Positions 1 through 64,000 of a DNA stretch of 64,000 bases are shown here, piece after piece. The notes below the pieces were generated by a model. That model was not told the origin of the DNA. It saw nothing but the letters and a program-made list of their open reading frames with translations, and made no database searches. A program made the translations under genes and the position numbers. Origin of the DNA: Natronosalvus hydrolyticus (GTDB lineage Archaea; Halobacteriota; Halobacteria; Halobacteriales; Natrialbaceae); contig JAOPJZ010000004.1 of assembly GCA_025517525.1 (NCBI GenBank), forward strand, positions 186,001 to 250,000, in the 5' to 3' direction. Every line of letters starts with the position of its first letter. Position 1 is the stretch's first letter.

Positions 1-1
1 G

Positions 2-112
2 CTCGTCTCGGCCTCGGTGACCGAACTGCCCGGTCAGACAGGCGTTGCCCTCTCGGTTCCGCTACTGTTTGGCTTCGGACTGTTTTTCTCGAGACGCATG
101 GGCTGGACGTGA
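2..112 (+). CDS. C-terminal end of a membrane protein (partial)
   Basis: Only the last 36 codons of a plus-strand gene entering from the left edge are visible, in frame 2 and ending at TGA 110-112. They encode a run of about 20 hydrophobic residues (roughly VALSVPLLFGFGLFFS) followed by RRMGWT, which is the usual form of a C-terminal membrane anchor with a positive cytoplasmic end. The gene lies about 120 bp upstream of a signal peptidase in the same direction, so it may belong to an envelope-protein cluster with the next two genes. The frame was chosen because the other two read as Arg-rich shadow sequence. The function cannot be told. Confidence 0.45.
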   Translation, partial: LVSASVTELPGQTGVALSVPLLFGFGLFFSRRMGWT

Positions 113-233
113 CGTGACTCCGATGGCTGGAAGAAAACACGATAACACCCCGACCCGCTTGTCGGACCAATTAAGATTCTTCGGCCTCGAGAGAGGAACG
201 ACTGTGAACGGCCTCGAGTGGGGTAAACAATAA

Positions 234-1403
234 ATGCAGGTGACGACAGCGCTCAAAGCCGGAGTCAGCCTCGTCGTCGGCCTCACCCTCGTCTTGCTCA
301 TCGTCGGCCAACTGCTGGGCCAGCCGGTGTTGCTCGGCTATGTTGCGACGGGGAGCATGGAGCCGGCGCTGAACGCCGGCGACGGGTTCGTCGCCGTCCC
401 GAGTATCGTTGCGGACGATCCGGAGCCCGGCGACGTCGTCGTCTTCGATGCCCAGACCTTGCACGAAGGTGGCCTGACCACACACCGCGTCGTCGAGGAG
501 ACCGACGAGGGGTACGTAACCAAAGGCGACGCGAATCCGTTTACCGACCAGGACGGCGGTGAGCCCCCAGTCACCGACGGCCAGATCGTCGCCGTCGCCT
601 GGCAGGTGAACGGGACGGTGGTCCGACTCCCGCATCTCGGCACCCTCATCATGAGCGTCCACAGCGTCGTCACCGCGGTTTTTGGACTGCTCGCCGCCCC
701 ACTTGGTATCGCGGCCGCGTTCGACGCGGACGGCGCCGGTGCACTGCTCGTCGCCATCGGCATCGCACTGCTCGGTGTGGGGTTACTCCTCGAACGAACC
801 GGGGCGACCGAGCGGGATACAGAACGGAAGACGAACCGTGAAAACGTCATCGGACTCTGGTCGGCGATTTCGATCGTCGTCCTGTTGCTCGCCGTGTTCG
901 CGACCGCAGCGATGGTCATCCCCGCGGGTGGGGCAACCTACGAAGTGCTGGCCACGGAAAATCCGACAGCTGATCCACAAACTGCTGCCCCCGGAGAGGT
1001 GGCAACGGTGACGCGAACGATCGACAACAGCGGCTACGTGCCCATCGTCGCTGTGCTCGATACCTCGAGTGATGGTGTCGTGGTCGAACCACGGTCGACG
1101 ACCGTCTCACTGCAGAGCACGAGCGAGGTGTCGGTTTCGATGACGGCACCGGAAACCGAGGGCCGGGCAACGAAAACGGTGTACGAAAACCGGTATCTGC
1201 TCGTGTTGCCCCCCTCGGTGCTGGTCTGGCTCCACGGTATCCACCCCTTCGTTGCCATCGCCGCCGTCAACATCGTCGTCGTCGGCGTCGCCGTCGGAGT
1301 GATTCTGGCCCTCTTCGGTCGCAGTGACTTTCGACTGCGTTCGACCGGACGAAAGGTCTCGCTTTCGACGCGACTCGATCGACTCGTGGATAGGTGGCTG
1401 TAG
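234..1403 (+). CDS. Signal peptidase I (archaeal S26B type) with C-terminal membrane extension
   Basis: Membrane-bound peptidase that removes N-terminal signal peptides outside the membrane. After a first membrane segment (residues about 8-30) comes the catalytic serine in TGSMEP and, about 50 residues later, LTTHRVV. Archaeal and ER signal peptidases use this His in place of the bacterial Lys. A conserved KGDANPF block follows. At 389 aa it is about twice the length of a minimal archaeal enzyme: residues 140-389 add several more membrane segments and an extracellular beta-type stretch. The upstream frame is closed by a stop just before 234, so ATG 234 is the start. The next gene encodes a DUF5305-like protein, and the pair may process or assemble a dedicated surface protein. 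This is probably not the main housekeeping peptidase. Confidence 0.85.
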   Translation: MQVTTALKAGVSLVVGLTLVLLIVGQLLGQPVLLGYVATGSMEPALNAGDGFVAVPSIVADDPEPGDVVVFDAQTLHEGGLTTHRVVEETDEGYVTKGDANPFTDQDGGEPPVTDGQIVAVAWQVNGTVVRLPHLGTLIMSVHSVVTAVFGLLAAPLGIAAAFDADGAGALLVAIGIALLGVGLLLERTGATERDTERKTNRENVIGLWSAISIVVLLLAVFATAAMVIPAGGATYEVLATENPTADPQTAAPGEVATVTRTIDNSGYVPIVAVLDTSSDGVVVEPRSTTVSLQSTSEVSVSMTAPETEGRATKTVYENRYLLVLPPSVLVWLHGIHPFVAIAAVNIVVVGVAVGVILALFGRSDFRLRSTGRKVSLSTRLDRLVDRWL

Positions 1404-1639
1404 TGGATTCACTCGAGCACGATGTTCGGTAGCAACGACAGATAGGGAATGTTGTAACAATTTACCGCCACCCGCCGACCCCGTTGTGGGCGATCGGCGG
1501 TACGTGACTACAACGATCCCTCTGAGCCACTACTGTTATACCGTTCGACACCCGAGTTATCAGCAATCGGTTCAGTCAGCGAAACGCGATAGATTGGACC
1601 TGAAGAAAAATCAGGTGGGGGCCTGACCGGAGGAACGTT

Positions 1640-2815
1640 GTGACCGAAACACCACGACTCGACTTGCTCATCGCCCAGCACGGGCGTTCGATACTGATCG
1701 CCTTACTCGTCCTCGGAGCGGTTGCACTGCTCGCAACCGGCTGGGTTATCGCGACCCCCGGAACCACGACGGTAACCGAAGAAATCGGCCAGCAGACGGT
1801 CGAAACCGACGTCGAAACGAGCGCCGAAGTCGTCGAGTCCGGGCTCTGGGAGGAAGGCACCCACCTGGAAAACAATCCTGCCTACATAACCAACGCAACC
1901 CCCGAGTTACAGGTGACTGCTGAAACCACCATGCCGACAGATGACACCACGGTTAGCCACGCAATTCAACTCAGATACGAGGCGAGCCGTGACGGCCAAG
2001 CGTTCTGGGACGACAACGTTACCCTCGAGCCGACGGAGGCCTTCGCGACGAATCAACGGGCGGTGACACAGACGACCATCGATGTGGAAGCCGTCGCCAA
2101 GCGCGTCACCGAACTCGAGGACGAACTGGCCGGCATCAGTACCGTCGACATCGAACTCGTCGTCGTCACGAGTTACGATACGGGCACCCACGAGGGCACC
2201 CAGACGGCGTCGACACCGTTCGTCCTCACCGGCGAGACGTACTACCTCGAAGAGCATCCATCGTCGAGCGAAACCCATCCACTGACACAGACGTCTGAGC
2301 AAACCGAAAACCCGAATTCGGCACTTCTCGGCGCGCTCGTCCTGGTCGCGCTCGGCTCGTTCGGCGGGGCCGCGGTCGTCAACGCGCGCTCGGACGTCGA
2401 CGTCGAACACGCCAGACAGCGGATTCACGAACAGCGGTACGCCGAGTGGATTTCACAGGGATCGCTCCCGATGTGGATCGGTGACGAACAGGTCTCCCTC
2501 GATACGCTCGAGGACGTCGTTGACGTCGCTATCGATACGAACGAACGGGTGATACAGGACCGTAACCGTGGACTGTTCGCCGTCGTCAGCGACGGAGTCG
2601 TATACTACTACAGCGACCGAGGCCTCTGGGAGGAGACGGCCTGGCCCGACTTCGACCTCGAGCGACAATCGCTCGAGACGGATTCCTCGAGCGAGACAAC
2701 CCCACCGGACGACGCAACGACAGCACCGCCAACCGCTGAAGGAGCGAGTGAACAACCGCCGAAGCTCGATGACTTGCCGGACCCGGAAGACGACGACGCC
2801 TGGCAAAATCTTTGA
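1640..2815 (+). CDS. DUF5305-like membrane protein
   Basis: A 391-residue protein with a membrane segment at about residues 17-37, an extracellular Thr/Glu-rich domain containing GLWEEGTHLENNPAY, a second membrane segment near residues 225-245, and a cytoplasmic tail that ends in low-complexity Pro/Thr/Glu sequence. The layout and the haloarchaeal signal-peptidase neighbourhood fit the DUF5305 family, whose biochemical role is unknown. The start is GTG at 1640, 10 nt after a GGAGG-like stretch. It follows the signal peptidase by 236 bp in the same direction and may be served by it. The family assignment is from memory of the family, not a search. Confidence 0.65.
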   Translation: MTETPRLDLLIAQHGRSILIALLVLGAVALLATGWVIATPGTTTVTEEIGQQTVETDVETSAEVVESGLWEEGTHLENNPAYITNATPELQVTAETTMPTDDTTVSHAIQLRYEASRDGQAFWDDNVTLEPTEAFATNQRAVTQTTIDVEAVAKRVTELEDELAGISTVDIELVVVTSYDTGTHEGTQTASTPFVLTGETYYLEEHPSSSETHPLTQTSEQTENPNSALLGALVLVALGSFGGAAVVNARSDVDVEHARQRIHEQRYAEWISQGSLPMWIGDEQVSLDTLEDVVDVAIDTNERVIQDRNRGLFAVVSDGVVYYYSDRGLWEETAWPDFDLERQSLETDSSSETTPPDDATTAPPTAEGASEQPPKLDDLPDPEDDDAWQNL

Positions 2816-3120
2816 GGGGCACCGTAGGGGCGTGGAACTTTCTCCGGGAATTGTGGTAATCGACTCCCACCGACCGCCTCGCCCCCACCTCGCCGATTGA
2901 CGAGCACGTGACGATGTGATGGAGTCGCGTCCCGGCATGGGTATCGATGTGGCGAAACCCGTCCGTTTCGGTCGAATGCAACTCCGGTCAACGACAAGCA
3001 GTGTAAGAACTGACTGACCAGTCAATATTCTGCTTCCCGGCACCCAGTGCCGCTCTAGAGACAAATTACTAATAAATGGCTTCGAATAAAAGTCGTGATT
3101 GGCAACCCAGTAAGGCTCAA

Positions 3121-3130
3121 CTTTTATACC
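3121..3130 (+). promoter_or_regulatory. TATA box for the 3154 regulator
   Basis: CTTTTATACC lies 24-30 nt ahead of ATG 3154, the spacing of a haloarchaeal leaderless promoter. It argues against an in-frame ATG at 3076, which lies upstream of this box. Confidence 0.7.
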
Positions 3131-3153
3131 CCTGGCGGCTTTCGTTTCGTAAT

Positions 3154-3438
3154 ATGGTAGAGACTGACGGGGAAGACATTACTGACTTGCCCCCAAGCGC
3201 GAAACTCGTCTTCAAGGTACTCGAGTACGACGGCCCGCTCACCCAGAAACAGATCGTCGAAGAATCCATGCTCTCGGCCAGAACGGTCCGATACGCCCTC
3301 GAGCGACTGAACGACATCGGCATCGTCGACGAAGACATCTACTTCGCTGACGCGCGCCAGAGCCTGTATCGCATCCGAGAACCAGTCGCGGCAGACGGTG
3401 GAAAGGCCGGGAACAAAGACGCCTGCTGTGCGGAGTAA
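3154..3438 (+). CDS. Winged-helix transcriptional regulator
   Basis: A 94-residue protein. Residues 10-80 read as a MarR/TrmB-style winged helix: DLPPSAKLVFKVLEYDG, a recognition region around SARTVRYALERLNDIG, then a short wing. It probably binds DNA as a dimer. The C-terminus ends in CC, possibly a metal or redox contact, but that is speculative. The start at 3154 was chosen over an in-frame ATG at 3076 because the TATA box lies between them and N-terminal residues encoded from 3076 show no domain. The targets are unknown and the gene stands alone. Confidence 0.75.
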   Translation: MVETDGEDITDLPPSAKLVFKVLEYDGPLTQKQIVEESMLSARTVRYALERLNDIGIVDEDIYFADARQSLYRIREPVAADGGKAGNKDACCAE

Positions 3439-3616
3439 GTTCGCTCGAGCGGTACGCCCCGAAGTATAAACGATTCTCACAGTTCACACCCGTACGCCGA
3501 CCGTTGGTTTTCTCGAGAAGGCGATGATCCTGCATACCAACGCATCGCCGAAATCGGTTTCAGCGACCTCGAGAGTCAGTCGAAACTGTATTTTGCCAGG
3601 GTGACCCACACCCTGT

Positions 3617-4012
3617 ATGGACAAAGATTCGTTGCCGCAGTGGGCGTGGTTGTTGCTCGCGCTCATGGCTGCTGCCGTGTTCGCAAACGCAATCGCGTTA
3701 GGGCTCGGTATCTCCGAAGACTGGCAAGTCGCCGTCGTCGTGACCGCCATGTCGCCCGTGCTCATTTACGTGGGTGTCTGGTACGAGAAGGAACGCCAAC
3801 ACTACTGGGAGCAATCTCGAGCGAAAATCGTCGGCGACCTCCTGTTTTTGCTCACCGGTGCAGCGATCGGTTCGGGTATCGCCATCGCGCTGACACTCGA
3901 CCTCATCGGGAACCGGATCCTCCGTGACATCATCGCAATGATTGGTGGCTTCCTCACCGGTTGGCTCCTCTTCTGGTGGCGGAATCCGAGCCTGTACCGG
4001 CTAACCGATTGA
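3617..4012 (+). CDS. Small integral membrane protein
   Basis: A 131-residue protein with four predicted membrane segments, at about residues 9-30, 39-55, 73-95 and 103-120. A charged cytoplasmic loop, WYEKERQHYWEQSRAK, lies between segments two and three. No catalytic motif is seen and I do not recognise the family. Its stop codon TGA at 4010-4012 overlaps the first bases of the adjoining IS end, so the transposon may have supplied the stop and replaced a few original C-terminal residues. Confidence 0.65.
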   Translation: MDKDSLPQWAWLLLALMAAAVFANAIALGLGISEDWQVAVVVTAMSPVLIYVGVWYEKERQHYWEQSRAKIVGDLLFLLTGAAIGSGIAIALTLDLIGNRILRDIIAMIGGFLTGWLLFWWRNPSLYRLTD

Positions 4013-4200
4013 CATCCTCCTCCGCGTGAACGCGGAGGAATCCCGACCGCAGTTGGGATATTAGGGTTTGCAGTCTACCACTTGTTCCCTCGGTGAGAAT
4101 CCGTGAGACAAGTCATGAAGGTAGACTCCGGGCTGTGCCAACCAGCCGGTACTCCTATCCACACCCAAACTGGGTGCAGACTCAGAGTTACTTTGGTTCA
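4011..4200 (-). ncRNA. Putative omega RNA (TnpB guide RNA) at the tnpB 3' end
   Basis: TnpB nucleases use an RNA made from the 3' end of tnpB and the transposon right end, with the guide read from the flank beyond that end. Here the minus-strand transcript would include the end of tnpB (to 4061), the hairpin at 4019-4038 and then flanking sequence from the small membrane-protein gene below 4011. This assignment rests on the family's known arrangement and the hairpin. The 5' end of the RNA is a guess. Confidence 0.4.
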
Positions 4201-5380
4201 AGTCGAGACGGATATTCTCCGCCCCATTCACGTCAGCGTTGAATGCCGCGTCACACTCTTTACACACGTACAACCCGCGTTCAACGCGCTGACTATCATC
4301 TTCTCTACCGCACATGCAACACGTCTTGCTCGTGTCTCGCTCGGACACTTCCACGACTTCAATGCCCTCAACCTTCGCCTTGTAGGTGAGAATACTGGTG
4401 AACCTGTCGAATGCCCACCCGTGTAAGTCAAGGTTCCCGTGGCGACCCCAGTTTTTCGACTCGCCGTTCTCGTCTTCGCGGACGCCAGCGAGTTCCCCGA
4501 CGTTGATACGACCAACTCCACGCTCAATACACTGCTCTACGATGTGCTTGGCAAGGGAGTGGAAGAAGTGGGTACGTCGCTCCGACCACTTGTGATGCAA
4601 TCGCGTGGCTCGTTCACCACCACTGTCACCACAGTTGGCGATTTCCTTTGGGAAGTAGTACCCGTCCTGTTTCAACCGATTACCGGGGTACAGGTCGGCG
4701 TCTTCCGTGCTGTACGCGACAGCGGCGAAGTTGCAAATACCGAGGTCAATGCCTGCCGATTCGGTTCCGGGCGCGGTGGGTGTCTCGATTTCGTCTTTGC
4801 AGACGAGGTGCAATTCCCACCGCTCGTTCGCCTTGTCGTAGACCGCCCTGACTTGTTGCAGGTTCTCAACCGTGACGCCGGGACGTGTTTCGTACTCGAC
4901 GAGGATGTACTCCCACGCTTTCGGGTGTTCCTTGTGGTTTGCGCCTTTCGAGAGGCGCACGCGGTTGTTCTTGGTGTCGTGTCGGATGCCGTTTTGCTTC
5001 CACGTGATGGTTGAACGCGGGTGTTCTTCGTGGACGCGACGGCCTCGGTTGTCGTAATAGTTTTTCTTGCGGTAGCCGGGCGGATTCGCTCGACTGTCTG
5101 ACTTCCTCTTTCCGTACCATGAGTTGAAGGCTTCAGCGAGTTCCTCCAGAACGCGCTGACTGGACTGACTGTGCAGTCCCTTGTATTTAGTGTGAGTCTT
5201 CAACTCGTCTTTGAGGTCGCCGTGGTCGGGAATCTCGCCCGTTTCCTCCCAGACTTGCCGGGAGTGGTAGTTCGCAACGTTCCAGAGTTTGCTGGCCGAC
5301 CACCCGTGTCGGTCGAGAGAGTCCTCTACTTGTGAGGGGTTGAGGATTTTCGCTCGGTGAGTGCGGTGGACTTCCAACAT
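4061..5380 (-). CDS. tnpB: RNA-guided endonuclease TnpB, IS1341 type
   Basis: A 439-residue TnpB protein. The RuvC-like catalytic triad is intact: D212 in GIDLGICN, E296 in NVGELAGV and D383 in FNADVNGAEN. The zinc ribbon between the last two sites is complete (C354-x2-C357 and C373-x2-C376). The N-terminal helix-turn-helix region and the length match full-size haloarchaeal TnpB. It is therefore predicted to be an active guide-RNA-dependent nuclease that favours retention of the element. The TATA-like GTATAAGTG on the minus strand near 5400-5408 lies about 25 nt ahead of ATG 5380, so the transcript is probably leaderless. Confidence 0.9.
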   Translation of the reverse strand: MLEVHRTHRAKILNPSQVEDSLDRHGWSASKLWNVANYHSRQVWEETGEIPDHGDLKDELKTHTKYKGLHSQSSQRVLEELAEAFNSWYGKRKSDSRANPPGYRKKNYYDNRGRRVHEEHPRSTITWKQNGIRHDTKNNRVRLSKGANHKEHPKAWEYILVEYETRPGVTVENLQQVRAVYDKANERWELHLVCKDEIETPTAPGTESAGIDLGICNFAAVAYSTEDADLYPGNRLKQDGYYFPKEIANCGDSGGERATRLHHKWSERRTHFFHSLAKHIVEQCIERGVGRINVGELAGVREDENGESKNWGRHGNLDLHGWAFDRFTSILTYKAKVEGIEVVEVSERDTSKTCCMCGREDDSQRVERGLYVCKECDAAFNADVNGAENIRLDLNQSNSESAPSLGVDRSTGWLAQPGVYLHDLSHGFSPREQVVDCKP

Positions 5381-5408
5381 CGTGGAACCTTTGTATAATC
5401 ACTTATAC

Positions 5409-5735
5409 TCGCGTCTCTGGTAAAGGTTCGGATTGAGACCGGTGGAATATCCAGTCAATGCTGTTCTTAGTGATTGGCGTCATCACGTGACGGCGCGTAT
5501 CCACGCCGTAAACGACGTGGTATTGCGCCTGTCCCGCAAATAATAGAGATTGCTGTAGTCTCTTGCCGGTCAGCGACGGGCCGGGCGGTCGTTGACCGGT
5601 AATCAGTTACAACAAATAAGCCCTCGCCGCCGTGACCCGCCTCGAGCCCGCACTGATGAATAATGTAAAATTGAGTTGTTTGTTACGTGACTGAAATCCG
5701 TCAGCGTGGGCACCCCCAGCCGTATAGCGTACGCA
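5409..5735. other. Intergenic region upstream of tnpB, possible tnpA trace
   Basis: No intact gene. On the minus strand an open stretch at about 5404-5570 reads ...AQYHVVYGVDTRRHVMTPITKN..., which is only loosely like the YH-V-W-KYRR start of IS200 TnpA and runs in the same direction as tnpB. It has no start codon and no catalytic HUH or Tyr region, so any relation to a decayed tnpA is weak. Confidence 0.25.
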
Positions 5736-7289
5736 CTACAGGCCGTACAGGTCGGTGAACTTCTCGTCGACGTACTCGAGGAAGTACTCCGCGGTCAGGG
5801 GTTCGCCCGTCGCAACTTCGATCAGTTCCTCGGTCGGATAGCGCTGGCCGTGACGGTGAACGTTTTCGGTCATCCACTCGCGAAGCGGTTCGAACTCGCC
5901 TTCACGGATAAGATAGTCCACGTCGGCATCGAGCTCGTCACGCATCGCCGCATCGAGCTGGGCGGCGAGCACACTCCCGACGGTGTACCCCTGGAACCCG
6001 GCGAAGCCGTACGACCAGTGGGTGTCCTGCAGACAGCCGTCGGTGTCCGTCTCCGGGCGGACGCCGAGATAGGACTCCATCTTATCGTTCCACACCTGCG
6101 GGATGTCCTCGACCTCGAGGTCGCCCTCGACGAACGCCCGGTCGATCTCACACCGGAGGATAATGTGGAGATGGTAGGTGAGTTCGTCCGCTTCGACGCG
6201 GATGAGGTTATCCGGATAGATCCGGTTAGCTGCCGCATAGGCCTCGTCGACGGTGACGCCCTCGAGGTGTGGAAAGTGTTCTTTGACCGTCGGCAAGAAC
6301 AGTTCCCAGAATGCCCTGGTTCGGCCGACGTGGTTCTCCCAGAAGCGCGACTGGGATTCGTGGACGCCCGAAGAGCGAGAGGCCCCAAGTGGCGTGCCGT
6401 ACTGGTCTTTCCGGAGGCCGAGCTGGTAGGTGGCGTGCCCGAACTCGTGAATGGTGGCCGTGAGCGCATCCAGCGGGTCGTCCTCCCTGAACCGCGTCGT
6501 GATCCGGGCGTCGAACTGGTTGCCAGACATGAACGGATGCGGGGCCGTATCGAGACGACCATGTGTCCGGTCGTATCCCAGCACGTCGAGTGCGGCCTCC
6601 GAGAGTTCCATCTGCGTCTCCTCGTCGTAGGTGTGGCCCGAAAACGGGGCCGGGAGGTCACGCCCGTGGTCTTGAATTTTAGCGATGAGCGGAACGAGGT
6701 GGTCGCGTAATTCGTCGAAAATTCGTTCGACCGTCTCGAGAGGTAGATACGGCTGGCTGTCCTCGTACAGCACGCGGTAGGGGTTCTCGGCCGGGTCGAT
6801 GGCGGCCGCCCGTTCGCGATGAAGGTCGATCAGTTCCTCGAGCGCCGGGGCAAATTGCGAGAAATCGTCGGCCGCTTTCGCCTCCTGCCAGGTCTGCTGG
6901 GTCTGGGTCTGGTGGGCCGTCAATCGTTCGACCAACTCGGCGGGGACGTCGACCGCTCGGGAGTACTCGTGGCGAATCTCCCTGACGACTGCCGCCTGTT
7001 CGTTGGTCAGCTCGTGGCCGGAAGCCGTCTCCGGCCCCCCAACGCCATCCGGCTCGAGTGTCTCGAGCCACGCACCGACGTCGTCGTCGATCAGCAATTC
7101 GTGGGCCATCGACGATAACGTCGATAGCTGACCGGCCCGAGCCGGCGTTCCCCCTTCGGGCATCATCACGCGCTGGTCCCACCCCAGTACCATCGACGCC
7201 ATCCGGACGTTCGTCAGCTTCTCCGACCGCTCGATCAGCCGCTCGTAGGCGTCCGGGGCGTCAGTGGCATCCTCGTCAACAGTTGCCAT
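5736..7289 (-). CDS. Carboxypeptidase, M32 family (first of a tandem pair)
   Basis: A 517-residue zinc metallocarboxypeptidase of the Taq/Pfu type, cytoplasmic, releasing C-terminal amino acids from peptides. The family signature is clear: HEFGH near residue 280 (zinc ligands plus the catalytic Glu), WDQRVMMPEGGTPAR near the N-terminus, and RVEADELTYHLHIILR, followed by an EGDL block. Length is normal for M32. ATG 7289 was chosen over GTG 7310 because homology begins just after it. An apparent paralogue in the same direction starts 185 bp upstream and shares long identical motifs, so the pair probably arose by duplication. Confidence 0.93.
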   Translation of the reverse strand: MATVDEDATDAPDAYERLIERSEKLTNVRMASMVLGWDQRVMMPEGGTPARAGQLSTLSSMAHELLIDDDVGAWLETLEPDGVGGPETASGHELTNEQAAVVREIRHEYSRAVDVPAELVERLTAHQTQTQQTWQEAKAADDFSQFAPALEELIDLHRERAAAIDPAENPYRVLYEDSQPYLPLETVERIFDELRDHLVPLIAKIQDHGRDLPAPFSGHTYDEETQMELSEAALDVLGYDRTHGRLDTAPHPFMSGNQFDARITTRFREDDPLDALTATIHEFGHATYQLGLRKDQYGTPLGASRSSGVHESQSRFWENHVGRTRAFWELFLPTVKEHFPHLEGVTVDEAYAAANRIYPDNLIRVEADELTYHLHIILRCEIDRAFVEGDLEVEDIPQVWNDKMESYLGVRPETDTDGCLQDTHWSYGFAGFQGYTVGSVLAAQLDAAMRDELDADVDYLIREGEFEPLREWMTENVHRHGQRYPTEELIEVATGEPLTAEYFLEYVDEKFTDLYGL

Positions 7290-7474
7290 ATTTCGTCTCG
7301 AAATACCCACCAGCCCGTCCTAAATGTTTGGGCCACCGACAGCTCTCTCGGAGTGCTTTCGAACCTGGAGTGCGATGCCCGAAGGGCGTTCGGAAACGAT
7401 GGCCGCCGACGAGACGGACAAACAGAAGGCCCTCGAGTCACGAACCGTCGAAAAGAAGGACCGCTGCTCGGCCG

Positions 7475-9001
7475 TCAGTACGCCTCGAGATCGTACAACT
7501 CGCCGTATTTCGTCGTCACGTAGTCGATGAAGTACTCGGCCATGTAGGGTTCGCCGGTGGAGTGTTCCACCAGTTCAGGCGTCGTGTAGCGTTTGCCGTG
7601 GGCGTGAATCACCTCGCGCAGCCAGTCGTTCAGGTCCTCGAACTCGCCGGCTCGAGTGCGTTCTTCGAGGTCGCCCAGTTCGGCTTCGGCGGCCGCATAC
7701 AGTTGTGCCGCCAGCACCGAGCCGAGCGAGTACGTCGGGAAGTAGCCGAAGGAGCCGTGTGACCAGTGAATGTCCTGCAGACAGCCCTCGGCGTCGGTTT
7801 CGGGGCGAACGCCCAGGTACTCCTCGTACTTGTCGTTCCAGGCTTCGGGAACGTCGGCAACGTCGAGGTCGCCCGCGATGAGGTCCCGTTCGATCTCGAA
7901 CCGGACGACGATGTGAAGGTGGTAGGTGAGTTCGTCCGCCTCGACGCGAATCAGGTTGTCGTCGTACACCTGATTGGCCGACTGGTAGGCCTCCTCGGCC
8001 GTCACGTTCTCGAGTTCGGGGAACCTTTCGCGGGCGATGGGCAAGAAATGCTCCCAGAAGGGTCGGGATCGACCGATGTGGTTCTCCCAGAGCCGCGACT
8101 GGGATTCGTGGACTGTCAGGTCTCGAGCCTCACCGAGCGGGGTGCCGTAGCCCTCGTCCGGCAAGCCGAGCGTGTAGTTCGCGTGGCCGAACTCGTGGAT
8201 GGTCGACGTGATGGACCCAAGCAGGTCGCTCTCGTCGAACCGCGTGGTCACGCGGGCGTCAAACTGGGTGCCCGAGGAGAACGGGTGCGGTGCCGTATCG
8301 AGACGGCCTCGTTCCCAGTCGTAGCCGAGCGAGTCGAGGACGTCCCGAGCGAGGGCTTCCTGATCGTCGTCGTCGAACGTTCCCGCGAACGCGTCGGTCT
8401 CGATGTCGGCGTCCGATTCGTCGATAGCCTCGAGCAAGGGCACGAGTTCGTCGCGTAACTCCTCGAGCACTGATTCGGCCGTCTCGAGGTCGAGATACGG
8501 TTCGTACTCGGCGAACAGCACCGCGTAGGGGTCCTCATCGGGGTCGATATGAGCGGCGTACTCCTTTTTGAGTTCGACCAGTTTCTCCAGGGTCGGCTCG
8601 AAGATCGAGAAGTCGTCTTTTTCGCGGGCTTCCATCCACGTCGGATGGGCGTTCGAGGTCGTCTCGGAAATCTCCTCGACCAGCTCCTGTGGAACACTCG
8701 TCGCGCGGTCGTACTGACGACGGACTTCACGGACGACTGCCTTCTGGTCTCCCGAGAGTGACACCTCGTCTCCCTCGAGCGTCTCGAGGAGTTCGCCGGT
8801 TCGGTCCTCCGTCAGGAGTTCGTGACTCAGCGAGGAAAGCGTCGAGAGTTGCTTCGCGCGGGCGGGCGTCCCTCCCTCGGGCATGATGACTTCCTGGTCC
8901 CAGCGGAGGACGCCGGCGGCGTTGCCGACGTTGGTGATTCGCTCGATACGCGTCTCGAGTTCGTCGTAGCCTTCGAGGTCGGCCGTCTGTTCAGTAGCCA
9001 T
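7475..9001 (-). CDS. Carboxypeptidase, M32 family (second of a tandem pair)
   Basis: A 508-residue M32 metallocarboxypeptidase. It carries WDQEVIMPEGGTPARAKQ near residue 40, HEFGHANYTLGLPDEGYG with the HEFGH zinc site near residue 268, and RVEADELTYHLHIVVRFEIE. No catalytic residue is missing. It differs from the downstream copy across most surface positions, so the duplication is old and the two enzymes may differ in peptide preference. It starts at ATG 9001, and the two genes are separated by 185 bp, so they may or may not share a transcript. Confidence 0.93.
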   Translation of the reverse strand: MATEQTADLEGYDELETRIERITNVGNAAGVLRWDQEVIMPEGGTPARAKQLSTLSSLSHELLTEDRTGELLETLEGDEVSLSGDQKAVVREVRRQYDRATSVPQELVEEISETTSNAHPTWMEAREKDDFSIFEPTLEKLVELKKEYAAHIDPDEDPYAVLFAEYEPYLDLETAESVLEELRDELVPLLEAIDESDADIETDAFAGTFDDDDQEALARDVLDSLGYDWERGRLDTAPHPFSSGTQFDARVTTRFDESDLLGSITSTIHEFGHANYTLGLPDEGYGTPLGEARDLTVHESQSRLWENHIGRSRPFWEHFLPIARERFPELENVTAEEAYQSANQVYDDNLIRVEADELTYHLHIVVRFEIERDLIAGDLDVADVPEAWNDKYEEYLGVRPETDAEGCLQDIHWSHGSFGYFPTYSLGSVLAAQLYAAAEAELGDLEERTRAGEFEDLNDWLREVIHAHGKRYTTPELVEHSTGEPYMAEYFIDYVTTKYGELYDLEAY

Positions 9002-9231
9002 ATACTCGCAATTATTGCGGTGGCCGTATCAACGTCGTGGTTCCGGATTCGGAGGGACTGCGAAGCGAGAGGAAACTGTACTAATATTGACTGATTCGAT
9101 CAACTCGGCGCTTTCGTGCAGACGGCAGGAATCGGGAGGCTAACAAGCTACCCTCGTTCCCAGGGCTCTAGAATAGCACCCTAGTTACATGTATTATGGG
9201 TTCGTTGTATGGACTCGAGGTCGGAAAAACA

Positions 9232-9813
9232 ATGTCAACACAGCCAGCCGAACGAACGCTCCAGTCGGAGCTCCTTGGTCGTGAAGTGGAATTCAATTAC
9301 TCCGAGACGTGGCTCGCCTACTCCATGCTCGGATTGCGGCTCGTGATGGCCTGGGTCTTCCTCCAGGCCGGACTCGAGAAGCTGTTCGAAGGGGGAGTCG
9401 GCGATCCGCTCGCCTGGTCGTCGGCCGGCTTCCTCGAGAACGCGATTGCTGAGGCCAATCCGCTGAGTGGCCTGTTCGCGTTCTTTGCCGATTTCGCTGC
9501 CATCGTGGACCCGCTGGTCATCTTCGGCCAGATCCTGATCGGGCTCGCCTTGCTGTTCGGCGTGTTCTTCCGATTCGCCGCGATGATGGGTGCCATCCAG
9601 ATGCTGTTCTTCTGGACGGCAGCCTGGCAAGGCGGGTTGATGGCCGGATTCCCCGTCGAGCACGGCTACTTCGTCGACAGCTCGTTCGTCTACATGCTGT
9701 TGCTGTTCGGCCTCGGAGCCTGGGGCGCCGGCCGCATCCTCGGCGTCGACCGCATCCTCGAGGATAGTTCGGTCGTCAAAGAGAATCCGTGGCTTCGCTA
9801 CCTGCTGGGCTAG
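9232..9813 (+). CDS. DoxX-family membrane protein
   Basis: A 193-residue protein with four to five hydrophobic helices. Features include the DoxX-like first helix and loop GLRLVMAWVFLQAGLEKLFEGG, a conserved acidic/aromatic loop, and GQILIGLALLFGVFFRFAA. DoxX/DoxD-type proteins are quinone-linked membrane subunits or poorly understood membrane proteins; here only the family can be stated. ATG 9232 is preferred to the in-frame ATG 9196 because the TATA-like CATGTATTAT at 9188-9197 overlaps the earlier one. The stop overlaps the stop of the convergent M20 gene in the shared CTAG at 9810-9813. Confidence 0.75.
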   Translation: MSTQPAERTLQSELLGREVEFNYSETWLAYSMLGLRLVMAWVFLQAGLEKLFEGGVGDPLAWSSAGFLENAIAEANPLSGLFAFFADFAAIVDPLVIFGQILIGLALLFGVFFRFAAMMGAIQMLFFWTAAWQGGLMAGFPVEHGYFVDSSFVYMLLLFGLGAWGAGRILGVDRILEDSSVVKENPWLRYLLG

Positions 9814-11015
9814 TCCAGTTCGACAAAAGCGAACCACTCTTCTGCCGCAGATCGATACGTCTCGAGACATCGCTCGAGAACGGCCATCGAGACACTTTCA
9901 TTTTTTGTGTGCGCCTCGCCCGGTTCGGCAGGACCACAGACCACACAGGCAGTGCCCGCTTTCGCGAGCCAACCGGCGTCCGTGGCGTGTGGTTTGGTGA
10001 CGGGTTCGGGTGACCCGGACTGGGCGGCGTCGGCCGCTTCGAGCACCGTCCGGGCGAACGATTCGTCAGCACACTGCATGGGCGGCAGGTCCTGATCGAC
10101 CGTCCACTCGACCCCAGGTAGTTCGGTTACTGCCTCGAGGTCGGCCCGAACGCCGGGGACCGTACGCTCGTCGACAGTTATCGTACACACGGCGGGAATC
10201 ACGTTGATCCCGGAGCCGCCTTCGATTTCGGTCGCGACGACGCTTCCGTGCATCGACTGGCCGGCGACCTCGACCGACGGGAACTCAAGGCCACGGACGA
10301 CGTCGATGGCTTCGCCAGCGCGGTAAATGGCGTTCTCACCGGCTTCGGGTTCGCTGGCGTGTGCCGCAGTGCCGCGGGCCGTAATGGTACTCCCGCGACG
10401 ACCGCGGTGGGCGACGGCCACGTCGGTCACGTCCGGGCCCGAATAGTTGGTCGACCCCTCGCCGACCATAGCACAGTCGGGGACGAACCCGTTTTCGATG
10501 GCGTGTCGAGCACCTCGCCCGCCGACCTCCTCGCCGACGAAACTCGCGAACCACAGCTCGGGCGAGGCCGTGTCCCCAGCGCCGGTAGAGCCCGTTCGTC
10601 CGTCAGCGCCCCCATCTCCAGTCTCGAGGTCGCAGTCTCGAAACGCGATGGCCGCGGCAGCGACTGCCCCTTTCATATCCGCAGCTCCCCGACCAAACAG
10701 TCGCCCGTCGCGTTCGGCGAGGACGTACTCGCCGTCGTCGGTTACCTGCGTTTCGTCCGGCGAGACGACGTCGTGGTGGCCGACGAGCGCCAGCGAGCGG
10801 CCCGAATCGGTGCCGTCGTCGGTGCTCGCATTCGTCTCGTCCAGGCGAGTCGAATCCGGCCCGCCACGACGGGCGAGTACGTTGCCGACCGCATCCCGAT
10901 GGACGACGGCGTCGGTTTCGCGCCTGAGCCACTCCTCAAGATAATCGCCGACCGCGGTTTCGTCCTCGTGGCTCGGTATCGAGACCAGGTCGTGGGTGAG
11001 TTCGCGAAGTTCCAT
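9810..11015 (-). CDS. M20 family metallopeptidase (ArgE/DapE/LysK-like)
   Basis: A 401-residue di-zinc amidohydrolase. The first zinc ligand is in GHHDVVSPDE, the bridging Asp in RGAADMKG, the catalytic base in FVGEEVGGRGA, and later ligands in MVGEGSTN and near the C-terminus (GEAHTKNESV). Members remove acyl or amino-acid groups in Arg, Lys or Dap metabolism or hydrolyse dipeptides; the substrate cannot be told here. The local repeats of Thr/Asp/Gly near residues 60-70 and 130-145 are haloarchaeal surface insertions. No biosynthetic neighbours are present, so a salvage role is as likely as a biosynthetic one. Confidence 0.85.
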   Translation of the reverse strand: MELRELTHDLVSIPSHEDETAVGDYLEEWLRRETDAVVHRDAVGNVLARRGGPDSTRLDETNASTDDGTDSGRSLALVGHHDVVSPDETQVTDDGEYVLAERDGRLFGRGAADMKGAVAAAAIAFRDCDLETGDGGADGRTGSTGAGDTASPELWFASFVGEEVGGRGARHAIENGFVPDCAMVGEGSTNYSGPDVTDVAVAHRGRRGSTITARGTAAHASEPEAGENAIYRAGEAIDVVRGLEFPSVEVAGQSMHGSVVATEIEGGSGINVIPAVCTITVDERTVPGVRADLEAVTELPGVEWTVDQDLPPMQCADESFARTVLEAADAAQSGSPEPVTKPHATDAGWLAKAGTACVVCGPAEPGEAHTKNESVSMAVLERCLETYRSAAEEWFAFVELD

Positions 11016-11128
11016 TGCCTAGGGCTTCGGCGCTCGAGGAATAACGGTGGCGGCGCTCGAGGAGATTTGCCTTCACTCCGTCTGCCACCGGGTCAAAACA
11101 CCGCCGACCAACCGAATCTGCCACCAAG

Positions 11129-11135
11129 GTTTATG
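11129..11135 (+). promoter_or_regulatory. TATA box for the 11160 regulator
   Basis: GTTTATG lies 25-31 nt ahead of ATG 11160 and fits a leaderless promoter. This decides the start: the reading frame is open for a further 900 bases upstream, but that part is antisense to the M20 gene. Confidence 0.6.
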
Positions 11136-11159
11136 TCATTGCGTGTGTACGCTCTGTCG

Positions 11160-14100
11160 ATGACCGAGTGCTCACTCGGCGACCTCGTCGTCCTCTACTT
11201 GCTCTCTCAGTCGCCGACAGACACCCACAGCGGCGATGCCACAACGCGTAGCCTCGCCACTGCCACCGACCTCGGAGACACGCTTTCCGGACGCATTTCA
11301 CTCGCATCGGAACTCTCCCGACTCGAGTGCGACGGCCTGGTTAGCTCGGAGGCGACAAGCGTGACGGGAAAACGTCGATATCAACTCACAGACCACGGGC
11401 TCGAGTACGCACGCGAGTTCCGTGACCGGTTGGTGGAGACATCCGTCGTCGTCCACAGCGACGGCAAACGGCGGGAACTCCCGCTCGGGGACGTGCCCGC
11501 AACGTACGACATCTCGCTCGTCGAGGCGCTTGCAGCGCGGTCGCCGGACGGCGACATATACCTCGAGACCGACCTCGAGACGGGGCTGGTCGGGCGGACG
11601 ATCGAACGTGAAACGCTCGAATCGATGCTCGGGGCGGCCGAAGACAGTCGGCAGATCGCCCTCATTACTGGCGAGGCTGGCACCGGACGGACGTCACTGA
11701 TCGAGTGGCTGGCACAGACCGCTGACGAGCAGGGGTTCAGAACTGCCATCGGTCGCGCACGACGAACCGGAGGACAACCGTATCAGCCGTTTCGAACCGC
11801 GCTCGAAGCCGCACCGATCACCACCGACTCGTTCCCGCTCGATGACGAGGAACGCCTCGAGAACACACAGGAAGGCATGTACGATACACAACAGATCGCC
11901 CTGTACACACGGGTGAGTGAGTGGCTCACAGACCGGGTCGACAGCCAGCCGCTCTTGCTCGTCCTCGAGGATCTGCAGTGGGCCGATACCGCCACCATCG
12001 ACCTGTTCGAATACCTGCTCGAGGCCCCGGGAATTCCAGGCCTGGTGCTCGTGGCAACGTCTCGAGCGAGTGCCCATACCGACGACGCTGGCCTCGAAGC
12101 GATTGTAACTGCTATCGAGATGGACGACCAGGCCCACTTGCTCGAACTCGGCCCGCTGGAGCGAGATGAGGTTGGCGACCTGATCGAACGACAGCTCGGC
12201 CAGCGCGGCGTCCCATCGGGGTTCGTCGAAACGGTTCACGAACGGACGGGTGGGAACCCCCTGTTCGTCGTCGAAACGGTGCAAGCGCTTCGAGAGCGCG
12301 GTGCGATCGACCTGCAACGGGGAACGTTTCCCACGGCCGACCAGATCGGCGTCGCCGACGCGGTCCAGACGACGATCAGAGACCGCCTCGAGCGCCTCGA
12401 CGAGGAACCACGGGCCATCCTCGAGACAGGAGCCGTCATTGGGGACACTCTCTCACTCGATACGCTCGGCTCGGTGCTTGACGCTGATGAGGTCCCCGAC
12501 ACCGTCGTCGACCGACTGGTCGAGATGGGGCTCTGGCAACGAATCGGCAACGAAACCGTGCGGTATCACAGCGACGTCATCCGGAGCGTCGTGCTCGAGG
12601 AACTCGACGACGACCGACGCCGCCGATTCAGTCGTCGCGCAGGAGAAATTCTGGCGTCCGAAGACGGCGATGATGCGACGATAGCAACTCACTACTACCA
12701 CGGTGGATGCCCCAGACGAGCCGTGGACCACTGGATTGCCGCCGGTGACGAGGCGAGGAAGGTGTACGCCCACGACGACGCAATCGAACGGTACGAACGG
12801 GCGCTACAGATCGCCCACGGCCAGTCGCTCGAGGACGTCGTGCTCGACGTCCTCGAATCGCTCGGCGACATCTATTACACCCAGGGCGAATACGACCAGG
12901 CCGACAAGCATTTCCGGTACATCCGGGCCCGGACGGACGACCCCGAACGGCTGCGTCGAACCTATCGATATCAGGCACGAATGCGTTTTGAACAAGGTGC
13001 GTACGACGAAACCGCCGAAGCCGCCCGCGCAGGCCTCGATATCGACGGCGAGCCGGTGACCATCGAGGTCTGCTGGCTACACGATTACCTGGCCGGGTCG
13101 TACATGAAACGAGGCGAATACGAGACGGCTATCGAGGGGTTCGAAACCCAGCGCGACCTCGCCGCCCAGATCGATGCGGACGTGCTGTTGGGGCGCGCCT
13201 ACCAGAACCTCGGCTCTTGCTACGCCCAAACCGGCGAGATCGAAGCCGGCGTCACGTCGCTCGAGCGAGGCGTTTCCCTGCTGGAAGGGGCCGGTGACGA
13301 GCGTGAACTCGCCCGAAGCCTCAACGACCTCGCAATTGTCTACGACGACGCGGGTCGCCAACAGCAGGCCGAACGAACGCTCAGGCGGGGTGAACGGATC
13401 GCCAAACGCACCGACAACTTTCGCGTCCAGTTGCTCGCGCTCAACAACCTCGGCGTTTTCGCCCAGTACGACCTTCGCTGGGACGATGCAGACGAGTACT
13501 ACGACGAACTCCTCGAACTCGCCGACCGACTCGACCACGACGAGTACCGTTCACTGGCGCTGGTGAACAAAGCCGGAATCGAAGCCGAACGCGGGTCGCT
13601 CCAGGCCGCCATCGACATGGTCGAACGCAGTCTCGAGTTGATCGAGAAGCTTGGACGCACCCACCAGGTCGTCCATCGGAACCAGGTGCTCGGCGGCTTT
13701 GCCGTCCTGGCCGGGAACCTCGAGCGGGCGACCGGTTACCTCGAAGCGGGCCGAATGCTCGCGACCGAACACGAGTTTTCCGCATCGCTGGCCGATCTGG
13801 AAAAACTCGAGGGAATTATCGCCCGGGCACGAGGTGACGAGGGGACAGCGCTCGCCTGTCATCGCTCCTCGCTGGAGCGAGCACTCGAGGTAGCGCCACA
13901 GAACGCCATCACAAGTCATCGACTCGAACTGGTCGAAACGCTGTGTGTGGCCGATCAGCCGGAGGAAGCGCTGGAAATGGCCGAGACAGCCGTCGACGAA
14001 CTCCCGGACGGATACCGGTTGCTCGCTCTGAAAACTGATACCGCTCTCGGCGTAGCCTACCGGCACGCTGGTCACGAACAGGCACGCGAACACCTCGAGA

Positions 14101-14306
14101 GCGTCCTCGAACGAGCCGAAGGTGCCTCGAACGAAGCGACACTGACAGCGCGACGTGAACTCGCAACCCTCGCGTTCGAGCACGAACGGTTCAGGGCCGC
14201 ACACGCCCACCTCGAAGCAGGGCGGACGCTCGCTCGAGAAACCGGGTTCGACCACTACCTCGAGCGATTCGAAGCACTCGAGGCGAGCTATCGAGTGTGC
14301 GAGTGA
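11160..14306 (+). CDS. Winged-helix / AAA ATPase / TPR regulator
   Basis: A 1048-residue signalling protein. Residues 1-95 form a winged helix (ECSLGDLVVLYLLSQ..., then KRRYQLTDHGLEYA). A linker leads to a STAND/AAA_16-type ATPase with Walker A GEAGTGRTS near residue 170, Walker B LLLVLEDLQWAD near 265, and a winged arginine-finger region. From about residue 520 onward there are ten or more TPR-like repeats (for example GDIYYTQGEYDQADKHF and AYQNLGSCYAQTGE). The layout is that of MalT/adenylate-cyclase-like STAND sensors, with DNA binding moved to the N-terminus. It probably switches on binding a ligand or protein at the TPR region. It is unlinked to an obvious target; divergent and nearby genes are peptidases and a kinase. 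Confidence 0.8.
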   Translation: MTECSLGDLVVLYLLSQSPTDTHSGDATTRSLATATDLGDTLSGRISLASELSRLECDGLVSSEATSVTGKRRYQLTDHGLEYAREFRDRLVETSVVVHSDGKRRELPLGDVPATYDISLVEALAARSPDGDIYLETDLETGLVGRTIERETLESMLGAAEDSRQIALITGEAGTGRTSLIEWLAQTADEQGFRTAIGRARRTGGQPYQPFRTALEAAPITTDSFPLDDEERLENTQEGMYDTQQIALYTRVSEWLTDRVDSQPLLLVLEDLQWADTATIDLFEYLLEAPGIPGLVLVATSRASAHTDDAGLEAIVTAIEMDDQAHLLELGPLERDEVGDLIERQLGQRGVPSGFVETVHERTGGNPLFVVETVQALRERGAIDLQRGTFPTADQIGVADAVQTTIRDRLERLDEEPRAILETGAVIGDTLSLDTLGSVLDADEVPDTVVDRLVEMGLWQRIGNETVRYHSDVIRSVVLEELDDDRRRRFSRRAGEILASEDGDDATIATHYYHGGCPRRAVDHWIAAGDEARKVYAHDDAIERYERALQIAHGQSLEDVVLDVLESLGDIYYTQGEYDQADKHFRYIRARTDDPERLRRTYRYQARMRFEQGAYDETAEAARAGLDIDGEPVTIEVCWLHDYLAGSYMKRGEYETAIEGFETQRDLAAQIDADVLLGRAYQNLGSCYAQTGEIEAGVTSLERGVSLLEGAGDERELARSLNDLAIVYDDAGRQQQAERTLRRGERIAKRTDNFRVQLLALNNLGVFAQYDLRWDDADEYYDELLELADRLDHDEYRSLALVNKAGIEAERGSLQAAIDMVERSLELIEKLGRTHQVVHRNQVLGGFAVLAGNLERATGYLEAGRMLATEHEFSASLADLEKLEGIIARARGDEGTALACHRSSLERALEVAPQNAITSHRLELVETLCVADQPEEALEMAETAVDELPDGYRLLALKTDTALGVAYRHAGHEQAREHLESVLERAEGASNEATLTARRELATLAFEHERFRAAHAHLEAGRTLARETGFDHYLERFEALEASYRVCE

Positions 14307-14336
14307 CCGATCGAGGAACGACCGCACTGGAGACGG

Positions 14337-15440
14337 CTACGTCGCAGCCTCGAGGCTGACCCGGAACCGAGCCCCGCCAAGTGGAGCGGATTCGACCGCG
14401 ATGTCACCGCCGTACGTGTCCGCAATCCGTGTCGCAAGGTACGTTCCGAGACCGGTCCCACCCGCCTCACCCGCGGTTTCACCACGATCGAGGATTGTCT
14501 CTTTGACTGCGGGATCGATACCGACCCCGTCGTCGTCGACGGTGACGTCGACCCACCCCTCCCCGGCGTCCTCGTCGGTCCCAAGTCGAACCTGCGAGCC
14601 ACCCGAATGTACCAGCGCGTTCTCGAGCAAATTCGAGAACAGTTCCGGCAAGAGCGCACCGCCACGTACTCGACAGCCCGGATCGACATCGACGGTGACG
14701 GCAATATCGTGCTTTTCGGCCAGGTCGACGTGGCGATTGACACTCTCGCTGAGTACTCCCTCGAGATCGATCGGCTCGATCGCCTCCTCGGCTTCGACCC
14801 GGTTGAGTGTCCGAACCTTCTTGACAAGGTCGATGGCTTCGTCGACACCACCGGTCGCATACGAGAGGTACTCACGCTGCTGGTCGGTCAACGACGTCTC
14901 GCCGAGTAACTCGAGATAGCCATCGGTCACGGTGAGTTTGTTTCCGAGGTCGTGGCGTAACAGCGAGTGCAAGAACGCCGCGCGCTCTTCGGCCTCGGTT
15001 CGCTGTGAAATGTCCGTTGCGACACAGACGATGCCGTCGATGGCCCCATCCTCACCTTGGAGCACTGACGCCGATAAACTCGTCCGGATCGGCTCACCCG
15101 AGGCCGTCTCGAGAACCGTCTCGAACTCCGTTACCCGCCCGTGTGCGAGCAACTGCTCGACGAGGCCGTCACCCGCTGGCCTGGCATGGCCGGGTCCGTC
15201 ACTCGCGAGAATGTAATCGATCGGCTGCCCCTCGAGCGATGCGGGTTCGTAGCCGAGCACGTCGGAAACGGCCGCATTGGCCAGCAGAATCCGACCATCA
15301 GGTCCGATTTTGAGCAGCACGTCGACCATCGTGTTCATCACGTTCTCGAGGTCGGCCGTCCGCTGACGGACGCGTTCGGCGAGTTCCTCCCTCGAGAGGA
15401 TGGTGAGTTCGTCGCCCTCGGAGAATCCGGTATCGTCCAT
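14337..15440 (-). CDS. PAS-domain histidine kinase
   Basis: A 367-residue soluble sensor kinase. An N-terminal coiled coil (EELAERVRQRTADLE) leads to a PAS domain (about residues 32-150, with ILLANAAVSDVLGYEP). The dimerisation region has the phospho-acceptor His in LLRHDLGNKLTV. The ATPase domain has N box ELFSNLLENALVH, G1 VDDDGVGI and G2 GGTGLGTYLA. No membrane segment is seen, so it probably senses an internal signal or a bound cofactor. It is an orphan: no receiver-domain gene is adjacent. It converges with the STAND regulator, ending 30 bp from it. Confidence 0.9.
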   Translation of the reverse strand: MDDTGFSEGDELTILSREELAERVRQRTADLENVMNTMVDVLLKIGPDGRILLANAAVSDVLGYEPASLEGQPIDYILASDGPGHARPAGDGLVEQLLAHGRVTEFETVLETASGEPIRTSLSASVLQGEDGAIDGIVCVATDISQRTEAEERAAFLHSLLRHDLGNKLTVTDGYLELLGETSLTDQQREYLSYATGGVDEAIDLVKKVRTLNRVEAEEAIEPIDLEGVLSESVNRHVDLAEKHDIAVTVDVDPGCRVRGGALLPELFSNLLENALVHSGGSQVRLGTDEDAGEGWVDVTVDDDGVGIDPAVKETILDRGETAGEAGGTGLGTYLATRIADTYGGDIAVESAPLGGARFRVSLEAAT

Positions 15441-15609
15441 CTGTACCCGGTTTCGGACCGAGAGCAGTTAAATCCGATTGCCCCATCCCGTCCGATAAGA
15501 ACGTCCGGCAGCTTCCGTTCCTCGAAAGCACACGATCACGTTCGCCCACGATTTCAGGCGTGAAAATCGACTGCAGGCCCCCAAACCGACTTCAGGTGTG
15601 AAACTCCAC

Positions 15610-17238
15610 TCAGTGTCGATCGAACGCCGAGGACTGGTCCGTTTCCTCCTCGGCAACGAGTCGGTCGACGGCTGCCGAGATCTCTCCGACGCTCGCGGTC
15701 TGTTCTTCGGTTGCGGCCGCTACCGAGCCGGCCGAGTCGGCGATTTGCTCGGCTGCCTCGGCAGCCTCGGTCACGGTATCCGCCGCCCGTTCGACGTTCG
15801 TCGCCTGCTGGTTCGTCGCCACAGCCACGTCGTCCATTCCGGCAACCGTTCCCCTGGCAGCGTCGTGTATACCCTCGAGTTGGGTAACGGTGTCGCGAAC
15901 CTGTATCGTGCCACGGTCGACCGCCTCGACGGTCTCCTCGGTCGTCTCGAGCGTTCGTTCGGTCTGTTCACGGATATCCTCGAGACTCGTTTCGATGGCC
16001 TCGAGGTCGCGTCGTGACTGGCGAGCGAACGACGAAACCTCTTTGGCGATGACTTCCATCGCACCACTCCCATCCCCGCCACGGCGAGCCTCGACCCCGG
16101 CATTGGTCGCGAGCATCGACGTGCGTTCGGCGAGCGAGTCGATACGTCGGACGATCGAATCGATCTCTTCGACCCGTTGCTCGAGCGTACTGGCTGCCGT
16201 GGCAACCCCCTCGGTGGCCGTCTCGATGGTTTCGAGGGCGTCGGTCGCATCAGCCGCCGATTCCCGGGCCCGTTCGACGCGTGCTTCGGTTTGCTCGCTC
16301 TGTTTTCGAACCTCGTCCGCAGTAGCAGCGATTTCTTCGACGGCAGCACTCACGTCCGTGATTTCTTCGGCCGCAGTCTCCAGGTCCCCCTGCTGGTTGT
16401 CGGTCAGTTCGGTGATCTGGACAGCCTGCTCGGCGACGGCCTCGCTCGTTGTCTGGAGTTCATCGATCGGCGTCTGAACGTCGGCTTCAACCGCTGCAGC
16501 CAGCTGCTTGCGGCGCTCGATCTGGTCCTCGAGTCGCTGGGCATAGGAGTCGACGTACGTATCGGTCGCGACCTGCAAATCGAGGTTGATGATCTTGAGC
16601 AACGCGAGGACATCGGCCATCCCGTCGTCGATAGCCTCGCGGACGGCCCGCTCGAACGATTCCTCGAGGCCGTCTTCGTCTCCCTCGGCACCGAACCCGA
16701 AGGCTTCGACGAATCGACCGAAACCACCCTGGTCGGCTTCTTGCTCGTCGGCCCAGGTTTCGATGGCGTCGACGACCTGTGCCTGTACCCGGTCGTTGAC
16801 CTCGTCGAACAACAGATCGTAGTAGACGCCGTACTGGCCCACGTAGTGTTTCAGCGGCATCTCGAGCAGTTCGTGCAGTTTCCCGATGCGGGCTCGGTTT
16901 TTGAAATAGGCCTCGTCGTATTCGCCACCAGCGAGGGATACCAGATACGCCTGCTGGGTCATCTTCAGCGCATCGACACCTTTCTGTGAGCGGTCGATGA
17001 CGTCCATCGTCTGCTCGTGAGCGAGCAAGTTGTCATAGAAGTCATCAGCAATCGTCTCCCGGTTGCGCTGGAGAAGGGGCTCGAGGTCTTGCAACCGGCG
17101 TTCGTCCTCGCTATCGAAACCGATAAACGATTTCCGCCAGGCGATTTCCTCGTTATCGAGGCCGATTCGGTCAACCAGATCGTCGGTGTCGACGAGCGCA
17201 TTGAGTCCACCACGCCCGAACTGCGTCTCCGGATTCAT
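15610..17238 (-). CDS. HemAT-like globin-coupled chemotaxis transducer
   Basis: A 542-residue soluble receptor. Residues 30-180 match the heme-binding sensor globin of HemAT: IAWRKSFIGFD at the start, then RARIGKLHELLEMPLKHYVGQYG, where the His of GKLH is the expected proximal heme ligand. A long Glu/Ala-rich coiled coil and an MCP signalling domain follow, with a hairpin tip around SMLATNAGVEARRGGDGSG. The tip keeps the NA-x-EA core but departs from the usual LLALNAAIEAARAGE, so its coupling to CheA/CheW may be altered. There are no membrane helices. The predicted role is oxygen sensing for aerotaxis. Confidence 0.85.
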   Translation of the reverse strand: MNPETQFGRGGLNALVDTDDLVDRIGLDNEEIAWRKSFIGFDSEDERRLQDLEPLLQRNRETIADDFYDNLLAHEQTMDVIDRSQKGVDALKMTQQAYLVSLAGGEYDEAYFKNRARIGKLHELLEMPLKHYVGQYGVYYDLLFDEVNDRVQAQVVDAIETWADEQEADQGGFGRFVEAFGFGAEGDEDGLEESFERAVREAIDDGMADVLALLKIINLDLQVATDTYVDSYAQRLEDQIERRKQLAAAVEADVQTPIDELQTTSEAVAEQAVQITELTDNQQGDLETAAEEITDVSAAVEEIAATADEVRKQSEQTEARVERARESAADATDALETIETATEGVATAASTLEQRVEEIDSIVRRIDSLAERTSMLATNAGVEARRGGDGSGAMEVIAKEVSSFARQSRRDLEAIETSLEDIREQTERTLETTEETVEAVDRGTIQVRDTVTQLEGIHDAARGTVAGMDDVAVATNQQATNVERAADTVTEAAEAAEQIADSAGSVAAATEEQTASVGEISAAVDRLVAEEETDQSSAFDRH

Positions 17239-17342
17239 ATACGTGTCTCGAGGTAGCCGAATTTGAAATCAAGCATCCATCGCCTATTCTCACGATTGTA
17301 GAATCACCGTAAACGGTTGCCTCCGGACGGGGTCCCGCAGCC

Positions 17343-17347
17343 TTATA
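17343..17347 (+). promoter_or_regulatory. TATA box for the PIN-ATPase gene
   Basis: TTATA within CCTTATACC, 25-29 nt before ATG 17372. The leaderless spacing supports this start. Confidence 0.65.
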
Positions 17348-17371
17348 CCTGCAGGTGCCCAAGCGACGTCC

Positions 17372-19243
17372 ATGAACGTCGTACCGGATACGAGCGTCGT
17401 CATCGACGGCCGGGTATCGGCTTCGATCGACGACGGGCAGTTCCACGGCGCGACCGTGTCGGTCCCCGAAGCCGTCGTCGCCGAACTCGAGGCACAGGCC
17501 AACGATGGCCTCGATAGCGGCTGGGACGGCCTGGGCGAACTCAAGCGCCTGGCCGAACTCGCCGACGAGGGTATCATCGAACTCGAGTACGTCGGCGATC
17601 GCCCATCTGCCATCGAGCGCGGCCACGCCAGCGAGGGCGAAATCGACGCCGTTATTCGCGACATCGCCGAGGACCTCGAGGCGACGTTCGTCACGAGCGA
17701 CATCGTCCAGGCCGAAGTGGCCCAGGCGAAAGGGCTCGAGACGGACTATCTCTCGCCGGAAGTGCGCCGGGTTGGCACCCTCGCTATCGAGGAGTATTTC
17801 GACGACGGGACGATGAGCGTCCACCTGAAGACGGACACCGTACCGAAGGCCAAACGCGGCGCCATCGGCGAGATGCACTACGAGGCCGTCGCCGACGAAC
17901 CGCTCGACGAGGCGACGATGGACGAGTACGCCCGCGAAGTCGTCGACGGGGCTCGCGAGGCGACCGGCGGCTTCATCGAACTCTCCGAACCGGGCATGAA
18001 GATCGTCCAGTTCCGCGAGTACCGTATCGCCATCGCCCGCCCCCCGTTTTCGGACGGCATCGAGATCACGGCGGTCCGGCCAATCGTCCAGACCGACATC
18101 GACGACTACGAGCACGCCGACGAGTTGAAAGGGCGACTGCTCGAGCACCAGCGAGGCGTCCTTATTTCGGGTGCACCGGGGGCCGGCAAGTCGACCTTTG
18201 CCCAGTCTGTCGCCCGGTTTCTGAACGACAACGATTACGCGGTGAAGACGATGGAGAAACCACGTGACCTGCAGGTCGGCCCGGAAATTACCCAGTACAC
18301 CGAACTCGCCGGGAAGATGGAAAAGACCGCCGACGCCCTGTTGATGGTTCGCCCGGATTATACCATCTACGACGAGGTCAGAAAGACCGACGACTTCGAG
18401 GTGTTCGCCGACATGCGACTGGCCGGCGTCGGCATGATCGGCGTCGTCCACGCCACCCGGCCGATCGACGCCCTCCAGCGACTCGTTGGCCGCGTCGAAC
18501 TGGGGATGATTCCCCAGGTAGTCGACACCGTCGTCTACATCGACGCCGGGGAGATTGCGACCGTCTACAATGTGAAAACCGAGGTCAAAGTGCCTGCCGG
18601 ACTCACCGAAGAGGACCTGGCTCGCCCTGTCATCCTCATTACGGACTTTCAGACGGGCAAACCCGCCTACGAAATCTACACCTTCAACCGCCAGGTCGTC
18701 ACCGTCCCGCTCGAGGACGGCGTCGACGAGAAAGAAAGCGGCGTCGATCGGATTGCCAAATCCGAGATCGAACGCGAGATTCGAGCAATTGCCCGCGGCT
18801 ACGTGGACGTGCAACTCAAAAGCCAGAACCGAGCGGTCGTCTACGTCGACGAGGACGATATCTCGACGGTCATTGGCAAAGGTGGCGGGCGGATCACCGA
18901 CGTCGAAAACCGGCTGGGGATCGATATAGACGTGCGGACCCACGACGAAAATCCCAATCATGGCTCGAGTAGAAACGGTGGGGCAAGCCAGGGAGAACAG
19001 GTCGAACGCTCGACCCAGCCACAGGGCCAGATCGTCACCCCAGAAATCACCTCGAGACACATCATCATCCCCGTCGACGGCAATCAGGGTGAGACGGTCG
19101 AAGTGCAAGCCGGCGGCGAGTACCTCTTTACCGCGACGGTGAGTCGCGGCGGCGAAATTCAGGTCTCTCGAGGGAGTGCGATCGCTGACGACCTCGAGTC
19201 GGCTATCGACCGGAAACGGCCGGTGACGGTCGTGCCATCCTGA
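17372..19243 (+). CDS. PIN domain - PilT-like ATPase - KH domain protein
   Basis: A 623-residue archaeal three-domain protein. The PIN nuclease domain (residues 1-130) begins VVPDTSVVIDGRV with its acidic site at D6, and has further acidic residues (E37, D90 region, D110). A PilT/VirB11-like ATPase follows, with Walker A SGAPGAGKST near residue 270 and a Walker B/His-box region around HATRPIDALQRLVGR. Near residue 500 is a KH RNA-binding motif, IGKGGGRITDVE. It is a conserved archaeal family (PINc/VapC-family ATPase) with a proposed role in RNA handling; the direct substrate is not known. The start is fixed by the TATA box at 17343. Confidence 0.88.
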   Translation: MNVVPDTSVVIDGRVSASIDDGQFHGATVSVPEAVVAELEAQANDGLDSGWDGLGELKRLAELADEGIIELEYVGDRPSAIERGHASEGEIDAVIRDIAEDLEATFVTSDIVQAEVAQAKGLETDYLSPEVRRVGTLAIEEYFDDGTMSVHLKTDTVPKAKRGAIGEMHYEAVADEPLDEATMDEYAREVVDGAREATGGFIELSEPGMKIVQFREYRIAIARPPFSDGIEITAVRPIVQTDIDDYEHADELKGRLLEHQRGVLISGAPGAGKSTFAQSVARFLNDNDYAVKTMEKPRDLQVGPEITQYTELAGKMEKTADALLMVRPDYTIYDEVRKTDDFEVFADMRLAGVGMIGVVHATRPIDALQRLVGRVELGMIPQVVDTVVYIDAGEIATVYNVKTEVKVPAGLTEEDLARPVILITDFQTGKPAYEIYTFNRQVVTVPLEDGVDEKESGVDRIAKSEIEREIRAIARGYVDVQLKSQNRAVVYVDEDDISTVIGKGGGRITDVENRLGIDIDVRTHDENPNHGSSRNGGASQGEQVERSTQPQGQIVTPEITSRHIIIPVDGNQGETVEVQAGGEYLFTATVSRGGEIQVSRGSAIADDLESAIDRKRPVTVVPS

Positions 19244-19370
19244 GTAATCGATGTGGGGGCATTCACCGCAGTTATCCGGCGGCGAACGAAGTGAGACGCG
19301 GCCTTTTTGATGGAGATTTTTGCGCCGAGCGGTCGCTTTGCGACCCGAGGCGAAAAAAGGTCCCTGGGAA

Positions 19371-20636
19371 CTACCGCTCGAGCGTCCTGTACGCGGGGTC
19401 GGCGGAAAACGAGACGACGATGACGACAGCGACGAGGGCCACGATCAGGAAGGTGCCGCCGAGACCACCGATGGCGGTTAGCGGCCCTGCAGTGTCAGCG
19501 ACGAACCCGACCACGGGGAGCAGCGGTGCGCGAACAGTGGCGTAAATCATCGAGGCGGCGCTCAGGACGGTCGCGCGACCGGCGTCGCCGGTTCGGTCGT
19601 TGAGGAACTGGGCGATCAGCGGTTTCAACAGTTCGTGGGTACCTTTCATGAGGAAAAAGACTGGAATCGCGAAGAGAGGAAAGGCTCGCGGGAGGAGCAA
19701 GGTGAGAGCGACGCAGACGGGGATAGCCGCCAGTGCAGTTTGCAGTCCGACCGAACGCCGGACGGCCACCGCACGGTCGCTGGCCAGGGCGGCTATCGCG
19801 GCGAAACCGGCGTAAATGAATCCGAGGACGGCCTCCTCGGGAACCCTAGCGAGGGCAACGGGAGCTGCTACGAACGAGTCGTCGGTGGCGAGTTCCTCGA
19901 GAACGTCGACCGTTATCGGCTGGATGTAGGTATCGGCGGCGCTGACCACGGCAAAGAAGAGGGCGACGTACCCGACGACGAGACGGATTTGGGGCTGGTT
20001 CAACCGATCGCGCAGTATCGCAAGGGATTCTCGGAGGTCGACAGTGCCCTCGAGTTCGCCCGACTCGAATCCGGCGTTTCGAGGCATCGACAGGACGACG
20101 AAGAATCCCAGACCATTGAGTGCGGCCGAGGCCACGAATGGGTAGAGTGGGTGGCTGACGTACAGCAGGCCCCCAGCGACCATCGTGATCGCGGAAGACC
20201 ACTGGTAGACCGCGCCGCCGCGACCCCGAACGCGGGTGAAGGCGTCGGATTCGCCACGCCCATCGAGGGTGGCGTACAGCCAGGCGTCGACCGTCCCACT
20301 CTGTAACGAGAGCGACAGCGCCCAGAGCCCATACAGAACCAGAAACGCAGCAAACGTCTCTGCAACGACGAACCCCGCAGTCGAGACGGTCATCGCGAGC
20401 ATGCCCAGTGCGAGCGCGTTGCGCCGGCCGTAGCGGTCGGCGACGTATCCCGTCGGTACCTCGAGAGCAACCACGAGCAGTGCCGAGACAGCGCTGAGGG
20501 TACCGATCTGGGCATAGGTAAGGTCGTTCCAGAGCAAGAAGAGCGTAAACACCGGCCAGATGAAGCCGATGGAGTCGGCCGCCTGAAACAGGTAGTAGCG
20601 AACGACCGACGAAGGAGGCGCCCCTAACGAGTCCAT
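19371..20636 (-). CDS. MFS transporter
   Basis: A 421-residue protein with about twelve membrane helices. The MFS loop-2/3 signature is present as GYVADRYGRRNALALG (residues 58-73), and the remainder alternates hydrophobic helices with short loops. An extended cytoplasmic stretch near residues 190-215 (GFESGELEGTVDLRESLAILRDRL) divides the two halves. The direction and the substrate (drug efflux or a metabolite) cannot be told. No regulator is directly linked, but a zinc/winged-helix regulator starts 207 bp away, divergently. Confidence 0.85.
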   Translation of the reverse strand: MDSLGAPPSSVVRYYLFQAADSIGFIWPVFTLFLLWNDLTYAQIGTLSAVSALLVVALEVPTGYVADRYGRRNALALGMLAMTVSTAGFVVAETFAAFLVLYGLWALSLSLQSGTVDAWLYATLDGRGESDAFTRVRGRGGAVYQWSSAITMVAGGLLYVSHPLYPFVASAALNGLGFFVVLSMPRNAGFESGELEGTVDLRESLAILRDRLNQPQIRLVVGYVALFFAVVSAADTYIQPITVDVLEELATDDSFVAAPVALARVPEEAVLGFIYAGFAAIAALASDRAVAVRRSVGLQTALAAIPVCVALTLLLPRAFPLFAIPVFFLMKGTHELLKPLIAQFLNDRTGDAGRATVLSAASMIYATVRAPLLPVVGFVADTAGPLTAIGGLGGTFLIVALVAVVIVVSFSADPAYRTLER

Positions 20637-20810
20637 CGTTCGGTTCTATGATGCAACCGAATCGAACAAAAGCGCTCGCTAATACGCGTTTTAGTAAGCG
20701 ATATGAGAGATACAATATGAGATCTCAAGAGTGTTCAGATGAACCCAGGGAACGACCCTCTTGGTGATCAATAGCAGTTTGCTATCGCTCGAGGGCAACC
20801 CCGGTCCCAC

Positions 20811-20820
20811 AGTATATGCC
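20811..20820 (+). promoter_or_regulatory. TATA box for the 20844 regulator
   Basis: AGTATATGCC, centred 29 nt before ATG 20844. A second TATAT at 20832-20836 is too close to serve this start. Confidence 0.6.
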
Positions 20821-20843
20821 GTTCGCGTGAGTATATCCCGTCT

Positions 20844-21764
20844 ATGGCCGGAGACGAACCGAGTCCCGCAAAAGACACGGGATCGACGGGGGTCGACGTC
20901 GAACCCGCGGGACTCTCACCCGACGAGGCCTTCGCGCTGATAGGCCACGAGCTTCGCGTAGAAATACTGCGATCGCTGCTCGAGGCCTGTGGCGAGCGCG
21001 AGGAGTACCCAACCTCATTTTCGACCCTTCGAGACCACGTCGGCGCCGAGGTAAGCTCGCAGTTCAGCTATCATCTCGAGGCACTGGTCGGGCACTTCAT
21101 CCGCCGAACGGAGGGGGGCTACGAACTGCGGTACGCTGGCTGGGAGGTTGCCACCTCGGTCCTGGCCGGGACGTATACGGAGCGGGCAGCGTTCGGACCG
21201 ACCTCGATCGACGGTCGCTGTCCCCTGTGCAGCGCCTCGAGCCTACTTGTGACCTACCGAGAGGAGTGGCTAGACATCAAGTGTGACGCTTGTGAACGCC
21301 AACTCCTCCGCTATACCTTCCCGCCGGGCGGCCTCGAGTCCCGCACCCTCGAGGAAACGCTCCGAGCCTTCGACCGTCACGTCCGGACGGACCTCGCGCT
21401 CGCTCGAGACGGGATCTGTCCAAGCTGTACGGGGCGGATGCGAGTCGTCACCGACGGTGACGGGCTACCGGCGGATCGGATCGCCGTCTGCGTGTGCCAG
21501 CGGTGTGGCAATCGACTCGTCCCCAGTATCGGGGCGTATTTCGTCGATCACGAACGCATCCATCGCTTTCTCCACGATGGAGGGTTCTCGAGAGAGATAC
21601 CGCTGTGGGAACGCGAATACTGCGTGTCGACGACGTGTACCACGGTGGCATCGACCGATCCCTGGCGGGGGACCGTACTCGTCCGCGGTACGGACCGGAC
21701 GCTCCGGGTAACTGTCGACGAGACGTTGTCGGTTTGCTCGACGACCGTCGACTCCCACGGATGA
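20844..21764 (+). CDS. ArsR-like winged-helix regulator with zinc-ribbon C-terminal part
   Basis: A 306-residue haloarchaeal regulator. Residues 25-100 form an ArsR/HTH_20-type winged helix (EAFALIGHELRVEILRSLLEA, then SQFSYHLEALVGHFI). The remainder carries Cys pairs, CPLC...CDAC and CPSC...CQRC, spaced as two zinc ribbons. The last 60 residues have two isolated Cys. This layout is common in Halobacteria as a family of unknown ligand. Autoregulation or control of the divergent MFS transporter is possible but not shown. Confidence 0.75.
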   Translation: MAGDEPSPAKDTGSTGVDVEPAGLSPDEAFALIGHELRVEILRSLLEACGEREEYPTSFSTLRDHVGAEVSSQFSYHLEALVGHFIRRTEGGYELRYAGWEVATSVLAGTYTERAAFGPTSIDGRCPLCSASSLLVTYREEWLDIKCDACERQLLRYTFPPGGLESRTLEETLRAFDRHVRTDLALARDGICPSCTGRMRVVTDGDGLPADRIAVCVCQRCGNRLVPSIGAYFVDHERIHRFLHDGGFSREIPLWEREYCVSTTCTTVASTDPWRGTVLVRGTDRTLRVTVDETLSVCSTTVDSHG

Positions 21765-21789
21765 CAGGCCGAACTGCTATCGCTTCCGC

Positions 21790-22143
21790 TCAGGAGTGGC
21801 TGGGGCCGCCCTGGCTTTGTACCCGCCAACTTCCTTCGATCCCACAGGCCTCCCGAACGCTGTACTCGATTTCGGTTTCGTCGCCGATGTGTGTGCCATC
21901 CTCGAGCGACTCGACGCGCAGGGGAACATCGAGTGAACTGCCACAACAGCCGACGCCGACGAACTCTTCCCAGATATCGCCGGGTTCGGCGGTATCCCGC
22001 GTTTTGCGCAGATACGCCTGGAACGAGGGCTTTTCGACCTGAAACCGCCCCCACTTCGAGAGGTCGGCCGGGTAGGACACGACGAGACGCGTTGCGGCAC
22101 TCGAGGCATCGCCAGCGGCGTCGGTTGGGGTTTCTAAAGCCAT
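21790..22143 (-). CDS. Conserved haloarchaeal protein with a CCG motif
   Basis: A 117-residue protein. It has VVSYPADLSKWGRFQVEKPSF, a central EFVGVGCCGSSLDVPLRVESLEDG and SVREACGIEGSW. The vicinal Cys pair and later Cys could bind metal. The coding frame was picked over the two overlapping minus-strand frames because only this one has conserved-looking, acidic haloarchaeal composition without Arg/Pro/Ser bias. ATG 22143 is the first Met before the domain; upstream in-frame codons read as non-coding. I do not recognise a function. The gene ends 26 bp after the convergent regulator. Confidence 0.65.
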   Translation of the reverse strand: MALETPTDAAGDASSAATRLVVSYPADLSKWGRFQVEKPSFQAYLRKTRDTAEPGDIWEEFVGVGCCGSSLDVPLRVESLEDGTHIGDETEIEYSVREACGIEGSWRVQSQGGPSHS

Positions 22144-22290
22144 ACGGAACGGACGGTCTCGAGCGCAAAAGCGGTTTCTACGGGAGGGATCGGTGCAGGT
22201 TCCCCAAGTCTGTCGTGGGCCTCCCGACATGATGTAGCGAGGTCTCTCCCTCGCACACATCCTGGATGGCGAACTACAGAAATTAAGAAG

Positions 22291-22300
22291 GCTTACTTGC
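22291..22300 (+). promoter_or_regulatory. Promoter element of the secF-secD operon
   Basis: GCTTACTTGC, centred about 29 nt before ATG 22324. It overlaps an in-frame ATG at 22297, making that one an unlikely start. Confidence 0.5.
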
Positions 22301-22323
22301 AACGACTCCCACATCCGGGGTAT

Positions 22324-23202
22324 ATGGGGAAACTCGAGGTACCGGAGATCGATTACACCCGGTACACGAACCGCCAGTTGGCGGCGGTTCCGCTTGCAGT
22401 CCTTGCCTTTGCGCTGTTGATCTTGGCGGGCGGCTATCTGGTCTATGGCTCGCCGGTTGCGCTCGGGATGGATTTCGCCGGTGGAACCGAGTTGACGGTC
22501 GAAACGACGGCATCGGAAAGCGAGGTCGAGTCTGCGTTCAGCGTTGAGCCCGAGTCAGTGCAGGGGATTCAAGCAGCCGAAAATCAGTACATCGTGCAGT
22601 TCGCACCCACTGACGCGGACGTAGCCGACGAAGCCGAGGCGAACCTCGAACCGGTCTCCGAAGACCGCGGGGTGGTCCAGCTCTCGGCGACGACGTCTGC
22701 AAGCTTCGGAGCCGGGGCACAACAGACGGCGCTGCTCGGCATCGGTGCGGCGTTCGTCGGGATGAGCGTTCTCGCCTTCATCCTCTTTCGGTCGTTCGTT
22801 CCCTCGATCGCAATCGTGGCCTCGGCGTTTTCGGACCTCGTGATCCCGCTCGCGTTTATGAACATCGCCAACATTCCGCTCTCACTCGGTACCGTTGCCG
22901 GCTTGCTCTTGATTATTGGCTACTCGGTCGACTCCGATATCCTGCTCAACAACCACATCCTGAGACGCGGTGGTGACTTCTACGAAAGTACTCACCGAGC
23001 GATTCGGACCGGGGTAACGATGACCGTCACATCGATGTCGGCGATGCTCGTGATGGCGATCGCTGCCTGGGCACTCGGCGTCGAACTCCTGATGTCGATC
23101 GGGCTCATCCTCTTCGTCGGCCTGGCGGCAGACCTGATGAACACCTATCTGTTGAACTTCAGCCTGCTTCGCTGGTACAAATTCAAGGGGGTGGCACGAT
23201 GA
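22324..23202 (+). CDS. secF: Protein translocase subunit SecF
   Basis: A 292-residue RND-superfamily protein that with SecD uses the ion gradient to assist Sec-dependent export. It has a first helix (about residues 22-42), the extracytoplasmic domain containing GMDFAGGTELTVE, and then five helices carrying AFSDLVIPLAFM and the SecF-type IGYSVDSDILLNNHILR. The domain order and length are normal for archaeal SecF. The start at 22324 is set by the promoter. Its stop overlaps the secD start by 4 nt (ATGA), so translation is coupled. Confidence 0.95.
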   Translation: MGKLEVPEIDYTRYTNRQLAAVPLAVLAFALLILAGGYLVYGSPVALGMDFAGGTELTVETTASESEVESAFSVEPESVQGIQAAENQYIVQFAPTDADVADEAEANLEPVSEDRGVVQLSATTSASFGAGAQQTALLGIGAAFVGMSVLAFILFRSFVPSIAIVASAFSDLVIPLAFMNIANIPLSLGTVAGLLLIIGYSVDSDILLNNHILRRGGDFYESTHRAIRTGVTMTVTSMSAMLVMAIAAWALGVELLMSIGLILFVGLAADLMNTYLLNFSLLRWYKFKGVAR

Positions 23203-24791
23203 AGCCGATTGCGTTCGCCAAATCGAACTGGCGAGTCCTGCTGTTAACCCTGTTTCTCTCGCTCTCGCTGGTGTTCCTGTTTTACCCCGGCGGCGTGATG
23301 GCCGGTGAGACCTACGTCGGGAACGAAACCGAAGACCAATCGCTCCACAACCTCGAGTTCGGTCTCGGACTCGACGGTGGGACCAAAATCAGCGCCCCCG
23401 TCGTTGGCATGACCGTCGAGGAGATCGAGGTCGATGTCGACGACCCCGACGAGTTCGAACAGCGTGGCCCGGAGATCCAGCAAACGATGTCCGACGAACT
23501 CGACCTCGAGACGGGCGATGCGCTCGTTCGGACCGACTACGAGAGTCGCCAGATGAGTGCTGAGGTGTTCACCGACAACGTCACCGAAGCCGAGTTTGCC
23601 GCGGCCCTCCAGGAAGCGGGCCTCGACGTCACCGAGGACGACGTCAGACAGGGCGTCACCCGCGACACGCGCGACGACATCGAGACGACGATTCAATCTC
23701 GTATCAACGAGGCTGGCCTCTCCGGCAGTCGCGTCTCTCAGGCCGAGATGGACGGCACCTTCTACATCGTCACCGAAGCGCCGGACATGACCGACGACGA
23801 ATTGCGAGCACTGCTCGAAGACCGTGGCGTCGTCGAAATCGTCATGCACTACCCCGATGGCGAGGGCGGACAACAGAACGAAACTGCACTCGTCCAGTCC
23901 GACTTCGGGACGATTGGAACTGCCTCGTACAACACTGAACGCGACTATCACTACGTTCCAGTCGCGGTCAACCCCGGCTCGGCCGAAGAGTACCAGAACA
24001 TGATGGTCGAGAATAGCTTCACGCAGAACCCACAGTCCTGTTCGTACGGGGACCCATCACGGGAAGGACAAAACTACTGTCTGCTCACCGTGGTCGACGG
24101 CGAGGTCGTCGAGGCCCACAGCGTCGCCCCGAGACTCGCCGACAATATGGAAAGAGGCGAATGGGCGGCCAGCGGCAACTTCCAGATGATTACCTCGACC
24201 CAGGAGGAAGCCCAGGCCCTGTCGGTCAACCTCCGTGCCGGTGAACTGCGTGCGCCACTCGATTTCAGCGCGGCACAAACGCTCACCGTCAGCCCCGCAC
24301 TGGCAGAACAGTTCAAAAACTACTCGCTGCTGATCGGGATCCTTTCGGTACTCACCGTCAGCGGCGTCGTCTACCTGCGGTATGGCGACCGCCGGGTCGC
24401 ACTCCCAATGATCGTGACGGCGCTCTCGGAGGTTGTCATCCTGCTTGGAATCGCTGCCCTCCTGCGGATGCCACTGGACCTCTCGCACGTCGCCGGGTTC
24501 ATTGCCGTGGTTGGAACAGGGGTGGACGACCTCATCATCATCGCCGACGAAGTCCTCGACGAGGGTGACGTCAACTCGAGGCGCGTGTTCGAATCCAGAT
24601 TCCGGAAAGCGTTCTGGATTATCGGGGCTGCCGCAGCCACGACCATCATCGCGATGTCGCCGCTGGCCATCTTGAGCCTGGGCGACCTGCGCGGGTTCGC
24701 CATCATCACCATCCTCGGAGTGCTCATTGGCGTGCTCATCACCCGACCCGCCTACGGTGACATCCTGCGTCGCCTGCTGACGGACAAATAA
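23199..24791 (+). CDS. secD: Protein translocase subunit SecD
   Basis: A 530-residue SecD. It has an N-terminal helix (residues 11-31), GLGLDGGTKISAPV, a large periplasm-equivalent P1 domain with a haloarchaeal acidic insertion, and five C-terminal helices carrying AGFIAVVGTGVDDLIIIADEV and the conserved Asp in the fourth helix. In Halobacteria secF precedes secD, as here, and the two overlap by 4 nt. The complex sits in the cytoplasmic membrane with SecYEG. No residue expected of the family appears lost. Confidence 0.95.
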   Translation: MKPIAFAKSNWRVLLLTLFLSLSLVFLFYPGGVMAGETYVGNETEDQSLHNLEFGLGLDGGTKISAPVVGMTVEEIEVDVDDPDEFEQRGPEIQQTMSDELDLETGDALVRTDYESRQMSAEVFTDNVTEAEFAAALQEAGLDVTEDDVRQGVTRDTRDDIETTIQSRINEAGLSGSRVSQAEMDGTFYIVTEAPDMTDDELRALLEDRGVVEIVMHYPDGEGGQQNETALVQSDFGTIGTASYNTERDYHYVPVAVNPGSAEEYQNMMVENSFTQNPQSCSYGDPSREGQNYCLLTVVDGEVVEAHSVAPRLADNMERGEWAASGNFQMITSTQEEAQALSVNLRAGELRAPLDFSAAQTLTVSPALAEQFKNYSLLIGILSVLTVSGVVYLRYGDRRVALPMIVTALSEVVILLGIAALLRMPLDLSHVAGFIAVVGTGVDDLIIIADEVLDEGDVNSRRVFESRFRKAFWIIGAAAATTIIAMSPLAILSLGDLRGFAIITILGVLIGVLITRPAYGDILRRLLTDK

Positions 24792-24877
24792 TCATCTGAT
24801 TGTCCTCGAGTTAGGCGACGAAGCGAACTCGAGGGAGCCCAGATGGAAACAACTGGTATTCTTTTCGGAGTGGTTTA

Positions 24878-25333
24878 CTACAATTCCCGGACCATGACGA
24901 TGGCGTCCTCACCGTCCTCGTAGTACCGCGGCACCCGTCGCAATGGGTCAAAACCAAACTCCCTATAGAGCCGTTTAGCCCCCTCGTTGGAGTCTCGTAC
25001 CTCGAGTTTGACCGAGTACGCACCCGCACCGGCGAGCACGGCCAGCGACCGGCCAAGGAGTGCCGAGCCGATACCGCTACCCCGACACTCCGGGTGGACG
25101 GCGATATCTTTGACGTGGCCGATGTCACGACCGTAGTTGGGCATCACGTCGGAAACGACGTAGCCCGCAACCTGGCCGTCGGGGATCTCAGCGACGAGAA
25201 AACCCGGTTCGCCGAGAAACTTCTCGAAGGCGTCGTATGGCCACGGCTGGGGAAACGACGCGTTTTCGATACGGAGGATGGCAAGCAAGTCCGCCCGCTC
25301 GGCCCGCCGAATCGTCACGCCATCGCGAGTCAC
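24878..25333 (-). CDS. rimI: GNAT N-acetyltransferase, RimI-like
   Basis: A 151-residue acetyltransferase acting on protein N-termini. It has VTIRRAERADLLAILRIENASF at the start, the acetyl-CoA site HPECRGSGIGSALL (the Q/R-x-x-G-x-G/A loop) and LEVRDSNEGAKRLYREFGF, all typical of archaeal RimI/ArdI-like enzymes. Starts are possible at ATG 25429, GTG 25357 and GTG 25333. GTG 25333 is chosen because the only good TATA (minus-strand AGTATATCC, about 25363-25370) lies too close to the other two. If the longer form is right, the added residues are disordered. Confidence 0.8.
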   Translation of the reverse strand: MTRDGVTIRRAERADLLAILRIENASFPQPWPYDAFEKFLGEPGFLVAEIPDGQVAGYVVSDVMPNYGRDIGHVKDIAVHPECRGSGIGSALLGRSLAVLAGAGAYSVKLEVRDSNEGAKRLYREFGFDPLRRVPRYYEDGEDAIVMVREL

Positions 25334-25518
25334 CGCCGGCGAACTCGGGGTGGTCACGGACGGATATACTCGCTGAACGGGCAAAGGCTCTCCGACCGTT
25401 TTGTGGCGCTCCTGAGTCGACAATTTCATCTGAAACGAACCATTTCACCGGCAAAGAAAACTCGAGCGGCCATGACGGAACCCGTACCGAACACATCTCG
25501 GTGCGGTCGAACGAACAC

Positions 25519-25821
25519 TTACTTTGATTCCCTCGAGGATTCGTCCCGCTCCGTTTCCACTCGATCCGCGTGTTCCTCGAGGTCGGCCGCCAGCGCTCGC
25601 GCTTGCTCGGGCGTGAGCCTGAGTTCTTCCATGTGTGCCGGGAGATGGGTTTCGGTCATGTTGTCAGCTTCGAGCTGGAGTTTGACGTGATCTGGAGATT
25701 TTCGGTCAGCGGTCGCGTCAACCACCGCGTAGCCCTCGGTTTCGAAATCGTGACCTTTCACGAGAACGTCGGCCAACTCGAGTGTCGTATACGCGGTAAC
25801 GGACATCAATCGATCAGCCAT
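25519..25821 (-). CDS. Small conserved protein of the nitrite reductase operon
   Basis: A 100-residue acidic protein starting 2 nt after the reductase stop, so the two are almost certainly co-translated. It has MSVTAYTTLELADVLVKGHDFETEGYAVVDAT, HLPAHMEELRLTPEQARALAADLEEHADRV and a charged tail. I believe this family (DUF6360 in my recollection) regularly accompanies the haloarchaeal ferredoxin-nitrite reductase. Its task is not known. No cofactor site can be seen, and a chaperone, regulator or electron-transfer adaptor are all possible. Confidence 0.7.
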   Translation of the reverse strand: MADRLMSVTAYTTLELADVLVKGHDFETEGYAVVDATADRKSPDHVKLQLEADNMTETHLPAHMEELRLTPEQARALAADLEEHADRVETERDESSRESK

Positions 25822-25823
25822 GG

Positions 25824-27599
25824 TCAATCGTCGGCACTGATCGGTGATCCGTCGGGATGAGCCGGGGCCGGGCTCTCGTCCAGACCGTCCTGATCGGCAT
25901 ACGGGTACCACGTTCGCTTCGTGTTGTGCATGAACGGATCCTCGTAACTCGTCTCTTCGGGCTCGATTAGCTCGGCCAGTTGCTCGTCATCACGCTCGAT
26001 GACGAACTCCCTGAACGACTGCCCCGCCTCGCGTTCGGCCTCGAAGTTTCCGAGCAAGTTCGCGATTGCCCCGGGAACCTCGTCGACGGGGATTCGCTCT
26101 GCAACCCAGGCGGCAAACTGCGGATTCTCACCCAGGCCACCGCCCAGCCCGATGTCGAGTGCCTCGACAGGTTCACCGTTTTTGCGAGTCTTCATTCCCC
26201 GCAGAGAGACGTCGGCGATCTGGGGCTGGGCACACGAGGCGGTACACCCCGACAGGTGAATGTGAAAGTTCTCGACGCTGTCGGGCAATTCGACATTGTC
26301 GACCAGCCAGCGCGAAAACCGCACCTGGCGATTTTTCGTCTCGACGATCGAGAGCGAACAGAACTCCGTGCCCGTACACGCGATGGAGCCACGCTGGAAC
26401 GGATGCGGGTCCGGACTGTAGTGCTCGAGTTGGGCTTCCGACTGCAACGCCTCGAGATTCGCTTCGGGAACGTCAGTGAGGACGATGTTCTGTCGCTGGG
26501 TGAGTCGAACCTCACCCGAACCGTATTCCTCGGCGATATCGGCCAACTCGACGGCGTCGTCGGCCCCGATTCGACCGACGAGGACGTTTAGGCCGACGTA
26601 GTAGTTCCCGTCGTCCTGTTCGTGGACGCCGACGTGGTCGTGTTTCCCGTCCGCCTCGCCAGCGTTGTAGGAGTACGACGAACGAAGATCCTCGCCAGCG
26701 GTCTCGAGTTCCCAGTCGATGTACTCCTCTTGAAGCACGGCACGAAGCTTTTCGGGGCCCCACTCGTCGACGAGGAATTTGATGCGCGCCGCATACCGGT
26801 TCTCCCGATTGCCGTGGTCACGAAAGAGTGCGGAGATGCCACCAGCGACCTCGACGGCCTGCTCGGGCGTGACGAAGACGTCGATGTTCCGGGCGAATCG
26901 GGGTTCGTTCCGGGCGAGGCCACCCCCGACGCGGACGTTGTACCCGGTGACGGTTTCGCCATCTATTTTTTTCCTGGCCGGTTCGAACGCGAGGTCGTTG
27001 ATGTCACCCTGTCCACAGCCCTCGTCACAGCCCGTCACTGACACTTTCCACTTTCGCGGCAAGTTCGAGTGTGCCTCGTTTTCTTTGAACGTGTCGTGGA
27101 GGTCGTGGCCCAGTTGATGAGCGTCGACGTGCTCGTGTTTGTCCTTGCCGGCCACCGGACAGCCGACGATGTTTCGCCAGGAGTCACCACAGGCCTGGAC
27201 CGCAGACAGCCCGACTTCCTCCAGGCGGTCAAAAATCTCGGGGACGTCCTCGAGGTTTATCCAGTGCAACTGGATGGCCTGACGCGTCGTCACGTCGAGC
27301 CAGCCGTTGCCGAACTCAGGGTTTTCAACCGGCCCCGTCGAATACTCCTGGGCAAGTTCGGCGAGCACACGAAACTGGCCCGGCTCGAGCACCCCCGCCG
27401 GCGGACCGATTCGGAGCATGAAATACGACTCCTGACCTGCGCGCTGGTGATACAGGCCGTACCATTTGAACCGCTCGAACCAGGCGTCTTTTTCGTCCTC
27501 GGGAATCGTCTCCCAGCCGGACTCGGCGAAGCGATCGATTTCGTCCCGGATATCCGTTCCGTACAGTTCGTCCTTCCAGTTCTCGACGTCACTCGGCAT
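25824..27599 (-). CDS. nirA: Ferredoxin-dependent nitrite/sulfite reductase
   Basis: A 591-residue siroheme/4Fe-4S enzyme for the six-electron reduction of nitrite to ammonia or sulfite to sulfide in the cytoplasm. It is two-fold pseudosymmetric: an N-terminal ferrodoxin-like half with GNGWLDVTTRQAIQLHWI and ACGDSWRNIVGCP, and a C-terminal half with VRLTQRQNIVLTDV and the cluster/siroheme ligands CTGTEFC (C-x5-C) and CTASC (C-x3-C). The pattern and haloarchaeal context favour assimilatory nitrite reductase, but sulfite reductase cannot be excluded from sequence alone. ATG 27599 was chosen because upstream in-frame sequence is Arg/Gly-rich and non-conserved, and a TATA-like TTGTACC lies about 27 nt before it. 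Confidence 0.88.
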   Translation of the reverse strand: MPSDVENWKDELYGTDIRDEIDRFAESGWETIPEDEKDAWFERFKWYGLYHQRAGQESYFMLRIGPPAGVLEPGQFRVLAELAQEYSTGPVENPEFGNGWLDVTTRQAIQLHWINLEDVPEIFDRLEEVGLSAVQACGDSWRNIVGCPVAGKDKHEHVDAHQLGHDLHDTFKENEAHSNLPRKWKVSVTGCDEGCGQGDINDLAFEPARKKIDGETVTGYNVRVGGGLARNEPRFARNIDVFVTPEQAVEVAGGISALFRDHGNRENRYAARIKFLVDEWGPEKLRAVLQEEYIDWELETAGEDLRSSYSYNAGEADGKHDHVGVHEQDDGNYYVGLNVLVGRIGADDAVELADIAEEYGSGEVRLTQRQNIVLTDVPEANLEALQSEAQLEHYSPDPHPFQRGSIACTGTEFCSLSIVETKNRQVRFSRWLVDNVELPDSVENFHIHLSGCTASCAQPQIADVSLRGMKTRKNGEPVEALDIGLGGGLGENPQFAAWVAERIPVDEVPGAIANLLGNFEAEREAGQSFREFVIERDDEQLAELIEPEETSYEDPFMHNTKRTWYPYADQDGLDESPAPAHPDGSPISADD

Positions 27600-27709
27600 T
27601 GGACCATGGTACGACCAGGGGGTACAAGGCCCCGAGCGTTGCGTCAGTTCTCCCCGTTGCTCGGCGTTCGAGGACGTATTTGCCAGCACGGCAATCGCCA
27701 GGCGACCCC

Positions 27710-28030
27710 TTACAACGGCTCGACCACACCCCGCACCCTCGGAATGCTCGCCGGGTCGTACCGCTCGAACTCGCCGTCGATCACCCGGCCGACCGGCAGT
27801 CGCTCGATCGATACCCGCTGTCCACACTCGAGACACCGACCCACGGTTCCGGCGACGACGTGGGTACCATCGACGCGGACGTCAGTGAATCCCTCAAGAA
27901 GGACGTACGAGAGAGGACACGAACAGCATTCCTCGCGCTCGAGTATCCAGACGTCGCTCACGCCGACTTCCCGGGAGTCGTTGACGCTGATCCACGCACC
28001 ATCGTCCAGCGTACGAAGGGCGATTGCCAT
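27710..28030 (-). CDS. Small zinc-binding haloarchaeal protein
   Basis: A 106-residue protein with likely metal ligands ECCSC (residues 34-38) and CLEC, arranged as one zinc site. It reads MAIALRTLDDGAWISVNDSR at the start. ATG 28030 is preferred; ATG 28093 would add a short Gly/Arg-rich stretch. It precedes nirA by 110 bp in the same direction and might be linked to it, but no functional domain is recognised. Confidence 0.6.
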   Translation of the reverse strand: MAIALRTLDDGAWISVNDSREVGVSDVWILEREECCSCPLSYVLLEGFTDVRVDGTHVVAGTVGRCLECGQRVSIERLPVGRVIDGEFERYDPASIPRVRGVVEPL

Positions 28031-28211
28031 ACCGAAACCTCGACCCAATCCACCCTGCATCCATCGACCCGCACAATCCTTATCATCGCCCATGACAGGC
28101 TCGCTGGAGAAAACCGACAGCGAGGGACGAGATACCCCCACATATCGGCGACCGAGATACGGGCAATCGTTACCGCCGTACGAGAGTGCGGGTATCGCTT
28201 GCTTGCGAAGT

Positions 28212-28221
28212 CGATGTTAAA
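28212..28221 (+). promoter_or_regulatory. Promoter of the 28246-28541 small-gene pair
   Basis: CGATGTTAAA lies 25-34 nt ahead of ATG 28246, the leaderless spacing, and points to transcription starting at the 37-codon frame. Confidence 0.5.
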
Positions 28222-28245
28222 CGGGTGACCTCCATACAGTGGGAT

Positions 28246-28359
28246 ATGACAGCCGACCTGTCGACACGAAGCCGACAACACGCCCCCGCAGACGTCGCCC
28301 CCGAACTGTTCGATACCAGTTCGAAATCCGATTCCGAGTCCACGGAGGAAACCCGATGA
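28246..28359 (+). CDS. 37-residue small protein, first gene of a pair
   Basis: ATG 28246 opens a 37-codon frame, MTADLSTRSRQHAPADVAPE..., ending at TGA 28357-28359. It has three supports: a TATA box at the leaderless distance, a 4-nt ATGA overlap with the next small gene, and that gene's Shine-Dalgarno sequence embedded in its last codons. The peptide is acidic and Ser-rich with no membrane segment. It may be a functional microprotein or a leader cistron. Confidence 0.5.
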   Translation: MTADLSTRSRQHAPADVAPELFDTSSKSDSESTEETR

Positions 28360-28541
28360 CCAACCTCGCGACGAACGATTTACGGACCGAAGACGAACAC
28401 ACCGCTCGAGCGGGGCCCACCGAATCAGCCGAGTCGGACGAGGGGAGCGACGAACCGGATACCAGTCACCTCGACGACGTCGAACCCGGTGCCGGCTGTA
28501 CGGAAATCTGGGAACATCTCGCCGAAAAACGCGAGGAGTAA
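28356..28541 (+). CDS. 61-residue acidic protein, second gene of a pair
   Basis: Begins at ATG 28356, 6 nt after a perfect GGAGGA (28344-28349), and overlaps the preceding short frame by 4 nt. The first half is disordered and acidic. The last 20 residues, VEPGAGCTEIWEHLAEKREE, look structured and helical with one Cys. The strong ribosome site is unusual in a leaderless-rich genome and marks a true second cistron. Function is unknown. Confidence 0.6.
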   Translation: MTNLATNDLRTEDEHTARAGPTESAESDEGSDEPDTSHLDDVEPGAGCTEIWEHLAEKREE

Positions 28542-28666
28542 GACGGTCTCCTATCGACTCTCAAGGAGACAGTATTATATTGGAGATCAGTTACAGTCCG
28601 TATGAACACTGAGAGATATTCACCAGGGAACAACCCTTTTTCCCTACCCGCCCCCAACGCCACCCA

Positions 28667-29374
28667 ATGACCGCCGATCGCGACGACGACGACTCACGCT
28701 CGAGCCCTCCACCACGAGTGCCGACTGATCGCGAGTCGCCCGTCGGTGCCCCAGTCATCCGCGGCGACGAATCCGTTACCGGCAGCCACGCCCGCCAGGC
28801 CGTCCAGTTCGATCCCACCGATCCGGAGAGCCTCGCCCTCGCCGCCGAAACCGTCGCGGAGTTCGCTACCGGGGCAGCCGACGAAGACCACCTTTACATG
28901 CTGCGCGGAGCAGCCGCCTGTGCCGCCCTCGTTCGCGGCGAAGGCTCGTACAAAGCCGCCGCCGAACGAGCAACCGCCACACTCGAGGACGGTAGCTCGG
29001 TTTCCGTCTCGTTCATCCGGAAATGGGCTCGCGTCCACGACCTGCCGAGGGCCGTCCGCCGACAGGTCGCCATGGGAGCTATTGCGCCCTCGGCCGCCAA
29101 ACACATCGCCCGCGTCGGTGGCGAAGCCCGACTGCTGCTCGCCTGGGCTACCCTCGACGGCAACCTCACCGTTCGCGACGTGCGCACCGTCGCCAGCGAA
29201 ATCAACGACGGCGTCCCCATCGACCGCGCACTGGCCGACCACGGCGTGACCCTTGGGCACCTCGAGCTCACGCTGCCAGCCGCAGCCTACCGGGACCTCC
29301 GTCGACACGCCAGCCTCGAGGGCGTCGACCCCGGAAGCGTCGTTGCCGCTGCGCTCGAGGAGTACCTCGAGTAA
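28667..29374 (+). CDS. Conserved haloarchaeal DNA-binding-like protein
   Basis: A 235-residue protein. A disordered acidic N-terminus (residues 1-40) is followed by an all-helical domain: LYMLRGAAACAALVRGEGSYKAAAERAT, SVSFIRKWARVHDLPRAVRRQVAMGAIAPSAAKHIARVGG, and a C-terminal RHASLEGVDPGSVVAAALEEYL. The middle resembles ParB/HTH-like helices and the end resembles a CopG/RHH-style or helical cap. It is probably nucleic-acid binding, which is inference; I recall it only as an uncharacterised haloarchaeal family. It stands between the small-gene pair and a convergent M20 gene. Confidence 0.65.
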   Translation: MTADRDDDDSRSSPPPRVPTDRESPVGAPVIRGDESVTGSHARQAVQFDPTDPESLALAAETVAEFATGAADEDHLYMLRGAAACAALVRGEGSYKAAAERATATLEDGSSVSVSFIRKWARVHDLPRAVRRQVAMGAIAPSAAKHIARVGGEARLLLAWATLDGNLTVRDVRTVASEINDGVPIDRALADHGVTLGHLELTLPAAAYRDLRRHASLEGVDPGSVVAAALEEYLE

Positions 29375-29404
29375 CCGACACTCCCAGATCGTACCGAGAA
29401 CAGT

Positions 29405-30652
29405 CTACGACGACAAATAGACGCGCGCCGTCTCCGCTATCACCGACATCGCCCGTTCGACTGAGTCCCACTCGATCGTCTCCTCCGGAAAATGTGCCTG
29501 CTCGATACTGCCCGGACCGAAGACGACTGTCGGAATTCCGGCCCCGACATAGTGGCGACTGTCCGCACCGTAAGTCGCCCCCCGAGGCGACGTATCCGAC
29601 AGCCCCGTTCGCTCCATCCCGGTCTGTAACGCTCGAACCACGGATTCGTCGCTCTCGGTCACTCCAGGCTCGAACTGGATCGAGAATCGCTCCATCGTCG
29701 GCCCGACAATCCCACCCCAGTCAGCCTCGCGCGCGATCCCTTCGAGGTGTGCCTGTAGCTCCCGCTCGACCGACGCAACCGTTTCGCCGGGGGCAACGCC
29801 AACCCGAACGGACGCCGTCAACTCGTCGGCCACCGAGGACGCCCACTCCCCTGCCTCGAGACGCCCGATACACACCGGCCACGGAATCTGAAACTCCTCG
29901 TACAACGGGTGGACGACACGCTCAGTTCGTTCGCGTTCGAACGCCTCGAGTCCAGCCCGGAGATCCTCGAACGCCTCAAGGACCGATGCCCCCCGCCAGC
30001 GCGTTGCCGCGTGCGCCGACCGACCCTCGAGCCCGATTTCCACCATCAAACTTCCCTCCGTGGCCGTCACCGGCCGCAACTCCGTCGGTTCGGCCACGAT
30101 AGCCGCGTCGCGGTCGAACGGATACGGATTCTCGAGTGCGGCCGCAGCCGCCCCGATACCACCTTCCTCCTCACCGACGACGCTCTCGACGACGATTCGA
30201 CCATCGAGCGAAGTCGATGACGACTCGAGCGCCTTCGCCGCCCCAACACACGCCGCCAGCCCCGACTTCATATCCGCCGCACCGCGTGCCGTCAACCGCC
30301 CATCCACCCAGCGCGGTTCGAACGGGTCGCCCTCCCAGCCCCGGCCCGCCGGAACCACGTCGACGTGTCCGTTCAACACGAGGGTTTTCCCCGCGTCCGG
30401 GTAACCGAACTCGAGGATGCCCCCGACACTCGGTCGCCCGTCGGTCTCAATCAGCGCCGGGTCGTCCGGAAACGACGGATGATTCGCGAGACGCTCTGCA
30501 TCGGCTTCCCATGTGTAGACCTCGAATCCGGCCGACTCGAGCGTTGCCTGCAACCACTCCTGTGCAGGGGCTTCGTTCCCGGCCGTCGTCTCGAACGAAC
30601 ACAGCGTCGCTGCAATCTCACGAACGGTCACCTCGAGGGACGCGTCTTCCAT
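29405..30652 (-). CDS. M20 family hydrolase, acetylornithine deacetylase-like
   Basis: A 415-residue di-zinc hydrolase. It has [10 protein letters not shown] (first zinc ligand and Asp), [12 protein letters not shown] (bridging Asp), [11 protein letters not shown] (catalytic Glu pair), IVAEPTE, and a C-terminal His ligand in EQAHFPEE. The long first domain with [28 protein letters not shown] is typical of ArgE/DapE-like and peptidase forms. The substrate is not resolved. Start ATG 30652 is fixed by a TATATA at 30677-30682; longer starts fall upstream of that promoter. Confidence 0.85.
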
Positions 30653-30676
30653 GTGAGGGCGAACGAACGGGGGTAG

Positions 30677-30682
30677 TATATA
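30677..30682 (-). promoter_or_regulatory. TATA box of the second M20 gene
   Basis: TATATA, 25-30 nt ahead of ATG 30652 on the minus strand; a leaderless promoter that decides the start. Confidence 0.7.
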
Positions 30683-30777
30683 GCCGCTCGGTCGGCTCTT
30701 TTGTGCCACAAACCACAGGCACGCAGCCACCGGAGAAAGAAACGTTTAACCCCGCGTCCCATAAATTGGTTACTACA

Positions 30778-30828
<51 letters not shown>

Positions 30829-30851
<23 letters not shown>

Positions 30852-31104
30852 CTTTTGCCACGAGCAAACTCGCGAGTGGCAAAACGGCTCCGCGATTTGA
30901 ATCGCAGTGAGGAGCTTGCTCCGACCGTGTGTTCAAATCGCGCCCGGCCCGCTTTTGCCACGAGCAAATTCGTGAGCAACAGGTCGCGGATCCGAAGCGA
31001 TTTGAAGTAGACGAGTCGCAGCCCGTGAGCGAGCGCAGCGAGCGAACTGGAACGTCTTGGCACAGTTCACAATCGCGCCCGGCCCGTTTTTGCTACGAGC
31101 AAAA
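30829..31104 (+). repeat. Three copies of the tRNA-Lys 3' end (att-like repeats)
   Basis: The 40-nt segment 30829-30868 (T loop to 17 nt past the tRNA) is repeated exactly at 30930-30969. A shorter, diverged copy (AATCGCGCCCGGCCCG then TTTTTGCTACGAGCAAA) lies at 31072-31104. The spacings are about 101 and 142 bp. Repeats of a tRNA 3' end beside the tRNA are what successive tyrosine-recombinase integrations and deletions leave behind. A tyrosine recombinase gene starts 1.3 kb downstream. No matching copy was found further right in the window. Confidence 0.75.
30853..30884 (+). terminator. Hairpin directly after tRNA-Lys
   Basis: TTTTGCCAC at 30853-30861 is inverted as GTGGCAAAA at 30876-30884, leaving a 14-nt loop. 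Lying 1 nt past the tRNA, with T4 in its first arm, it could aid termination or 3' processing. Confidence 0.35.
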
Positions 31105-31202
31105 CTCTCGAGCCATCCCCACTCTTTCGCCCACTCCCGTCGACACGCAGGCATCGCCACTACAAACCGGAGACGAACAACAAAATCGCGAAACAAGCCG
31201 TT

Positions 31203-32087
31203 TCAGCCGCGAACCGGCATAAACGCCAGTCCCGTCAGCAAAATCACCGTCACAATCGACAGGCCAATAACCCACCAGAGGCCGTGTACCCGATCGTGGT
31301 GTTCCTCAACAGCCGCATGCTGGGCTTCGAAGCTCTCGATATCCTCAGTGAGGTACGCATAACTCGGGTGCGGGAAGTGCACACCGAACTCCTCACCGTT
31401 GATCAACACGACTTCGTTGTGCTCGAGCGACACCGTCGACACCTCTTCGCCAACGTACTCGAGGGTCACCGACTCCGCGTCGATCTCGACGATCTCACCG
31501 TCGACCTGACCTTCCTGCTCTGCCTCGAAGAACCTCAACTCGTCGCCTAACTCGAGTTCGAAGCTATCGATCTCCTCGACTTCGCTGACGTGTACAACGC
31601 GCTCGTCGCCATCGTCATCCACGGTCACGTAGACGCCGTCTTCACGTTCGATCGGCGTGAACTCATCCTCGTCGAAGTCCTCGACGAACAACACCGTCTC
31701 CGGTACTGGCTCGTCCTCCTCATCCTCGTCCGCCTCCGGCGGCGCATAGAGGTACACGTAGTACTCAACGCCTTCTTCCTCGAGTTGCACGCTATCGCCA
31801 GCATCCCAACTATCACCGTCGGCCGCACTCGCCCCAGCCCAGGTGACATCAAACACTGCCTCCGTGTTCACGTGCTCGAGCGTTGCGGTCCCCGCGTTCC
31901 CATCGAGTTCGGACACGTTGTATGTCAAGTCCCCGACCGTGAAGTCATCTCCCTGCTCGATTTGATAGTCCGCATCGGCTTCGTCAATCACCACTTCAGG
32001 TGCCTCCGCGGTCGCAATAACAGCGTATGCGCCCGCAGTGATCACCAGGAACAGGACGATATAGACGATCCCTGCGCGTAATTGCAT
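31203..32087 (-). CDS. Acidic protein with two membrane anchors
   Basis: A 294-residue protein with a membrane segment at residues 7-25 and another near 272-290. Between them is a very acidic, beta-rich extracellular domain with EDFDEDEFTPIEREDGVYVTVDDDG and a His-rich end, HHDRVHG. No enzymatic motif is seen. Both termini are predicted in the cytoplasm, so the central domain is outside. It lies between the tRNA-Lys repeats and the first integrase gene, so it may be core sequence or early island cargo. Confidence 0.6.
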   Translation of the reverse strand: MQLRAGIVYIVLFLVITAGAYAVIATAEAPEVVIDEADADYQIEQGDDFTVGDLTYNVSELDGNAGTATLEHVNTEAVFDVTWAGASAADGDSWDAGDSVQLEEEGVEYYVYLYAPPEADEDEEDEPVPETVLFVEDFDEDEFTPIEREDGVYVTVDDDGDERVVHVSEVEEIDSFELELGDELRFFEAEQEGQVDGEIVEIDAESVTLEYVGEEVSTVSLEHNEVVLINGEEFGVHFPHPSYAYLTEDIESFEAQHAAVEEHHDRVHGLWWVIGLSIVTVILLTGLAFMPVRG

Positions 32088-32334
32088 GTGTGAGGGCTTG
32101 TTCGCCCGTCGTATAACGGTTACTAAGTTCGCGAATCAGCAGCTACAGTATTGCAATGGAAATGACGGAATCAGCGGTCACTCGAACGAACTGTTGAGAG
32201 ACCGCAGCCGTGGGCACATGTTAGAACCGTTCCTGTGGGCAAAATGTGTTCACTCACTGTCAAACCACGGTCGACCGGTGAAACAAGTCCGAAACTGTCG
32301 TTCTCGGATTTGTTATCGAAAAAAGCCAAGGGCC

Positions 32335-32359
32335 GGCTTTAGGGCTAAGGGTTAAAGCC
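32335..32359 (+). repeat. Inverted repeat upstream of the first integrase gene
   Basis: GGCTTTA (32335-32341) and TAAAGCC (32353-32359) flank an 11-nt spacer in the promoter region of the integrase. It may be an operator or a recombinase arm site. Confidence 0.3.
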
Positions 32360-32384
32360 CAGCAAATAAAACATATAAGCAGAG

Positions 32385-33683
32385 ATGGGAACGAGAGATC
32401 AAATCGAGAACCTCCAAAAACGCATCAAGAAACGGTCAGGTCTGTCCGACGAGCCGCCTGATGACGAGAACGCACCATCAATCTCCGAGGACGACGCCGA
32501 GGCGCTCCTCGAATTCAGTCGGCAACTCGACCTGCTCAGTTCGAAGTACACCGACTACCGGCACCTCAAACTCCTCCGACACTGCGTCATCATGGCGGAG
32601 CAGGTCGGTGGCCTCGCAGATGCGCTCGAAAGTCGAGATTCCGCCGAGGAGGTCGTTGTGTGGATCAATCGGGAACGCGGCGTCCCCGAATTCAGTGAAG
32701 AGACCAATCAAGACTACCGAGTTGCGCTTCGAATCTTCGGGAAGCGAGTCCTGAAGATGGCCGACGACGAAGTACCGAACTCGCTCGCGTGGGTTCCAAC
32801 TGGCACGAGCAAGTCCTACGATCCTTCGCCCAGCCGGTCAAACATGCTGGACTGGGAAGAGGCCAAGAAGATGGCCGTTGAAGGGACGACAAACCCCCGG
32901 GACAAGGCGCTCATCACGGTGTCTCACGAACTAGGACCGCGCGGGGAGGAGATGCACGAAGTCCGGATGGGGCAAGTGAACGACGCCGACCACGGGATCC
33001 AGATCAGTCTCGACGGGAAACAAGGAGAGCACTCGGTCACCCTAATCAACAGCGTCCCCTACTTGCAGCAGTGGCTCAGTGAACACCCCGCACCCGACGA
33101 CGACGAGGCGTGCCTCTGGTGCAACCTTGATGGCGCGTACGACAACGCGAGCTACCAGACGTACCTCGGCCGGTTCAAGAAAGCAGGACGGCGCGCCGAC
33201 ATCGACAAGCCCGTCACGCCAACGAACTTCCGGAAGTCGAACACGTACTGGCTCGCCAAGCAGGGAGCAAACGAGTCGTTCATCAACGACCGGCAAGGCA
33301 GAACACCGACGTCCGACCACGCGAGGCGGTATATCGCGGAGTTCGGTCCGGAGAACGAGAACAACCAGTATGCCGAGCTCCAGGGCCTCGACGTACAGAC
33401 GGAGAAAACAGAAGATCGGACACCACTCACGTGTCCCCGGTGCGATAAGCAGACCCCGCGGGACGAATCGTTCTGCGTCTGGTGTCACCAAGCGATGGAA
33501 CCAGACGCCGTCGACGAACTCGAAAAGGAGGAATCCAAACAACGGCGAGAACTGCTCCGGCTGGCGAAGGAAAACCCAGAGCTGCTGGACGCAGTCGAAG
33601 ACATCGAGCCCTTGATCGAAACCCTGGGTGGAGACGCGAACGTCATCAACACAGCTCGGAAGTTCGTCGAAGCGACTGAGTGA
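32385..33683 (+). CDS. Tyrosine recombinase/integrase with zinc-ribbon
   Basis: A 432-residue haloarchaeal integrase. It has an N-terminal SAM-like core-binding part and a catalytic domain with R186 (HELGPRGEEMHEVR), R283 (TPTNFRKSNTYWLAKQG) and the nucleophile candidate Y316 (HARRYIAEF). The box-II position usually taken by His (H-x-x-R) is Thr here. A zinc ribbon, CPRC...CVWC, follows, then a helical tail, as in many haloarchaeal integrases. Given the repeated tRNA-Lys ends 1.3 kb upstream, its probable site is that tRNA. The GC content is high, as in the core. Confidence 0.85.
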   Translation: MGTRDQIENLQKRIKKRSGLSDEPPDDENAPSISEDDAEALLEFSRQLDLLSSKYTDYRHLKLLRHCVIMAEQVGGLADALESRDSAEEVVVWINRERGVPEFSEETNQDYRVALRIFGKRVLKMADDEVPNSLAWVPTGTSKSYDPSPSRSNMLDWEEAKKMAVEGTTNPRDKALITVSHELGPRGEEMHEVRMGQVNDADHGIQISLDGKQGEHSVTLINSVPYLQQWLSEHPAPDDDEACLWCNLDGAYDNASYQTYLGRFKKAGRRADIDKPVTPTNFRKSNTYWLAKQGANESFINDRQGRTPTSDHARRYIAEFGPENENNQYAELQGLDVQTEKTEDRTPLTCPRCDKQTPRDESFCVWCHQAMEPDAVDELEKEESKQRRELLRLAKENPELLDAVEDIEPLIETLGGDANVINTARKFVEATE

Positions 33684-33792
33684 CCGACAGCGGCTACCCT
33701 GTTCTCCAGAGCCATTGACTACTGCTTACCATCTGGCAACGAAAAGAAAGTAACTGAAAGCTGGTTCGCCAGTTCGCCACGAGAGTGGTTAA

Positions 33793-34476
33793 TCAGTGAC
33801 CGGTTCCGCACCAGAGGCATGGTTGATGTTGCGGAGTCCATGCCCCACAATCTGGACACTGGATGGGGGGTTGTGGTCTGACATCTTCGTTGAGACCGTC
33901 GTCTTCGAAGGTTTCAACGAACTCCTTGCGTTTGTGAGGCCCCCATCCGAACCGCTCCCGCAGGGCGGGAGTCCTCAATCCGAGTTGGATGGCCAGCAGT
34001 TTCGCTCGTGACCGCCGGATGTCGTACAACGTGAATTCTGTCGGGACATCGGCGTATTCGCAGGCTCGCTTTGTGACTGCCCGTAACTGAAGCGAGGAGA
34101 TGATCCTGTTCCTATGCGTCTGTGCCCAGACCGGCGTCTCTGGGGCAACCTCCTCTAACGAGTCAGTCTCCGCAGTGAGCAGTTCCGTGACTGGATGTTC
34201 CGCTTGTATCCACTTTTTCAAGTGTGGCATCGATCCGCAGAGAGTGAGTAACCGTTCATGGCCATCTTTACGAGTGAGCAGTATGGCCATGTGGTCGCCT
34301 CTGTCTTCCAGGTCACCGAAGCTAAGCTGGTGAAGTTCAGACGGTCGTGCGTGCGACTCCCACGCGACCGCTATGAGGGCTTTGTCCCGGATGTGGATGT
34401 TCGGATGTTTGAGGATCGGTACGATGTGGTCTTCCCAGCGGAGTATCGTCCCCTGGTCGTCGTTCGGTTCTTGCAT
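33793..34476 (-). CDS. Tyrosine recombinase, short form
   Basis: A 227-residue catalytic domain only: R in ESHARPSELHQLSF, YDIRRSRAKLLAIQLG for box II, and FGWGPHKRKEFVETFED, where a usual active-site Tyr is not obvious. It ends in a zinc ribbon CPDC...CLWC like that of the 32385 integrase. The N-terminal arm-binding and core-binding parts expected of a 350-430-residue family member are missing. It may be a truncated remnant or act as a directionality factor. A TATA (minus-strand GGTATAAATA, about 34545-34554) and the palindrome at 34523-34535 lie just upstream. Confidence 0.65.
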   Translation of the reverse strand: MQEPNDDQGTILRWEDHIVPILKHPNIHIRDKALIAVAWESHARPSELHQLSFGDLEDRGDHMAILLTRKDGHERLLTLCGSMPHLKKWIQAEHPVTELLTAETDSLEEVAPETPVWAQTHRNRIISSLQLRAVTKRACEYADVPTEFTLYDIRRSRAKLLAIQLGLRTPALRERFGWGPHKRKEFVETFEDDGLNEDVRPQPPIQCPDCGAWTPQHQPCLWCGTGH

Positions 34477-34522
34477 GACGCATCCTATCGTTCGGCCCGG
34501 GGGATAATCGTCGAGTCGTGGG

Positions 34523-34535
34523 TGAAGTCACTTCA
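34523..34535. promoter_or_regulatory. 13-bp palindrome, copy 1 (candidate operator)
   Basis: TGAAGTCACTTCA, a perfect 6+1+6 palindrome, between the TATA (about 34545-34554) and the presumed start of transcription of the short recombinase. An identical copy stands exactly 700 bp away at 35223-35235. Confidence 0.55.
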
Positions 34536-34633
34536 GCAGCGAAATATTTATACCGTAGATTATTTCGTCGCGTGATTATTGCCGATCGGACAAAGCCTTA
34601 CCAAGAGCAAGTTATTCAACAGACGACGGAACT

Positions 34634-35035
34634 CTAGGGGGACGTAGAATCGGTGTGACTCTGTCCGTAGGTATCATAGTGTGATGTATCCAAGTGGGTC
34701 GTATTTTGGCTGTTCTTGGATCGTATTTCGTCTATCTGAGATTGTGACAATCGTGTAGGATGTAGTCGCCATCGTTTCTCCCCTTTACTATTGAGATATT
34801 GAGTGACGATGCCAGCGTCCTTTGCCTGTGAGAGTACTGAAATTAACGAGGCAGGAGAGTACTCACCATCTCGACCCCACTCCTTGGCACCCCGTGAGTC
34901 GTCCACGATAATCGTATTTACCTTCTCGCGGAGCGCAGTGAACGCGTAACTGTTCCCTGGTGCGTCCAGCAACTCTTTCAGCACAATCTGTGCGTATTTC
35001 TGCTTCAGTAGTTGTTCGAACTCAGTATCGTCCAT
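34634..35035 (-). CDS. Winged-helix regulator between the two palindromes
   Basis: A 133-residue protein. Residues 1-95 are helical and then wing-like: DTEFEQLLKQKYAQIVLKELLDA, SYAFTALREKVNTIIVDD, SPASLISVLSQAKDAGIV and KGEKRWRLHP. The tail is Ser/Thr-rich and disordered. It is flanked by identical palindromes in the promoters of its two neighbours, which makes it the likely repressor that binds them. ATG 35035 was chosen over GTG 35038 by the TATA-like minus-strand TTTACATAC (about 35057-35067). Confidence 0.6.
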   Translation of the reverse strand: MDDTEFEQLLKQKYAQIVLKELLDAPGNSYAFTALREKVNTIIVDDSRGAKEWGRDGEYSPASLISVLSQAKDAGIVTQYLNSKGEKRWRLHPTRLSQSQIDEIRSKNSQNTTHLDTSHYDTYGQSHTDSTSP

Positions 35036-35222
35036 CACAAGACAATTTTCCTGGTCCGTATGTAAATAAGATGGCCAGGGGTAGGACTGTGAAATCCGAA
35101 GATTATCTTATACTGTTTCTTGGAAAAGGGATGGGATATCTTGTAGCAGTTTCTTGTTGGATTCCGTGGTTAGAGTTCGTCTTTGTCGAAATTTTTAACC
35201 AGTGGTAAATATCTTTCCCTGG

Positions 35223-35235
35223 TGAAGTCACTTCA
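35223..35235. promoter_or_regulatory. 13-bp palindrome, copy 2 (candidate operator)
   Basis: TGAAGTCACTTCA, identical to 34523-34535. It lies just upstream of the TATA-like GTTTACC at 35249-35255, which serves ATG 35276. Confidence 0.55.
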
Positions 35236-35275
35236 TCCTCGTCGCGTAGTTTACCCTCTCTGTTCTAATTCGGGT

Positions 35276-35482
35276 ATGGTCGAATACGAGGATGAAAAAC
35301 TCCCGCCGGGGGAGTACGTGCGTGAAAATAAAGAGCAACTCGAACGGTTGATCAAACACAGCAACAACGATTTTGTTCGCGCGTTGGCGATAGCGGCATT
35401 CGTCGAGTACGGGGAGGACGCATCAGTAGAGTCAATCACAAAAGACTTGGAGCGAATCAAGGAGTTGGAAGAGGTTCGGTGA
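35276..35482 (+). CDS. Small acidic protein co-transcribed with an integrase
   Basis: A 68-residue helical protein: YEDEKLPPGEYVRENKEQLERLIKHSNNDF, VRALAIAAFVEYGED, and SITKDLERIKELEEVR. The start ATG 35276 is 24 nt after a TATA-like GTTTACC. The stop overlaps the GTG start of the integrase by 4 nt, so it is translationally coupled to it. It may serve as an excision or directionality factor, or form the N-terminal arm-type part of a split recombinase; both are inference from context. Confidence 0.6.
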   Translation: MVEYEDEKLPPGEYVRENKEQLERLIKHSNNDFVRALAIAAFVEYGEDASVESITKDLERIKELEEVR

Positions 35483-36273
35483 GGATGCGGCTGGTTCCCC
35501 ACTCCAACTCAGACGGCTATCGAGTCTTCATGGAGCCGCATGAATACGAGACGATGGTCGAATGCGCCTCACGTGACCGAGCGGAGATCGCGTTCCGGCT
35601 CGGTGGAGAATGCTCTCTGAGAAAAAAGGAGGTACTTGAGGTAACCCTCAATAAGATTCAGAAGTCTCGAAGCCCTGGTGTAGAGATTTCCTTTATGCGC
35701 GTATGGGGGAAGGAAACACGGAAAGAGAATAGTAAGAAGCCGCGGAAACCCTGGGTTCCCAACTCGTTACTAGAGGAGGTCAAACGGTACAGAAAACGCA
35801 AGAACATCAGGCCTTCATCTCCCCTCTATCCGAAGTCCAAAGGAACTCTTCAAAACGATATCGTGGATGCACGGGAACGAGCGGCTGACAAAACTGGTGA
35901 CGATGATTTCCTCGAAGTGACGTTCCACGACTTCCGGCGATATTTTGCAACCAATCTATTCTACAGAGAGGGAGTCAACATCGAATTCATCGCGGCTCTC
36001 GGCGGGTGGGAAGATCCAGATTACATGAAAGAAGAGTATTTGGACCCCTACTTCGATGACGTTATCGAGCGACACTTGGCGCAAAAAGGAGTGCTCGACA
36101 TCGACACCGGCCATCAGTCTGACTTCGAGAAAATACTCGGTAAGATGAACGAACTGGGAAATCGCATTGATACTCTTGAACGTACCTTTGCGACTGAGAC
36201 TGGGGAGGTCGAGTCTGAAGAACCAGAGACCGAAGAAAGCGATGAGAATCACTCGTTGGGAGAGTTCCGGTGA
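35479..36273 (+). CDS. Tyrosine recombinase/integrase
   Basis: A 264-residue recombinase catalytic domain. Box I has GGECSLRKKEVLEV, box II VTFHDFRRYFATNLFYREG (H-x-x-R intact), and the end EEYLDPYFDDV carries the Tyr candidates. The C-terminal 40 residues are coiled coil plus a Glu-rich tail. The usual N-terminal core-binding domain is absent or supplied by the preceding coupled gene. GTG 35479 overlaps that gene (GTGA); ATG 35485 is an alternative. The gene is more AT-rich than the first integrase and seems to belong to a different mobile element. Confidence 0.75.
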   Translation: MRMRLVPHSNSDGYRVFMEPHEYETMVECASRDRAEIAFRLGGECSLRKKEVLEVTLNKIQKSRSPGVEISFMRVWGKETRKENSKKPRKPWVPNSLLEEVKRYRKRKNIRPSSPLYPKSKGTLQNDIVDARERAADKTGDDDFLEVTFHDFRRYFATNLFYREGVNIEFIAALGGWEDPDYMKEEYLDPYFDDVIERHLAQKGVLDIDTGHQSDFEKILGKMNELGNRIDTLERTFATETGEVESEEPETEESDENHSLGEFR

Positions 36274-36852
36274 CCAAGCCCCCTTTCAAGTAACGTTCTC
36301 TGCGATCTTCAGCCTGCGAGGTGGCCTCTTAGATTCATAATCACCGTGGAGTTCTAAACGATATTGAGACTCCGGAGCTTTCCCCTTGGCATTTGAGATT
36401 TGATCATTGTTCCAGAAGTGGAATTATAACTACCGGACTACGGCACTATCCTATGTTGATGATGCTACGCTAGTCCCAACCATCATCTGGTTCTAAGGCA
36501 TAGAGTGGTTTCTTCCTCAGGGACACCTACAGCCCAATGCGAGCGACTTGGCGGCAAGTATCATTAGGTAATGATGAACATATAGATTATAGGTTATATT
36601 TCTCAGCGAAAGGTAGCAATTTCGCGGTCATCGATAATATAGAGATATGCGAAAACCGCCAGAAGGTATCGGGGCAATCTTGTTTTGCATTCTCCTATAT
36701 TATCGAACAATGCCAAGCGATTAGGGTGCCATCCCCTGAATTATCCATTGTTCCTTCTTGTACGTAACCAGATGAATGGACAGTGCACCATCATGTTTAG
36801 AAATTATGGATACCAGTGAATTGTATCATATATTAAATATTGACCCTAGTTG
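36274..36852. other. AT-rich intergenic region with no gene seen
   Basis: No frame with haloarchaeal coding character was found on either strand. One 76-codon plus-strand frame (36537-36767) lacks a plausible composition or promoter. There is no RNA-like structure that I can point to. Confidence 0.4.
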
Positions 36853-37194
36853 CTACTGTGACCTATTCAGGCGTCTTTCGGCACGGGATTTCAGAACCTG
36901 CCTCGCATATAGGGCATCGTCTCGGTCACTTTCAGCCACCTCTTCAAATGCTCTGCGAGAAATTTGCTCCATCAGGAGGTCACACTCGTTAATCCACCAT
37001 GCGAACGGCTCTCTCGGGTCAAGTCCTCTTTTTAGCAGCATTTCTCCATCCACCCGAAGCGAACTCACTAGTTCGTCGCCGTACGCAATTGCCTGCTTAC
37101 GGCTCAAGACTAAGTTGTCCAAGTATTCATTATCGTTCGGTGAAGGTGTAGCCCACTCTACTGTCCACCCCGGTTTGACATCCTGTGACGGCAT
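36853..37194 (-). CDS. Unrecognised 113-residue protein
   Basis: The protein begins MPSQDVKPGWTVEWATPSPNDNEYLD and continues with helical blocks LSRKQAIAYGDELVSSLRVDG, PFAWWINECDLLMEQIS and DDALYARQVLKSRAERRL. The Trp-rich centre and amphipathic helices are typical of a folded protein rather than a shadow. ATG 37194 was chosen over ATG 37200. It is divergent from the CARF-like/PIN-like pair with 181 bp between them, and so may be its regulator or antitoxin-like partner. No family is recognised. Confidence 0.5.
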   Translation of the reverse strand: MPSQDVKPGWTVEWATPSPNDNEYLDNLVLSRKQAIAYGDELVSSLRVDGEMLLKRGLDPREPFAWWINECDLLMEQISRRAFEEVAESDRDDALYARQVLKSRAERRLNRSQ

Positions 37195-37375
37195 GCTCAT
37201 CAGTAGTTTGGAGAGCAAGAAGATGAATTGGGACACGGATATAGCTTCAGATCCACAGATTGGAGAGCAACGACTGCAACAGATCGATATCAGACGGTGT
37301 GGGTTTTTGAGCGTGACCGACTCCCTACTACAGGCACGCGAACACTATTGACAGTGGGATGATTCTCATTTACTC

Positions 37376-37846
37376 ATGGCTCGAATTTGGGTGACCAACG
37401 GAACGCCCACCATGCCGGGGGTTTTGAATCCGCTGACAGCAGCCTGCGACCGTGGATATGTCCCGGACGAAGCCTGGGTGCTTTCAAATCCAGGGGTTGC
37501 TGAGTCCGTCTCAGAGGCCACAGACCAGTTTGAAGTCATCATTGACGCGTATGATGGCGACGCCGACGTGTCTGCGCACGAGTTAGATCACGAAACCGAC
37601 TTCCGCGGCATCATTGAGTTCTACCGGTCTAATATTGAAGCGGCTCGTGAGAATGGCGATACGATTGCTGTTGACGTCACTCCCGGACGAAAATTCATGT
37701 CTGCCATCGCATTCCAAGCCGGGTTCAAATTTGACGCCGACCATGTCTTCTATTTCCACCGGAAATCAGGGGGCTATTACGGGCAATTCTACGCTGAAAT
37801 CCCGCGAACCGCGACTGACTTGATCGACTTCAAGGAGGTGCTGTAA
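37376..37846 (+). CDS. CARF-like Rossmann protein (candidate nucleotide sensor)
   Basis: A 156-residue alpha/beta protein. It opens RIWVTNGTPTMPGVLNPL (strand plus loop as in CARF strand 1) and later has TIAVDVTPGRKFMSAIAFQAGF, which resembles the D-x-T-G-G-T-K-x-M motif of CARF and ring-nuclease folds with substitutions. CARF domains bind cyclic oligoadenylates made during type III CRISPR responses. It has no effector domain itself but overlaps by 1 nt (TAATG) with the PIN-like gene, so the two are translated together. The CARF call is inference from motif and context; no CRISPR locus is in the window. Confidence 0.55.
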   Translation: MARIWVTNGTPTMPGVLNPLTAACDRGYVPDEAWVLSNPGVAESVSEATDQFEVIIDAYDGDADVSAHELDHETDFRGIIEFYRSNIEAARENGDTIAVDVTPGRKFMSAIAFQAGFKFDADHVFYFHRKSGGYYGQFYAEIPRTATDLIDFKEVL

Positions 37847-38883
37847 TGCAAGTCGAACGCCGTCGATTGATGGTTCTGTTGAATGCATTGTACGATCAGG
37901 GCGTCGATTCGATCCCCATCAAACATCCTTGCGAGGACATCGGCGAACTCGTTCGGATCGAACTGGAGGACGATGGTCAAGCTACGGTACGGTTCGCGCA
38001 GGGTACGATGACGTACCAGGACAATCGTGAAGGGATTCCTGTGAAGCATGGTCAGCCTGCCTATGAAGATCTGCCGGATGCTGAGACGTACACCCGCATA
38101 GCGGTCGCCAGCGGCCATGTCCAGCTCGCTAATCAAGATGATGTCGGTGAATTCATCCAACGGCACGGCTATGCCGATCTCGAAGCCGGTCATGACCCTG
38201 TCGTCCTCGGATTAGATGCCAACATCACTGCCTGGAGACTCCCAGAAGTTCTGGGCATCGATAGTGAAACAGGAGCCACGGACGACCGAGATCGACGACC
38301 AACCAACGGGTACGCGCTCGCAACTGGCGTCAAAGAAGAGTTGGACTGGCATTACAAGCAGTACAACACACACGAGCTGACCGAAGCCTTCGGCGAGGAG
38401 TTTACACGTCTCGACAATCAGCCAGCCGGATCCAACCGGGAAGGGTTCCTCGGCCTCTACGAGTACCGTCGCCTGAGAACCAACCGGACCGTCGATGTCA
38501 TTGAGTGTGACACCGGTGACGAAGCAATCGTCGCTGCCTATCAAGAGTTCAACCAGAACAGTCGAAAGCAAGCAGTGTTACTCAGCAACGATCACGGGTT
38601 CGTCGACAGAAGCATCGACGCTGGCGTCCCAGCACAGCATATCTACTACCCGATAGACATCCCTCGGAAATCCACGGGAACATGGACGCAGGCAGCTGAA
38701 TTACTGTACTACCTCGCAATTCTATTCGGTGTCATCCGGCTTCCGAAAGTCACCGTCTACGGGGTCTGGAACGGGAAGGACGGTCGGCACTGGCAACACG
38801 AGCAACTCGATATCGACTGTCGGAGCCCCAAAATCGAACCTCAACTGGAACGAGATCTCACCATCCTCAACTCAACCTATTGA
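37846..38883 (+). CDS. PIN-like nuclease partner of the CARF-like protein
   Basis: A 345-residue protein. The N-terminal 115 residues are beta-rich and unrecognised. From about residue 120 it reads as a PIN-like fold: VVLGLDANITAW (first Asp), ATGVKEELDWHY (Glu), IECDTGDEAIVAAYQEF (Asp/Glu pair) and AVLLSNDHGFVDRS (last Asp). The four acidic clusters have the order of a PIN/FEN-type active site, so it is probably a metal-dependent RNase or DNase. A conserved-looking WTQAAELLYYLAILFG helix and VYGVWNGKDGRHW block follow. Start and coupling are fixed by TAATG at 37844-37848. It is probably the effector of a two-gene stress or defence module. Confidence 0.55.
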   Translation: MQVERRRLMVLLNALYDQGVDSIPIKHPCEDIGELVRIELEDDGQATVRFAQGTMTYQDNREGIPVKHGQPAYEDLPDAETYTRIAVASGHVQLANQDDVGEFIQRHGYADLEAGHDPVVLGLDANITAWRLPEVLGIDSETGATDDRDRRPTNGYALATGVKEELDWHYKQYNTHELTEAFGEEFTRLDNQPAGSNREGFLGLYEYRRLRTNRTVDVIECDTGDEAIVAAYQEFNQNSRKQAVLLSNDHGFVDRSIDAGVPAQHIYYPIDIPRKSTGTWTQAAELLYYLAILFGVIRLPKVTVYGVWNGKDGRHWQHEQLDIDCRSPKIEPQLERDLTILNSTY

Positions 38884-39022
38884 CGAGAAGAAGTGACCGC
38901 ATAGCCTCAACGTGATAACGCGGCACGGAAACGAGGTGTGCGGTTCTACGGAACGCTATCAGGTCGAATACGATTCAGATCAGGGAAACTGATTACTGGC
39001 ACTCTGATGTATCGTCATATCG

Positions 39023-39115
39023 ATGCCCCAGATATTCGATTTCTACTGTACGAACCCGGACTGTGGGTTCAAGATGCCGTCAGTCTGGGGGTACTATATG
39101 TACGCGATTGCGGAC
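39023..39115 (+). pseudogene. N-terminal fragment of a zinc-binding protein
   Basis: The start MPQIFDFYCTNPDCGFKMPS followed by VWGYYMYA reads as the beginning of a zinc-ribbon protein with one CxxxxC pair. Shortly after 39115 the same frame becomes antisense to the AbiEi-like gene, so the body of the gene has been lost at that junction. Confidence 0.45.
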
Positions 39116-39328
39116 GAGGTACTTCCCGTACGCAATGCGCTCAAGCCATCTTTTCTCCTTGAGGGCATACGCCATGTCCTTGGCCGACTTCCGCGGAATA
39201 TCAAGTGCGTCTACGATGTCACTAATGGTGATGACCTGCCGTTTCTCGCTATCGAGCCGTGACAGTGCCTGCGACTCGCGCGTCGACAGGCTCTTCCGTT
39301 GAGTCTCTTCCCCGTTTGTTGACCCCAT
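39080..39328 (-). pseudogene. AbiEi-type antitoxin, truncated
   Basis: An 82-residue frame whose first 70 residues match the N-terminal winged helix of AbiEi-family antitoxins: STRESQALSRLDSEKRQVIT, SDIVDALDIPRKSAKDMAYAL, KEKRWLERIAYGKYL. The family protein goes on for about 100-150 residues, but here it stops at VRNRVHIVPPD where it collides with the fragment from the other strand (near 39115). The partner AbiEii nucleotidyltransferase is missing. The promoter is intact (minus-strand ATTTAGATT, about 39349-39357, 25 nt before ATG), so a stand-alone HTH could still be expressed. Confidence 0.65.
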
Positions 39329-39330
39329 AG

Positions 39331-39438
39331 CCGCTCAGCGTACATAGAATCTAAATCCGACAGTTATATACGTATTTGTTGAGACCTAATTTGGCGAAAG
39401 TTGGCACATGAACCGCTCAGAGCACATAGAACCTAAAT
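39331..39438 (+). repeat. Duplicated promoter segment
   Basis: A 26-nt segment at 39331-39356 (CCGCTCAGcgtACATAGAAtCTAAAT) is repeated at 39413-39438 with three differences. Copy 1 is the promoter of the AbiEi-like fragment. Copy 2 lies next to a minus-strand ATG in the same relative position, but that frame stops after seven codons. This suggests duplication of a promoter and start. Confidence 0.55.
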
Positions 39439-39469
39439 AATACCAAAATTTGACATTCTGAATGAGAGT

Positions 39470-39589
39470 GTGTCCAAAGAAATCTTCGTCTGCCACTCGC
39501 CCCACCACCGCGCGTTCGAGGACGTCGAAGTAGTGAACTTTGGAGTCCCCCTTATAGACTCCAGCGGTGCTTACGCCGACCCCGACTAG
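39470..39589 (+). CDS. Putative 39-residue protein
   Basis: GTG 39470 opens VSKEIFVCHSPHHRAFEDVE..., ending DSSGAYADPD at TAG 39587-39589. A TATA-like CTAAATAATACC (39432-39443) is about 30 nt upstream. The composition is coding-like, with CHSPHH a possible metal site. It may be a real small gene or the front part of a lost one. It ends 4 nt before the convergent CoiA-like gene. Confidence 0.35.
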   Translation: MSKEIFVCHSPHHRAFEDVEVVNFGVPLIDSSGAYADPD

Positions 39590-39593
39590 CTGG

Positions 39594-40334
39594 CTAGCGA
39601 GATGTACGGTCGCCGGGGTGCCCGACTGGCCCGAGCCGCGTTACCCGTCCTTCTTCGATTAATGTTTTGACTCCGTCTTCCGTTGGAAACCCCCAGACAG
39701 CGTCCTCAATGGGCTGCTTCGGTGCCAGCGACTTGAAATGCCGGCCATCAGGGGTCAGCGCGATCAACCGGCGGTGACTGCCTGCCAGGTCGACACACCC
39801 GAGATCCCATCCACAAGCCCGTCGCTCAATCCACGCCTTCCCTGACCGATACCCCAGAATCTCCTCAGGCTGAAAATCAATGTACCGCTCGACGGGGAAC
39901 GCGTAGTTTTTGAACGTAATCGGGGTACCCACGTCCAATTCACCCGCGATCGGATCATACTCGCCGAACTCGAACGGCCCCTCAAGCTCCGGTTCCAGCG
40001 CCGCCCGCGCAGCTGTCTGCTGGTCACGATGCTCAATGTGGAACACCCAGTGGACGACACACCCGAGGCGGAGCGCTTCCCGTGTCTTTGCACGGTATGA
40101 CTGGTCACTCCCAGCCACGAACTCAATGCACCGCTTGACCGGCCCATCATACACCAGACAGTCCGGCACTCGGTCAGCAAACTTCTTCTCGAAGCGATAC
40201 TCACCGGGGAACCACGGGTCGCGTTTCGCCTCCTGTCGCCGATCTAGCTCTATTTTCCCCCACAGATGCTCAACCGACTCCTTGCCTGCAGACCGGTACC
40301 GTTCAACATCACCCCAGATTTCGAAGTCAGTCAT
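39594..40334 (-). CDS. CoiA-like putative nuclease
   Basis: A 246-residue protein. The region PDCLVYDGPVKRCIEFVAGSDQSYRAKTREALRLGCVVHWVF (residues about 59-100) follows the pattern of the CoiA core: Asp, then Ile-Glu with a small-residue turn, then Arg-Thr and a Trp strand. CoiA has a PD-(D/E)XK nuclease fold. The flanking parts (FPGEYRFEKKFADR and CGWDLGCVDLAGSHRRL) are not recognised. Context is a patchwork of gene fragments. The nuclease call is inference from motif shape. Confidence 0.5.
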   Translation of the reverse strand: MTDFEIWGDVERYRSAGKESVEHLWGKIELDRRQEAKRDPWFPGEYRFEKKFADRVPDCLVYDGPVKRCIEFVAGSDQSYRAKTREALRLGCVVHWVFHIEHRDQQTAARAALEPELEGPFEFGEYDPIAGELDVGTPITFKNYAFPVERYIDFQPEEILGYRSGKAWIERRACGWDLGCVDLAGSHRRLIALTPDGRHFKSLAPKQPIEDAVWGFPTEDGVKTLIEEGRVTRLGPVGHPGDRTSR

Positions 40335-40792
40335 ACGTCATTCACCTGTTGGTTCTGCTGCTGTTGGTTCTTGTTTCGTGTCATGTTATTCTGCACAGAT
40401 GCGTCCCACCACTAAGACGACAACCAACACACTCACACCACCACTGCGTCCCAACACACCCTGTTTCCAGTGTTCTCCGCACTCGCAACCCAGCATCGGA
40501 TCGAGCACACGCTCGTCGTAGCGGCCACGCGGAACTACTCGCCGCCACGTAGCGAGGGGTCGAGCGAGTCCGTCGGGACGCCACCACGCATCCCGGCGGT
40601 CGCCCTCGCCCACCACACCCAGGGACTCTTTCATTGGCACTCACAGTGGCACGCCCACCACAGCCTGCCACACGAGCAGCCACCGCCCGCCGTGACCGGT
40701 GCCCCACCACGAGCACCGCCACAACCTACGACGCTTCACATCCCGGCCACGACGGCCACACCACCCACTAGCGCACCCCCAACCCGCCGGCA
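40335..40792. other. CAC-rich low-complexity region
   Basis: The plus strand is full of CAC/CCA/CCG runs. Frames are open on several strands because of this bias (for example 40470-40994 plus and 40386-40640 minus), but the products are His/Pro/Thr- or Arg/Gly/Val-rich and not convincing. On the minus strand, LGCECGEHWKQG at about 40455-40490 could be a remnant zinc motif of the downstream end of the 41176 gene. Confidence 0.4.
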
Positions 40793-41176
40793 TCACCTCC
40801 CACCCCCACACCCGCCACGACTCGTACAACTCCGCGGGTCGAAGCGCCGACAATACTCCTCAACGTACTGCAGCGCCGGCGACCACGACCGGATACGACG
40901 CAACTGCGCATCCAACATGAGCTCGCGCACGCCCAAGGTGAAGTATTCCGTCGGCTTATGCCGGCAACCAATGCATTTCACGTGCCCGATCTGAAAGGCC
41001 GACCGCTCGGCCGGGCGGAAGGCAAACACAACGAGAGAAGCACCTTCCCACAGTTTTTCACCGCAGGCTTCATATGCCGCGGCTCCTTCCCCGAGCGCAA
41101 AACTTTCAAATTGTGATATTTCTACAATGAGCTGGTCACCGACAGTCTCTTGATTCGACGGATCTGACTTTTGCAT
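40793..41176 (-). CDS. Hypothetical protein, possibly frame-shifted at its end
   Basis: A 127-residue frame whose first 105 residues look well folded: GDQLIVEISQFESFALGEGAAAYEACGEKLWEG, ASLVVFAFRPAERSAFQIGHVKCIGCRHKP, and TEYFTLGVRELMLDAQLRRIRSW. The last 20 turn to SRGGCGGGR inside low-complexity sequence, so the original C-terminus may be lost. C-x2-C and His in KCIGCRH suggest a metal site. No family is recognised. Confidence 0.5.
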   Translation of the reverse strand: MQKSDPSNQETVGDQLIVEISQFESFALGEGAAAYEACGEKLWEGASLVVFAFRPAERSAFQIGHVKCIGCRHKPTEYFTLGVRELMLDAQLRRIRSWSPALQYVEEYCRRFDPRSCTSRGGCGGGR

Positions 41177-41303
41177 GGGTTCTTACATCCCGTGAGAAAC
41201 CCAGTCCGAGTGTCTCTAGCACTCGGGCGTTTTCGCTTAATTCACGCCCCTCCAAGACTGACCTTCTACACCATCACCTACATTGTGTAATGGCATAAGT
41301 GTT

Positions 41304-41355
41304 CCCATCTCCTTTGAAGGAGATGGGATGTAACCCATCACCTACATAGGTGATG
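41304..41355. repeat. Two perfect inverted repeats upstream of the 41373 regulator
   Basis: CCCATCTCCTT/AAGGAGATGGG (41304-41314 and 41317-41327, 2-nt loop) is followed by CATCACCTA/TAGGTGATG (41336-41344 and 41347-41355, 2-nt spacer). CCATCACCTACAT also occurs at 41271-41283 and 41335-41347 as a direct repeat. The second palindrome lies where the promoter of GTG 41373 should be, so it is a good candidate operator. The first could also be a transposon-end hairpin. Confidence 0.55.
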
Positions 41356-41372
41356 TTCACGAACCGATTACT

Positions 41373-41606
41373 GTGCCGGGAAAGGATCGAGAGGATGAGT
41401 CCGGGAAGTATACCACGAGTTACCCGGATTCAGATTTCATAGACGCCATCCAGACGCATGATGGAATGGCAGGGACCTCAGAGATAGCCGAAACTGTCGG
41501 CTGTACTCGGCGGACGGCGTATACGCGTCTACAGTCACTCGAATCCGAAGGCCAAGTTTCCAGTAGGAAGGTGGGGAACTCTCTACTCTGGAGCGTCGCC
41601 AACTAA
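41373..41606 (+). CDS. Small winged-helix regulator
   Basis: A 77-residue HTH protein: DSDFIDAIQTHDGMAGTSEIAETVGCTRRTAYTRLQSLESEGQVSSRKVGNSLLWSV. A tri-helix (DSDFIDAIQ, TSEIAETVG, TRRTAYTRLQSLE) is followed by a short wing, as in many haloarchaeal MarR/HTH_IclR-like mini-regulators. The start GTG 41373 is the only in-frame one close to the domain. The palindrome just upstream suggests autoregulation. It is the last gene before the defence operon, which points toward it from the other strand. Confidence 0.7.
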   Translation: MPGKDREDESGKYTTSYPDSDFIDAIQTHDGMAGTSEIAETVGCTRRTAYTRLQSLESEGQVSSRKVGNSLLWSVAN

Positions 41607-41946
41607 GTTAGGTCGCCCTCGCAGAGACGGGCTATCTGAATCTTACGCTTACCCCAAACTCGGTAAGATGAGTGGCTCAAATCAACTTTTGTGCAACTGC
41701 GCAGGTGAAGAGACAGGTGATTCAAGGGTATTCACGCTGAGAGGTCAGAATGGTAGCGAGAGTAAATAACACCGTTACGCCAGCACCTGATCAAACAGAT
41801 CCGCTGCAACTGATTCCGGCCCAAACACATTAAGCGGAATCATACCTAACGGATACCGCTGTCGTTGTTTCCTTGCTCTCTTCGATACCAGAGCGACAAC
41901 TGGGCAGCATCAACGATTTCCTACAGAAGAGCGTCGTACTTTGAGA
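41607..41946. other. Intergenic region with a possible gene remnant
   Basis: No intact gene. On the minus strand, a stretch at about 41775-41890 reads ...RQRYPLGMIPLNVFGPESVA... and ends at TAA (plus 41775-41777). A neighbouring frame just upstream reads EIVDAAQLSLWYRREQG. Together they look like the C-terminal end of a lost gene broken by a frameshift. It is downstream of the DUF1998 gene on the same strand. Confidence 0.3.
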
Positions 41947-42627
41947 TCAACGCATATCGAGCAAGGCGGCCCCCAGCTCCCGCTGTAGAAGGTTTTTATC
42001 TAACAGAAATGTCGGTGTCCGTGGAAGAAGTAGACAATTTTCGCAGTAATTCGAACATTCACATGTTTCTAGCTGCATTGAAGCCTCATCGAATACAGCA
42101 CTCAAATTTTTATAAATAGGATATGAGAGACCTGCTCCACCAGGTTCATTGTCGTATACAAGAAGACGAAGATAATCGTTAAGGAGGTGTGGTTCACACT
42201 GTATCTCAATCGGATTAACGCCCAACTGTCGTGCCATGACGCTCCGAAGACTATATCCTACCGAATAAAGAGCAGCTAGACGCTCTTCTGGTGTTGTGAC
42301 ATCTGCATATGTCCGGAATAGTCTTTTCGACACCTGAAGTTCAAATCCATCTGTTCCGTATTGATGGCCTGCTATCGCCCGTTCGCTTCGTACTTCTCCA
42401 TCCTCTATTTTCAGGATCTCTCCGTGGGCTTCTTGGACTTTGGATGATGACTGATACGTAATCTCGACGCGAGGAACAGCACGCTGAACTCGTATATTCT
42501 TTACAAATTTTGTGTCAATCTCTCCTGTCGTTCTTTCTTCGACTGTTTCTGATTCTCTTTTGAGCAAACTGGTATCGAACTCGTCGTCGCCAATTAAATG
42601 CGCGAAATCATCTAATTCATCAGTCAT
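41947..42627 (-). CDS. DUF1998-like protein, last gene of the defence operon
   Basis: A 226-residue protein of DUF1998 character. Central features are YDNEPGGAGLSYPIYKNLSAVFDEA and the four-Cys set CECSNYCENCLLLPRTP, which correspond to the D-x-x-GGAG and Cys cluster of the family. DUF1998 domains occur at the C-terminus of DEAD helicases and as the separate DrmB protein of DISARM. Here the gene overlaps the helicase stop by 8 nt, so the two products are made together and probably interact. ATG 42627 was chosen over 42672 because that extra part lies inside the helicase gene. At 226 residues it is much shorter than DrmB. Confidence 0.75.
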   Translation of the reverse strand: MTDELDDFAHLIGDDEFDTSLLKRESETVEERTTGEIDTKFVKNIRVQRAVPRVEITYQSSSKVQEAHGEILKIEDGEVRSERAIAGHQYGTDGFELQVSKRLFRTYADVTTPEERLAALYSVGYSLRSVMARQLGVNPIEIQCEPHLLNDYLRLLVYDNEPGGAGLSYPIYKNLSAVFDEASMQLETCECSNYCENCLLLPRTPTFLLDKNLLQRELGAALLDMR

Positions 42628-45600
42628 TGCTAACACCTCTAAGTGTGAATGGGCGTGTTCTCTTATTGCCATAAGATGGTTTCAGGATTGCACCAAGATA
42701 CTCATGGACAGGTAGTGATCGTAACGTGTCACTGCATACTGGACAGTTGGAGCTGCCCTCTGGCTGTTGGTGTAAGAATAGTAAACAAGAAGTATTCATA
42801 CAAGTATTAGCTGTATATAAGGGGTCGGAGCTTACCTGCGTATTGACAACCTCATATTTTGTACCGGCGTATGTATCAACTGCCTCAGGATACGTCTCTC
42901 TGAGAGCTTGGCGAAGACTCTTCGATTCATAATGAAGATGTTCTGTTACCGATCCGGAGCCTTCTTGCTCACGGAACAGGACAGCGTTATCATCAGCAGA
43001 CCGATATTGAGATATGAGGCCTGCTTTAGAAAGTAGCATTGGAAGATACCCTAATTCACGACTAAGTTCAGATAGAAGCTCTTCTTGAATGATTCTTCGT
43101 CGTTTGAGCTCTGATACTCCGTTTCCAGATTCAGAAAGACGTGAGTACAAACTGTAAAACTTGAATAAGCGGCGCGTGGTCTGTCTTTTTATAATACCCT
43201 CGTTTTCACAGAGTGTATTTATTGCATATTCAACCTCACTTTGTGATTTCGAATTAAAAGTCGAAGTGAGATGCGATATAAGTTCTTTTTCCTTATTTTC
43301 TATTTCATCTAGTAGTGCTTCTATACTCGAATATGCTGCGTTGAGAACTGACTCAAGATCGGACTCAGTGTCGATCCGCTCGTACTCCTCATAATTGCTG
43401 TCGGACAAATTCATAAAAGTAATCACTTCTGAGAAAAGCTGTGTCATGAACGGTGTTTCCCCAATCTCATTGATGTGGGTTGGCTTAGGATCCGCATTAA
43501 GAAATCTCCCCCCAATATCCTCGAAATAATGGCTATCAACAGCACTGTGAGGGTTTGCAACTGTAAAAACAACTGATGACCTAGATAGGTCTCGTCCTGC
43601 TCGTCCGGCACGTTGTGTATAACTTGCCTTCGTAGGTGGGATTCCAAGGTTGACGACGCAGTCGAGGCTCCCAATATCGATTCCCAGCTCTAAGGTTGTT
43701 GTGGCTGATACAACATTTATCCGCGGCGGAGAGGCTGCAAACGCCTCTTCAATGGTGTTTCTTGTATTTGGGTCAATTCCGGCTTTATGAACCGCAGAGA
43801 TGAGGGGATTTGGTTCAGATTGGTAAACAACCTTTGCCCAGTGGTCCAGAGTATATGGTGGACTATATTCACCAGATTCAGGTGAGATATCTACCTTATT
43901 TTCTCGGTCCACATCTGAAAGGTCATGGCCACAGTCTGGACAGAAGTCTCGGTCCCAGAATGGCCAGCCACCATAACAGAAGCTACAAACTTTTGCCAGC
44001 CGGTTGACCCTTAGCTTCAGAAACTGAGGACGCAGGGTAAGAATGGTTGAGACACCATCCCCATCCGATATCCGATCAACTTTGACGGTACCTTGCTTTT
44101 CAAGTGATTCGATGGTGTTCTCTATCTTCGTTTCAATATCTGGTATGGCATCGGCGTACTGTTCAATGGAGTTAGTTAGTTTCTGCTGGATTCCGTCCTT
44201 TCGGACGCTCATATTCCGGTTAAGATCCTGGTGTGGTTTAAATGCAAGAACTTTTACAATCTCGTTTGTGAGAAGGTTCTGTTCCGAATCTTGTTCAGTA
44301 AACACGCTAACAATCCCCGCATCGAAGAGTCGGCGATGCTCATCAGAATTCAATGGATTAGAAAGTCGATAGAGGTGACGGGAGAGACCAGAGTAGAGAA
44401 TTTCATCTTCCAGGTAACCATATGGTTTTTCGATATAGATCCTTTTGAGTTTTGAATGAAGAACATCTTGAATAGCATCTGCTGTGTAGTGTTTTTCTTC
44501 TTCTGGTCCTTCTTCGAGGAGTGTAACGAGTAATCGCTGTGCTTCTAATGAGTAGTCCAATGCTCTCATAAGTGCGCCAATACCCTCTGCATCACTACGT
44601 CGGTTTGAGAAACAGAGGGCTTTTCCTTCACCGAAGTCCTTGAGATCTCGCCCCAACTGTGTGAGGAGATAAGAAAGGAATGTTGTTGATTTTATGCGCT
44701 GCTCAGATATATTATAAATCCCGGAGCAGGAACACGCCTTTCCAATCGCCCATCGGGAATCTCCGTCTGTATAGTAAAGGGTATCACACCGAGAACATGA
44801 TTCAACTGGATAGAGGTTATGAGCCCGATAACCGCAGCTGTTAGAACGACTTGTGTGGAGTGACCGGCAGTCCTTACAGTAGTAGAACGTACTGAACGGT
44901 TTGAGAAAGTAGTGATGGCGGTCATACAAGATGCCTGCGAGCTTGCACCATTTGAGGATCGAATTAAACCGATTTGTTGTCTCGTCTGTCGTACTATCAG
45001 CATAGAGAGCAGAGGTAATCTCGTCAAGAGGTGCAAAATCATCGTCCCCAAATTCTTGAAATATGGTAGATATCTCAGGCACTTCCTCCAGTAGACGATT
45101 CTCAAGCTCTTTCCGAAGATCATGACGACGTCTGAATAGCGATTCTAGAGTGTCCTCTTCCCATGTCTCTGGCTTGTTCAGATCATTGAATATTTCTTTA
45201 CCAAAGTCGGTAACATGATTTCCATCGATTATTCCTAAACGTGTTGCGATTTTTTCAACCTCTTCTGAGAGCTCGCCTTTTGCTGACAGAGACCATCTCA
45301 TGACTTCTTCAAGAGCATCATAGGGCGTAACTGCCGGCGTTGATGCTGTTGGATCGTTTGGTGTTGAAGACGTAGCAACAGCTGGTACAAAGTCGATATG
45401 ATCGATATTATTCCGATCACGACGAAGTATTTCACTCGCAAATCCGACTGGATTTTCTATTGTGGCACTGGCAAGCACGATCGAAGATCCATACCTCTCA
45501 CGTAATCGTTCTATGAAATGTGACACTGCGGTACCGCTATTGCCATCCCAAACATGAGCTTCGTCAAAGACCACTAAATCAAGGGAGTCAGATGAAACAA

Positions 45601-46444
45601 GTTGACGTGAGTCTGAGGAAAATAGACGGAACTCGTATGCTTCAGGGTTTGTGATCATAATATCTGCCCCCTTATCACCAATTGTATCACGAGTTACTCG
45701 CAAGAAGTCAATCTCCACAAAGTTACCTGAGGAGTGTGCCTCTGGATTGGGGCAAAGTAGCGATTCTGTATTTCCATCCCATTCAAGTTTTTTATCACAT
45801 TCTGGGCATTGGAGCCCGCGAATATTCTGTCCGTCGTAGAGCTCGTAGCTTCCTTGAGGTGTATCACCGTCAAATATTCCGACTGTAATCTGTTTAAATC
45901 GGTCTCGATGTTGATTCAAATAATATCCATATTCTACAAGTCGATTGAGCTGATCCGTTTCTAAAGCCTTTTGAGGATAAACAATAAGACTCTTAATATC
46001 AGTTGGTGGCTCCCCATCCGATTTATTCTGCAAAGCGACCTGAAGTGCCGGAATTAAGAAACACTCTGTTTTCCCAGTTGCAGTGGGAACAGTAAGAACA
46101 GCATCATTACCTTGGTCTGTATCCAAAGATTCGAGAATACGACGAACCGCTCGATCCTGATGGTCATAAAGGCGGCCATCATTATCACCAAAAACTGCCG
46201 TTTGGATTGATTGTTCTAATTCAGAGGCAATACCAAAATCCGAACAGAAGGACTGCCACGTTTGAGGTGCCGACAGTGGAGGCTGTACTCTTTCGAGGAA
46301 CGGACCTTTTACTTGAACTAAATCGTTAAGGAATTCATCATAATTCGTAATCGTGCTCGGATCAAGCTTTGTCAAGCCCTTATTCCACCAAATGGTCTCC
46401 GTAGCATGTTCGATCGCTCGACGATTTAGTTCGTTTACATTCAT
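42620..46444 (-). CDS. DEAH-box helicase of the defence operon
   Basis: A 1274-residue SF2 helicase. Motif I VPTATGKTE is at 119-127, motif II DEAH at 294-297, SATIEN for motif III, and a distant second RecA domain with NVVSATTTLELGIDIGSLD and QRAGRAGRD (motifs V and VI). Zinc sites lie inside both parts: CPEC...CPN after motif Ia, CKDC...CSRC before the second domain, CSFC...CPDC in the third quarter. The order and long insertions are like the DISARM helicase DrmA and YprA/MrfA-type helicases, which normally carry DUF1998 in cis. ATG 46444 follows the previous stop by 5 nt. The likely job is ATP-driven translocation on target DNA. Confidence 0.85.
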   Translation of the reverse strand: MNVNELNRRAIEHATETIWWNKGLTKLDPSTITNYDEFLNDLVQVKGPFLERVQPPLSAPQTWQSFCSDFGIASELEQSIQTAVFGDNDGRLYDHQDRAVRRILESLDTDQGNDAVLTVPTATGKTECFLIPALQVALQNKSDGEPPTDIKSLIVYPQKALETDQLNRLVEYGYYLNQHRDRFKQITVGIFDGDTPQGSYELYDGQNIRGLQCPECDKKLEWDGNTESLLCPNPEAHSSGNFVEIDFLRVTRDTIGDKGADIMITNPEAYEFRLFSSDSRQLVSSDSLDLVVFDEAHVWDGNSGTAVSHFIERLRERYGSSIVLASATIENPVGFASEILRRDRNNIDHIDFVPAVATSSTPNDPTASTPAVTPYDALEEVMRWSLSAKGELSEEVEKIATRLGIIDGNHVTDFGKEIFNDLNKPETWEEDTLESLFRRRHDLRKELENRLLEEVPEISTIFQEFGDDDFAPLDEITSALYADSTTDETTNRFNSILKWCKLAGILYDRHHYFLKPFSTFYYCKDCRSLHTSRSNSCGYRAHNLYPVESCSRCDTLYYTDGDSRWAIGKACSCSGIYNISEQRIKSTTFLSYLLTQLGRDLKDFGEGKALCFSNRRSDAEGIGALMRALDYSLEAQRLLVTLLEEGPEEEKHYTADAIQDVLHSKLKRIYIEKPYGYLEDEILYSGLSRHLYRLSNPLNSDEHRRLFDAGIVSVFTEQDSEQNLLTNEIVKVLAFKPHQDLNRNMSVRKDGIQQKLTNSIEQYADAIPDIETKIENTIESLEKQGTVKVDRISDGDGVSTILTLRPQFLKLRVNRLAKVCSFCYGGWPFWDRDFCPDCGHDLSDVDRENKVDISPESGEYSPPYTLDHWAKVVYQSEPNPLISAVHKAGIDPNTRNTIEEAFAASPPRINVVSATTTLELGIDIGSLDCVVNLGIPPTKASYTQRAGRAGRDLSRSSVVFTVANPHSAVDSHYFEDIGGRFLNADPKPTHINEIGETPFMTQLFSEVITFMNLSDSNYEEYERIDTESDLESVLNAAYSSIEALLDEIENKEKELISHLTSTFNSKSQSEVEYAINTLCENEGIIKRQTTRRLFKFYSLYSRLSESGNGVSELKRRRIIQEELLSELSRELGYLPMLLSKAGLISQYRSADDNAVLFREQEGSGSVTEHLHYESKSLRQALRETYPEAVDTYAGTKYEVVNTQVSSDPLYTANTCMNTSCLLFLHQQPEGSSNCPVCSDTLRSLPVHEYLGAILKPSYGNKRTRPFTLRGVSND

Positions 46445-46449
46445 TATAA

Positions 46450-47307
46450 TTAGGAACTTAGATGCCTTCCACAAAGAGTTTCAAGATTATCAACACTCTG
46501 GCTTTCAAGCCGAGTGACGTTATCCTCCTCCTCCTCGATATTTCTTTTTAGTCTTTGTAAGGTGGCGATATCGGACTCGATGTCTGACTTGGCGTCTTCA
46601 GCAGACTCTTCATCAAAGTCTTCACCAGGATTTTGAAATTCTTCTTTATATTCATTAAGTTTATCCTCTATTTCTTGTCGCCGATCGGTACTTATGTTTT
46701 CCCAGCGAACACCACAGTGACTGCATTCTCCCCCTTGAAGGCCAATAAAGTGTATCGCCTTCTCTAACTTTTCCTTACTGTTCTTATAGATTTCTAGTGC
46801 TGTGTCTGCATCTCCACTATCGTATTCACTGAGGTCAGATTTGTATCCTGACAATTTTTCGCGTGCGTCATTAAGATCGGTACATCGATTGTATTCCGTT
46901 GTCACGGATTCACAGTAATCCTCGAAATCTGATGTCAGCGTTTCAGGCTCATCACTCTCAATAAAGAGGACTTCCTCATCATCAAGTTTGTTGAAAATAA
47001 CACGCCCTAATTCAACGTATCTGTCCTGTATTGTGTCATCAAGTTCCGAAAGTTCTGAAATCCTAGTCTCTGATTTCAGTGAATCTACGGCACTCTCCAC
47101 ACGCTGAAGATACGCAGATGCTTCGCTAAGGTTATCAAGATGATCGCTTATACGATTAACATTCTCGATCGACGATGTATAATTTTCACTCAGAAGTACA
47201 TCTACATCGGCGGTCTCTATATCAACATCTCCTAATGAGGTTGTCTTTGCGGTTTCTCCATCGTTTTCTCCTTCCAAGCCTACATCTGTGGTGGAATTAC
47301 TACTCAT
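46450..47307 (-). CDS. Coiled-coil protein with a Cys pair
   Basis: A 285-residue, very acidic, mainly helical protein. Long coiled-coil segments (about residues 40-90 and 235-275) flank a central motif GGECSHCGVRW, with one C-x2-C and possibly a second half from the C-terminal CGRH. The start ATG 47307 is set by a perfect GGAGGAG (47314-47320 on the minus strand) 6 nt before it; the earlier ATG 47322 lies in that ribosome site. It overlaps the upstream ATPase gene by 8 nt. The likely role is structural: a linker or zinc-mediated oligomer between the ATPase and the helicase. No family is recognised. Confidence 0.6.
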   Translation of the reverse strand: MSSNSTTDVGLEGENDGETAKTTSLGDVDIETADVDVLLSENYTSSIENVNRISDHLDNLSEASAYLQRVESAVDSLKSETRISELSELDDTIQDRYVELGRVIFNKLDDEEVLFIESDEPETLTSDFEDYCESVTTEYNRCTDLNDAREKLSGYKSDLSEYDSGDADTALEIYKNSKEKLEKAIHFIGLQGGECSHCGVRWENISTDRRQEIEDKLNEYKEEFQNPGEDFDEESAEDAKSDIESDIATLQRLKRNIEEEEDNVTRLESQSVDNLETLCGRHLSS

Positions 47308-50221
47308 CTGAATCTCCTCCATTATGAATAAACGATCTTACTTTCTTCCGCTTTCTCTGTAGAGATTCAGTTTGATTATTATACTCTTCGACTTTCGTTT
47401 GTTCACTATCTTGTAATTCCTTGAGTGCGTATCGAATATCTGATTCAGTCTCATGGAATAGTGAAGGATACAGTTCATCCTCGTCCAAGTATTCTCCAGC
47501 ACCCTGTGGTGGATTCTCAACTAGCCGTGAATAGAATAACGTACGATGAATATCCGAGATGTCTGAATTAGGTAGTTGCTGTATTTCATCCCAGATCATA
47601 CGATCTTCTTCCAGTAATGATTGAATACGTGAATACCCATCTATATTGAAGTCACAGCGAACAGACTCCAGTTCATCTGCGACATTCGAGAGTGCTGTGA
47701 TTCCGTTTAGCTCAGATTCTATCCTATCGATTTCTGAATCTTCAGTGAGGAAATAGTTAATCAGTTTCTCTGCATCTTCTAGCTCTGATAGAGCTTGATC
47801 TATATCGTCGTCTTGATGTACCCATTGGAGATCGTTTTGCATTTCTGCAATTGACTGAAGCTCTTCTAAGACTGGTTTTGGTATAGGACGTAGGTCACGA
47901 AGATCATCTATACTGCGGTCAGTCAAATAAGATATTCCACCATAATCACTATCAAAGAAAACGAAAGTGTCTTCTGTCCCTTCAATTTCTTTGAGACCTC
48001 CTGTTTCAATTAAGGATTTCAACTCGTTTCGATATTCGGAACGAATATCAAGGAGATCAATCTTCGTAACGAATCCTTGTTCTTTTATGATATCTAAGAC
48101 TTTGCTAAGTGCCTCTGCTTCAGGTAGTGTTGGTCCGTTATATTTTTTATATGTAGTAACATGAAGTTCTATAACAGATTCGTGAAGATCGCTAGTTAGA
48201 CCCCAAAGGTTCTCATAAAGATCAGGAGCGAGATGATCCTCTGATAGCGTTTGGATAGCCTGTATACGCTCCACGACAGTATCATAGTCCCGGTTCTCCG
48301 CGATCCGTCCTATCGTCCATGGTTCTTGGATATCTGAAATGGATACCCGTTGAATTATATCTCCCCAAGTATAGTCGGGTGTCCACTGGCGGTGAGTAGA
48401 GATCTCTTCATTGAACCAGTCTGGATCTGCCCAATCATTCTGTGGTTTATCAGTAAAGACCAAAATCCCTGAGTCAGGATGATCACGACCATAGAGGTCT
48501 CTGATCTGATTTTCAACGTCACTATCACTGAGAGCTTCGTCCTCAAAGAGAGCAAATATGAGGTATTCTCCCTCGTATTCTTCTAGCCCGCCACTTTCAG
48601 GTTTGAGCTTTCTAGCACGTCCCAATGATTCTTCCCTGGAAAAACTAGTTACTCCAAACCCTGGGTTTTCGATACCGGGAACTGACAATGTCGTCTGATC
48701 AGTGACGTTTGCTCGTTGAGTGCCAAACCACTCAATGACATTTATAAGGTAGTCTTCGGTCGCATATCGAAGATCATCTCTGTCTTCCTCTTCTAATTTC
48801 GTCTCGAATTCTTCAGCTTTTCGCAGATATTCATCGATCAACCGTTCGCGGGATTCTGAACTAGAGTCTGGGCTAGACGATCCAAAGTCAGGATCCAGTA
48901 ATTTGGGGTGAATCTTTAGTTCATTTTCGTCCTCAAAGATGACACGATTATCTAAGAGAGAATCACGGACATTATCTGATAACTCATCTATATTTCTAGA
49001 TCCGACTATAAGTTCCTTTGAAGCAGCAACTTCGGCCGTGCGATCGTCAGGGTCCAAGTCAGTGACTGCTTTGAAAGCAACTTTCAGACGAGCGCTTTTC
49101 ATTGCCCGGTCACATTCATCATAGAGATATGCACCAATCCCTCCATACTCGTTTGATGTTGTCGCGTCGTTTGCGTACCTTTTAATTGCTGTTCCAACTC
49201 CATCTATAAGATTACCTATTAGGCCATGTGTCCTCAAGAGACTCTCCATCCATTCTACGTTCGCATCAGTAAATGGCCCATACTCCTCGTCTTGCTCATC
49301 AAGATATACATCTTGGAAGTATTCCGTTAGAAGTTCACGTAGGTTGATTAATTGATCCTGCCGACCACGGATATTGATGACATGATTTTGGTCTAAGCGG
49401 TGCTGATTACCAGCAATATCTAAAGTAATATCTCCATTTCGACGCCGCATTTGATCGAACATATCATTTCGTGTGATTGATGACACATCTGGATGGCAGA
49501 ACAGTACGAACCCGACGTACGGATTAAGATGTTTTTCAAACCACTTTAGAACGTTTTGGGCTTCTTCTTTTCGATGGCTGGGAACCATTTCGTCAAAAAT
49601 AAATACAAACATATAGCCCTGATCAGCTAATTTTGAAATAACGTCACTGGGCTCTGTTTGACCATCAAATAGTCCTGCCTCTTCGGCGATCTCCCGGAAT
49701 TGATCTCCTGAAATATCTGCTCCATCAGTGAAGGATGATAGTTCCTCATCCGAAAGCTGTGTACTAATTGTATCAATCAATTGTAATTTATATTCTAAAT
49801 CCGGTACATTATCAATCGAATTGAGATATTGTTTACCTTCTGACTGAATTCTTTGAAGATATTTATAAGAACTCGGGTTTGGTAGTGACTTTTGCCAAAT
49901 TGGTAGAACAATCGGCACATTCTGGCGTGACTCGTTTTCGACAGGGTCTAGCTGGTCTCGAATATATCGAGTCATCGTGGTTTTCCCTGTTGCTTGGGCT
50001 CCTTCTATAATTAGAAAAAGTCCAGTGTCCGGATTACCAGCTTGTGCTTCTTCATAGAGACGATTGCTCCATTCATCCACAGCATTGATAACCTCGCTTT
50101 CAACAGTAGTTTCAACATGAACTCGATTCTCACTGCTATCATTTTCTTGCCAGTACTCTGCGAACGTTTGGTTAAACCGATTTGTATCAATCCCGAAGAC
50201 TGATTCAAGCTCTTTTGACAT
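47300..50221 (-). CDS. Large P-loop ATPase of the defence operon
   Basis: A 973-residue ATPase. Walker A GAQATGKTT is at residues 74-82 and Walker B is FVFIFDEMVPSHR near 205-220, followed by an arginine-containing FCHPDVSS region and a winged-helix-like stretch. The C-terminal 600 residues are helical with coiled coils and no known domain. Size, position next to a PglZ-like gene and overall layout resemble BREX BrxC/PglY and the DUF499-type ATPases of PglZ loci, though the sequence is too far off for me to name one. ATG 50221 begins 1 nt after the previous stop. A remote relationship to DpdH-type ATPases would also make sense with the deazaguanine genes. Confidence 0.7.
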   Translation of the reverse strand: MSKELESVFGIDTNRFNQTFAEYWQENDSSENRVHVETTVESEVINAVDEWSNRLYEEAQAGNPDTGLFLIIEGAQATGKTTMTRYIRDQLDPVENESRQNVPIVLPIWQKSLPNPSSYKYLQRIQSEGKQYLNSIDNVPDLEYKLQLIDTISTQLSDEELSSFTDGADISGDQFREIAEEAGLFDGQTEPSDVISKLADQGYMFVFIFDEMVPSHRKEEAQNVLKWFEKHLNPYVGFVLFCHPDVSSITRNDMFDQMRRRNGDITLDIAGNQHRLDQNHVINIRGRQDQLINLRELLTEYFQDVYLDEQDEEYGPFTDANVEWMESLLRTHGLIGNLIDGVGTAIKRYANDATTSNEYGGIGAYLYDECDRAMKSARLKVAFKAVTDLDPDDRTAEVAASKELIVGSRNIDELSDNVRDSLLDNRVIFEDENELKIHPKLLDPDFGSSSPDSSSESRERLIDEYLRKAEEFETKLEEEDRDDLRYATEDYLINVIEWFGTQRANVTDQTTLSVPGIENPGFGVTSFSREESLGRARKLKPESGGLEEYEGEYLIFALFEDEALSDSDVENQIRDLYGRDHPDSGILVFTDKPQNDWADPDWFNEEISTHRQWTPDYTWGDIIQRVSISDIQEPWTIGRIAENRDYDTVVERIQAIQTLSEDHLAPDLYENLWGLTSDLHESVIELHVTTYKKYNGPTLPEAEALSKVLDIIKEQGFVTKIDLLDIRSEYRNELKSLIETGGLKEIEGTEDTFVFFDSDYGGISYLTDRSIDDLRDLRPIPKPVLEELQSIAEMQNDLQWVHQDDDIDQALSELEDAEKLINYFLTEDSEIDRIESELNGITALSNVADELESVRCDFNIDGYSRIQSLLEEDRMIWDEIQQLPNSDISDIHRTLFYSRLVENPPQGAGEYLDEDELYPSLFHETESDIRYALKELQDSEQTKVEEYNNQTESLQRKRKKVRSFIHNGGDSDE

Positions 50222-50222
50222 T

Positions 50223-51179
50223 CTAATTCGCCTCAATCTCGAATTCACTTGCGGTGATTTCATCACTCCATGCTGTTTCCGCCTCGAAGTAACGAACTGT
50301 AAAACACTCTGCGTCAGGGAAATCTTGGTGTAAATGATAGAAAAGAACTGGATATGACTCTTCGTCAATAGTGGAGTCCTTAGCAAGTGGTCCACGCTTC
50401 ATAATATGGTGATCATAGAAGGATCTCGGAATAGGATACCACTCTTGCTGGAGTGTTTTAAAGAATTCTTCAAACTCTGGACTCTCATCATTCATTTCCT
50501 TTAAAAAATATTGATAAGTGTAGTAGAGCGCTGTTTGGAAAATATCCATACTTAGAACGGGGAGTAGATTGTCACCACCAGAATTTGTGTGTTCTCGTTT
50601 CGCAACTCCAAGATCGATTCCTCGATCGCGGACGAAACGGGCCTTGTTCGTATTCCAGGCACCGGAAAGCTCTCTCACCATGATGTCTACTGACCAAGTC
50701 GTTCTGTGTGTTCCCGTATCATTATCGCGTTGATCCCAGAGAGTTTCCATGAAAGTGTGGAACGCGTTATCGATACTCCCTGATTGTACACTCATATTAT
50801 ACGAGTTTAATTTTCGCAGGAGAAATGCTGCAACTGTTGCACGCTTAATTTCCGGAGATTGGTTATCATATAGTAGTTCTGCTAAACCACGGCCACTTGG
50901 CTCAGGAAGAAAATCATCATCGACTTCTGAATCCCTAGTAAGTCGGAGATCTTGATTTGTGTTTTCTGCTATTACATCTAAGACATCATGAAGCTCATTA
51001 TATGCCTGTGAGCTACCGCTTGGACTAAGTGTTGTTTCATCTTTTGGTGAATAACCAAAAGCTGCTACAGAGTCCTTTTCAGCTAGTTCCTCTGGAGAGA
51101 GAGGGCCTTCATCGTAGAGGACTTTGACAATCGTAAGCAGTGCTTCATACTTTCCTTTTGGGGGTGGATAGTTAACCAT
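50223..51179 (-). CDS. Unknown protein of the defence operon
   Basis: A 318-residue protein. Its N-terminus (YEALLTIVKVLYDEGPLSPEELAEKDSVAAFGYSP) reads as a winged helix or related helical DNA-binding module. The middle (PEIKRATVAAFLLRKLNSYNMS, HTFMETLWDQRDND) and the end (ECFTVRYFEAETAWSDEIT) are not recognised. It is spaced 3 nt from the PglZ-like gene and 1 nt from the ATPase gene, an exact operon position that in BREX loci is held by small helical proteins (BrxA/BrxB). Equivalence to them is only positional. Confidence 0.55.
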   Translation of the reverse strand: MVNYPPPKGKYEALLTIVKVLYDEGPLSPEELAEKDSVAAFGYSPKDETTLSPSGSSQAYNELHDVLDVIAENTNQDLRLTRDSEVDDDFLPEPSGRGLAELLYDNQSPEIKRATVAAFLLRKLNSYNMSVQSGSIDNAFHTFMETLWDQRDNDTGTHRTTWSVDIMVRELSGAWNTNKARFVRDRGIDLGVAKREHTNSGGDNLLPVLSMDIFQTALYYTYQYFLKEMNDESPEFEEFFKTLQQEWYPIPRSFYDHHIMKRGPLAKDSTIDEESYPVLFYHLHQDFPDAECFTVRYFEAETAWSDEITASEFEIEAN

Positions 51180-51182
51180 GAT

Positions 51183-53237
51183 CTATGCAGTTACAATGAA
51201 GCAAGGGATCAGAGACTCTTCAACCGAAATCCCACCATGGGTCCATATATTCTCTGTCTGCGTTCCAATGCGGCTATGCGGGTTAAGGGGGGTTATCATT
51301 GTCTCTGAACCATTGGAACCAGTTTGTTCTATCTCGATAGAGCCAATATTGCTGAGATTAGAAGGTGGTGAACTCGTTATCACGCCTCGATTATGTGTAG
51401 TGTGACTACTTGAATCCCCTGTAACATGTCTTTCTATAACATCTTCTGGGAATGTTTCGACCATACCATGATCAGAGGTTACCATAATGTCAGCCATACT
51501 ATTAAATCTGCTAATGAACCTTGTTATTGTGCGAACATAGTCCTCTACCTCGCGGGCACGACTATTTTCATACCGTGCTGAAACATCAAGCCGTGCATCA
51601 TAGAGAATAATCGATTCTCCGGCATTTAATCGATTCTGAAGCTCGTCTCTATCTTCATTTTGGTTTACGAAAGATCGAACCGATTGGGATTTGAGTCCTG
51701 TTCCTTCGATATAACCACCTAAATTGCTGAAATCGACTTGGTCTCGAAGTTCATTGACAAATGTGTCTGTAGTTGAGTGGGCTGGACTGACCGCGTATCC
51801 CGGTTCTATATCTGCCTGATTCCGAATCAAATTCCGAACTGATTCCTCAAGCAAACCCAGAGAATCAATCACTAAGACTAGCTTTGGACCAGGCTCTTCT
51901 AAGAAATCCGCCACCCTATGTACATTATATAATTCATCAAATTTACCACCACGATAACCCTCAGTAAGTAAGTTAGTAATCGGCGATTTGGCTTCGTGAT
52001 TTTCAATCTTTGCGTAGATATCTATGATATCCAAAACATCATCAGTTGCAGGGGCCTCTGTAATTTGTTGAGTTAGAATGAGGGCTGGAAGACTCCGATA
52101 GAAATCGCAGACGGTGGGATTAGATGCAATATTAGTGAACAAACGGCATCTACTTGCCACCTTACGAATCATGTTGGTATTATTCTCACCCATATCTATA
52201 TGTGAGATGTTCCCTTCGATGAGATCTGTTGCGACCTGCCGAATGACTTCTTCTGTCTCCTCTGTTCGATATAACTGGCTTGTTAGAAGTCGGATATCAG
52301 TTAATTCGAAGGGGGGGAGCGGGATTTCCCTACTAATCCCATCTAATATTGTTTCAACAAGAGGTGTGTTGACCGGTGAAGCATTTATTTGTCTGATATC
52401 ACCATACATCTGACGGAACTCTGCAAGTTGTAATTCATTTTGCTCTCGTAGTTTGATTGCTGCGAGAGACCGATAGAGCCGGTTATTTGATTCAGGAAGT
52501 AGCTTCTTCACATCATTTGGAAGAGAATCAAGAGCATTCTTTTCAATGCAAATTTCAATACGAGTGCTGGCTCCTCGGTATGCTGCTTTCACTGCACTTC
52601 GGAATTGGCGATGTTCCATGTAATAATACAAAATCCTCCGTTGGTTACGATCATGAAGAGCTAATTTAGGATCGAATTTCGGGATAGTATCCTCAATAGC
52701 TTCAGTATCGGAAGGACGGAGCGTCTCAATTCGAGTCACCCATCGGGGACTTGATGGATGCCTAAGACAAATCTCAAACCAAATAGGAGCAACAAACAAC
52801 GTTTTTGAGGTCTCACAGAGGCTTTTCAAAGCCTGGTCTGTTGATTCATTTGGAGCTGCTGCATCTGGAAAATCTAAGAGGGGAACAATATGTGGCCCTG
52901 AGCCGGTAGGCGATATCCCGCCAGCTGGAACACCTTCCGTATCGACAACGGTTGCTTCTGGGAACCTTTCTCTAATCGTTTGAAAAACGGTGCTGAGCTG
53001 TAGTTCCTCCGGATACAGCAGGAGATAACTTGGGGCCTCCCATGAGCCGAGTGTTTCAATTACTGAGGATAGTTCTCTGGCACCCATACTGAAAGAGTCA
53101 GATGCAGGTGACTTAAATGCCGTGGCAATTGGAAAAACATCCTTCCCAGTCTCCGTCTCAACACCAGAATAAGATCCTGAACCGCATTCTATAGCAAGAA
53201 TTCTATGACCCTCATTGTTGAGTGGGCATAGATTCAT
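51183..53237 (-). CDS. PglZ-like alkaline-phosphatase-fold protein
   Basis: A 684-residue protein. The C-terminal half has the metal-binding pattern of PglZ: VLVIDSLG with D458, MVTSDHGMVE with D589 and H590, and WTHGGISVEESLIPCFIV with H667 (the H-G-G-x-S-x-E-E end motif). The N-terminal half (residues 1-400) is helical with no recognised domain. PglZ is the one protein found in all BREX types and in Pgl systems; its chemical role remains debated. It is the first gene of the six-gene operon, separated from the queC-side genes by 269 bp. Length is shorter than typical BREX PglZ (800-900) but the ligands are intact. Confidence 0.75.
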   Translation of the reverse strand: MNLCPLNNEGHRILAIECGSGSYSGVETETGKDVFPIATAFKSPASDSFSMGARELSSVIETLGSWEAPSYLLLYPEELQLSTVFQTIRERFPEATVVDTEGVPAGGISPTGSGPHIVPLLDFPDAAAPNESTDQALKSLCETSKTLFVAPIWFEICLRHPSSPRWVTRIETLRPSDTEAIEDTIPKFDPKLALHDRNQRRILYYYMEHRQFRSAVKAAYRGASTRIEICIEKNALDSLPNDVKKLLPESNNRLYRSLAAIKLREQNELQLAEFRQMYGDIRQINASPVNTPLVETILDGISREIPLPPFELTDIRLLTSQLYRTEETEEVIRQVATDLIEGNISHIDMGENNTNMIRKVASRCRLFTNIASNPTVCDFYRSLPALILTQQITEAPATDDVLDIIDIYAKIENHEAKSPITNLLTEGYRGGKFDELYNVHRVADFLEEPGPKLVLVIDSLGLLEESVRNLIRNQADIEPGYAVSPAHSTTDTFVNELRDQVDFSNLGGYIEGTGLKSQSVRSFVNQNEDRDELQNRLNAGESIILYDARLDVSARYENSRAREVEDYVRTITRFISRFNSMADIMVTSDHGMVETFPEDVIERHVTGDSSSHTTHNRGVITSSPPSNLSNIGSIEIEQTGSNGSETMITPLNPHSRIGTQTENIWTHGGISVEESLIPCFIVTA

Positions 53238-53506
53238 ACAGATATTGCCCGAAAAGCGTCATCGATATGGATGGATCGGCGGTCTTCGGGCAGGTCATCG
53301 ACAAACTCGAGCTGTCTAGTTGTCAGCCTTGCCAACCCCATTTGTTCATCCATGCGTAGGGGCTTAGCAGGCTTTCATTCCATCAGAGCCCAGCCAGCAA
53401 TGTTATCAGAATTTAATATCAAGTGGGACATCTGACAAGGTCTTGATTTGATCCTTGTTTATGATTCCCTTGATGCGGTTAAAAGAGACGAGTACAGAGT
53501 GATCCG
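53238..53506. promoter_or_regulatory. Gap before the PglZ-like operon
   Basis: This 269-bp region has no gene. It is the only gap above 60 bp in the minus-strand run from queD to the DUF1998 gene, so it probably contains the operon's own promoter. No clear TATA box or repeat could be fixed. Confidence 0.35.
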
Positions 53507-53980
53507 TTAGGGGTGTTCGATCATCGACGACACGGTCGCTGCCATCGAATCCGTCGTCTCCTTCCACTCCGTGAATCGCTCTTCGCCTGCTTTTGGCGGA
53601 TCGATGTCGAAATCGAGTGGGTGATAGCTCATTCGGCCCAGAGACTCGGCGGCAACCTCACCGACAAACTCTGCATTCTTCCGCTTGGATGAAACGCCGC
53701 CAGACGCTAAATCGTAGTAGTCAGTGAACAGTTGTACCACGGTCACGGTGCCTTCTACTGCTCGGGATTTGCTGAGGTGTCGAAAAATTTTCGCCGCGTT
53801 GTCCGCGGGATCGGCCCGTCGCCATTCCAGTTCGACCAAAATGTAACTGTCGTCAGCTACTCCCCCGACGTCAACGGGGGTTTCCACGATCCTATACTCG
53901 GTTTCCCACCTATAGAACGGTAACTCCCGTTCCAATCGATCTTTCAGTCGAACGATTACATCGTCCGCAAACTCTCCCAT
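53507..53980 (-). CDS. Small protein, possible PD-(D/E)XK nuclease fold
   Basis: A 157-residue protein. YRIVETPVDVGGVADDSYILVELEWRRADPADNAAKIFRHL has the order of a PD-(D/E)XK core: an acidic turn, then a beta strand ending E-L-E, then a helix with conserved Asn and Lys. The exact D and E-x-K residues are atypical (E-L-E-W-R), so activity is uncertain. It follows queC by 58 bp and so belongs to the preQ0 operon. A role could be cleavage of unmodified DNA or recognition of the modification. This is inference. Confidence 0.5.
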   Translation of the reverse strand: MGEFADDVIVRLKDRLERELPFYRWETEYRIVETPVDVGGVADDSYILVELEWRRADPADNAAKIFRHLSKSRAVEGTVTVVQLFTDYYDLASGGVSSKRKNAEFVGEVAAESLGRMSYHPLDFDIDPPKAGEERFTEWKETTDSMAATVSSMIEHP

Positions 53981-54038
53981 GGTGTGAACACTGAGACGTG
54001 ACAGTTAGAGCTTCCGGCAATTGACGGCCTCTCGCCTC

Positions 54039-54743
54039 TCAGTCAATGTAGTTCGGACGCTCTCTGTACTCAATGGGATCCCTCACACCGGCTTCTTCGA
54101 AAGCTCTGAGGCGATAGGCACAGGCGTCGCACCTACCACACGCCGGTTCCTCGTCGCGGTAGCAACTCCACGTGAGATCGTAGGGTACGTTCAGGTCGAG
54201 TCCCCACTCCGTGATCTCTGTCTTCGTCCAGTCTACAAACGGGGCCATTAGATCTATCGACGTCTCTGGCTTCGTTCCGACGTCCACAACTCCCTGAAAC
54301 GCGTCGAAGAATTCAGGACGGCAGTCGGGATAACCGGAGTGGTCCTCGCTGTGGGCACCGATGAAAATGGCCCTACAGTCGTTCGCCTCGGCATACGAAG
54401 TCGCCATCGACAGGAGATTCGCATTCCGGAACGGGACGTAACTTGACGGAATCTGATCGCTGTCAAGATCCACGTCATTGACATCAAGGCTATCGTCAGT
54501 TAGGCTGGAGGCACCGATGCGAGCTAGGTGGTCGGTCTCGATATGGAGGAAGTCGGCCACGTCTATGTGTTCGGCCAGCTGTTTGGCACACTCCGACTCT
54601 TTACCCGCCGTTTGCTGACCGTAGGTAGTGTGGAGAAAGTAAAGTTCGTACCCCCGTTTTCGCGCTTCGAACGCCGCAGTCGCGCTGTCCATACCGCCCG
54701 ATACGAGAGCTACCGCCTTCTCTGCGTTTTGTTGGTCTGTCAT
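54039..54743 (-). CDS. queC: 7-cyano-7-deazaguanine (preQ0) synthase
   Basis: A 234-residue enzyme that converts 7-carboxy-7-deazaguanine to preQ0 with ATP and ammonia. The PP-loop SGGMDS is at residues 15-20, a VPFRNANLLSMATSYAE block is in the middle, and the zinc site is the Cys set C-x6-C...C-x2-C in CYRDEEPACGRCDAC near the end. All catalytic features are present. In Archaea preQ0 is normally made for archaeosine in tRNA, but here the gene is in a DNA-defence island beside transglycosylases. It is 22 bp after queE. Confidence 0.93.
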   Translation of the reverse strand: MTDQQNAEKAVALVSGGMDSATAAFEARKRGYELYFLHTTYGQQTAGKESECAKQLAEHIDVADFLHIETDHLARIGASSLTDDSLDVNDVDLDSDQIPSSYVPFRNANLLSMATSYAEANDCRAIFIGAHSEDHSGYPDCRPEFFDAFQGVVDVGTKPETSIDLMAPFVDWTKTEITEWGLDLNVPYDLTWSCYRDEEPACGRCDACAYRLRAFEEAGVRDPIEYRERPNYID

Positions 54744-54765
54744 GTCGGTGATAGTGCATATATGT

Positions 54766-55548
54766 CTACGTCTCTGGTGCGTCGTTCCAAATGTCCACGT
54801 GTATCCGTGGCGTGTACCGAAATCCGTGTTCCATCGCCAGTTCAGCGGTCAGTTTTCGCGTCTCCTGGAGGCGGGACTTCGTGGCTCCCTCGGGCATTAG
54901 TAGCACGTCCGAGTCCCGTATCTTTGCGGCTGTTGTCCCTCGTATGTCGTCGATCAATCTGGTTATTTCGGACATGTCGTCTCGACTCGACACTACGAAC
55001 TTCAGCTGGGCCTGGTAGGATTCCACCAGCCGACAAATGGATTCCATATCAATGCGTCGGTCGTCGTGACGGTCGGCCCAGCTCCCGTTTCCCTTAGGGT
55101 CTTTCCGCGGGGTTGGCGTGCTGTTCGAAAGCTTCGGGCTGATACTCGCAAGGTCGATTGCAGCGTCCCGATAGATGGTTCCGTTCGTCTCAACGGTCGT
55201 GTGATACTCTGCATCCCTGAGTCTGTCGAGTAATTCAACCGTTTTGTTGTGTATCAGCGGTTCACCGCCTGTCACCACGACGTGGTCAGCCTCCTCGTTT
55301 CGGCTGACGCGTTCGACGATGGTGTTCACATCGAGCCACGCGTGAGTCGGTTCCCAGCTCGTGTGGTACGAATCACAGAACCAACATCGAAGATTACAGC
55401 CGCTTGTCCGGACGAACACGCTGGGCGTTCCAGCGAGTTTTCCCTCTCCCTGTAGAGAGTAGAACAGCTCGTTGACCGGCAGTGCGTCTTCGTTGGCGCT
55501 GTGCGATGAGGCATTCGTGAGATCAGTGTTGTCGGAACTAACCGGCAT
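54766..55548 (-). CDS. queE: 7-carboxy-7-deazaguanine synthase (radical SAM)
   Basis: A 260-residue radical SAM enzyme that contracts 6-carboxytetrahydropterin to 7-carboxy-7-deazaguanine. The 4Fe-4S ligands C51, C55 and C58 sit in GCNLRCWFCDSYHTSW, as in archaeal QueE. VVVTGGEPLIHNKTVELLDRL and VETNGTIYRD follow as the SAM-binding GGE and strand motifs. The start is ATG 55548, 3 nt after the queD stop. Sequence and size are normal for the family. Confidence 0.92.
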   Translation of the reverse strand: MPVSSDNTDLTNASSHSANEDALPVNELFYSLQGEGKLAGTPSVFVRTSGCNLRCWFCDSYHTSWEPTHAWLDVNTIVERVSRNEEADHVVVTGGEPLIHNKTVELLDRLRDAEYHTTVETNGTIYRDAAIDLASISPKLSNSTPTPRKDPKGNGSWADRHDDRRIDMESICRLVESYQAQLKFVVSSRDDMSEITRLIDDIRGTTAAKIRDSDVLLMPEGATKSRLQETRKLTAELAMEHGFRYTPRIHVDIWNDAPET

Positions 55549-55551
55549 CTG

Positions 55552-56019
55552 CTACAGTATCCCTCCTGCGGCAAGCTCTCCAGTCTCACTCACCTCAACG
55601 GTTACGTCGCTCACAGTCTCCGGAAGCTCAATTCTCAATCGCCGTTCGAGGACTAATCCCATCACCTCCGCAGTCGGCGGCTGATCTAGGACGACGACGG
55701 CGTCGCCATCACCGCTGGCCTCAAACGCATCTACCAACGGATCTCCTCGCTCCACGAGGAACCGGTGATCCCACTCCGACAATACAGAAGTGATGACCCC
55801 CTTGTCAACGACCCATCCATCGGCAGAGAGGGTTCCAGTCACCGATACGGTGACCTCGTAGTTGTGCCCGTGGGGACGACTGCACTTACCATCGTGATGC
55901 AATATACGATGTCCTGTGCTGAGACGGATCGGTTGATTACGACCGACATGAAGGGTACGTTCGGCCCCAGCGAGGTCTTCCGAGGAAAGAGAGTATTCTT
56001 CAGGTATGCCTTCTAGCAT
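55552..56019 (-). CDS. queD: 6-carboxytetrahydropterin synthase
   Basis: A 155-residue enzyme forming 6-carboxy-5,6,7,8-tetrahydropterin from dihydroneopterin triphosphate. It has the three zinc His at H37, H50 and H52 and the catalytic Cys C46, in STGHRILHHDGKCSRPHGHNYE. A WDHRFLVERGDPLVD motif and a final Glu-rich strand follow. It is the first gene of the minus-strand preQ0 operon. GTP cyclohydrolase (FolE/MptA), needed for the substrate, is not in the window and is presumably supplied by the chromosome. Confidence 0.9.
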   Translation of the reverse strand: MLEGIPEEYSLSSEDLAGAERTLHVGRNQPIRLSTGHRILHHDGKCSRPHGHNYEVTVSVTGTLSADGWVVDKGVITSVLSEWDHRFLVERGDPLVDAFEASGDGDAVVVLDQPPTAEVMGLVLERRLRIELPETVSDVTVEVSETGELAAGGIL

Positions 56020-56043
56020 ACCGGGATATTATCGCCACCGTAC

Positions 56044-56051
56044 TTAAATTT
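56044..56051 (-). promoter_or_regulatory. TATA box of the queD-queE-queC operon
   Basis: AAATTTAA on the minus strand, centred 28 nt before the queD ATG at 56019; a leaderless promoter. Confidence 0.6.
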
Positions 56052-56161
56052 GAACCACTCGGTGGCTATGATCGAACTGATGGGAATGATTAGGTAACTG
56101 ACCGTTTCGACAATGAGAAGTTAATTGAGGTCACCGACAGAGAATACATACAGATCATTTG

Positions 56162-58063
56162 ATGTCGGTATTCAGGACCCTTGAAAAGGCAACGTACGGT
56201 CGTCGGGGTGAGATTGACACCCCTGGCGGTCGTATACAAACCCCTGCGCTTCTCCCCGTAGTGAGCATTATTGGGGGTACGACAACTAAGTCAGGCGGCA
56301 TCTGGCGGTACACGCGTCGCCATCTGTTTGAGGACGAGAGCGCCCAAGGATTCATGTTTCAGGCGATGTCGTTTCTCGACTACAATCTCTCTGCAGACAA
56401 CCTCGAAAACTGGCGTAAAAAACCTCTCAAACAGCATTTTGATGAGTGCGATACCGAACCTGGATTTGATCGGCCACTGTTCGTTGATTCGGGTGGGTTT
56501 AAATTGATGAACTCGAACAAATTCGGGGAATCACCGGACGAAGGCGGCAGTGAGAACGACTGGGGTATCTACACGAATCCCGAGAGCATCTTAGACCTGC
56601 AGCTCGATTACGGTGCCGATATTATTGCAACTCTAGACTTTCCGATTCCACAGAATCTGAATAGAGAGGAAACAACGGGACGGATGGAGCGGAGCATCAA
56701 TAATGCGGTAGAGACGCTCCGGTTGCTCGATGAGCGTGAACTGGATAAGACCCCCTCCGTGTACGTGGCAATTCACGGTCACAACTACGAAGACGTCAAC
56801 TGGTACGTCAGCCAGTTCTTGGACCGTGCTGAGGAGTTTGACGAGGCCTTTGAAGGGTTTGCTCTCGGTTCGCTCGTCCCGCTCAGCAGTTCGCCGGACA
56901 CGTTGGTAGACATTGTGCAAGGCGCGAGAGACGCAATTCCCACGAATCGTTACGACGACATCGCGCTCCACGTGTTCGGTATCAGCGGGAGGCTCTGCCC
57001 GTTGCTCTCTCTCCTCGGAGTTGATACCTTCGATTCGAGAAGCTACCAGTACGCCGCAAGGAACAAGAAGTTCATCCACCCGGAGACGTGGCGACGGATC
57101 AGCCTCGACCAAATTGACGACTGGGACGACTGGCCGTGTGACTGTAGCGCGTGTCAGTCCATCCATCTGGACGACATGCAGCATGCTTTATTGGAGTCAG
57201 ACGTCAGCAACAAGCCCATTGAGGGCCAACACGGGAAGCGTTTCAAGAGCGAGTATTACGCACAGATAGCCCACCACAACTTCGAGCTGTACAGCCGCCA
57301 GATGAGTGGAGTCCGCGACGCAATTGACGATGGCCGCCTATTGGAAAACGTCGCCGACTTTGCCTGTGGGAAAAACATCGTCGAGAAGGGACTTAAGCGA
57401 GCGCAGCTACACAACCCGGAGCTCCGGGAGCGACTCGCGGAGATTGGCTATGAAGAGCTCGTCGCTGGCCCCGATGATGAGACGTTTCAGAGCAAACTCA
57501 CCAGCTTCCTGAGCGGAGTAGAGGATGCAACACGGAAGAAGCGAACCATCTCGTTGAAATACGGTCCAGGCGACTTTGACGTGCTTCAGCGCGACGACTA
57601 CCAGCCACCAAACGACGCAAAAGTACTACTCATTCTGCCGTGTAGCCAGGAAAAGCCATACTCCGAATCCCGTACCCACCAGGCAGTCCTGTCTCGGCTT
57701 GAAGGCCAGCGAAATGCTTTTCATAAAATATCTGTCTCTGGTCTTTACGGCCCGGTTCCAGAAGATTTTGAGGAAGTAGACCCAGTGATGAGTTACGAAT
57801 ATGTCCTAACCACGGCCGACGACGACCAAGTCGAGCTCGTCGCACATCGGCTAGCGGATTACTTGGAAGAGTACGGTGATCAATTTGACCGGGTTTTAGC
57901 TTACACGACCAACAAAGCGTACCGCCAAGCCATCGAGAAGGCGTTCGAGGAGTATGGACGAGGGGAGACGCTCCCCAGTAATCCGCGAGCGCTCCAACTC
58001 ACGGAACACTTCCGAGGTGAGAATCTCGACGAATTGGTGGAAAAATTCACTAGCTCTCCGTGA
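56162..58063 (+). CDS. DpdA-like transglycosylase fused to an ArcS-type domain
   Basis: A 633-residue protein. Residues 1-420 are a tRNA-guanine transglycosylase (TGT) barrel: D109 in VDSGGFKLM (base binding), LGSLVP, the nucleophile candidate D291 in GVDTFDSRSY, and the zinc ligands C326, C328 and C331 with a His in the IAHHNF helix. Residues 480-630 are a separate domain opening at 493 with LPCSQEKPYSESRTH, which matches exactly the PC-x3-KPY-x2-S-x2-H signature of archaeosine synthase ArcS. Normal archaeal tRNA TGT carries a PUA domain, absent here. With queD-E-C beside it, a DNA-directed base-exchange enzyme of the DpdA kind is likely. Starts at ATG 56162; TTG 56159 is one codon earlier. 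Confidence 0.8.
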   Translation: MSVFRTLEKATYGRRGEIDTPGGRIQTPALLPVVSIIGGTTTKSGGIWRYTRRHLFEDESAQGFMFQAMSFLDYNLSADNLENWRKKPLKQHFDECDTEPGFDRPLFVDSGGFKLMNSNKFGESPDEGGSENDWGIYTNPESILDLQLDYGADIIATLDFPIPQNLNREETTGRMERSINNAVETLRLLDERELDKTPSVYVAIHGHNYEDVNWYVSQFLDRAEEFDEAFEGFALGSLVPLSSSPDTLVDIVQGARDAIPTNRYDDIALHVFGISGRLCPLLSLLGVDTFDSRSYQYAARNKKFIHPETWRRISLDQIDDWDDWPCDCSACQSIHLDDMQHALLESDVSNKPIEGQHGKRFKSEYYAQIAHHNFELYSRQMSGVRDAIDDGRLLENVADFACGKNIVEKGLKRAQLHNPELRERLAEIGYEELVAGPDDETFQSKLTSFLSGVEDATRKKRTISLKYGPGDFDVLQRDDYQPPNDAKVLLILPCSQEKPYSESRTHQAVLSRLEGQRNAFHKISVSGLYGPVPEDFEEVDPVMSYEYVLTTADDDQVELVAHRLADYLEEYGDQFDRVLAYTTNKAYRQAIEKAFEEYGRGETLPSNPRALQLTEHFRGENLDELVEKFTSSP

Positions 58064-58139
58064 GGATACACCAGCTTGTAAGGGTAAACTCGGTTGATTA
58101 TCCGAACTATTAAGGTCTCCAAGGGAGATCAGCAGGTAG

Positions 58140-58601
58140 ATGACTTCCCTGCTCGTTCAGTCCTGTTCGGCCACCAAAGAACCGGTGGAAGAGCCGGTTC
58201 AAGCCATCGAGCTGTACGATGGATACTTTTTCCGGATTATCAAGAAGGCACAGCGCTCAAACCGGGTTCAGACAGGACTCGACATAATAATTATATCAGC
58301 AGAACATGGTGTCGTTGAGACTGATGACAAGATTGGATATTACGACAGGCGAATGGACACGGAGCGTGCGAGCGAGCTGAACGATACAGTCGTTGGAAGT
58401 ATTGCAAACAAGGTGTCTGAGGCGGGGTATGATAATATATGGATCAACCTGGGTAAGGACTACCTCCCAGCAGTCGAGGGTATTGAAAGTGCCGTCAACG
58501 TTCCCGTCAATTACATCCAAGGCTCCGGAATCGGAATGAAAGGCAAGCGGCTGAAGCAGCTGGTTTCCATCGACGGAGCCGTCGCGGTAAGCGGTGACTG
58601 A
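58140..58601 (+). CDS. DUF6884-like protein
   Basis: A 153-residue protein of DUF6884 type: VQSCSATK at the start, AIELYDGYFFRIIKKAQ, IIIISAEHGVVETDDKIGYYDRRM, and a C-terminal Rossmann-like end. DUF6884 and the ArcS C-terminal domain share the (P/S)C-S-x-x-K opening, which suggests this is a stand-alone counterpart of the domain fused to the preceding transglycosylase. Biochemical role is unknown. Spacing is 76 bp after the first transglycosylase and 4 nt before the second, and GGAG precedes the ATG. It may modify or handle preQ0 or the modified base. Confidence 0.65.
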   Translation: MTSLLVQSCSATKEPVEEPVQAIELYDGYFFRIIKKAQRSNRVQTGLDIIIISAEHGVVETDDKIGYYDRRMDTERASELNDTVVGSIANKVSEAGYDNIWINLGKDYLPAVEGIESAVNVPVNYIQGSGIGMKGKRLKQLVSIDGAVAVSGD

Positions 58602-58605
58602 CGAT

Positions 58606-59853
58606 ATGGTGTCGTTCAACGTACATGCTGAGGCGGGCGAAGCGCGTTGCGGTACGCTTCAAATAAATGACCGCAGCCTCGAAACCCCTCACCTGTTTCC
58701 AGTGGTGAACTTCTACGCAGGAGGAAACGAGGGCTCTCTGTTCGGCGGCGGGATCCATCGCACGATAAAAGAGTTCATGGTCAACCACCCGCCCGTGGTG
58801 GGGGAACAGAACTACAGTGACCTGTTCCCGGGGGTAATGACTTCCATTTCTTCCCTGGCAGACTACGGTATCTCGGAGGAAAAACTAGAGTGGTATCTAC
58901 ACAATAAAATTCGAGAATGGGAGAGTTTCAGTGACTACAATGGCGTGATATTCGCTGATTCTGGGGGCTATAAAATACTCACTCAGGGAGGGATACAGGG
59001 AAGGGACTTTGAGAAAGATATTGATCAAGACAAGGCTCTGGACATCCAGCTCGCGCTGGGTCCGGATATTTTCGTCAATCTGGATCATCCAATCCATCCC
59101 GACGACGAGTTCGAAGATCGAATCGAAAAAATGAAACAGACTGCGGTGAACGCCCGACTGTTCGCTGAGCGGAGAGACGAGATCGACGGCGCATGTTACC
59201 TCACCGTTCACGGCTACTACGAGGCGATGCTGGAGCGATCTTTTGATCTTATTGAAGAGGAGCTTGCGGAGCCGATACCGAAGGTATTCGACGGGGTTGC
59301 GCTAGGCAGCCTTGTCCCACGAAAGGACAATGTCGAGGTGCTCGTGGAGGCCGTCTCCGACTGCAAGCGCGAAATGCAACAGCGAGGTTACGAGGATCTA
59401 CCACTTCACGTTCTCGGAATTTCGGGTAATGCAATGCCGTTACTTGTCGCCCTCGGGGCCGACTCCTTCGATTCTGCTTCGTACCTACACCAAGCGATAA
59501 ACGGGAAATATTACGTCAACTTATTCGAGTCCGTACCGGTTGATGAGGCTGATTTCGACGCCTGTCAGTGCCGGATCTGTAATGACGACTTCCATCGTGC
59601 GCGAATGCGTGACCGGATGGAAGATCTTTATCAAAAGGACATTCTCGGTTCGGTCGCGGCGCACAACCTGGCGGTTCAACAGCGAGAACTTCGCAAGTTC
59701 CGTCAGCTGATTGTTGATGGAAACGAGCAAGCGGTTGCGACTTACCTGGAAGAGTCTGTGAAGGATCAGAAAGGTTTCCGTAAGTTCGTCTACAAACTAA
59801 TTAACGAACGAATGAATCCCTACTTTGAGGAGACTGATACAACCTATGCATAA
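58606..59853 (+). CDS. Second TGT-family (DpdA-like) transglycosylase
   Basis: A 415-residue TGT barrel without fused domain. The base-binding site is at D118 (ADSGGYKIL), VALGSLVPR follows, the nucleophile candidate is D289 in GADSFDSASY, and the zinc site is C320, C322, C325 (CQCRIC) with the HNLAVQQ His. The sequence differs clearly from the other copy, with a longer first domain. No PUA domain. Two TGT proteins with intact active sites and separate ArcS-like partners suggest base exchange on both strands or a heterodimer. ATG 58606 is chosen; GTG 58594 is four codons earlier and overlaps the previous gene. Confidence 0.78.
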   Translation: MVSFNVHAEAGEARCGTLQINDRSLETPHLFPVVNFYAGGNEGSLFGGGIHRTIKEFMVNHPPVVGEQNYSDLFPGVMTSISSLADYGISEEKLEWYLHNKIREWESFSDYNGVIFADSGGYKILTQGGIQGRDFEKDIDQDKALDIQLALGPDIFVNLDHPIHPDDEFEDRIEKMKQTAVNARLFAERRDEIDGACYLTVHGYYEAMLERSFDLIEEELAEPIPKVFDGVALGSLVPRKDNVEVLVEAVSDCKREMQQRGYEDLPLHVLGISGNAMPLLVALGADSFDSASYLHQAINGKYYVNLFESVPVDEADFDACQCRICNDDFHRARMRDRMEDLYQKDILGSVAAHNLAVQQRELRKFRQLIVDGNEQAVATYLEESVKDQKGFRKFVYKLINERMNPYFEETDTTYA

Positions 59854-61381
59854 GACACCACAAGTCAACGAGGTCAACGAGTTTATCGAGATAGCGAGCG
59901 ACTTTGAGGATCCGCTGGAAGTCATCAGAGAAGCTCTATCGAACTCCTACGACGCAAACGCTACGAGAGTAGATATCGAGATTACGCAAGACGATGAAGG
60001 GCGGAATACACTCACCATCGATGACGATGGTGATGGAATGTGCGAGCGGGACTTATCTTCGTTCTTTGATCTCGGAAACTCAAGGAAACATGACGCGATT
60101 GGATACAAGGGACACGGGACGAAAATCTATTACAAGAGCGACGAAATTCGAGTCGAGGCAGTCAAGGACGGTACACGGATCGAATCATTGATGGAACGAC
60201 CGTGGGAGACGCTGAACGACCGCGAACTTCCCATGTACTCGGTCGAGAAGACTGAAACCGACGAGTCATCGGGTACCCGAATTGAGGTTCACGGATTCCG
60301 TGCAGGTCGAGGTTTCGATCCACAGAAACTTACTTATAACAAGATTGAACACTACATCAAGTGGAAAACAATTGGTGGATCAACCGCCTGGTACTTCGAC
60401 GACGACTTCCATGAAATGGAAATAACCATTGAGCTATCAGATACCATCGACGACACGCGTCCCCCAATAAAGACTACCAACCGACTGAAATTTGGACCCG
60501 AAAACAGGGACCCTGAAGGTGAGTTCGTAGCTGAAAGAATGTGTAAGTGTTACCCACCCAGAGAGCTGTCCGTTACTCTTGACGACGGCCAAGAGGCATT
60601 GATCGAAGTTGTTGGAATGGTGGGTGGAAAGGAAGCGCGAAATGAGCTACCGACGTACGGAAAACACTCTGCACAGTTCGGAGTCTGGCTTGCCAAAGAT
60701 CACATCAAGGTTGAGAGATATAACGACGCCATCGGAGCCGACAATGAGTTCTTCCACTTCTTTTTTGTAGCTAACTGCCAGGATATCGAACTCTCTGCAA
60801 ATCGGGAAAAGATACGGAACAAGTCTGGCAACGTCTACCAGGCGATAACGGACGAGTTAGATCGATTCTTCACCAAGGTATGTCAAGACCCATGGTATCA
60901 AGATTATATCGAACGTCGAAAGCTAGAGAACAAAATGCAGAGTGTGCAGTCTCAGGCGAGCTCGCTTGATGATCGACGGGAACGTGCGGAAGAACAGGGA
61001 GGGCTTTCACCATCAAATTCCGCTGAAGTGGTCGCCATGTTGGAACGATACAGTGCCAACGGTGCTCCAGAGTCATTCAAAATTGCGGACTTTCAGTTGA
61101 ATGACGAAGTGAACACGATCCTTGAGACGGAAAACGGGTTTGATAATGCCTCAATAGAAGTCAAGCTGAGTGACTTCTTTAAGGATGAACCGCCTTTGAC
61201 TCATATTGACAGATTCGTTTGCTGGAAACTCGGTGATATTGATGCACTCAGCCAGCTTGAACGGACGCCTTACATGGATGAAACCATCCGATTCGATTTT
61301 TCCGATAACGAAATTAAGTATGGGGAAGACGATCCGAGGACGATTCCCATTCTCGAACTTTCCTCAAAGATCTCACCGTAG
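59846..61381 (+). CDS. GHKL-type ATPase (MORC-like)
   Basis: A 511-residue protein. The N-terminal ATPase domain has the N box EALSNSYDAN, G1 DDDGDGMCE and G2 GYKGHGTKI, all intact, followed by a transducer-like domain and the AQFGVWLAKDHIKVE and LSANREKI blocks. The last 150 residues have a coiled coil (RRERAEEQGG) and an unknown C-terminal domain. It is most like MORC/Hsp90-family ATPases that close as dimers on DNA, which are found in several anti-phage systems. ATG 59846 lies inside the end of the transglycosylase gene (8-nt overlap), so the two are translationally coupled. I read it as part of the same modification/defence set. Confidence 0.75.
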   Translation: MHKTPQVNEVNEFIEIASDFEDPLEVIREALSNSYDANATRVDIEITQDDEGRNTLTIDDDGDGMCERDLSSFFDLGNSRKHDAIGYKGHGTKIYYKSDEIRVEAVKDGTRIESLMERPWETLNDRELPMYSVEKTETDESSGTRIEVHGFRAGRGFDPQKLTYNKIEHYIKWKTIGGSTAWYFDDDFHEMEITIELSDTIDDTRPPIKTTNRLKFGPENRDPEGEFVAERMCKCYPPRELSVTLDDGQEALIEVVGMVGGKEARNELPTYGKHSAQFGVWLAKDHIKVERYNDAIGADNEFFHFFFVANCQDIELSANREKIRNKSGNVYQAITDELDRFFTKVCQDPWYQDYIERRKLENKMQSVQSQASSLDDRRERAEEQGGLSPSNSAEVVAMLERYSANGAPESFKIADFQLNDEVNTILETENGFDNASIEVKLSDFFKDEPPLTHIDRFVCWKLGDIDALSQLERTPYMDETIRFDFSDNEIKYGEDDPRTIPILELSSKISP

Positions 61382-61500
61382 TATGGTAATCCCGTCGGTT
61401 TTTGGTGTGCGTTTCTATCGTGATCTGACCCATTCACAGCGTTATCCATCCTCAATACGGAGTGGATGATCTGCCCAAGCGAGGTCCTCTGATATGGATT

Positions 61501-63324
61501 TTAACTACTATGTTGTGTAAGGCAGACTGGGAGTCCGAGGACTTCGGTTGGCTGTACGTCGGGGGCTTTGATCATCATCTGGCCTTTTCCGAACAGTGGA
61601 ATCCGGTCGCTGAACCCGCGCGGAATCTCGATTTTGTCAACAACTTCGTCTTCCAGTCCCAGGTAGATCCGCGTGTTCGTTTGATTCCGGATTTCTTCGT
61701 CGATATCCGCTGGGTTTTGCGTCACCATTCCTAGTCCGAGTCGTTGTTTTCGTCCTTGCTTCGCTGCTTCGACGAATCTGTCTACGATGTATTCTTGCTG
61801 TGTCGTAGCTCGGCTTGCGAGGTAGTTGTGGGCTTCGTCGACAACCAGCAGTAACGGGGTGTGTTTCACCTGTTCGCTCGGGTTCTGGTCGTCGAGTTTG
61901 TTGTCCACGATGTGCGCCAGCAATGACATCATCACTAAGCGTTCTTTCGGACCGGTCAGGTGATCGGTTGGGATTACGCTCACTCGTCCCGGGCGGAACA
62001 TCTCGTGCTCAATCTCAAGCAAGGACTGTCCCTGGTCGAACACGTCGTTGAACGAGCGTTGAGACAAGCGCCCCATCATTGCACTCCATGACTGGGGATG
62101 AATTTCGCCGTCGTCTGTGAATTCATGTTCGTTCGCTCGTACCCAGGTCATGAAGTCGTCGTATCGAGCGTCGCTATCGTTATCTAACGTCGAAAAATAC
62201 CCGCCGACAACGCGGGAAATCGCGTTTCTCGTTGGTCCTTGCGCGGAGTACGGGATGAGGAGGTCGGGGCGGTTTTTCACGACTGCGAACGGGATGCCGA
62301 ACTCGATCTCGTTCGTCGCTGCTGTACTCGGTGGGTTCACTTGATTGACCACGGGAATGAACGCTACCAGATCGTCCACGCCCCCGACACGGAAGCCTTG
62401 TTGATCCGCGTTGTCGAGCACTTCACGGTCATCCGGGGTTAGCTCGCTCGGGTCCGGGTTGTTCGCTAGCTCTGCGTACTCGTTCTCTGGGTCCAAAATC
62501 ACGGTGCAGAGTTCTTTGGTCGTTTCCGTGCCGTGCTTGTCTTCGACCGTGTATGCTGGGCCGCCGTGCCCGCCAGCGAATTGCCGGAGAATGTTTTTAC
62601 ACGTGTGTGTTTTTCCTTTCCCTGTGCTTCCTGCGATCAGGAGGTGTCGCCAGAGTGCGGGTTCTTCAGTCTCACTCGGGTCGGGGTTCGGGAAGTGGTA
62701 CACTAGCGGTTTTTCCATTGACCGTGGGACAGGGTCTCCGCTCACGGCGACGTGCCCAAGTGGGATCCCGTGGTCTGGGAGGTTCAATCCTCGGAAGAGG
62801 TACTCTTTGTCTTCGATCAACTCGACTGATTCGAACGGTTTGGGTATTTGGTCAACTGCGCCTCGGTCAATTACGACGTCGCCTTCTGATGCTCGTTCGT
62901 GGCGAAGGATCGTGATTGGGTCAAGCTGTGCGATCAACGGGTAATCGTCTTCGTTAATTTCGAAGTCTGGTTGAATCCCAGGAATGTCTGAGAGGTCTCG
63001 GAGCGTTGTTTCCATGTCGTATTCAAGCCCAGATACGGCAGTGAAAAGCACGTTTTCGGGTAAATCTTCGTCATCGTCGCTGAATTTTGGGAACGGAACA
63101 CCGACGTAGTCTCCGACGTGAACGTCGTTCTGCCGGTTTTCTGTGGTCACGAAGGCTTTCACTTCGTGCTCGTCCATCCCGATTTGCAACCCGTCGCTCG
63201 CCGTCACGTGCCCGATGCGGCGACCAGAGCGCTCCGGGTCGGCGTCCGTGACTTCGAACGAACCACCCAGCTCGTCGAGGTACGCTTCCATGTCCTTCGA
63301 ATCGGGGCGGTCTTGATCGCTCAC
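61501..63324 (-). CDS. herA: HerA-type hexameric ATPase
   Basis: A 607-residue HerA/DUF87 ATPase. An N-terminal HAS-barrel-like region is followed by the RecA-type motor with Walker A AGSTGKGKTHT near residue 235, a long acidic haloarchaeal insertion, Walker B LLLVVDEAHNYLA and QNPADIDEEIRNQTNTRIYLGLED. HerA pumps DNA with the nuclease NurA during end resection. The start GTG 63324 overlaps the NurA stop by 4 nt. Haloarchaea keep a core HerA-NurA pair near mre11-rad50; neither partner is here, so this one is probably a defence-linked copy. The operon points at the GHKL gene, 119 bp away. Confidence 0.85.
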   Translation of the reverse strand: MSDQDRPDSKDMEAYLDELGGSFEVTDADPERSGRRIGHVTASDGLQIGMDEHEVKAFVTTENRQNDVHVGDYVGVPFPKFSDDDEDLPENVLFTAVSGLEYDMETTLRDLSDIPGIQPDFEINEDDYPLIAQLDPITILRHERASEGDVVIDRGAVDQIPKPFESVELIEDKEYLFRGLNLPDHGIPLGHVAVSGDPVPRSMEKPLVYHFPNPDPSETEEPALWRHLLIAGSTGKGKTHTCKNILRQFAGGHGGPAYTVEDKHGTETTKELCTVILDPENEYAELANNPDPSELTPDDREVLDNADQQGFRVGGVDDLVAFIPVVNQVNPPSTAATNEIEFGIPFAVVKNRPDLLIPYSAQGPTRNAISRVVGGYFSTLDNDSDARYDDFMTWVRANEHEFTDDGEIHPQSWSAMMGRLSQRSFNDVFDQGQSLLEIEHEMFRPGRVSVIPTDHLTGPKERLVMMSLLAHIVDNKLDDQNPSEQVKHTPLLLVVDEAHNYLASRATTQQEYIVDRFVEAAKQGRKQRLGLGMVTQNPADIDEEIRNQTNTRIYLGLEDEVVDKIEIPRGFSDRIPLFGKGQMMIKAPDVQPTEVLGLPVCLTQHSS

Positions 63325-64000
63325 CAGTCCCCACCTCCTTGATAAGCAAGGTGTTCCCAACGCGCTCTATTATAATCGCTCACCGTTTGACTTTTCATAT
63401 TTTCACTAATCCTGTCTCTAACGTCTAACGTGATTTGTGCGTGGTGATCCGCATCGAGCACCGCACGCGGCGTATCCTCTGTCTCGACTATCTCTCGGAG
63501 AATCGCTCGTTGGAACATTCGACGACCTTCTAAATCCATGTTTTGGACGTACATTGCGGGCACCTCGATACGGAATATGTGGCCTTCGCGCGGGACACGA
63601 GCGAAGAAGAACGCTCGACGCAGGTCCGGTGCGGAGAATTCGCTGAACTCGAATTCGCCTACCAGTTCAACACGCTCGGATTTGATGCTGACCTTCTCCT
63701 GAACAACCCATGACGTGTACGAGTACGTCTGGTTATCATGCCGTGGTTGGGCAAGCAACGAGGTCGCGTACGCATAATCATCGGTCCACGGGACGCGGTT
63801 CTGTTCCGGTCCATCTTCTTGATTTGCTTCAATCGCTTTTAGCACCTCGTTGGTGTTCACGGATTTCGTCACCGCGATAACCGGGTGCCCGGATGCGAGC
63901 TGCTGCTCAATCCCGTCGACGTACAGCTGAACCATGGCTTTTGTTGCCTCTCGCCATTCGGGCGATACGATCGCCCCTTCAAGGGTAACGAACAACAGGC
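63321..64000 (-). CDS. nurA: NurA nuclease, C-terminal part
   Basis: The gene enters from the right edge, so its start and N-terminal catalytic residues are outside. The visible 226 residues have HPVIAVTKSVNTNEVLKAIE, DDYAYATSLLA, RAFFFARVPREGHIFRIEVPAMYV and the final LDADHHAQITLDVRDRISENM. These match the NurA family's C-terminal half, and the 4-nt overlap with herA supports it. NurA is a 5'-3' exo/endonuclease working with HerA. Confidence 0.75.
   Translation of the reverse strand, partial: LLFVTLEGAIVSPEWREATKAMVQLYVDGIEQQLASGHPVIAVTKSVNTNEVLKAIEANQEDGPEQNRVPWTDDYAYATSLLAQPRHDNQTYSYTSWVVQEKVSIKSERVELVGEFEFSEFSAPDLRRAFFFARVPREGHIFRIEVPAMYVQNMDLEGRRMFQRAILREIVETEDTPRAVLDADHHAQITLDVRDRISENMKSQTVSDYNRARWEHLAYQGGGDW

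Follow-up and report, generated by a model that had tools for sequence, protein, structure and literature searches.

A haloarchaeal island pairing predicted 7-deazaguanine DNA modification genes with an operon for a PglZ-domain protein, an AAA+ ATPase and a YprA-family helicase

The described systems closest to the locus reported here are BRIGADE (Bell et al., bioRxiv 2025, PMC12458937) and BRC, or BREX-Related Capture (Rakesh and Krishnan 2026, PMC12839542). According to the available text of the preprint, BRIGADE occurs only in halophilic archaea and couples a predicted 7-deazaguanine cluster to ARMADA-like helicases of the YprA family, usually two of them and typically with a PLD or PD-(D/E)XK nuclease; PglZ does not occur in the preprint's main text. 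BRC, in the available sections of its paper, already joins PglZ to a TGT-family transglycosylase: it is defined with DUF6079, a STAND NTPase, DUF4007 and HerA, the last of these found in every member, GNAT and TGT proteins occur in some, a DpdC homologue is not among the components given, and a deazaguanine is the proposed self mark. In bacterial Dpd systems, as far as the same source and PMC6884629 describe them, preQ0 synthesis, a TGT and DpdC accompany helicase/ATPase restriction genes, and DpdC has been assigned to the DUF328 family (PMC12839542). Since BRIGADE and BRC come so near, an earlier note on this DNA went too far in holding that no described system has such a gene set. The idea of self-marking by a deazaguanine is itself known; we did not meet the exact gene set of this locus, or a description of such marking paired with a PglZ-ATPase-helicase operon, in the available BRIGADE (PMC12458937) and BRC (PMC12839542) texts.

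The stretch that we analysed, hereafter the window, comprises 64,000 nt of Natronosalvus hydrolyticus (GCA_025517525.1, contig JAOPJZ010000004.1, positions 186,001-250,000 of the forward strand). Family and motif matches confirmed the genes that had been named in it, namely queD, queE and queC, two TGT-family genes, an ArcS-type domain and a six-gene operon. The queD-queE-queC genes are located on the minus strand (54039-56019 of the window) and encode predicted preQ0 synthesis enzymes: QueD, a 6-carboxytetrahydropterin synthase (55552..56019; Pfam PTPS, 2.7e-18), a QueE-type radical SAM protein, the putative 7-carboxy-7-deazaguanine synthase (54766..55548; Radical_SAM, 5e-16; NCBIfam QueE models, 1e-23 to 7e-28, below their cut-offs), and QueC, the preQ0 synthase (54039..54743; PF06508, 5e-72; TIGR00364, 185 bits against a cut-off of 150). 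The adjoining minus-strand gene (53507..53980) encodes a conserved 157-aa protein with no assigned function, for which family scans returned no match and whose cluster (k17) recurs in 8 of the 40 loci described below. The two TGT-family genes are on the plus strand. One encodes a TGT-ArcS fusion (56159-58063; TGT, 9.7e-29; DUF5591, 3.8e-19), and the other a stand-alone transglycosylase that we predict to be a DpdA equivalent (58594-59853; TGT, 1.2e-27), as it matches the PADLOC DpdA model at 6e-6 while the fusion leaves this model unmatched. A DUF6884 protein (58140-58601) and a GHKL ATPase (59825-61381; HATPase_c_3, 1.9e-12; 39/40 loci), the latter predicted to drive base exchange or to direct it to its target, are encoded on the same strand as members of this modification operon.

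The active sites of both transglycosylases had been described as intact, and indeed DSGG, FDS and a CxCxxC cluster are kept in each. DSGG and FDS are the two aspartate motifs of the TGT active site; both Asp columns are D in all 31 aligned members of the TGT-ArcS family and in all 37 of the stand-alone family. Along with both Asp motifs the fusion keeps PCSQEKPYSESRTH, and its ArcS part keeps PCSxxKPYxxSxxH. For both enzymes the closest solved structure is the archaeosine TGT 1iq8, and a Pfam-type domain scan found a PUA domain in neither. In a phylogenetic tree that includes long branches, the stand-alone TGTs group together (88/97), TgtA and ArcS take no settled place on the TGT-ArcS/TGT344 side, and the TGT-ArcS proteins are not recovered as one clade; hence the tree suggests only that the island enzymes are distant from TgtA. 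The structure model of the DUF6884 protein has its best matches in YaaA, of the DUF328 family, and in AF0587, and the latter is also matched by the ArcS half of the fusion. The island thus appears to harbor a homologue of DpdC (DUF328) with a YaaA/ArcS fold.

The six-gene operon runs on the minus strand from 53087 to 41947, with neighbouring genes overlapping or separated by gaps of 1-3 bases, in the order PglZ-domain protein, 318-aa protein, AAA+ ATPase, 290-aa protein, DEAH helicase and MZB/DUF1998 protein. The PglZ, large ATPase, DEAH helicase and DUF1998 genes that the earlier note had read there are all present, the PglZ assignment being a remote one. The protein in question (51183..53087), a predicted effector phosphodiesterase/nuclease, matches the PADLOC PglZ model at 1.1e-6 and the response regulator 7pv7 at an E-value of 0.003 for the whole chain; this regulator, PorX, bears a PglZ domain. 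Its open frame starts at 53237, its homologues begin at Met51, and D458, DHG and HGGIS are invariant in seven of seven aligned homologues. The assignment is remote since PF08665 (PglZ), the database's precomputed label for P0011 and P0015, gave no match in our Pfam scans of the open reading frame, its shorter form P0011 and two homologues. The 318-aa protein (50223..51179) matched no family in a Pfam scan; it has a 58% identical homologue in genome G396 and homologues of 32-35% identity in G133 and G210. The AAA+ ATPase (47300..50221) has Walker A and B motifs and a predicted ORC/Cdc6 fold, and it is BrxC-like in fold class only: its model matches BrxC (9zll) with Foldseek E-values of only 0.017-0.022, the Pfam BrxC family was unmatched, and BrxC was not among the 50 matches listed in one search with the model, an absence that does not by itself exclude BrxC.

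Two of the remaining genes of the operon appear to be C-terminal parts of larger proteins. The 290-aa protein (46450..47322), which has a CxxC motif, aligns to the C-terminus of 1156-1261-aa long forms of the ATPase (best E-value 8e-26), as a split-off part would; similarly, the MZB/DUF1998 protein (41947..42672; MZB, 1.8e-11) matches the C-terminus of fused helicases of ~1578 aa (hhalign probability 98). The YprA-family DEAH helicase itself (42620..46474; DEAD, 6e-18; Helicase_C) matches the DpdJ and DruE models at 1e-34 and 1e-33, and the DrmA model less strongly, at 1.6e-23. In the helicase tree, which has to be read with the odd letter composition of the window helicase and the long branches of the DpdJ and DrmA groups in mind, it falls in clade A as sister to the helicases of another cassette type, B (96/96 support), and outside both the DpdJ-type clade J and the clade of the relatives' DrmA-like helicases. 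Profiles of the PglZ, 318-aa, 290-aa and AAA+ families gave only short weak matches to 24 neighbour families, those of cassettes B and C included, and a solved-structure search with the AAA+ pair and the 318-aa family returned nothing useful.

We consider it probable, at roughly 70%, that this operon and the deazaguanine genes form a haloarchaeal restriction-modification system with a deazaguanine as its self mark. QueD, QueE and QueC would make preQ0. The stand-alone TGT, probably together with the TGT-ArcS fusion, would put it in the place of guanine in DNA, a reaction that the GHKL ATPase would drive or direct to its target. With its DpdC-like fold, the DUF6884 protein may then turn the nitrile into an amide, and the ArcS domain may add lysine; the fusion points to an uncommon mark, perhaps preQ0-lysine or, should the host's RaSEA act as well, deoxyarchaeosine. 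The YprA-type helicase, made up of the DEAH and MZB proteins, and the ORC-type AAA+ ATPase would engage DNA without the mark, which the putative PglZ nuclease would cut. The genes present, their active-site motifs, the predicted folds of two of the proteins, the linkage seen in other genomes and the exchange of modules are observations; that DNA is the substrate, which base finally results, how the steps follow one another and that PglZ does the cutting is what we infer.

To assess conservation we used 392 genomes of the host's order, drawn evenly from a larger group. The stand-alone TGT has a strong match in 39 of them; GHKL and DUF6884 genes are near it in 39/39 and the TGT-ArcS fusion in 30/39. 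With one locus chosen by its TGT-ArcS match (G165), these make up a set of 40 loci, in 9 of which a TGT-ArcS gene is undetectable nearby, leaving the final base uncertain. As this set and a second one of 12 loci, chosen by a small TGT, were both picked by a TGT, its presence in them is by construction. Neighbourhoods mostly spanned +/-20 kb, less at contig ends, open reading frames were called with a simple script of our own, and each cassette label is based on the scan of one or two members of its cluster. Across the 40 loci the modification core is largely constant and its neighbours vary, being DpdH/DpdJ-like, DISARM-like, Pbe-like, GmrSD-like or PglZ-like: in 36 loci the module has an ATPase/helicase cassette close by (A, B or part of B, DpdJ, C or DrmA), and in the remaining four it has GmrSD-type genes. 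The AAA+ family of the window's operon occurs in 4/392 genomes, always with a deazaguanine module 390-1790 bp away. This module is of the window's type in G000 and G396 and of the TGT344 type in G133 and G210, and in G133 one of its proteins is a DpdA-DpdC fusion (DpdA, 2e-75). These loci show modules being exchanged.

Co-occurrence of the two halves in other genomes, on which the earlier note had made its proposal depend, is thus seen: they are together in G396, and the ATPase family adjoins a deazaguanine module in 4/4 cases. Judged from these neighbourhoods, the two halves belong together, with the linkage resting on four loci since cassette A is rare (4/392), and with the G133 and G210 cassettes being closely similar. 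Relatives within the same order match haloarchaeal contigs, and the AAA+ family used as a query matched a contig of Halorubrum alkaliphilum DSM 23564. A GTDB scan with two exact patterns missed G133 and is thus not exhaustive.

No methyltransferase family was found among the open reading frames scanned at 35-64 kb, those of PglX/BrxX, DrmMI and DrmMII included, and a genome search with two methyltransferase families gave no match inside the window, the nearest N6_Mtase match being an N6-MTase ~27 kb past the window end on the same contig, which weighs against the main reading. The earlier note, too, had reported no visible DNA methyltransferase. Of its interpretation, the joining of deazaguanine genes to a PglZ/ATPase/helicase module holds and membership of BREX or DISARM does not, and we rejected a methyl-marking system of either kind because the scanned frames lack a methyltransferase and the helicase and PglZ are outside those families. 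With BREX the locus shares a remote PglZ domain and an ORC-type AAA+ ATPase of BrxC-like fold class; however, it carries deazaguanine genes, and the NCBIfam BREX PglZ models score far below their cut-offs (BREX_PglZ_4, 15.2 bits against 140; BREX_PglZ_3, 14.6 against 250). DISARM likewise has a YprA-family helicase and a separate DUF1998/MZB gene, whereas the window helicase is outside the DrmA clade and no DrmC-type PLD match was obtained. Compared with bacterial Dpd systems as described in the available sources, the island shares preQ0 synthesis, a TGT, a DpdC-like protein and helicase/ATPase genes, but it has two TGTs, one of them fused to ArcS, a GHKL ATPase, a PglZ restriction half and a helicase that does not group with DpdJ in spite of matching its model; DpdB (ParB-type) gave no match in PADLOC scans of the island proteins with a library that may lack a DpdB model.

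BRC, as its available text presents it, resembles the locus in its PglZ, its ORC/Cdc6-type ATPase and, in some members, a TGT, whereas a YprA helicase is found in the cassette studied here, and QueC/D/E and a DpdC-like protein are encoded in the island. Membership of BRC was rejected, as neither DUF6079 nor DUF4007 matched in the operon (Pfam, E 0.01). The BRC trait HerA/FtsK may have a counterpart in an adjoining HerA-type ATPase (61501..63360, minus strand; DUF87, 8e-8), yet this gene and that of a NurA-type nuclease (63321..64000, minus strand, running past the window end; NurA, 1.7e-5) are part of a HerA-NurA-SMC-metallophosphoesterase operon, a set that recurs in G396 and G142. We rejected this operon as part of the core, since its metallophosphoesterase matches 373/392 genomes at E 1e-40 and has further copies on contigs C56 and C1, marking the family as common; many of these matches are probably housekeeping Mre11. 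The island also holds a CARF pair and an AAA_5 protein, and a PDDEXK_4 protein is encoded ~12 kb past the GHKL gene. These other defence genes, that is, the HerA-NurA-SMC-metallophosphoesterase set and the CARF pair, could be independent. A virus-borne origin of the modification was rejected as well: in 50,697 phage records, tblastn found one weak match for the stand-alone enzyme and none for the fusion, and one viral-contig scan with the stand-alone enzyme found no relative.

The company of such genes would suit an island that merely houses two independent defence modules, with the PglZ-helicase system not reading the mark. Moreover, the halves sit in separate operons and differ in GC content (43% for the PglZ cassette, 52% for the modification module), and so may have been acquired separately. 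However, the AAA+ family lies within 2 kb of a deazaguanine module in all four carriers among the 392 genomes, with two kinds of module, and no methyltransferase gene that might provide another self mark was found in the cassette, which makes independence of the two halves unlikely. About as unlikely, in our view, is that the island is an ordinary BRIGADE member whose second helicase and nuclease are poorly recognised. By the available description (PMC12458937), BRIGADE has the same halophilic hosts, 7-deazaguanine genes and ARMADA-like YprA helicases, to which the window helicase may be tied by its DruE match and its place beside the cassette-B helicases, and many B loci carry a DpdJ-type helicase and a small PLD-motif protein, like BRIGADE Type I. 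In the window, by contrast, the one helicase is split over two genes, no second YprA-type helicase was found among the frames scanned at 35-64 kb, no PLD or PD-(D/E)XK Pfam family matched in the six-gene operon, and PglZ, which the preprint's main text does not mention, stands there with the ORC-type AAA+ ATPase and the 318-aa protein. In our preferred reading, the locus looks like a BRIGADE-like variant in which PglZ would replace the PLD nuclease and the second helicase.

In most organisms the substrate of TGT-family enzymes is tRNA, and both island enzymes have an archaeosine TGT as their top solved-structure match, so that they might modify tRNA or other RNA beside an unrelated defence operon. 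This we consider very improbable. Separate genes for TgtA (contig C14), ArcS (C7) and RaSEA (C23) and a second QueC (C45) with an adjoining QueE-size radical SAM match are present in the genome, suggesting that the tRNA pathway is encoded apart from the island set, and the lack of a detectable PUA domain agrees with this. The DpdC-like partner, the variety of restriction cassettes beside the module, and the module with DpdA-DpdC that takes its place beside the same cassette in G133 also argue against an RNA substrate.

If the reading as a deazaguanine-marked restriction-modification system is true, a restriction system's self mark would be separable from the machinery that attacks, with one haloarchaeal deazaguanine writer found next to cassettes of the PglZ, DpdH/DpdJ-like, DISARM-like, Pbe-like and GmrSD-like kinds. 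A bolder view, to which we give clearly less than even odds, is that haloarchaea possess an open platform in which one deazaguanine DNA-writing core serves interchangeable cassettes that descend from BREX, DISARM, Dnd/Pbe and Dpd, TGT-ArcS installs a base so far not seen in cellular DNA (preQ0-lysine or deoxyarchaeosine), and the PglZ-AAA+-YprA cassette of this island reads deazaguanine rather than methylation. TGT-ArcS would be a candidate enzyme for both the insertion of preQ0 and its decoration. The island offers a starting point for seeking hypermodified guanine in the genomic DNA of archaea, with Halorubrum alkaliphilum DSM 23564 as a named strain with the same pairing, and it bears on whether PglZ can serve as an effector without methylation.

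ORF and family scans of the window confirmed the genes at the positions assigned to them by the earlier note, which had proposed an island joining 7-deazaguanine DNA modification to a BREX/DISARM-like operon. On the minus strand, the queD, queE and queC genes (54039-56019, by family scans) are followed by a 157-aa ORF (53507-53980) and by a six-gene operon running from 53087 to 41947, in which adjacent genes either overlap or are separated by 1-3 bases. This operon, which we call cassette A, encodes PglZ, a 318-aa protein, an ORC-type AAA+ ATPase, a 290-aa protein, a DEAH helicase and an MZB/DUF1998 protein. PglZ has residues resembling a metal site (SDHG, HGG), and the AAA+ ATPase has a Walker B motif. 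A TGT-ArcS fusion (634 aa), a DUF6884 protein (153 aa), a stand-alone TGT (419 aa) and a GHKL ATPase, hereafter the module, are encoded on the plus strand. The DSGG and FDS motifs are intact in both TGTs of the window, and alignment of each family shows D at both Asp positions in all 37 stand-alone TGTs and all 31 TGT-ArcS proteins. The ArcS motif PCxxxKPYxxSxxH, which reads PCSARKPYSESQSH in the genome's own ArcS, is present in the TGT-ArcS protein of the window and in 28 of the 31 family members under the strict pattern; we take this motif and the two TGT Asp to be the catalytic residues. The 157-aa protein has no family match; it is kept near the module in eight of the 40 loci described below, and in G207 its gene lies between the GHKL and TGT-ArcS genes.

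We searched 392 genomes of the order, which had been sampled evenly from a larger group, and found a stand-alone TGT match with an E-value <1e-110 in 39 of them; identity is 80-100% in six of these and 45-51% in the others. These 39 loci, together with that of G165, which has a TGT-ArcS match only, gave 40 neighborhoods. By tblastn, the stand-alone TGT, DUF6884 and GHKL genes are each found in 39 of the 40 and TGT-ArcS in 31. In 16 of the 40, the neighborhood also includes QueC and QueE genes. Because no TGT-ArcS gene was found by tblastn near the module in nine genomes (G011, G024, G039, G089, G229, G330, G336, G345 and G357), the stand-alone TGT appears more likely than TGT-ArcS to be the inserting enzyme, and TGT-ArcS may act in an added step.

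As to whether tRNA or DNA is the substrate, the genome of the window (4.54 Mb, 67 contigs) has an archaeosine gene set elsewhere, since TgtA, ArcS, a second QueC with a radical SAM match and RaSEA were found on other contigs. Its four TGT-family loci are the two in the window, a 497-aa TgtA on contig C14 and ArcS on C7; the second QueC, with an adjoining radical SAM match of QueE size, is on C45, and RaSEA (435 bits, cut-off 212) is on C23. A Pfam scan did not find a PUA domain in either island TGT. Thermococcus ArcS is reported to transfer lysine not just to the preQ0 of whole tRNA but also to preQ0 as nucleoside, as nucleotide and within RNA fragments (PMC11298593), which makes ArcS chemistry on DNA-borne preQ0 thinkable by analogy.

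The pairing of deazaguanine genes with the PglZ operon is real and conserved. Neighborhood clustering revealed the complete six-gene operon in G396, 1.8 kb from its GHKL gene, with identities to the window of 49% for PglZ, 58% for the 318-aa protein, 66% for the AAA+ ATPase, 45% for the 290-aa protein, 68% for the helicase and 63% for the MZB protein; the modification genes of the two loci are 41-53% identical. The AAA+ family profile matched four of the 392 genomes, namely, that of the window, G396, G133 and G210. In the latter two, the PglZ (28%), the 318-aa homologue (32-34%), the helicase (49-50%) and the MZB protein (42%) are more distant from the window's, and the AAA+ ATPase is one fused protein of 1254-1256 aa (36-37%). 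Their operons lie 439 and 390 bp, respectively, from a deazaguanine module of another kind, comprising a 341-344-aa TGT, a 287-298-aa protein, a 385-396-aa protein, which is a BrxC/BrxD-type ATPase according to a Pfam scan of the G133 member, and QueD/E/C. The G133 module also has a 967-aa DpdA-DpdC fusion (DpdA 2e-75, DpdC 2e-6). Chance placement within 2 kb in all four genomes has p ~3e-10, assuming one 10-kb module per genome and leaving aside that the cassettes of G133 and G210 share descent. Cassette A looks rare; when GTDB genome contigs were scanned for two short patterns, a search that was not exhaustive and missed G133, two loci were listed, G396's among them. As the protein database holds five further PglZ relatives and 28 further AAA+ relatives, cassette A is not a one-off.

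The second module of G133 (stretch L138, 11471-17598) holds the DpdA-DpdC fusion, the small TGT, the 298-aa protein and the BrxC/BrxD-type ATPase. Among the genomes fetched for the small TGT, the last three have cluster partners in 11 other genomes, and the DpdA-like gene has them in six.

Putative restriction cassettes appear to be exchanged beside the module. Cassette A is near it in two of the 40 loci; cassette B pairs a fused YprA-type helicase (~1578 aa) with a DpdH-like ATPase (~971 aa), usually accompanied by three small proteins, and is complete in 18 and partial (helicase or ATPase alone) in four. A DpdJ-type helicase occurs in 20, often with a small protein from a cluster in which 13 of 17 members have a PLD motif. 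Cassette C (a phosphodiesterase-fold protein, a 255-aa protein, a 1281-aa AAA protein and HerA) and a DrmA-like helicase are found in five loci each, and GmrSD-like genes in 12. In 36 loci one or more of A, B (complete or partial), DpdJ, C and DrmA are present; the remaining four (G272, G281, G293 and G378) are of the GmrSD type. DISARM models matched DrmA in G024 and DrmB and DrmC in the G173 locus. In the second set, the 12 loci fetched for the small TGT, cassette-B DpdH-like ATPases occur as well; those of G083 and G134 adjoin the other module, and that of G253 adjoins this module's small TGT. A helicase tree places the four cassette-A helicases as sister to those of cassette B (96/96); the DpdJ-type and DrmA-type helicases form separate groups, each supported at 100/100. 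The tree carries warnings for the composition of the window helicase and for long branches.

PbeA/PbeC-type genes are known from phosphorothioate systems. Several loci have clusters of this type close to the module (L056 1357-5067, L122 11229-13715, L093 1606-8453 and L078 67-2175; some members were scanned, the others assigned by cluster). DISARM-like DrmA-DrmB-DrmC genes are likewise near the module in other haloarchaea (L067 10280-16390, L053 12920-19033).

Around the island, a tRNA-Lys at 30778 is followed by an integrase gene at 35479-36273, and the GC content of ~61% drops to 43-54% over the island, a pattern like that of an integrated element. A CARF protein and a CARF-PIN-like protein (37376-38883; PADLOC CARF_m1 6e-64, CARF_PIN 2.5e-21) are possibly a cyclic-nucleotide-sensing defence pair. 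Adjoining the module is an operon of HerA, NurA, SMC/Rad50-like and Mre11-like metallophosphoesterase genes (61501-64000 and the following stretch L006 1-5140). G396 and G142 carry this set, with its gene order kept, near a deazaguanine module (~31-49% identity), but its metallophosphoesterase family is common elsewhere too. Downstream, at L006 5480-9514, are an AAA_5 protein, presumably McrB-like, and a 464-aa partner; G173 and G226 have homologues of the partner close to the module. An N6-methyltransferase domain in an 832-aa frame (G000:C34:277110-277829) lies on the same contig, ~27 kb beyond the window end.

Among described systems, BRIGADE is presented as a haloarchaeal predicted 7-deazaguanine cluster with YprA helicases of the ARMADA-like kind and, in typical cases, PLD or PD-(D/E)XK nucleases (PMC12458937); the description of its Type I would fit the combination of cassette B, the DpdJ-type helicase and the PLD protein. 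The window differs in that its operon encodes PglZ, a name with zero occurrences in the main text of the BRIGADE preprint (PMC12458937). BRC is described as joining PglZ, DUF6079, STAND, DUF4007 and HerA, sometimes with GNAT and TGT (PMC12839542). We found no description of the window's gene set in the open-licence PMC literature, judged by titles and abstract openings. On its gene content, the island encodes a new variant of predicted restriction based on deazaguanine; BRIGADE is the described system nearest to it, and PglZ is what sets it apart.
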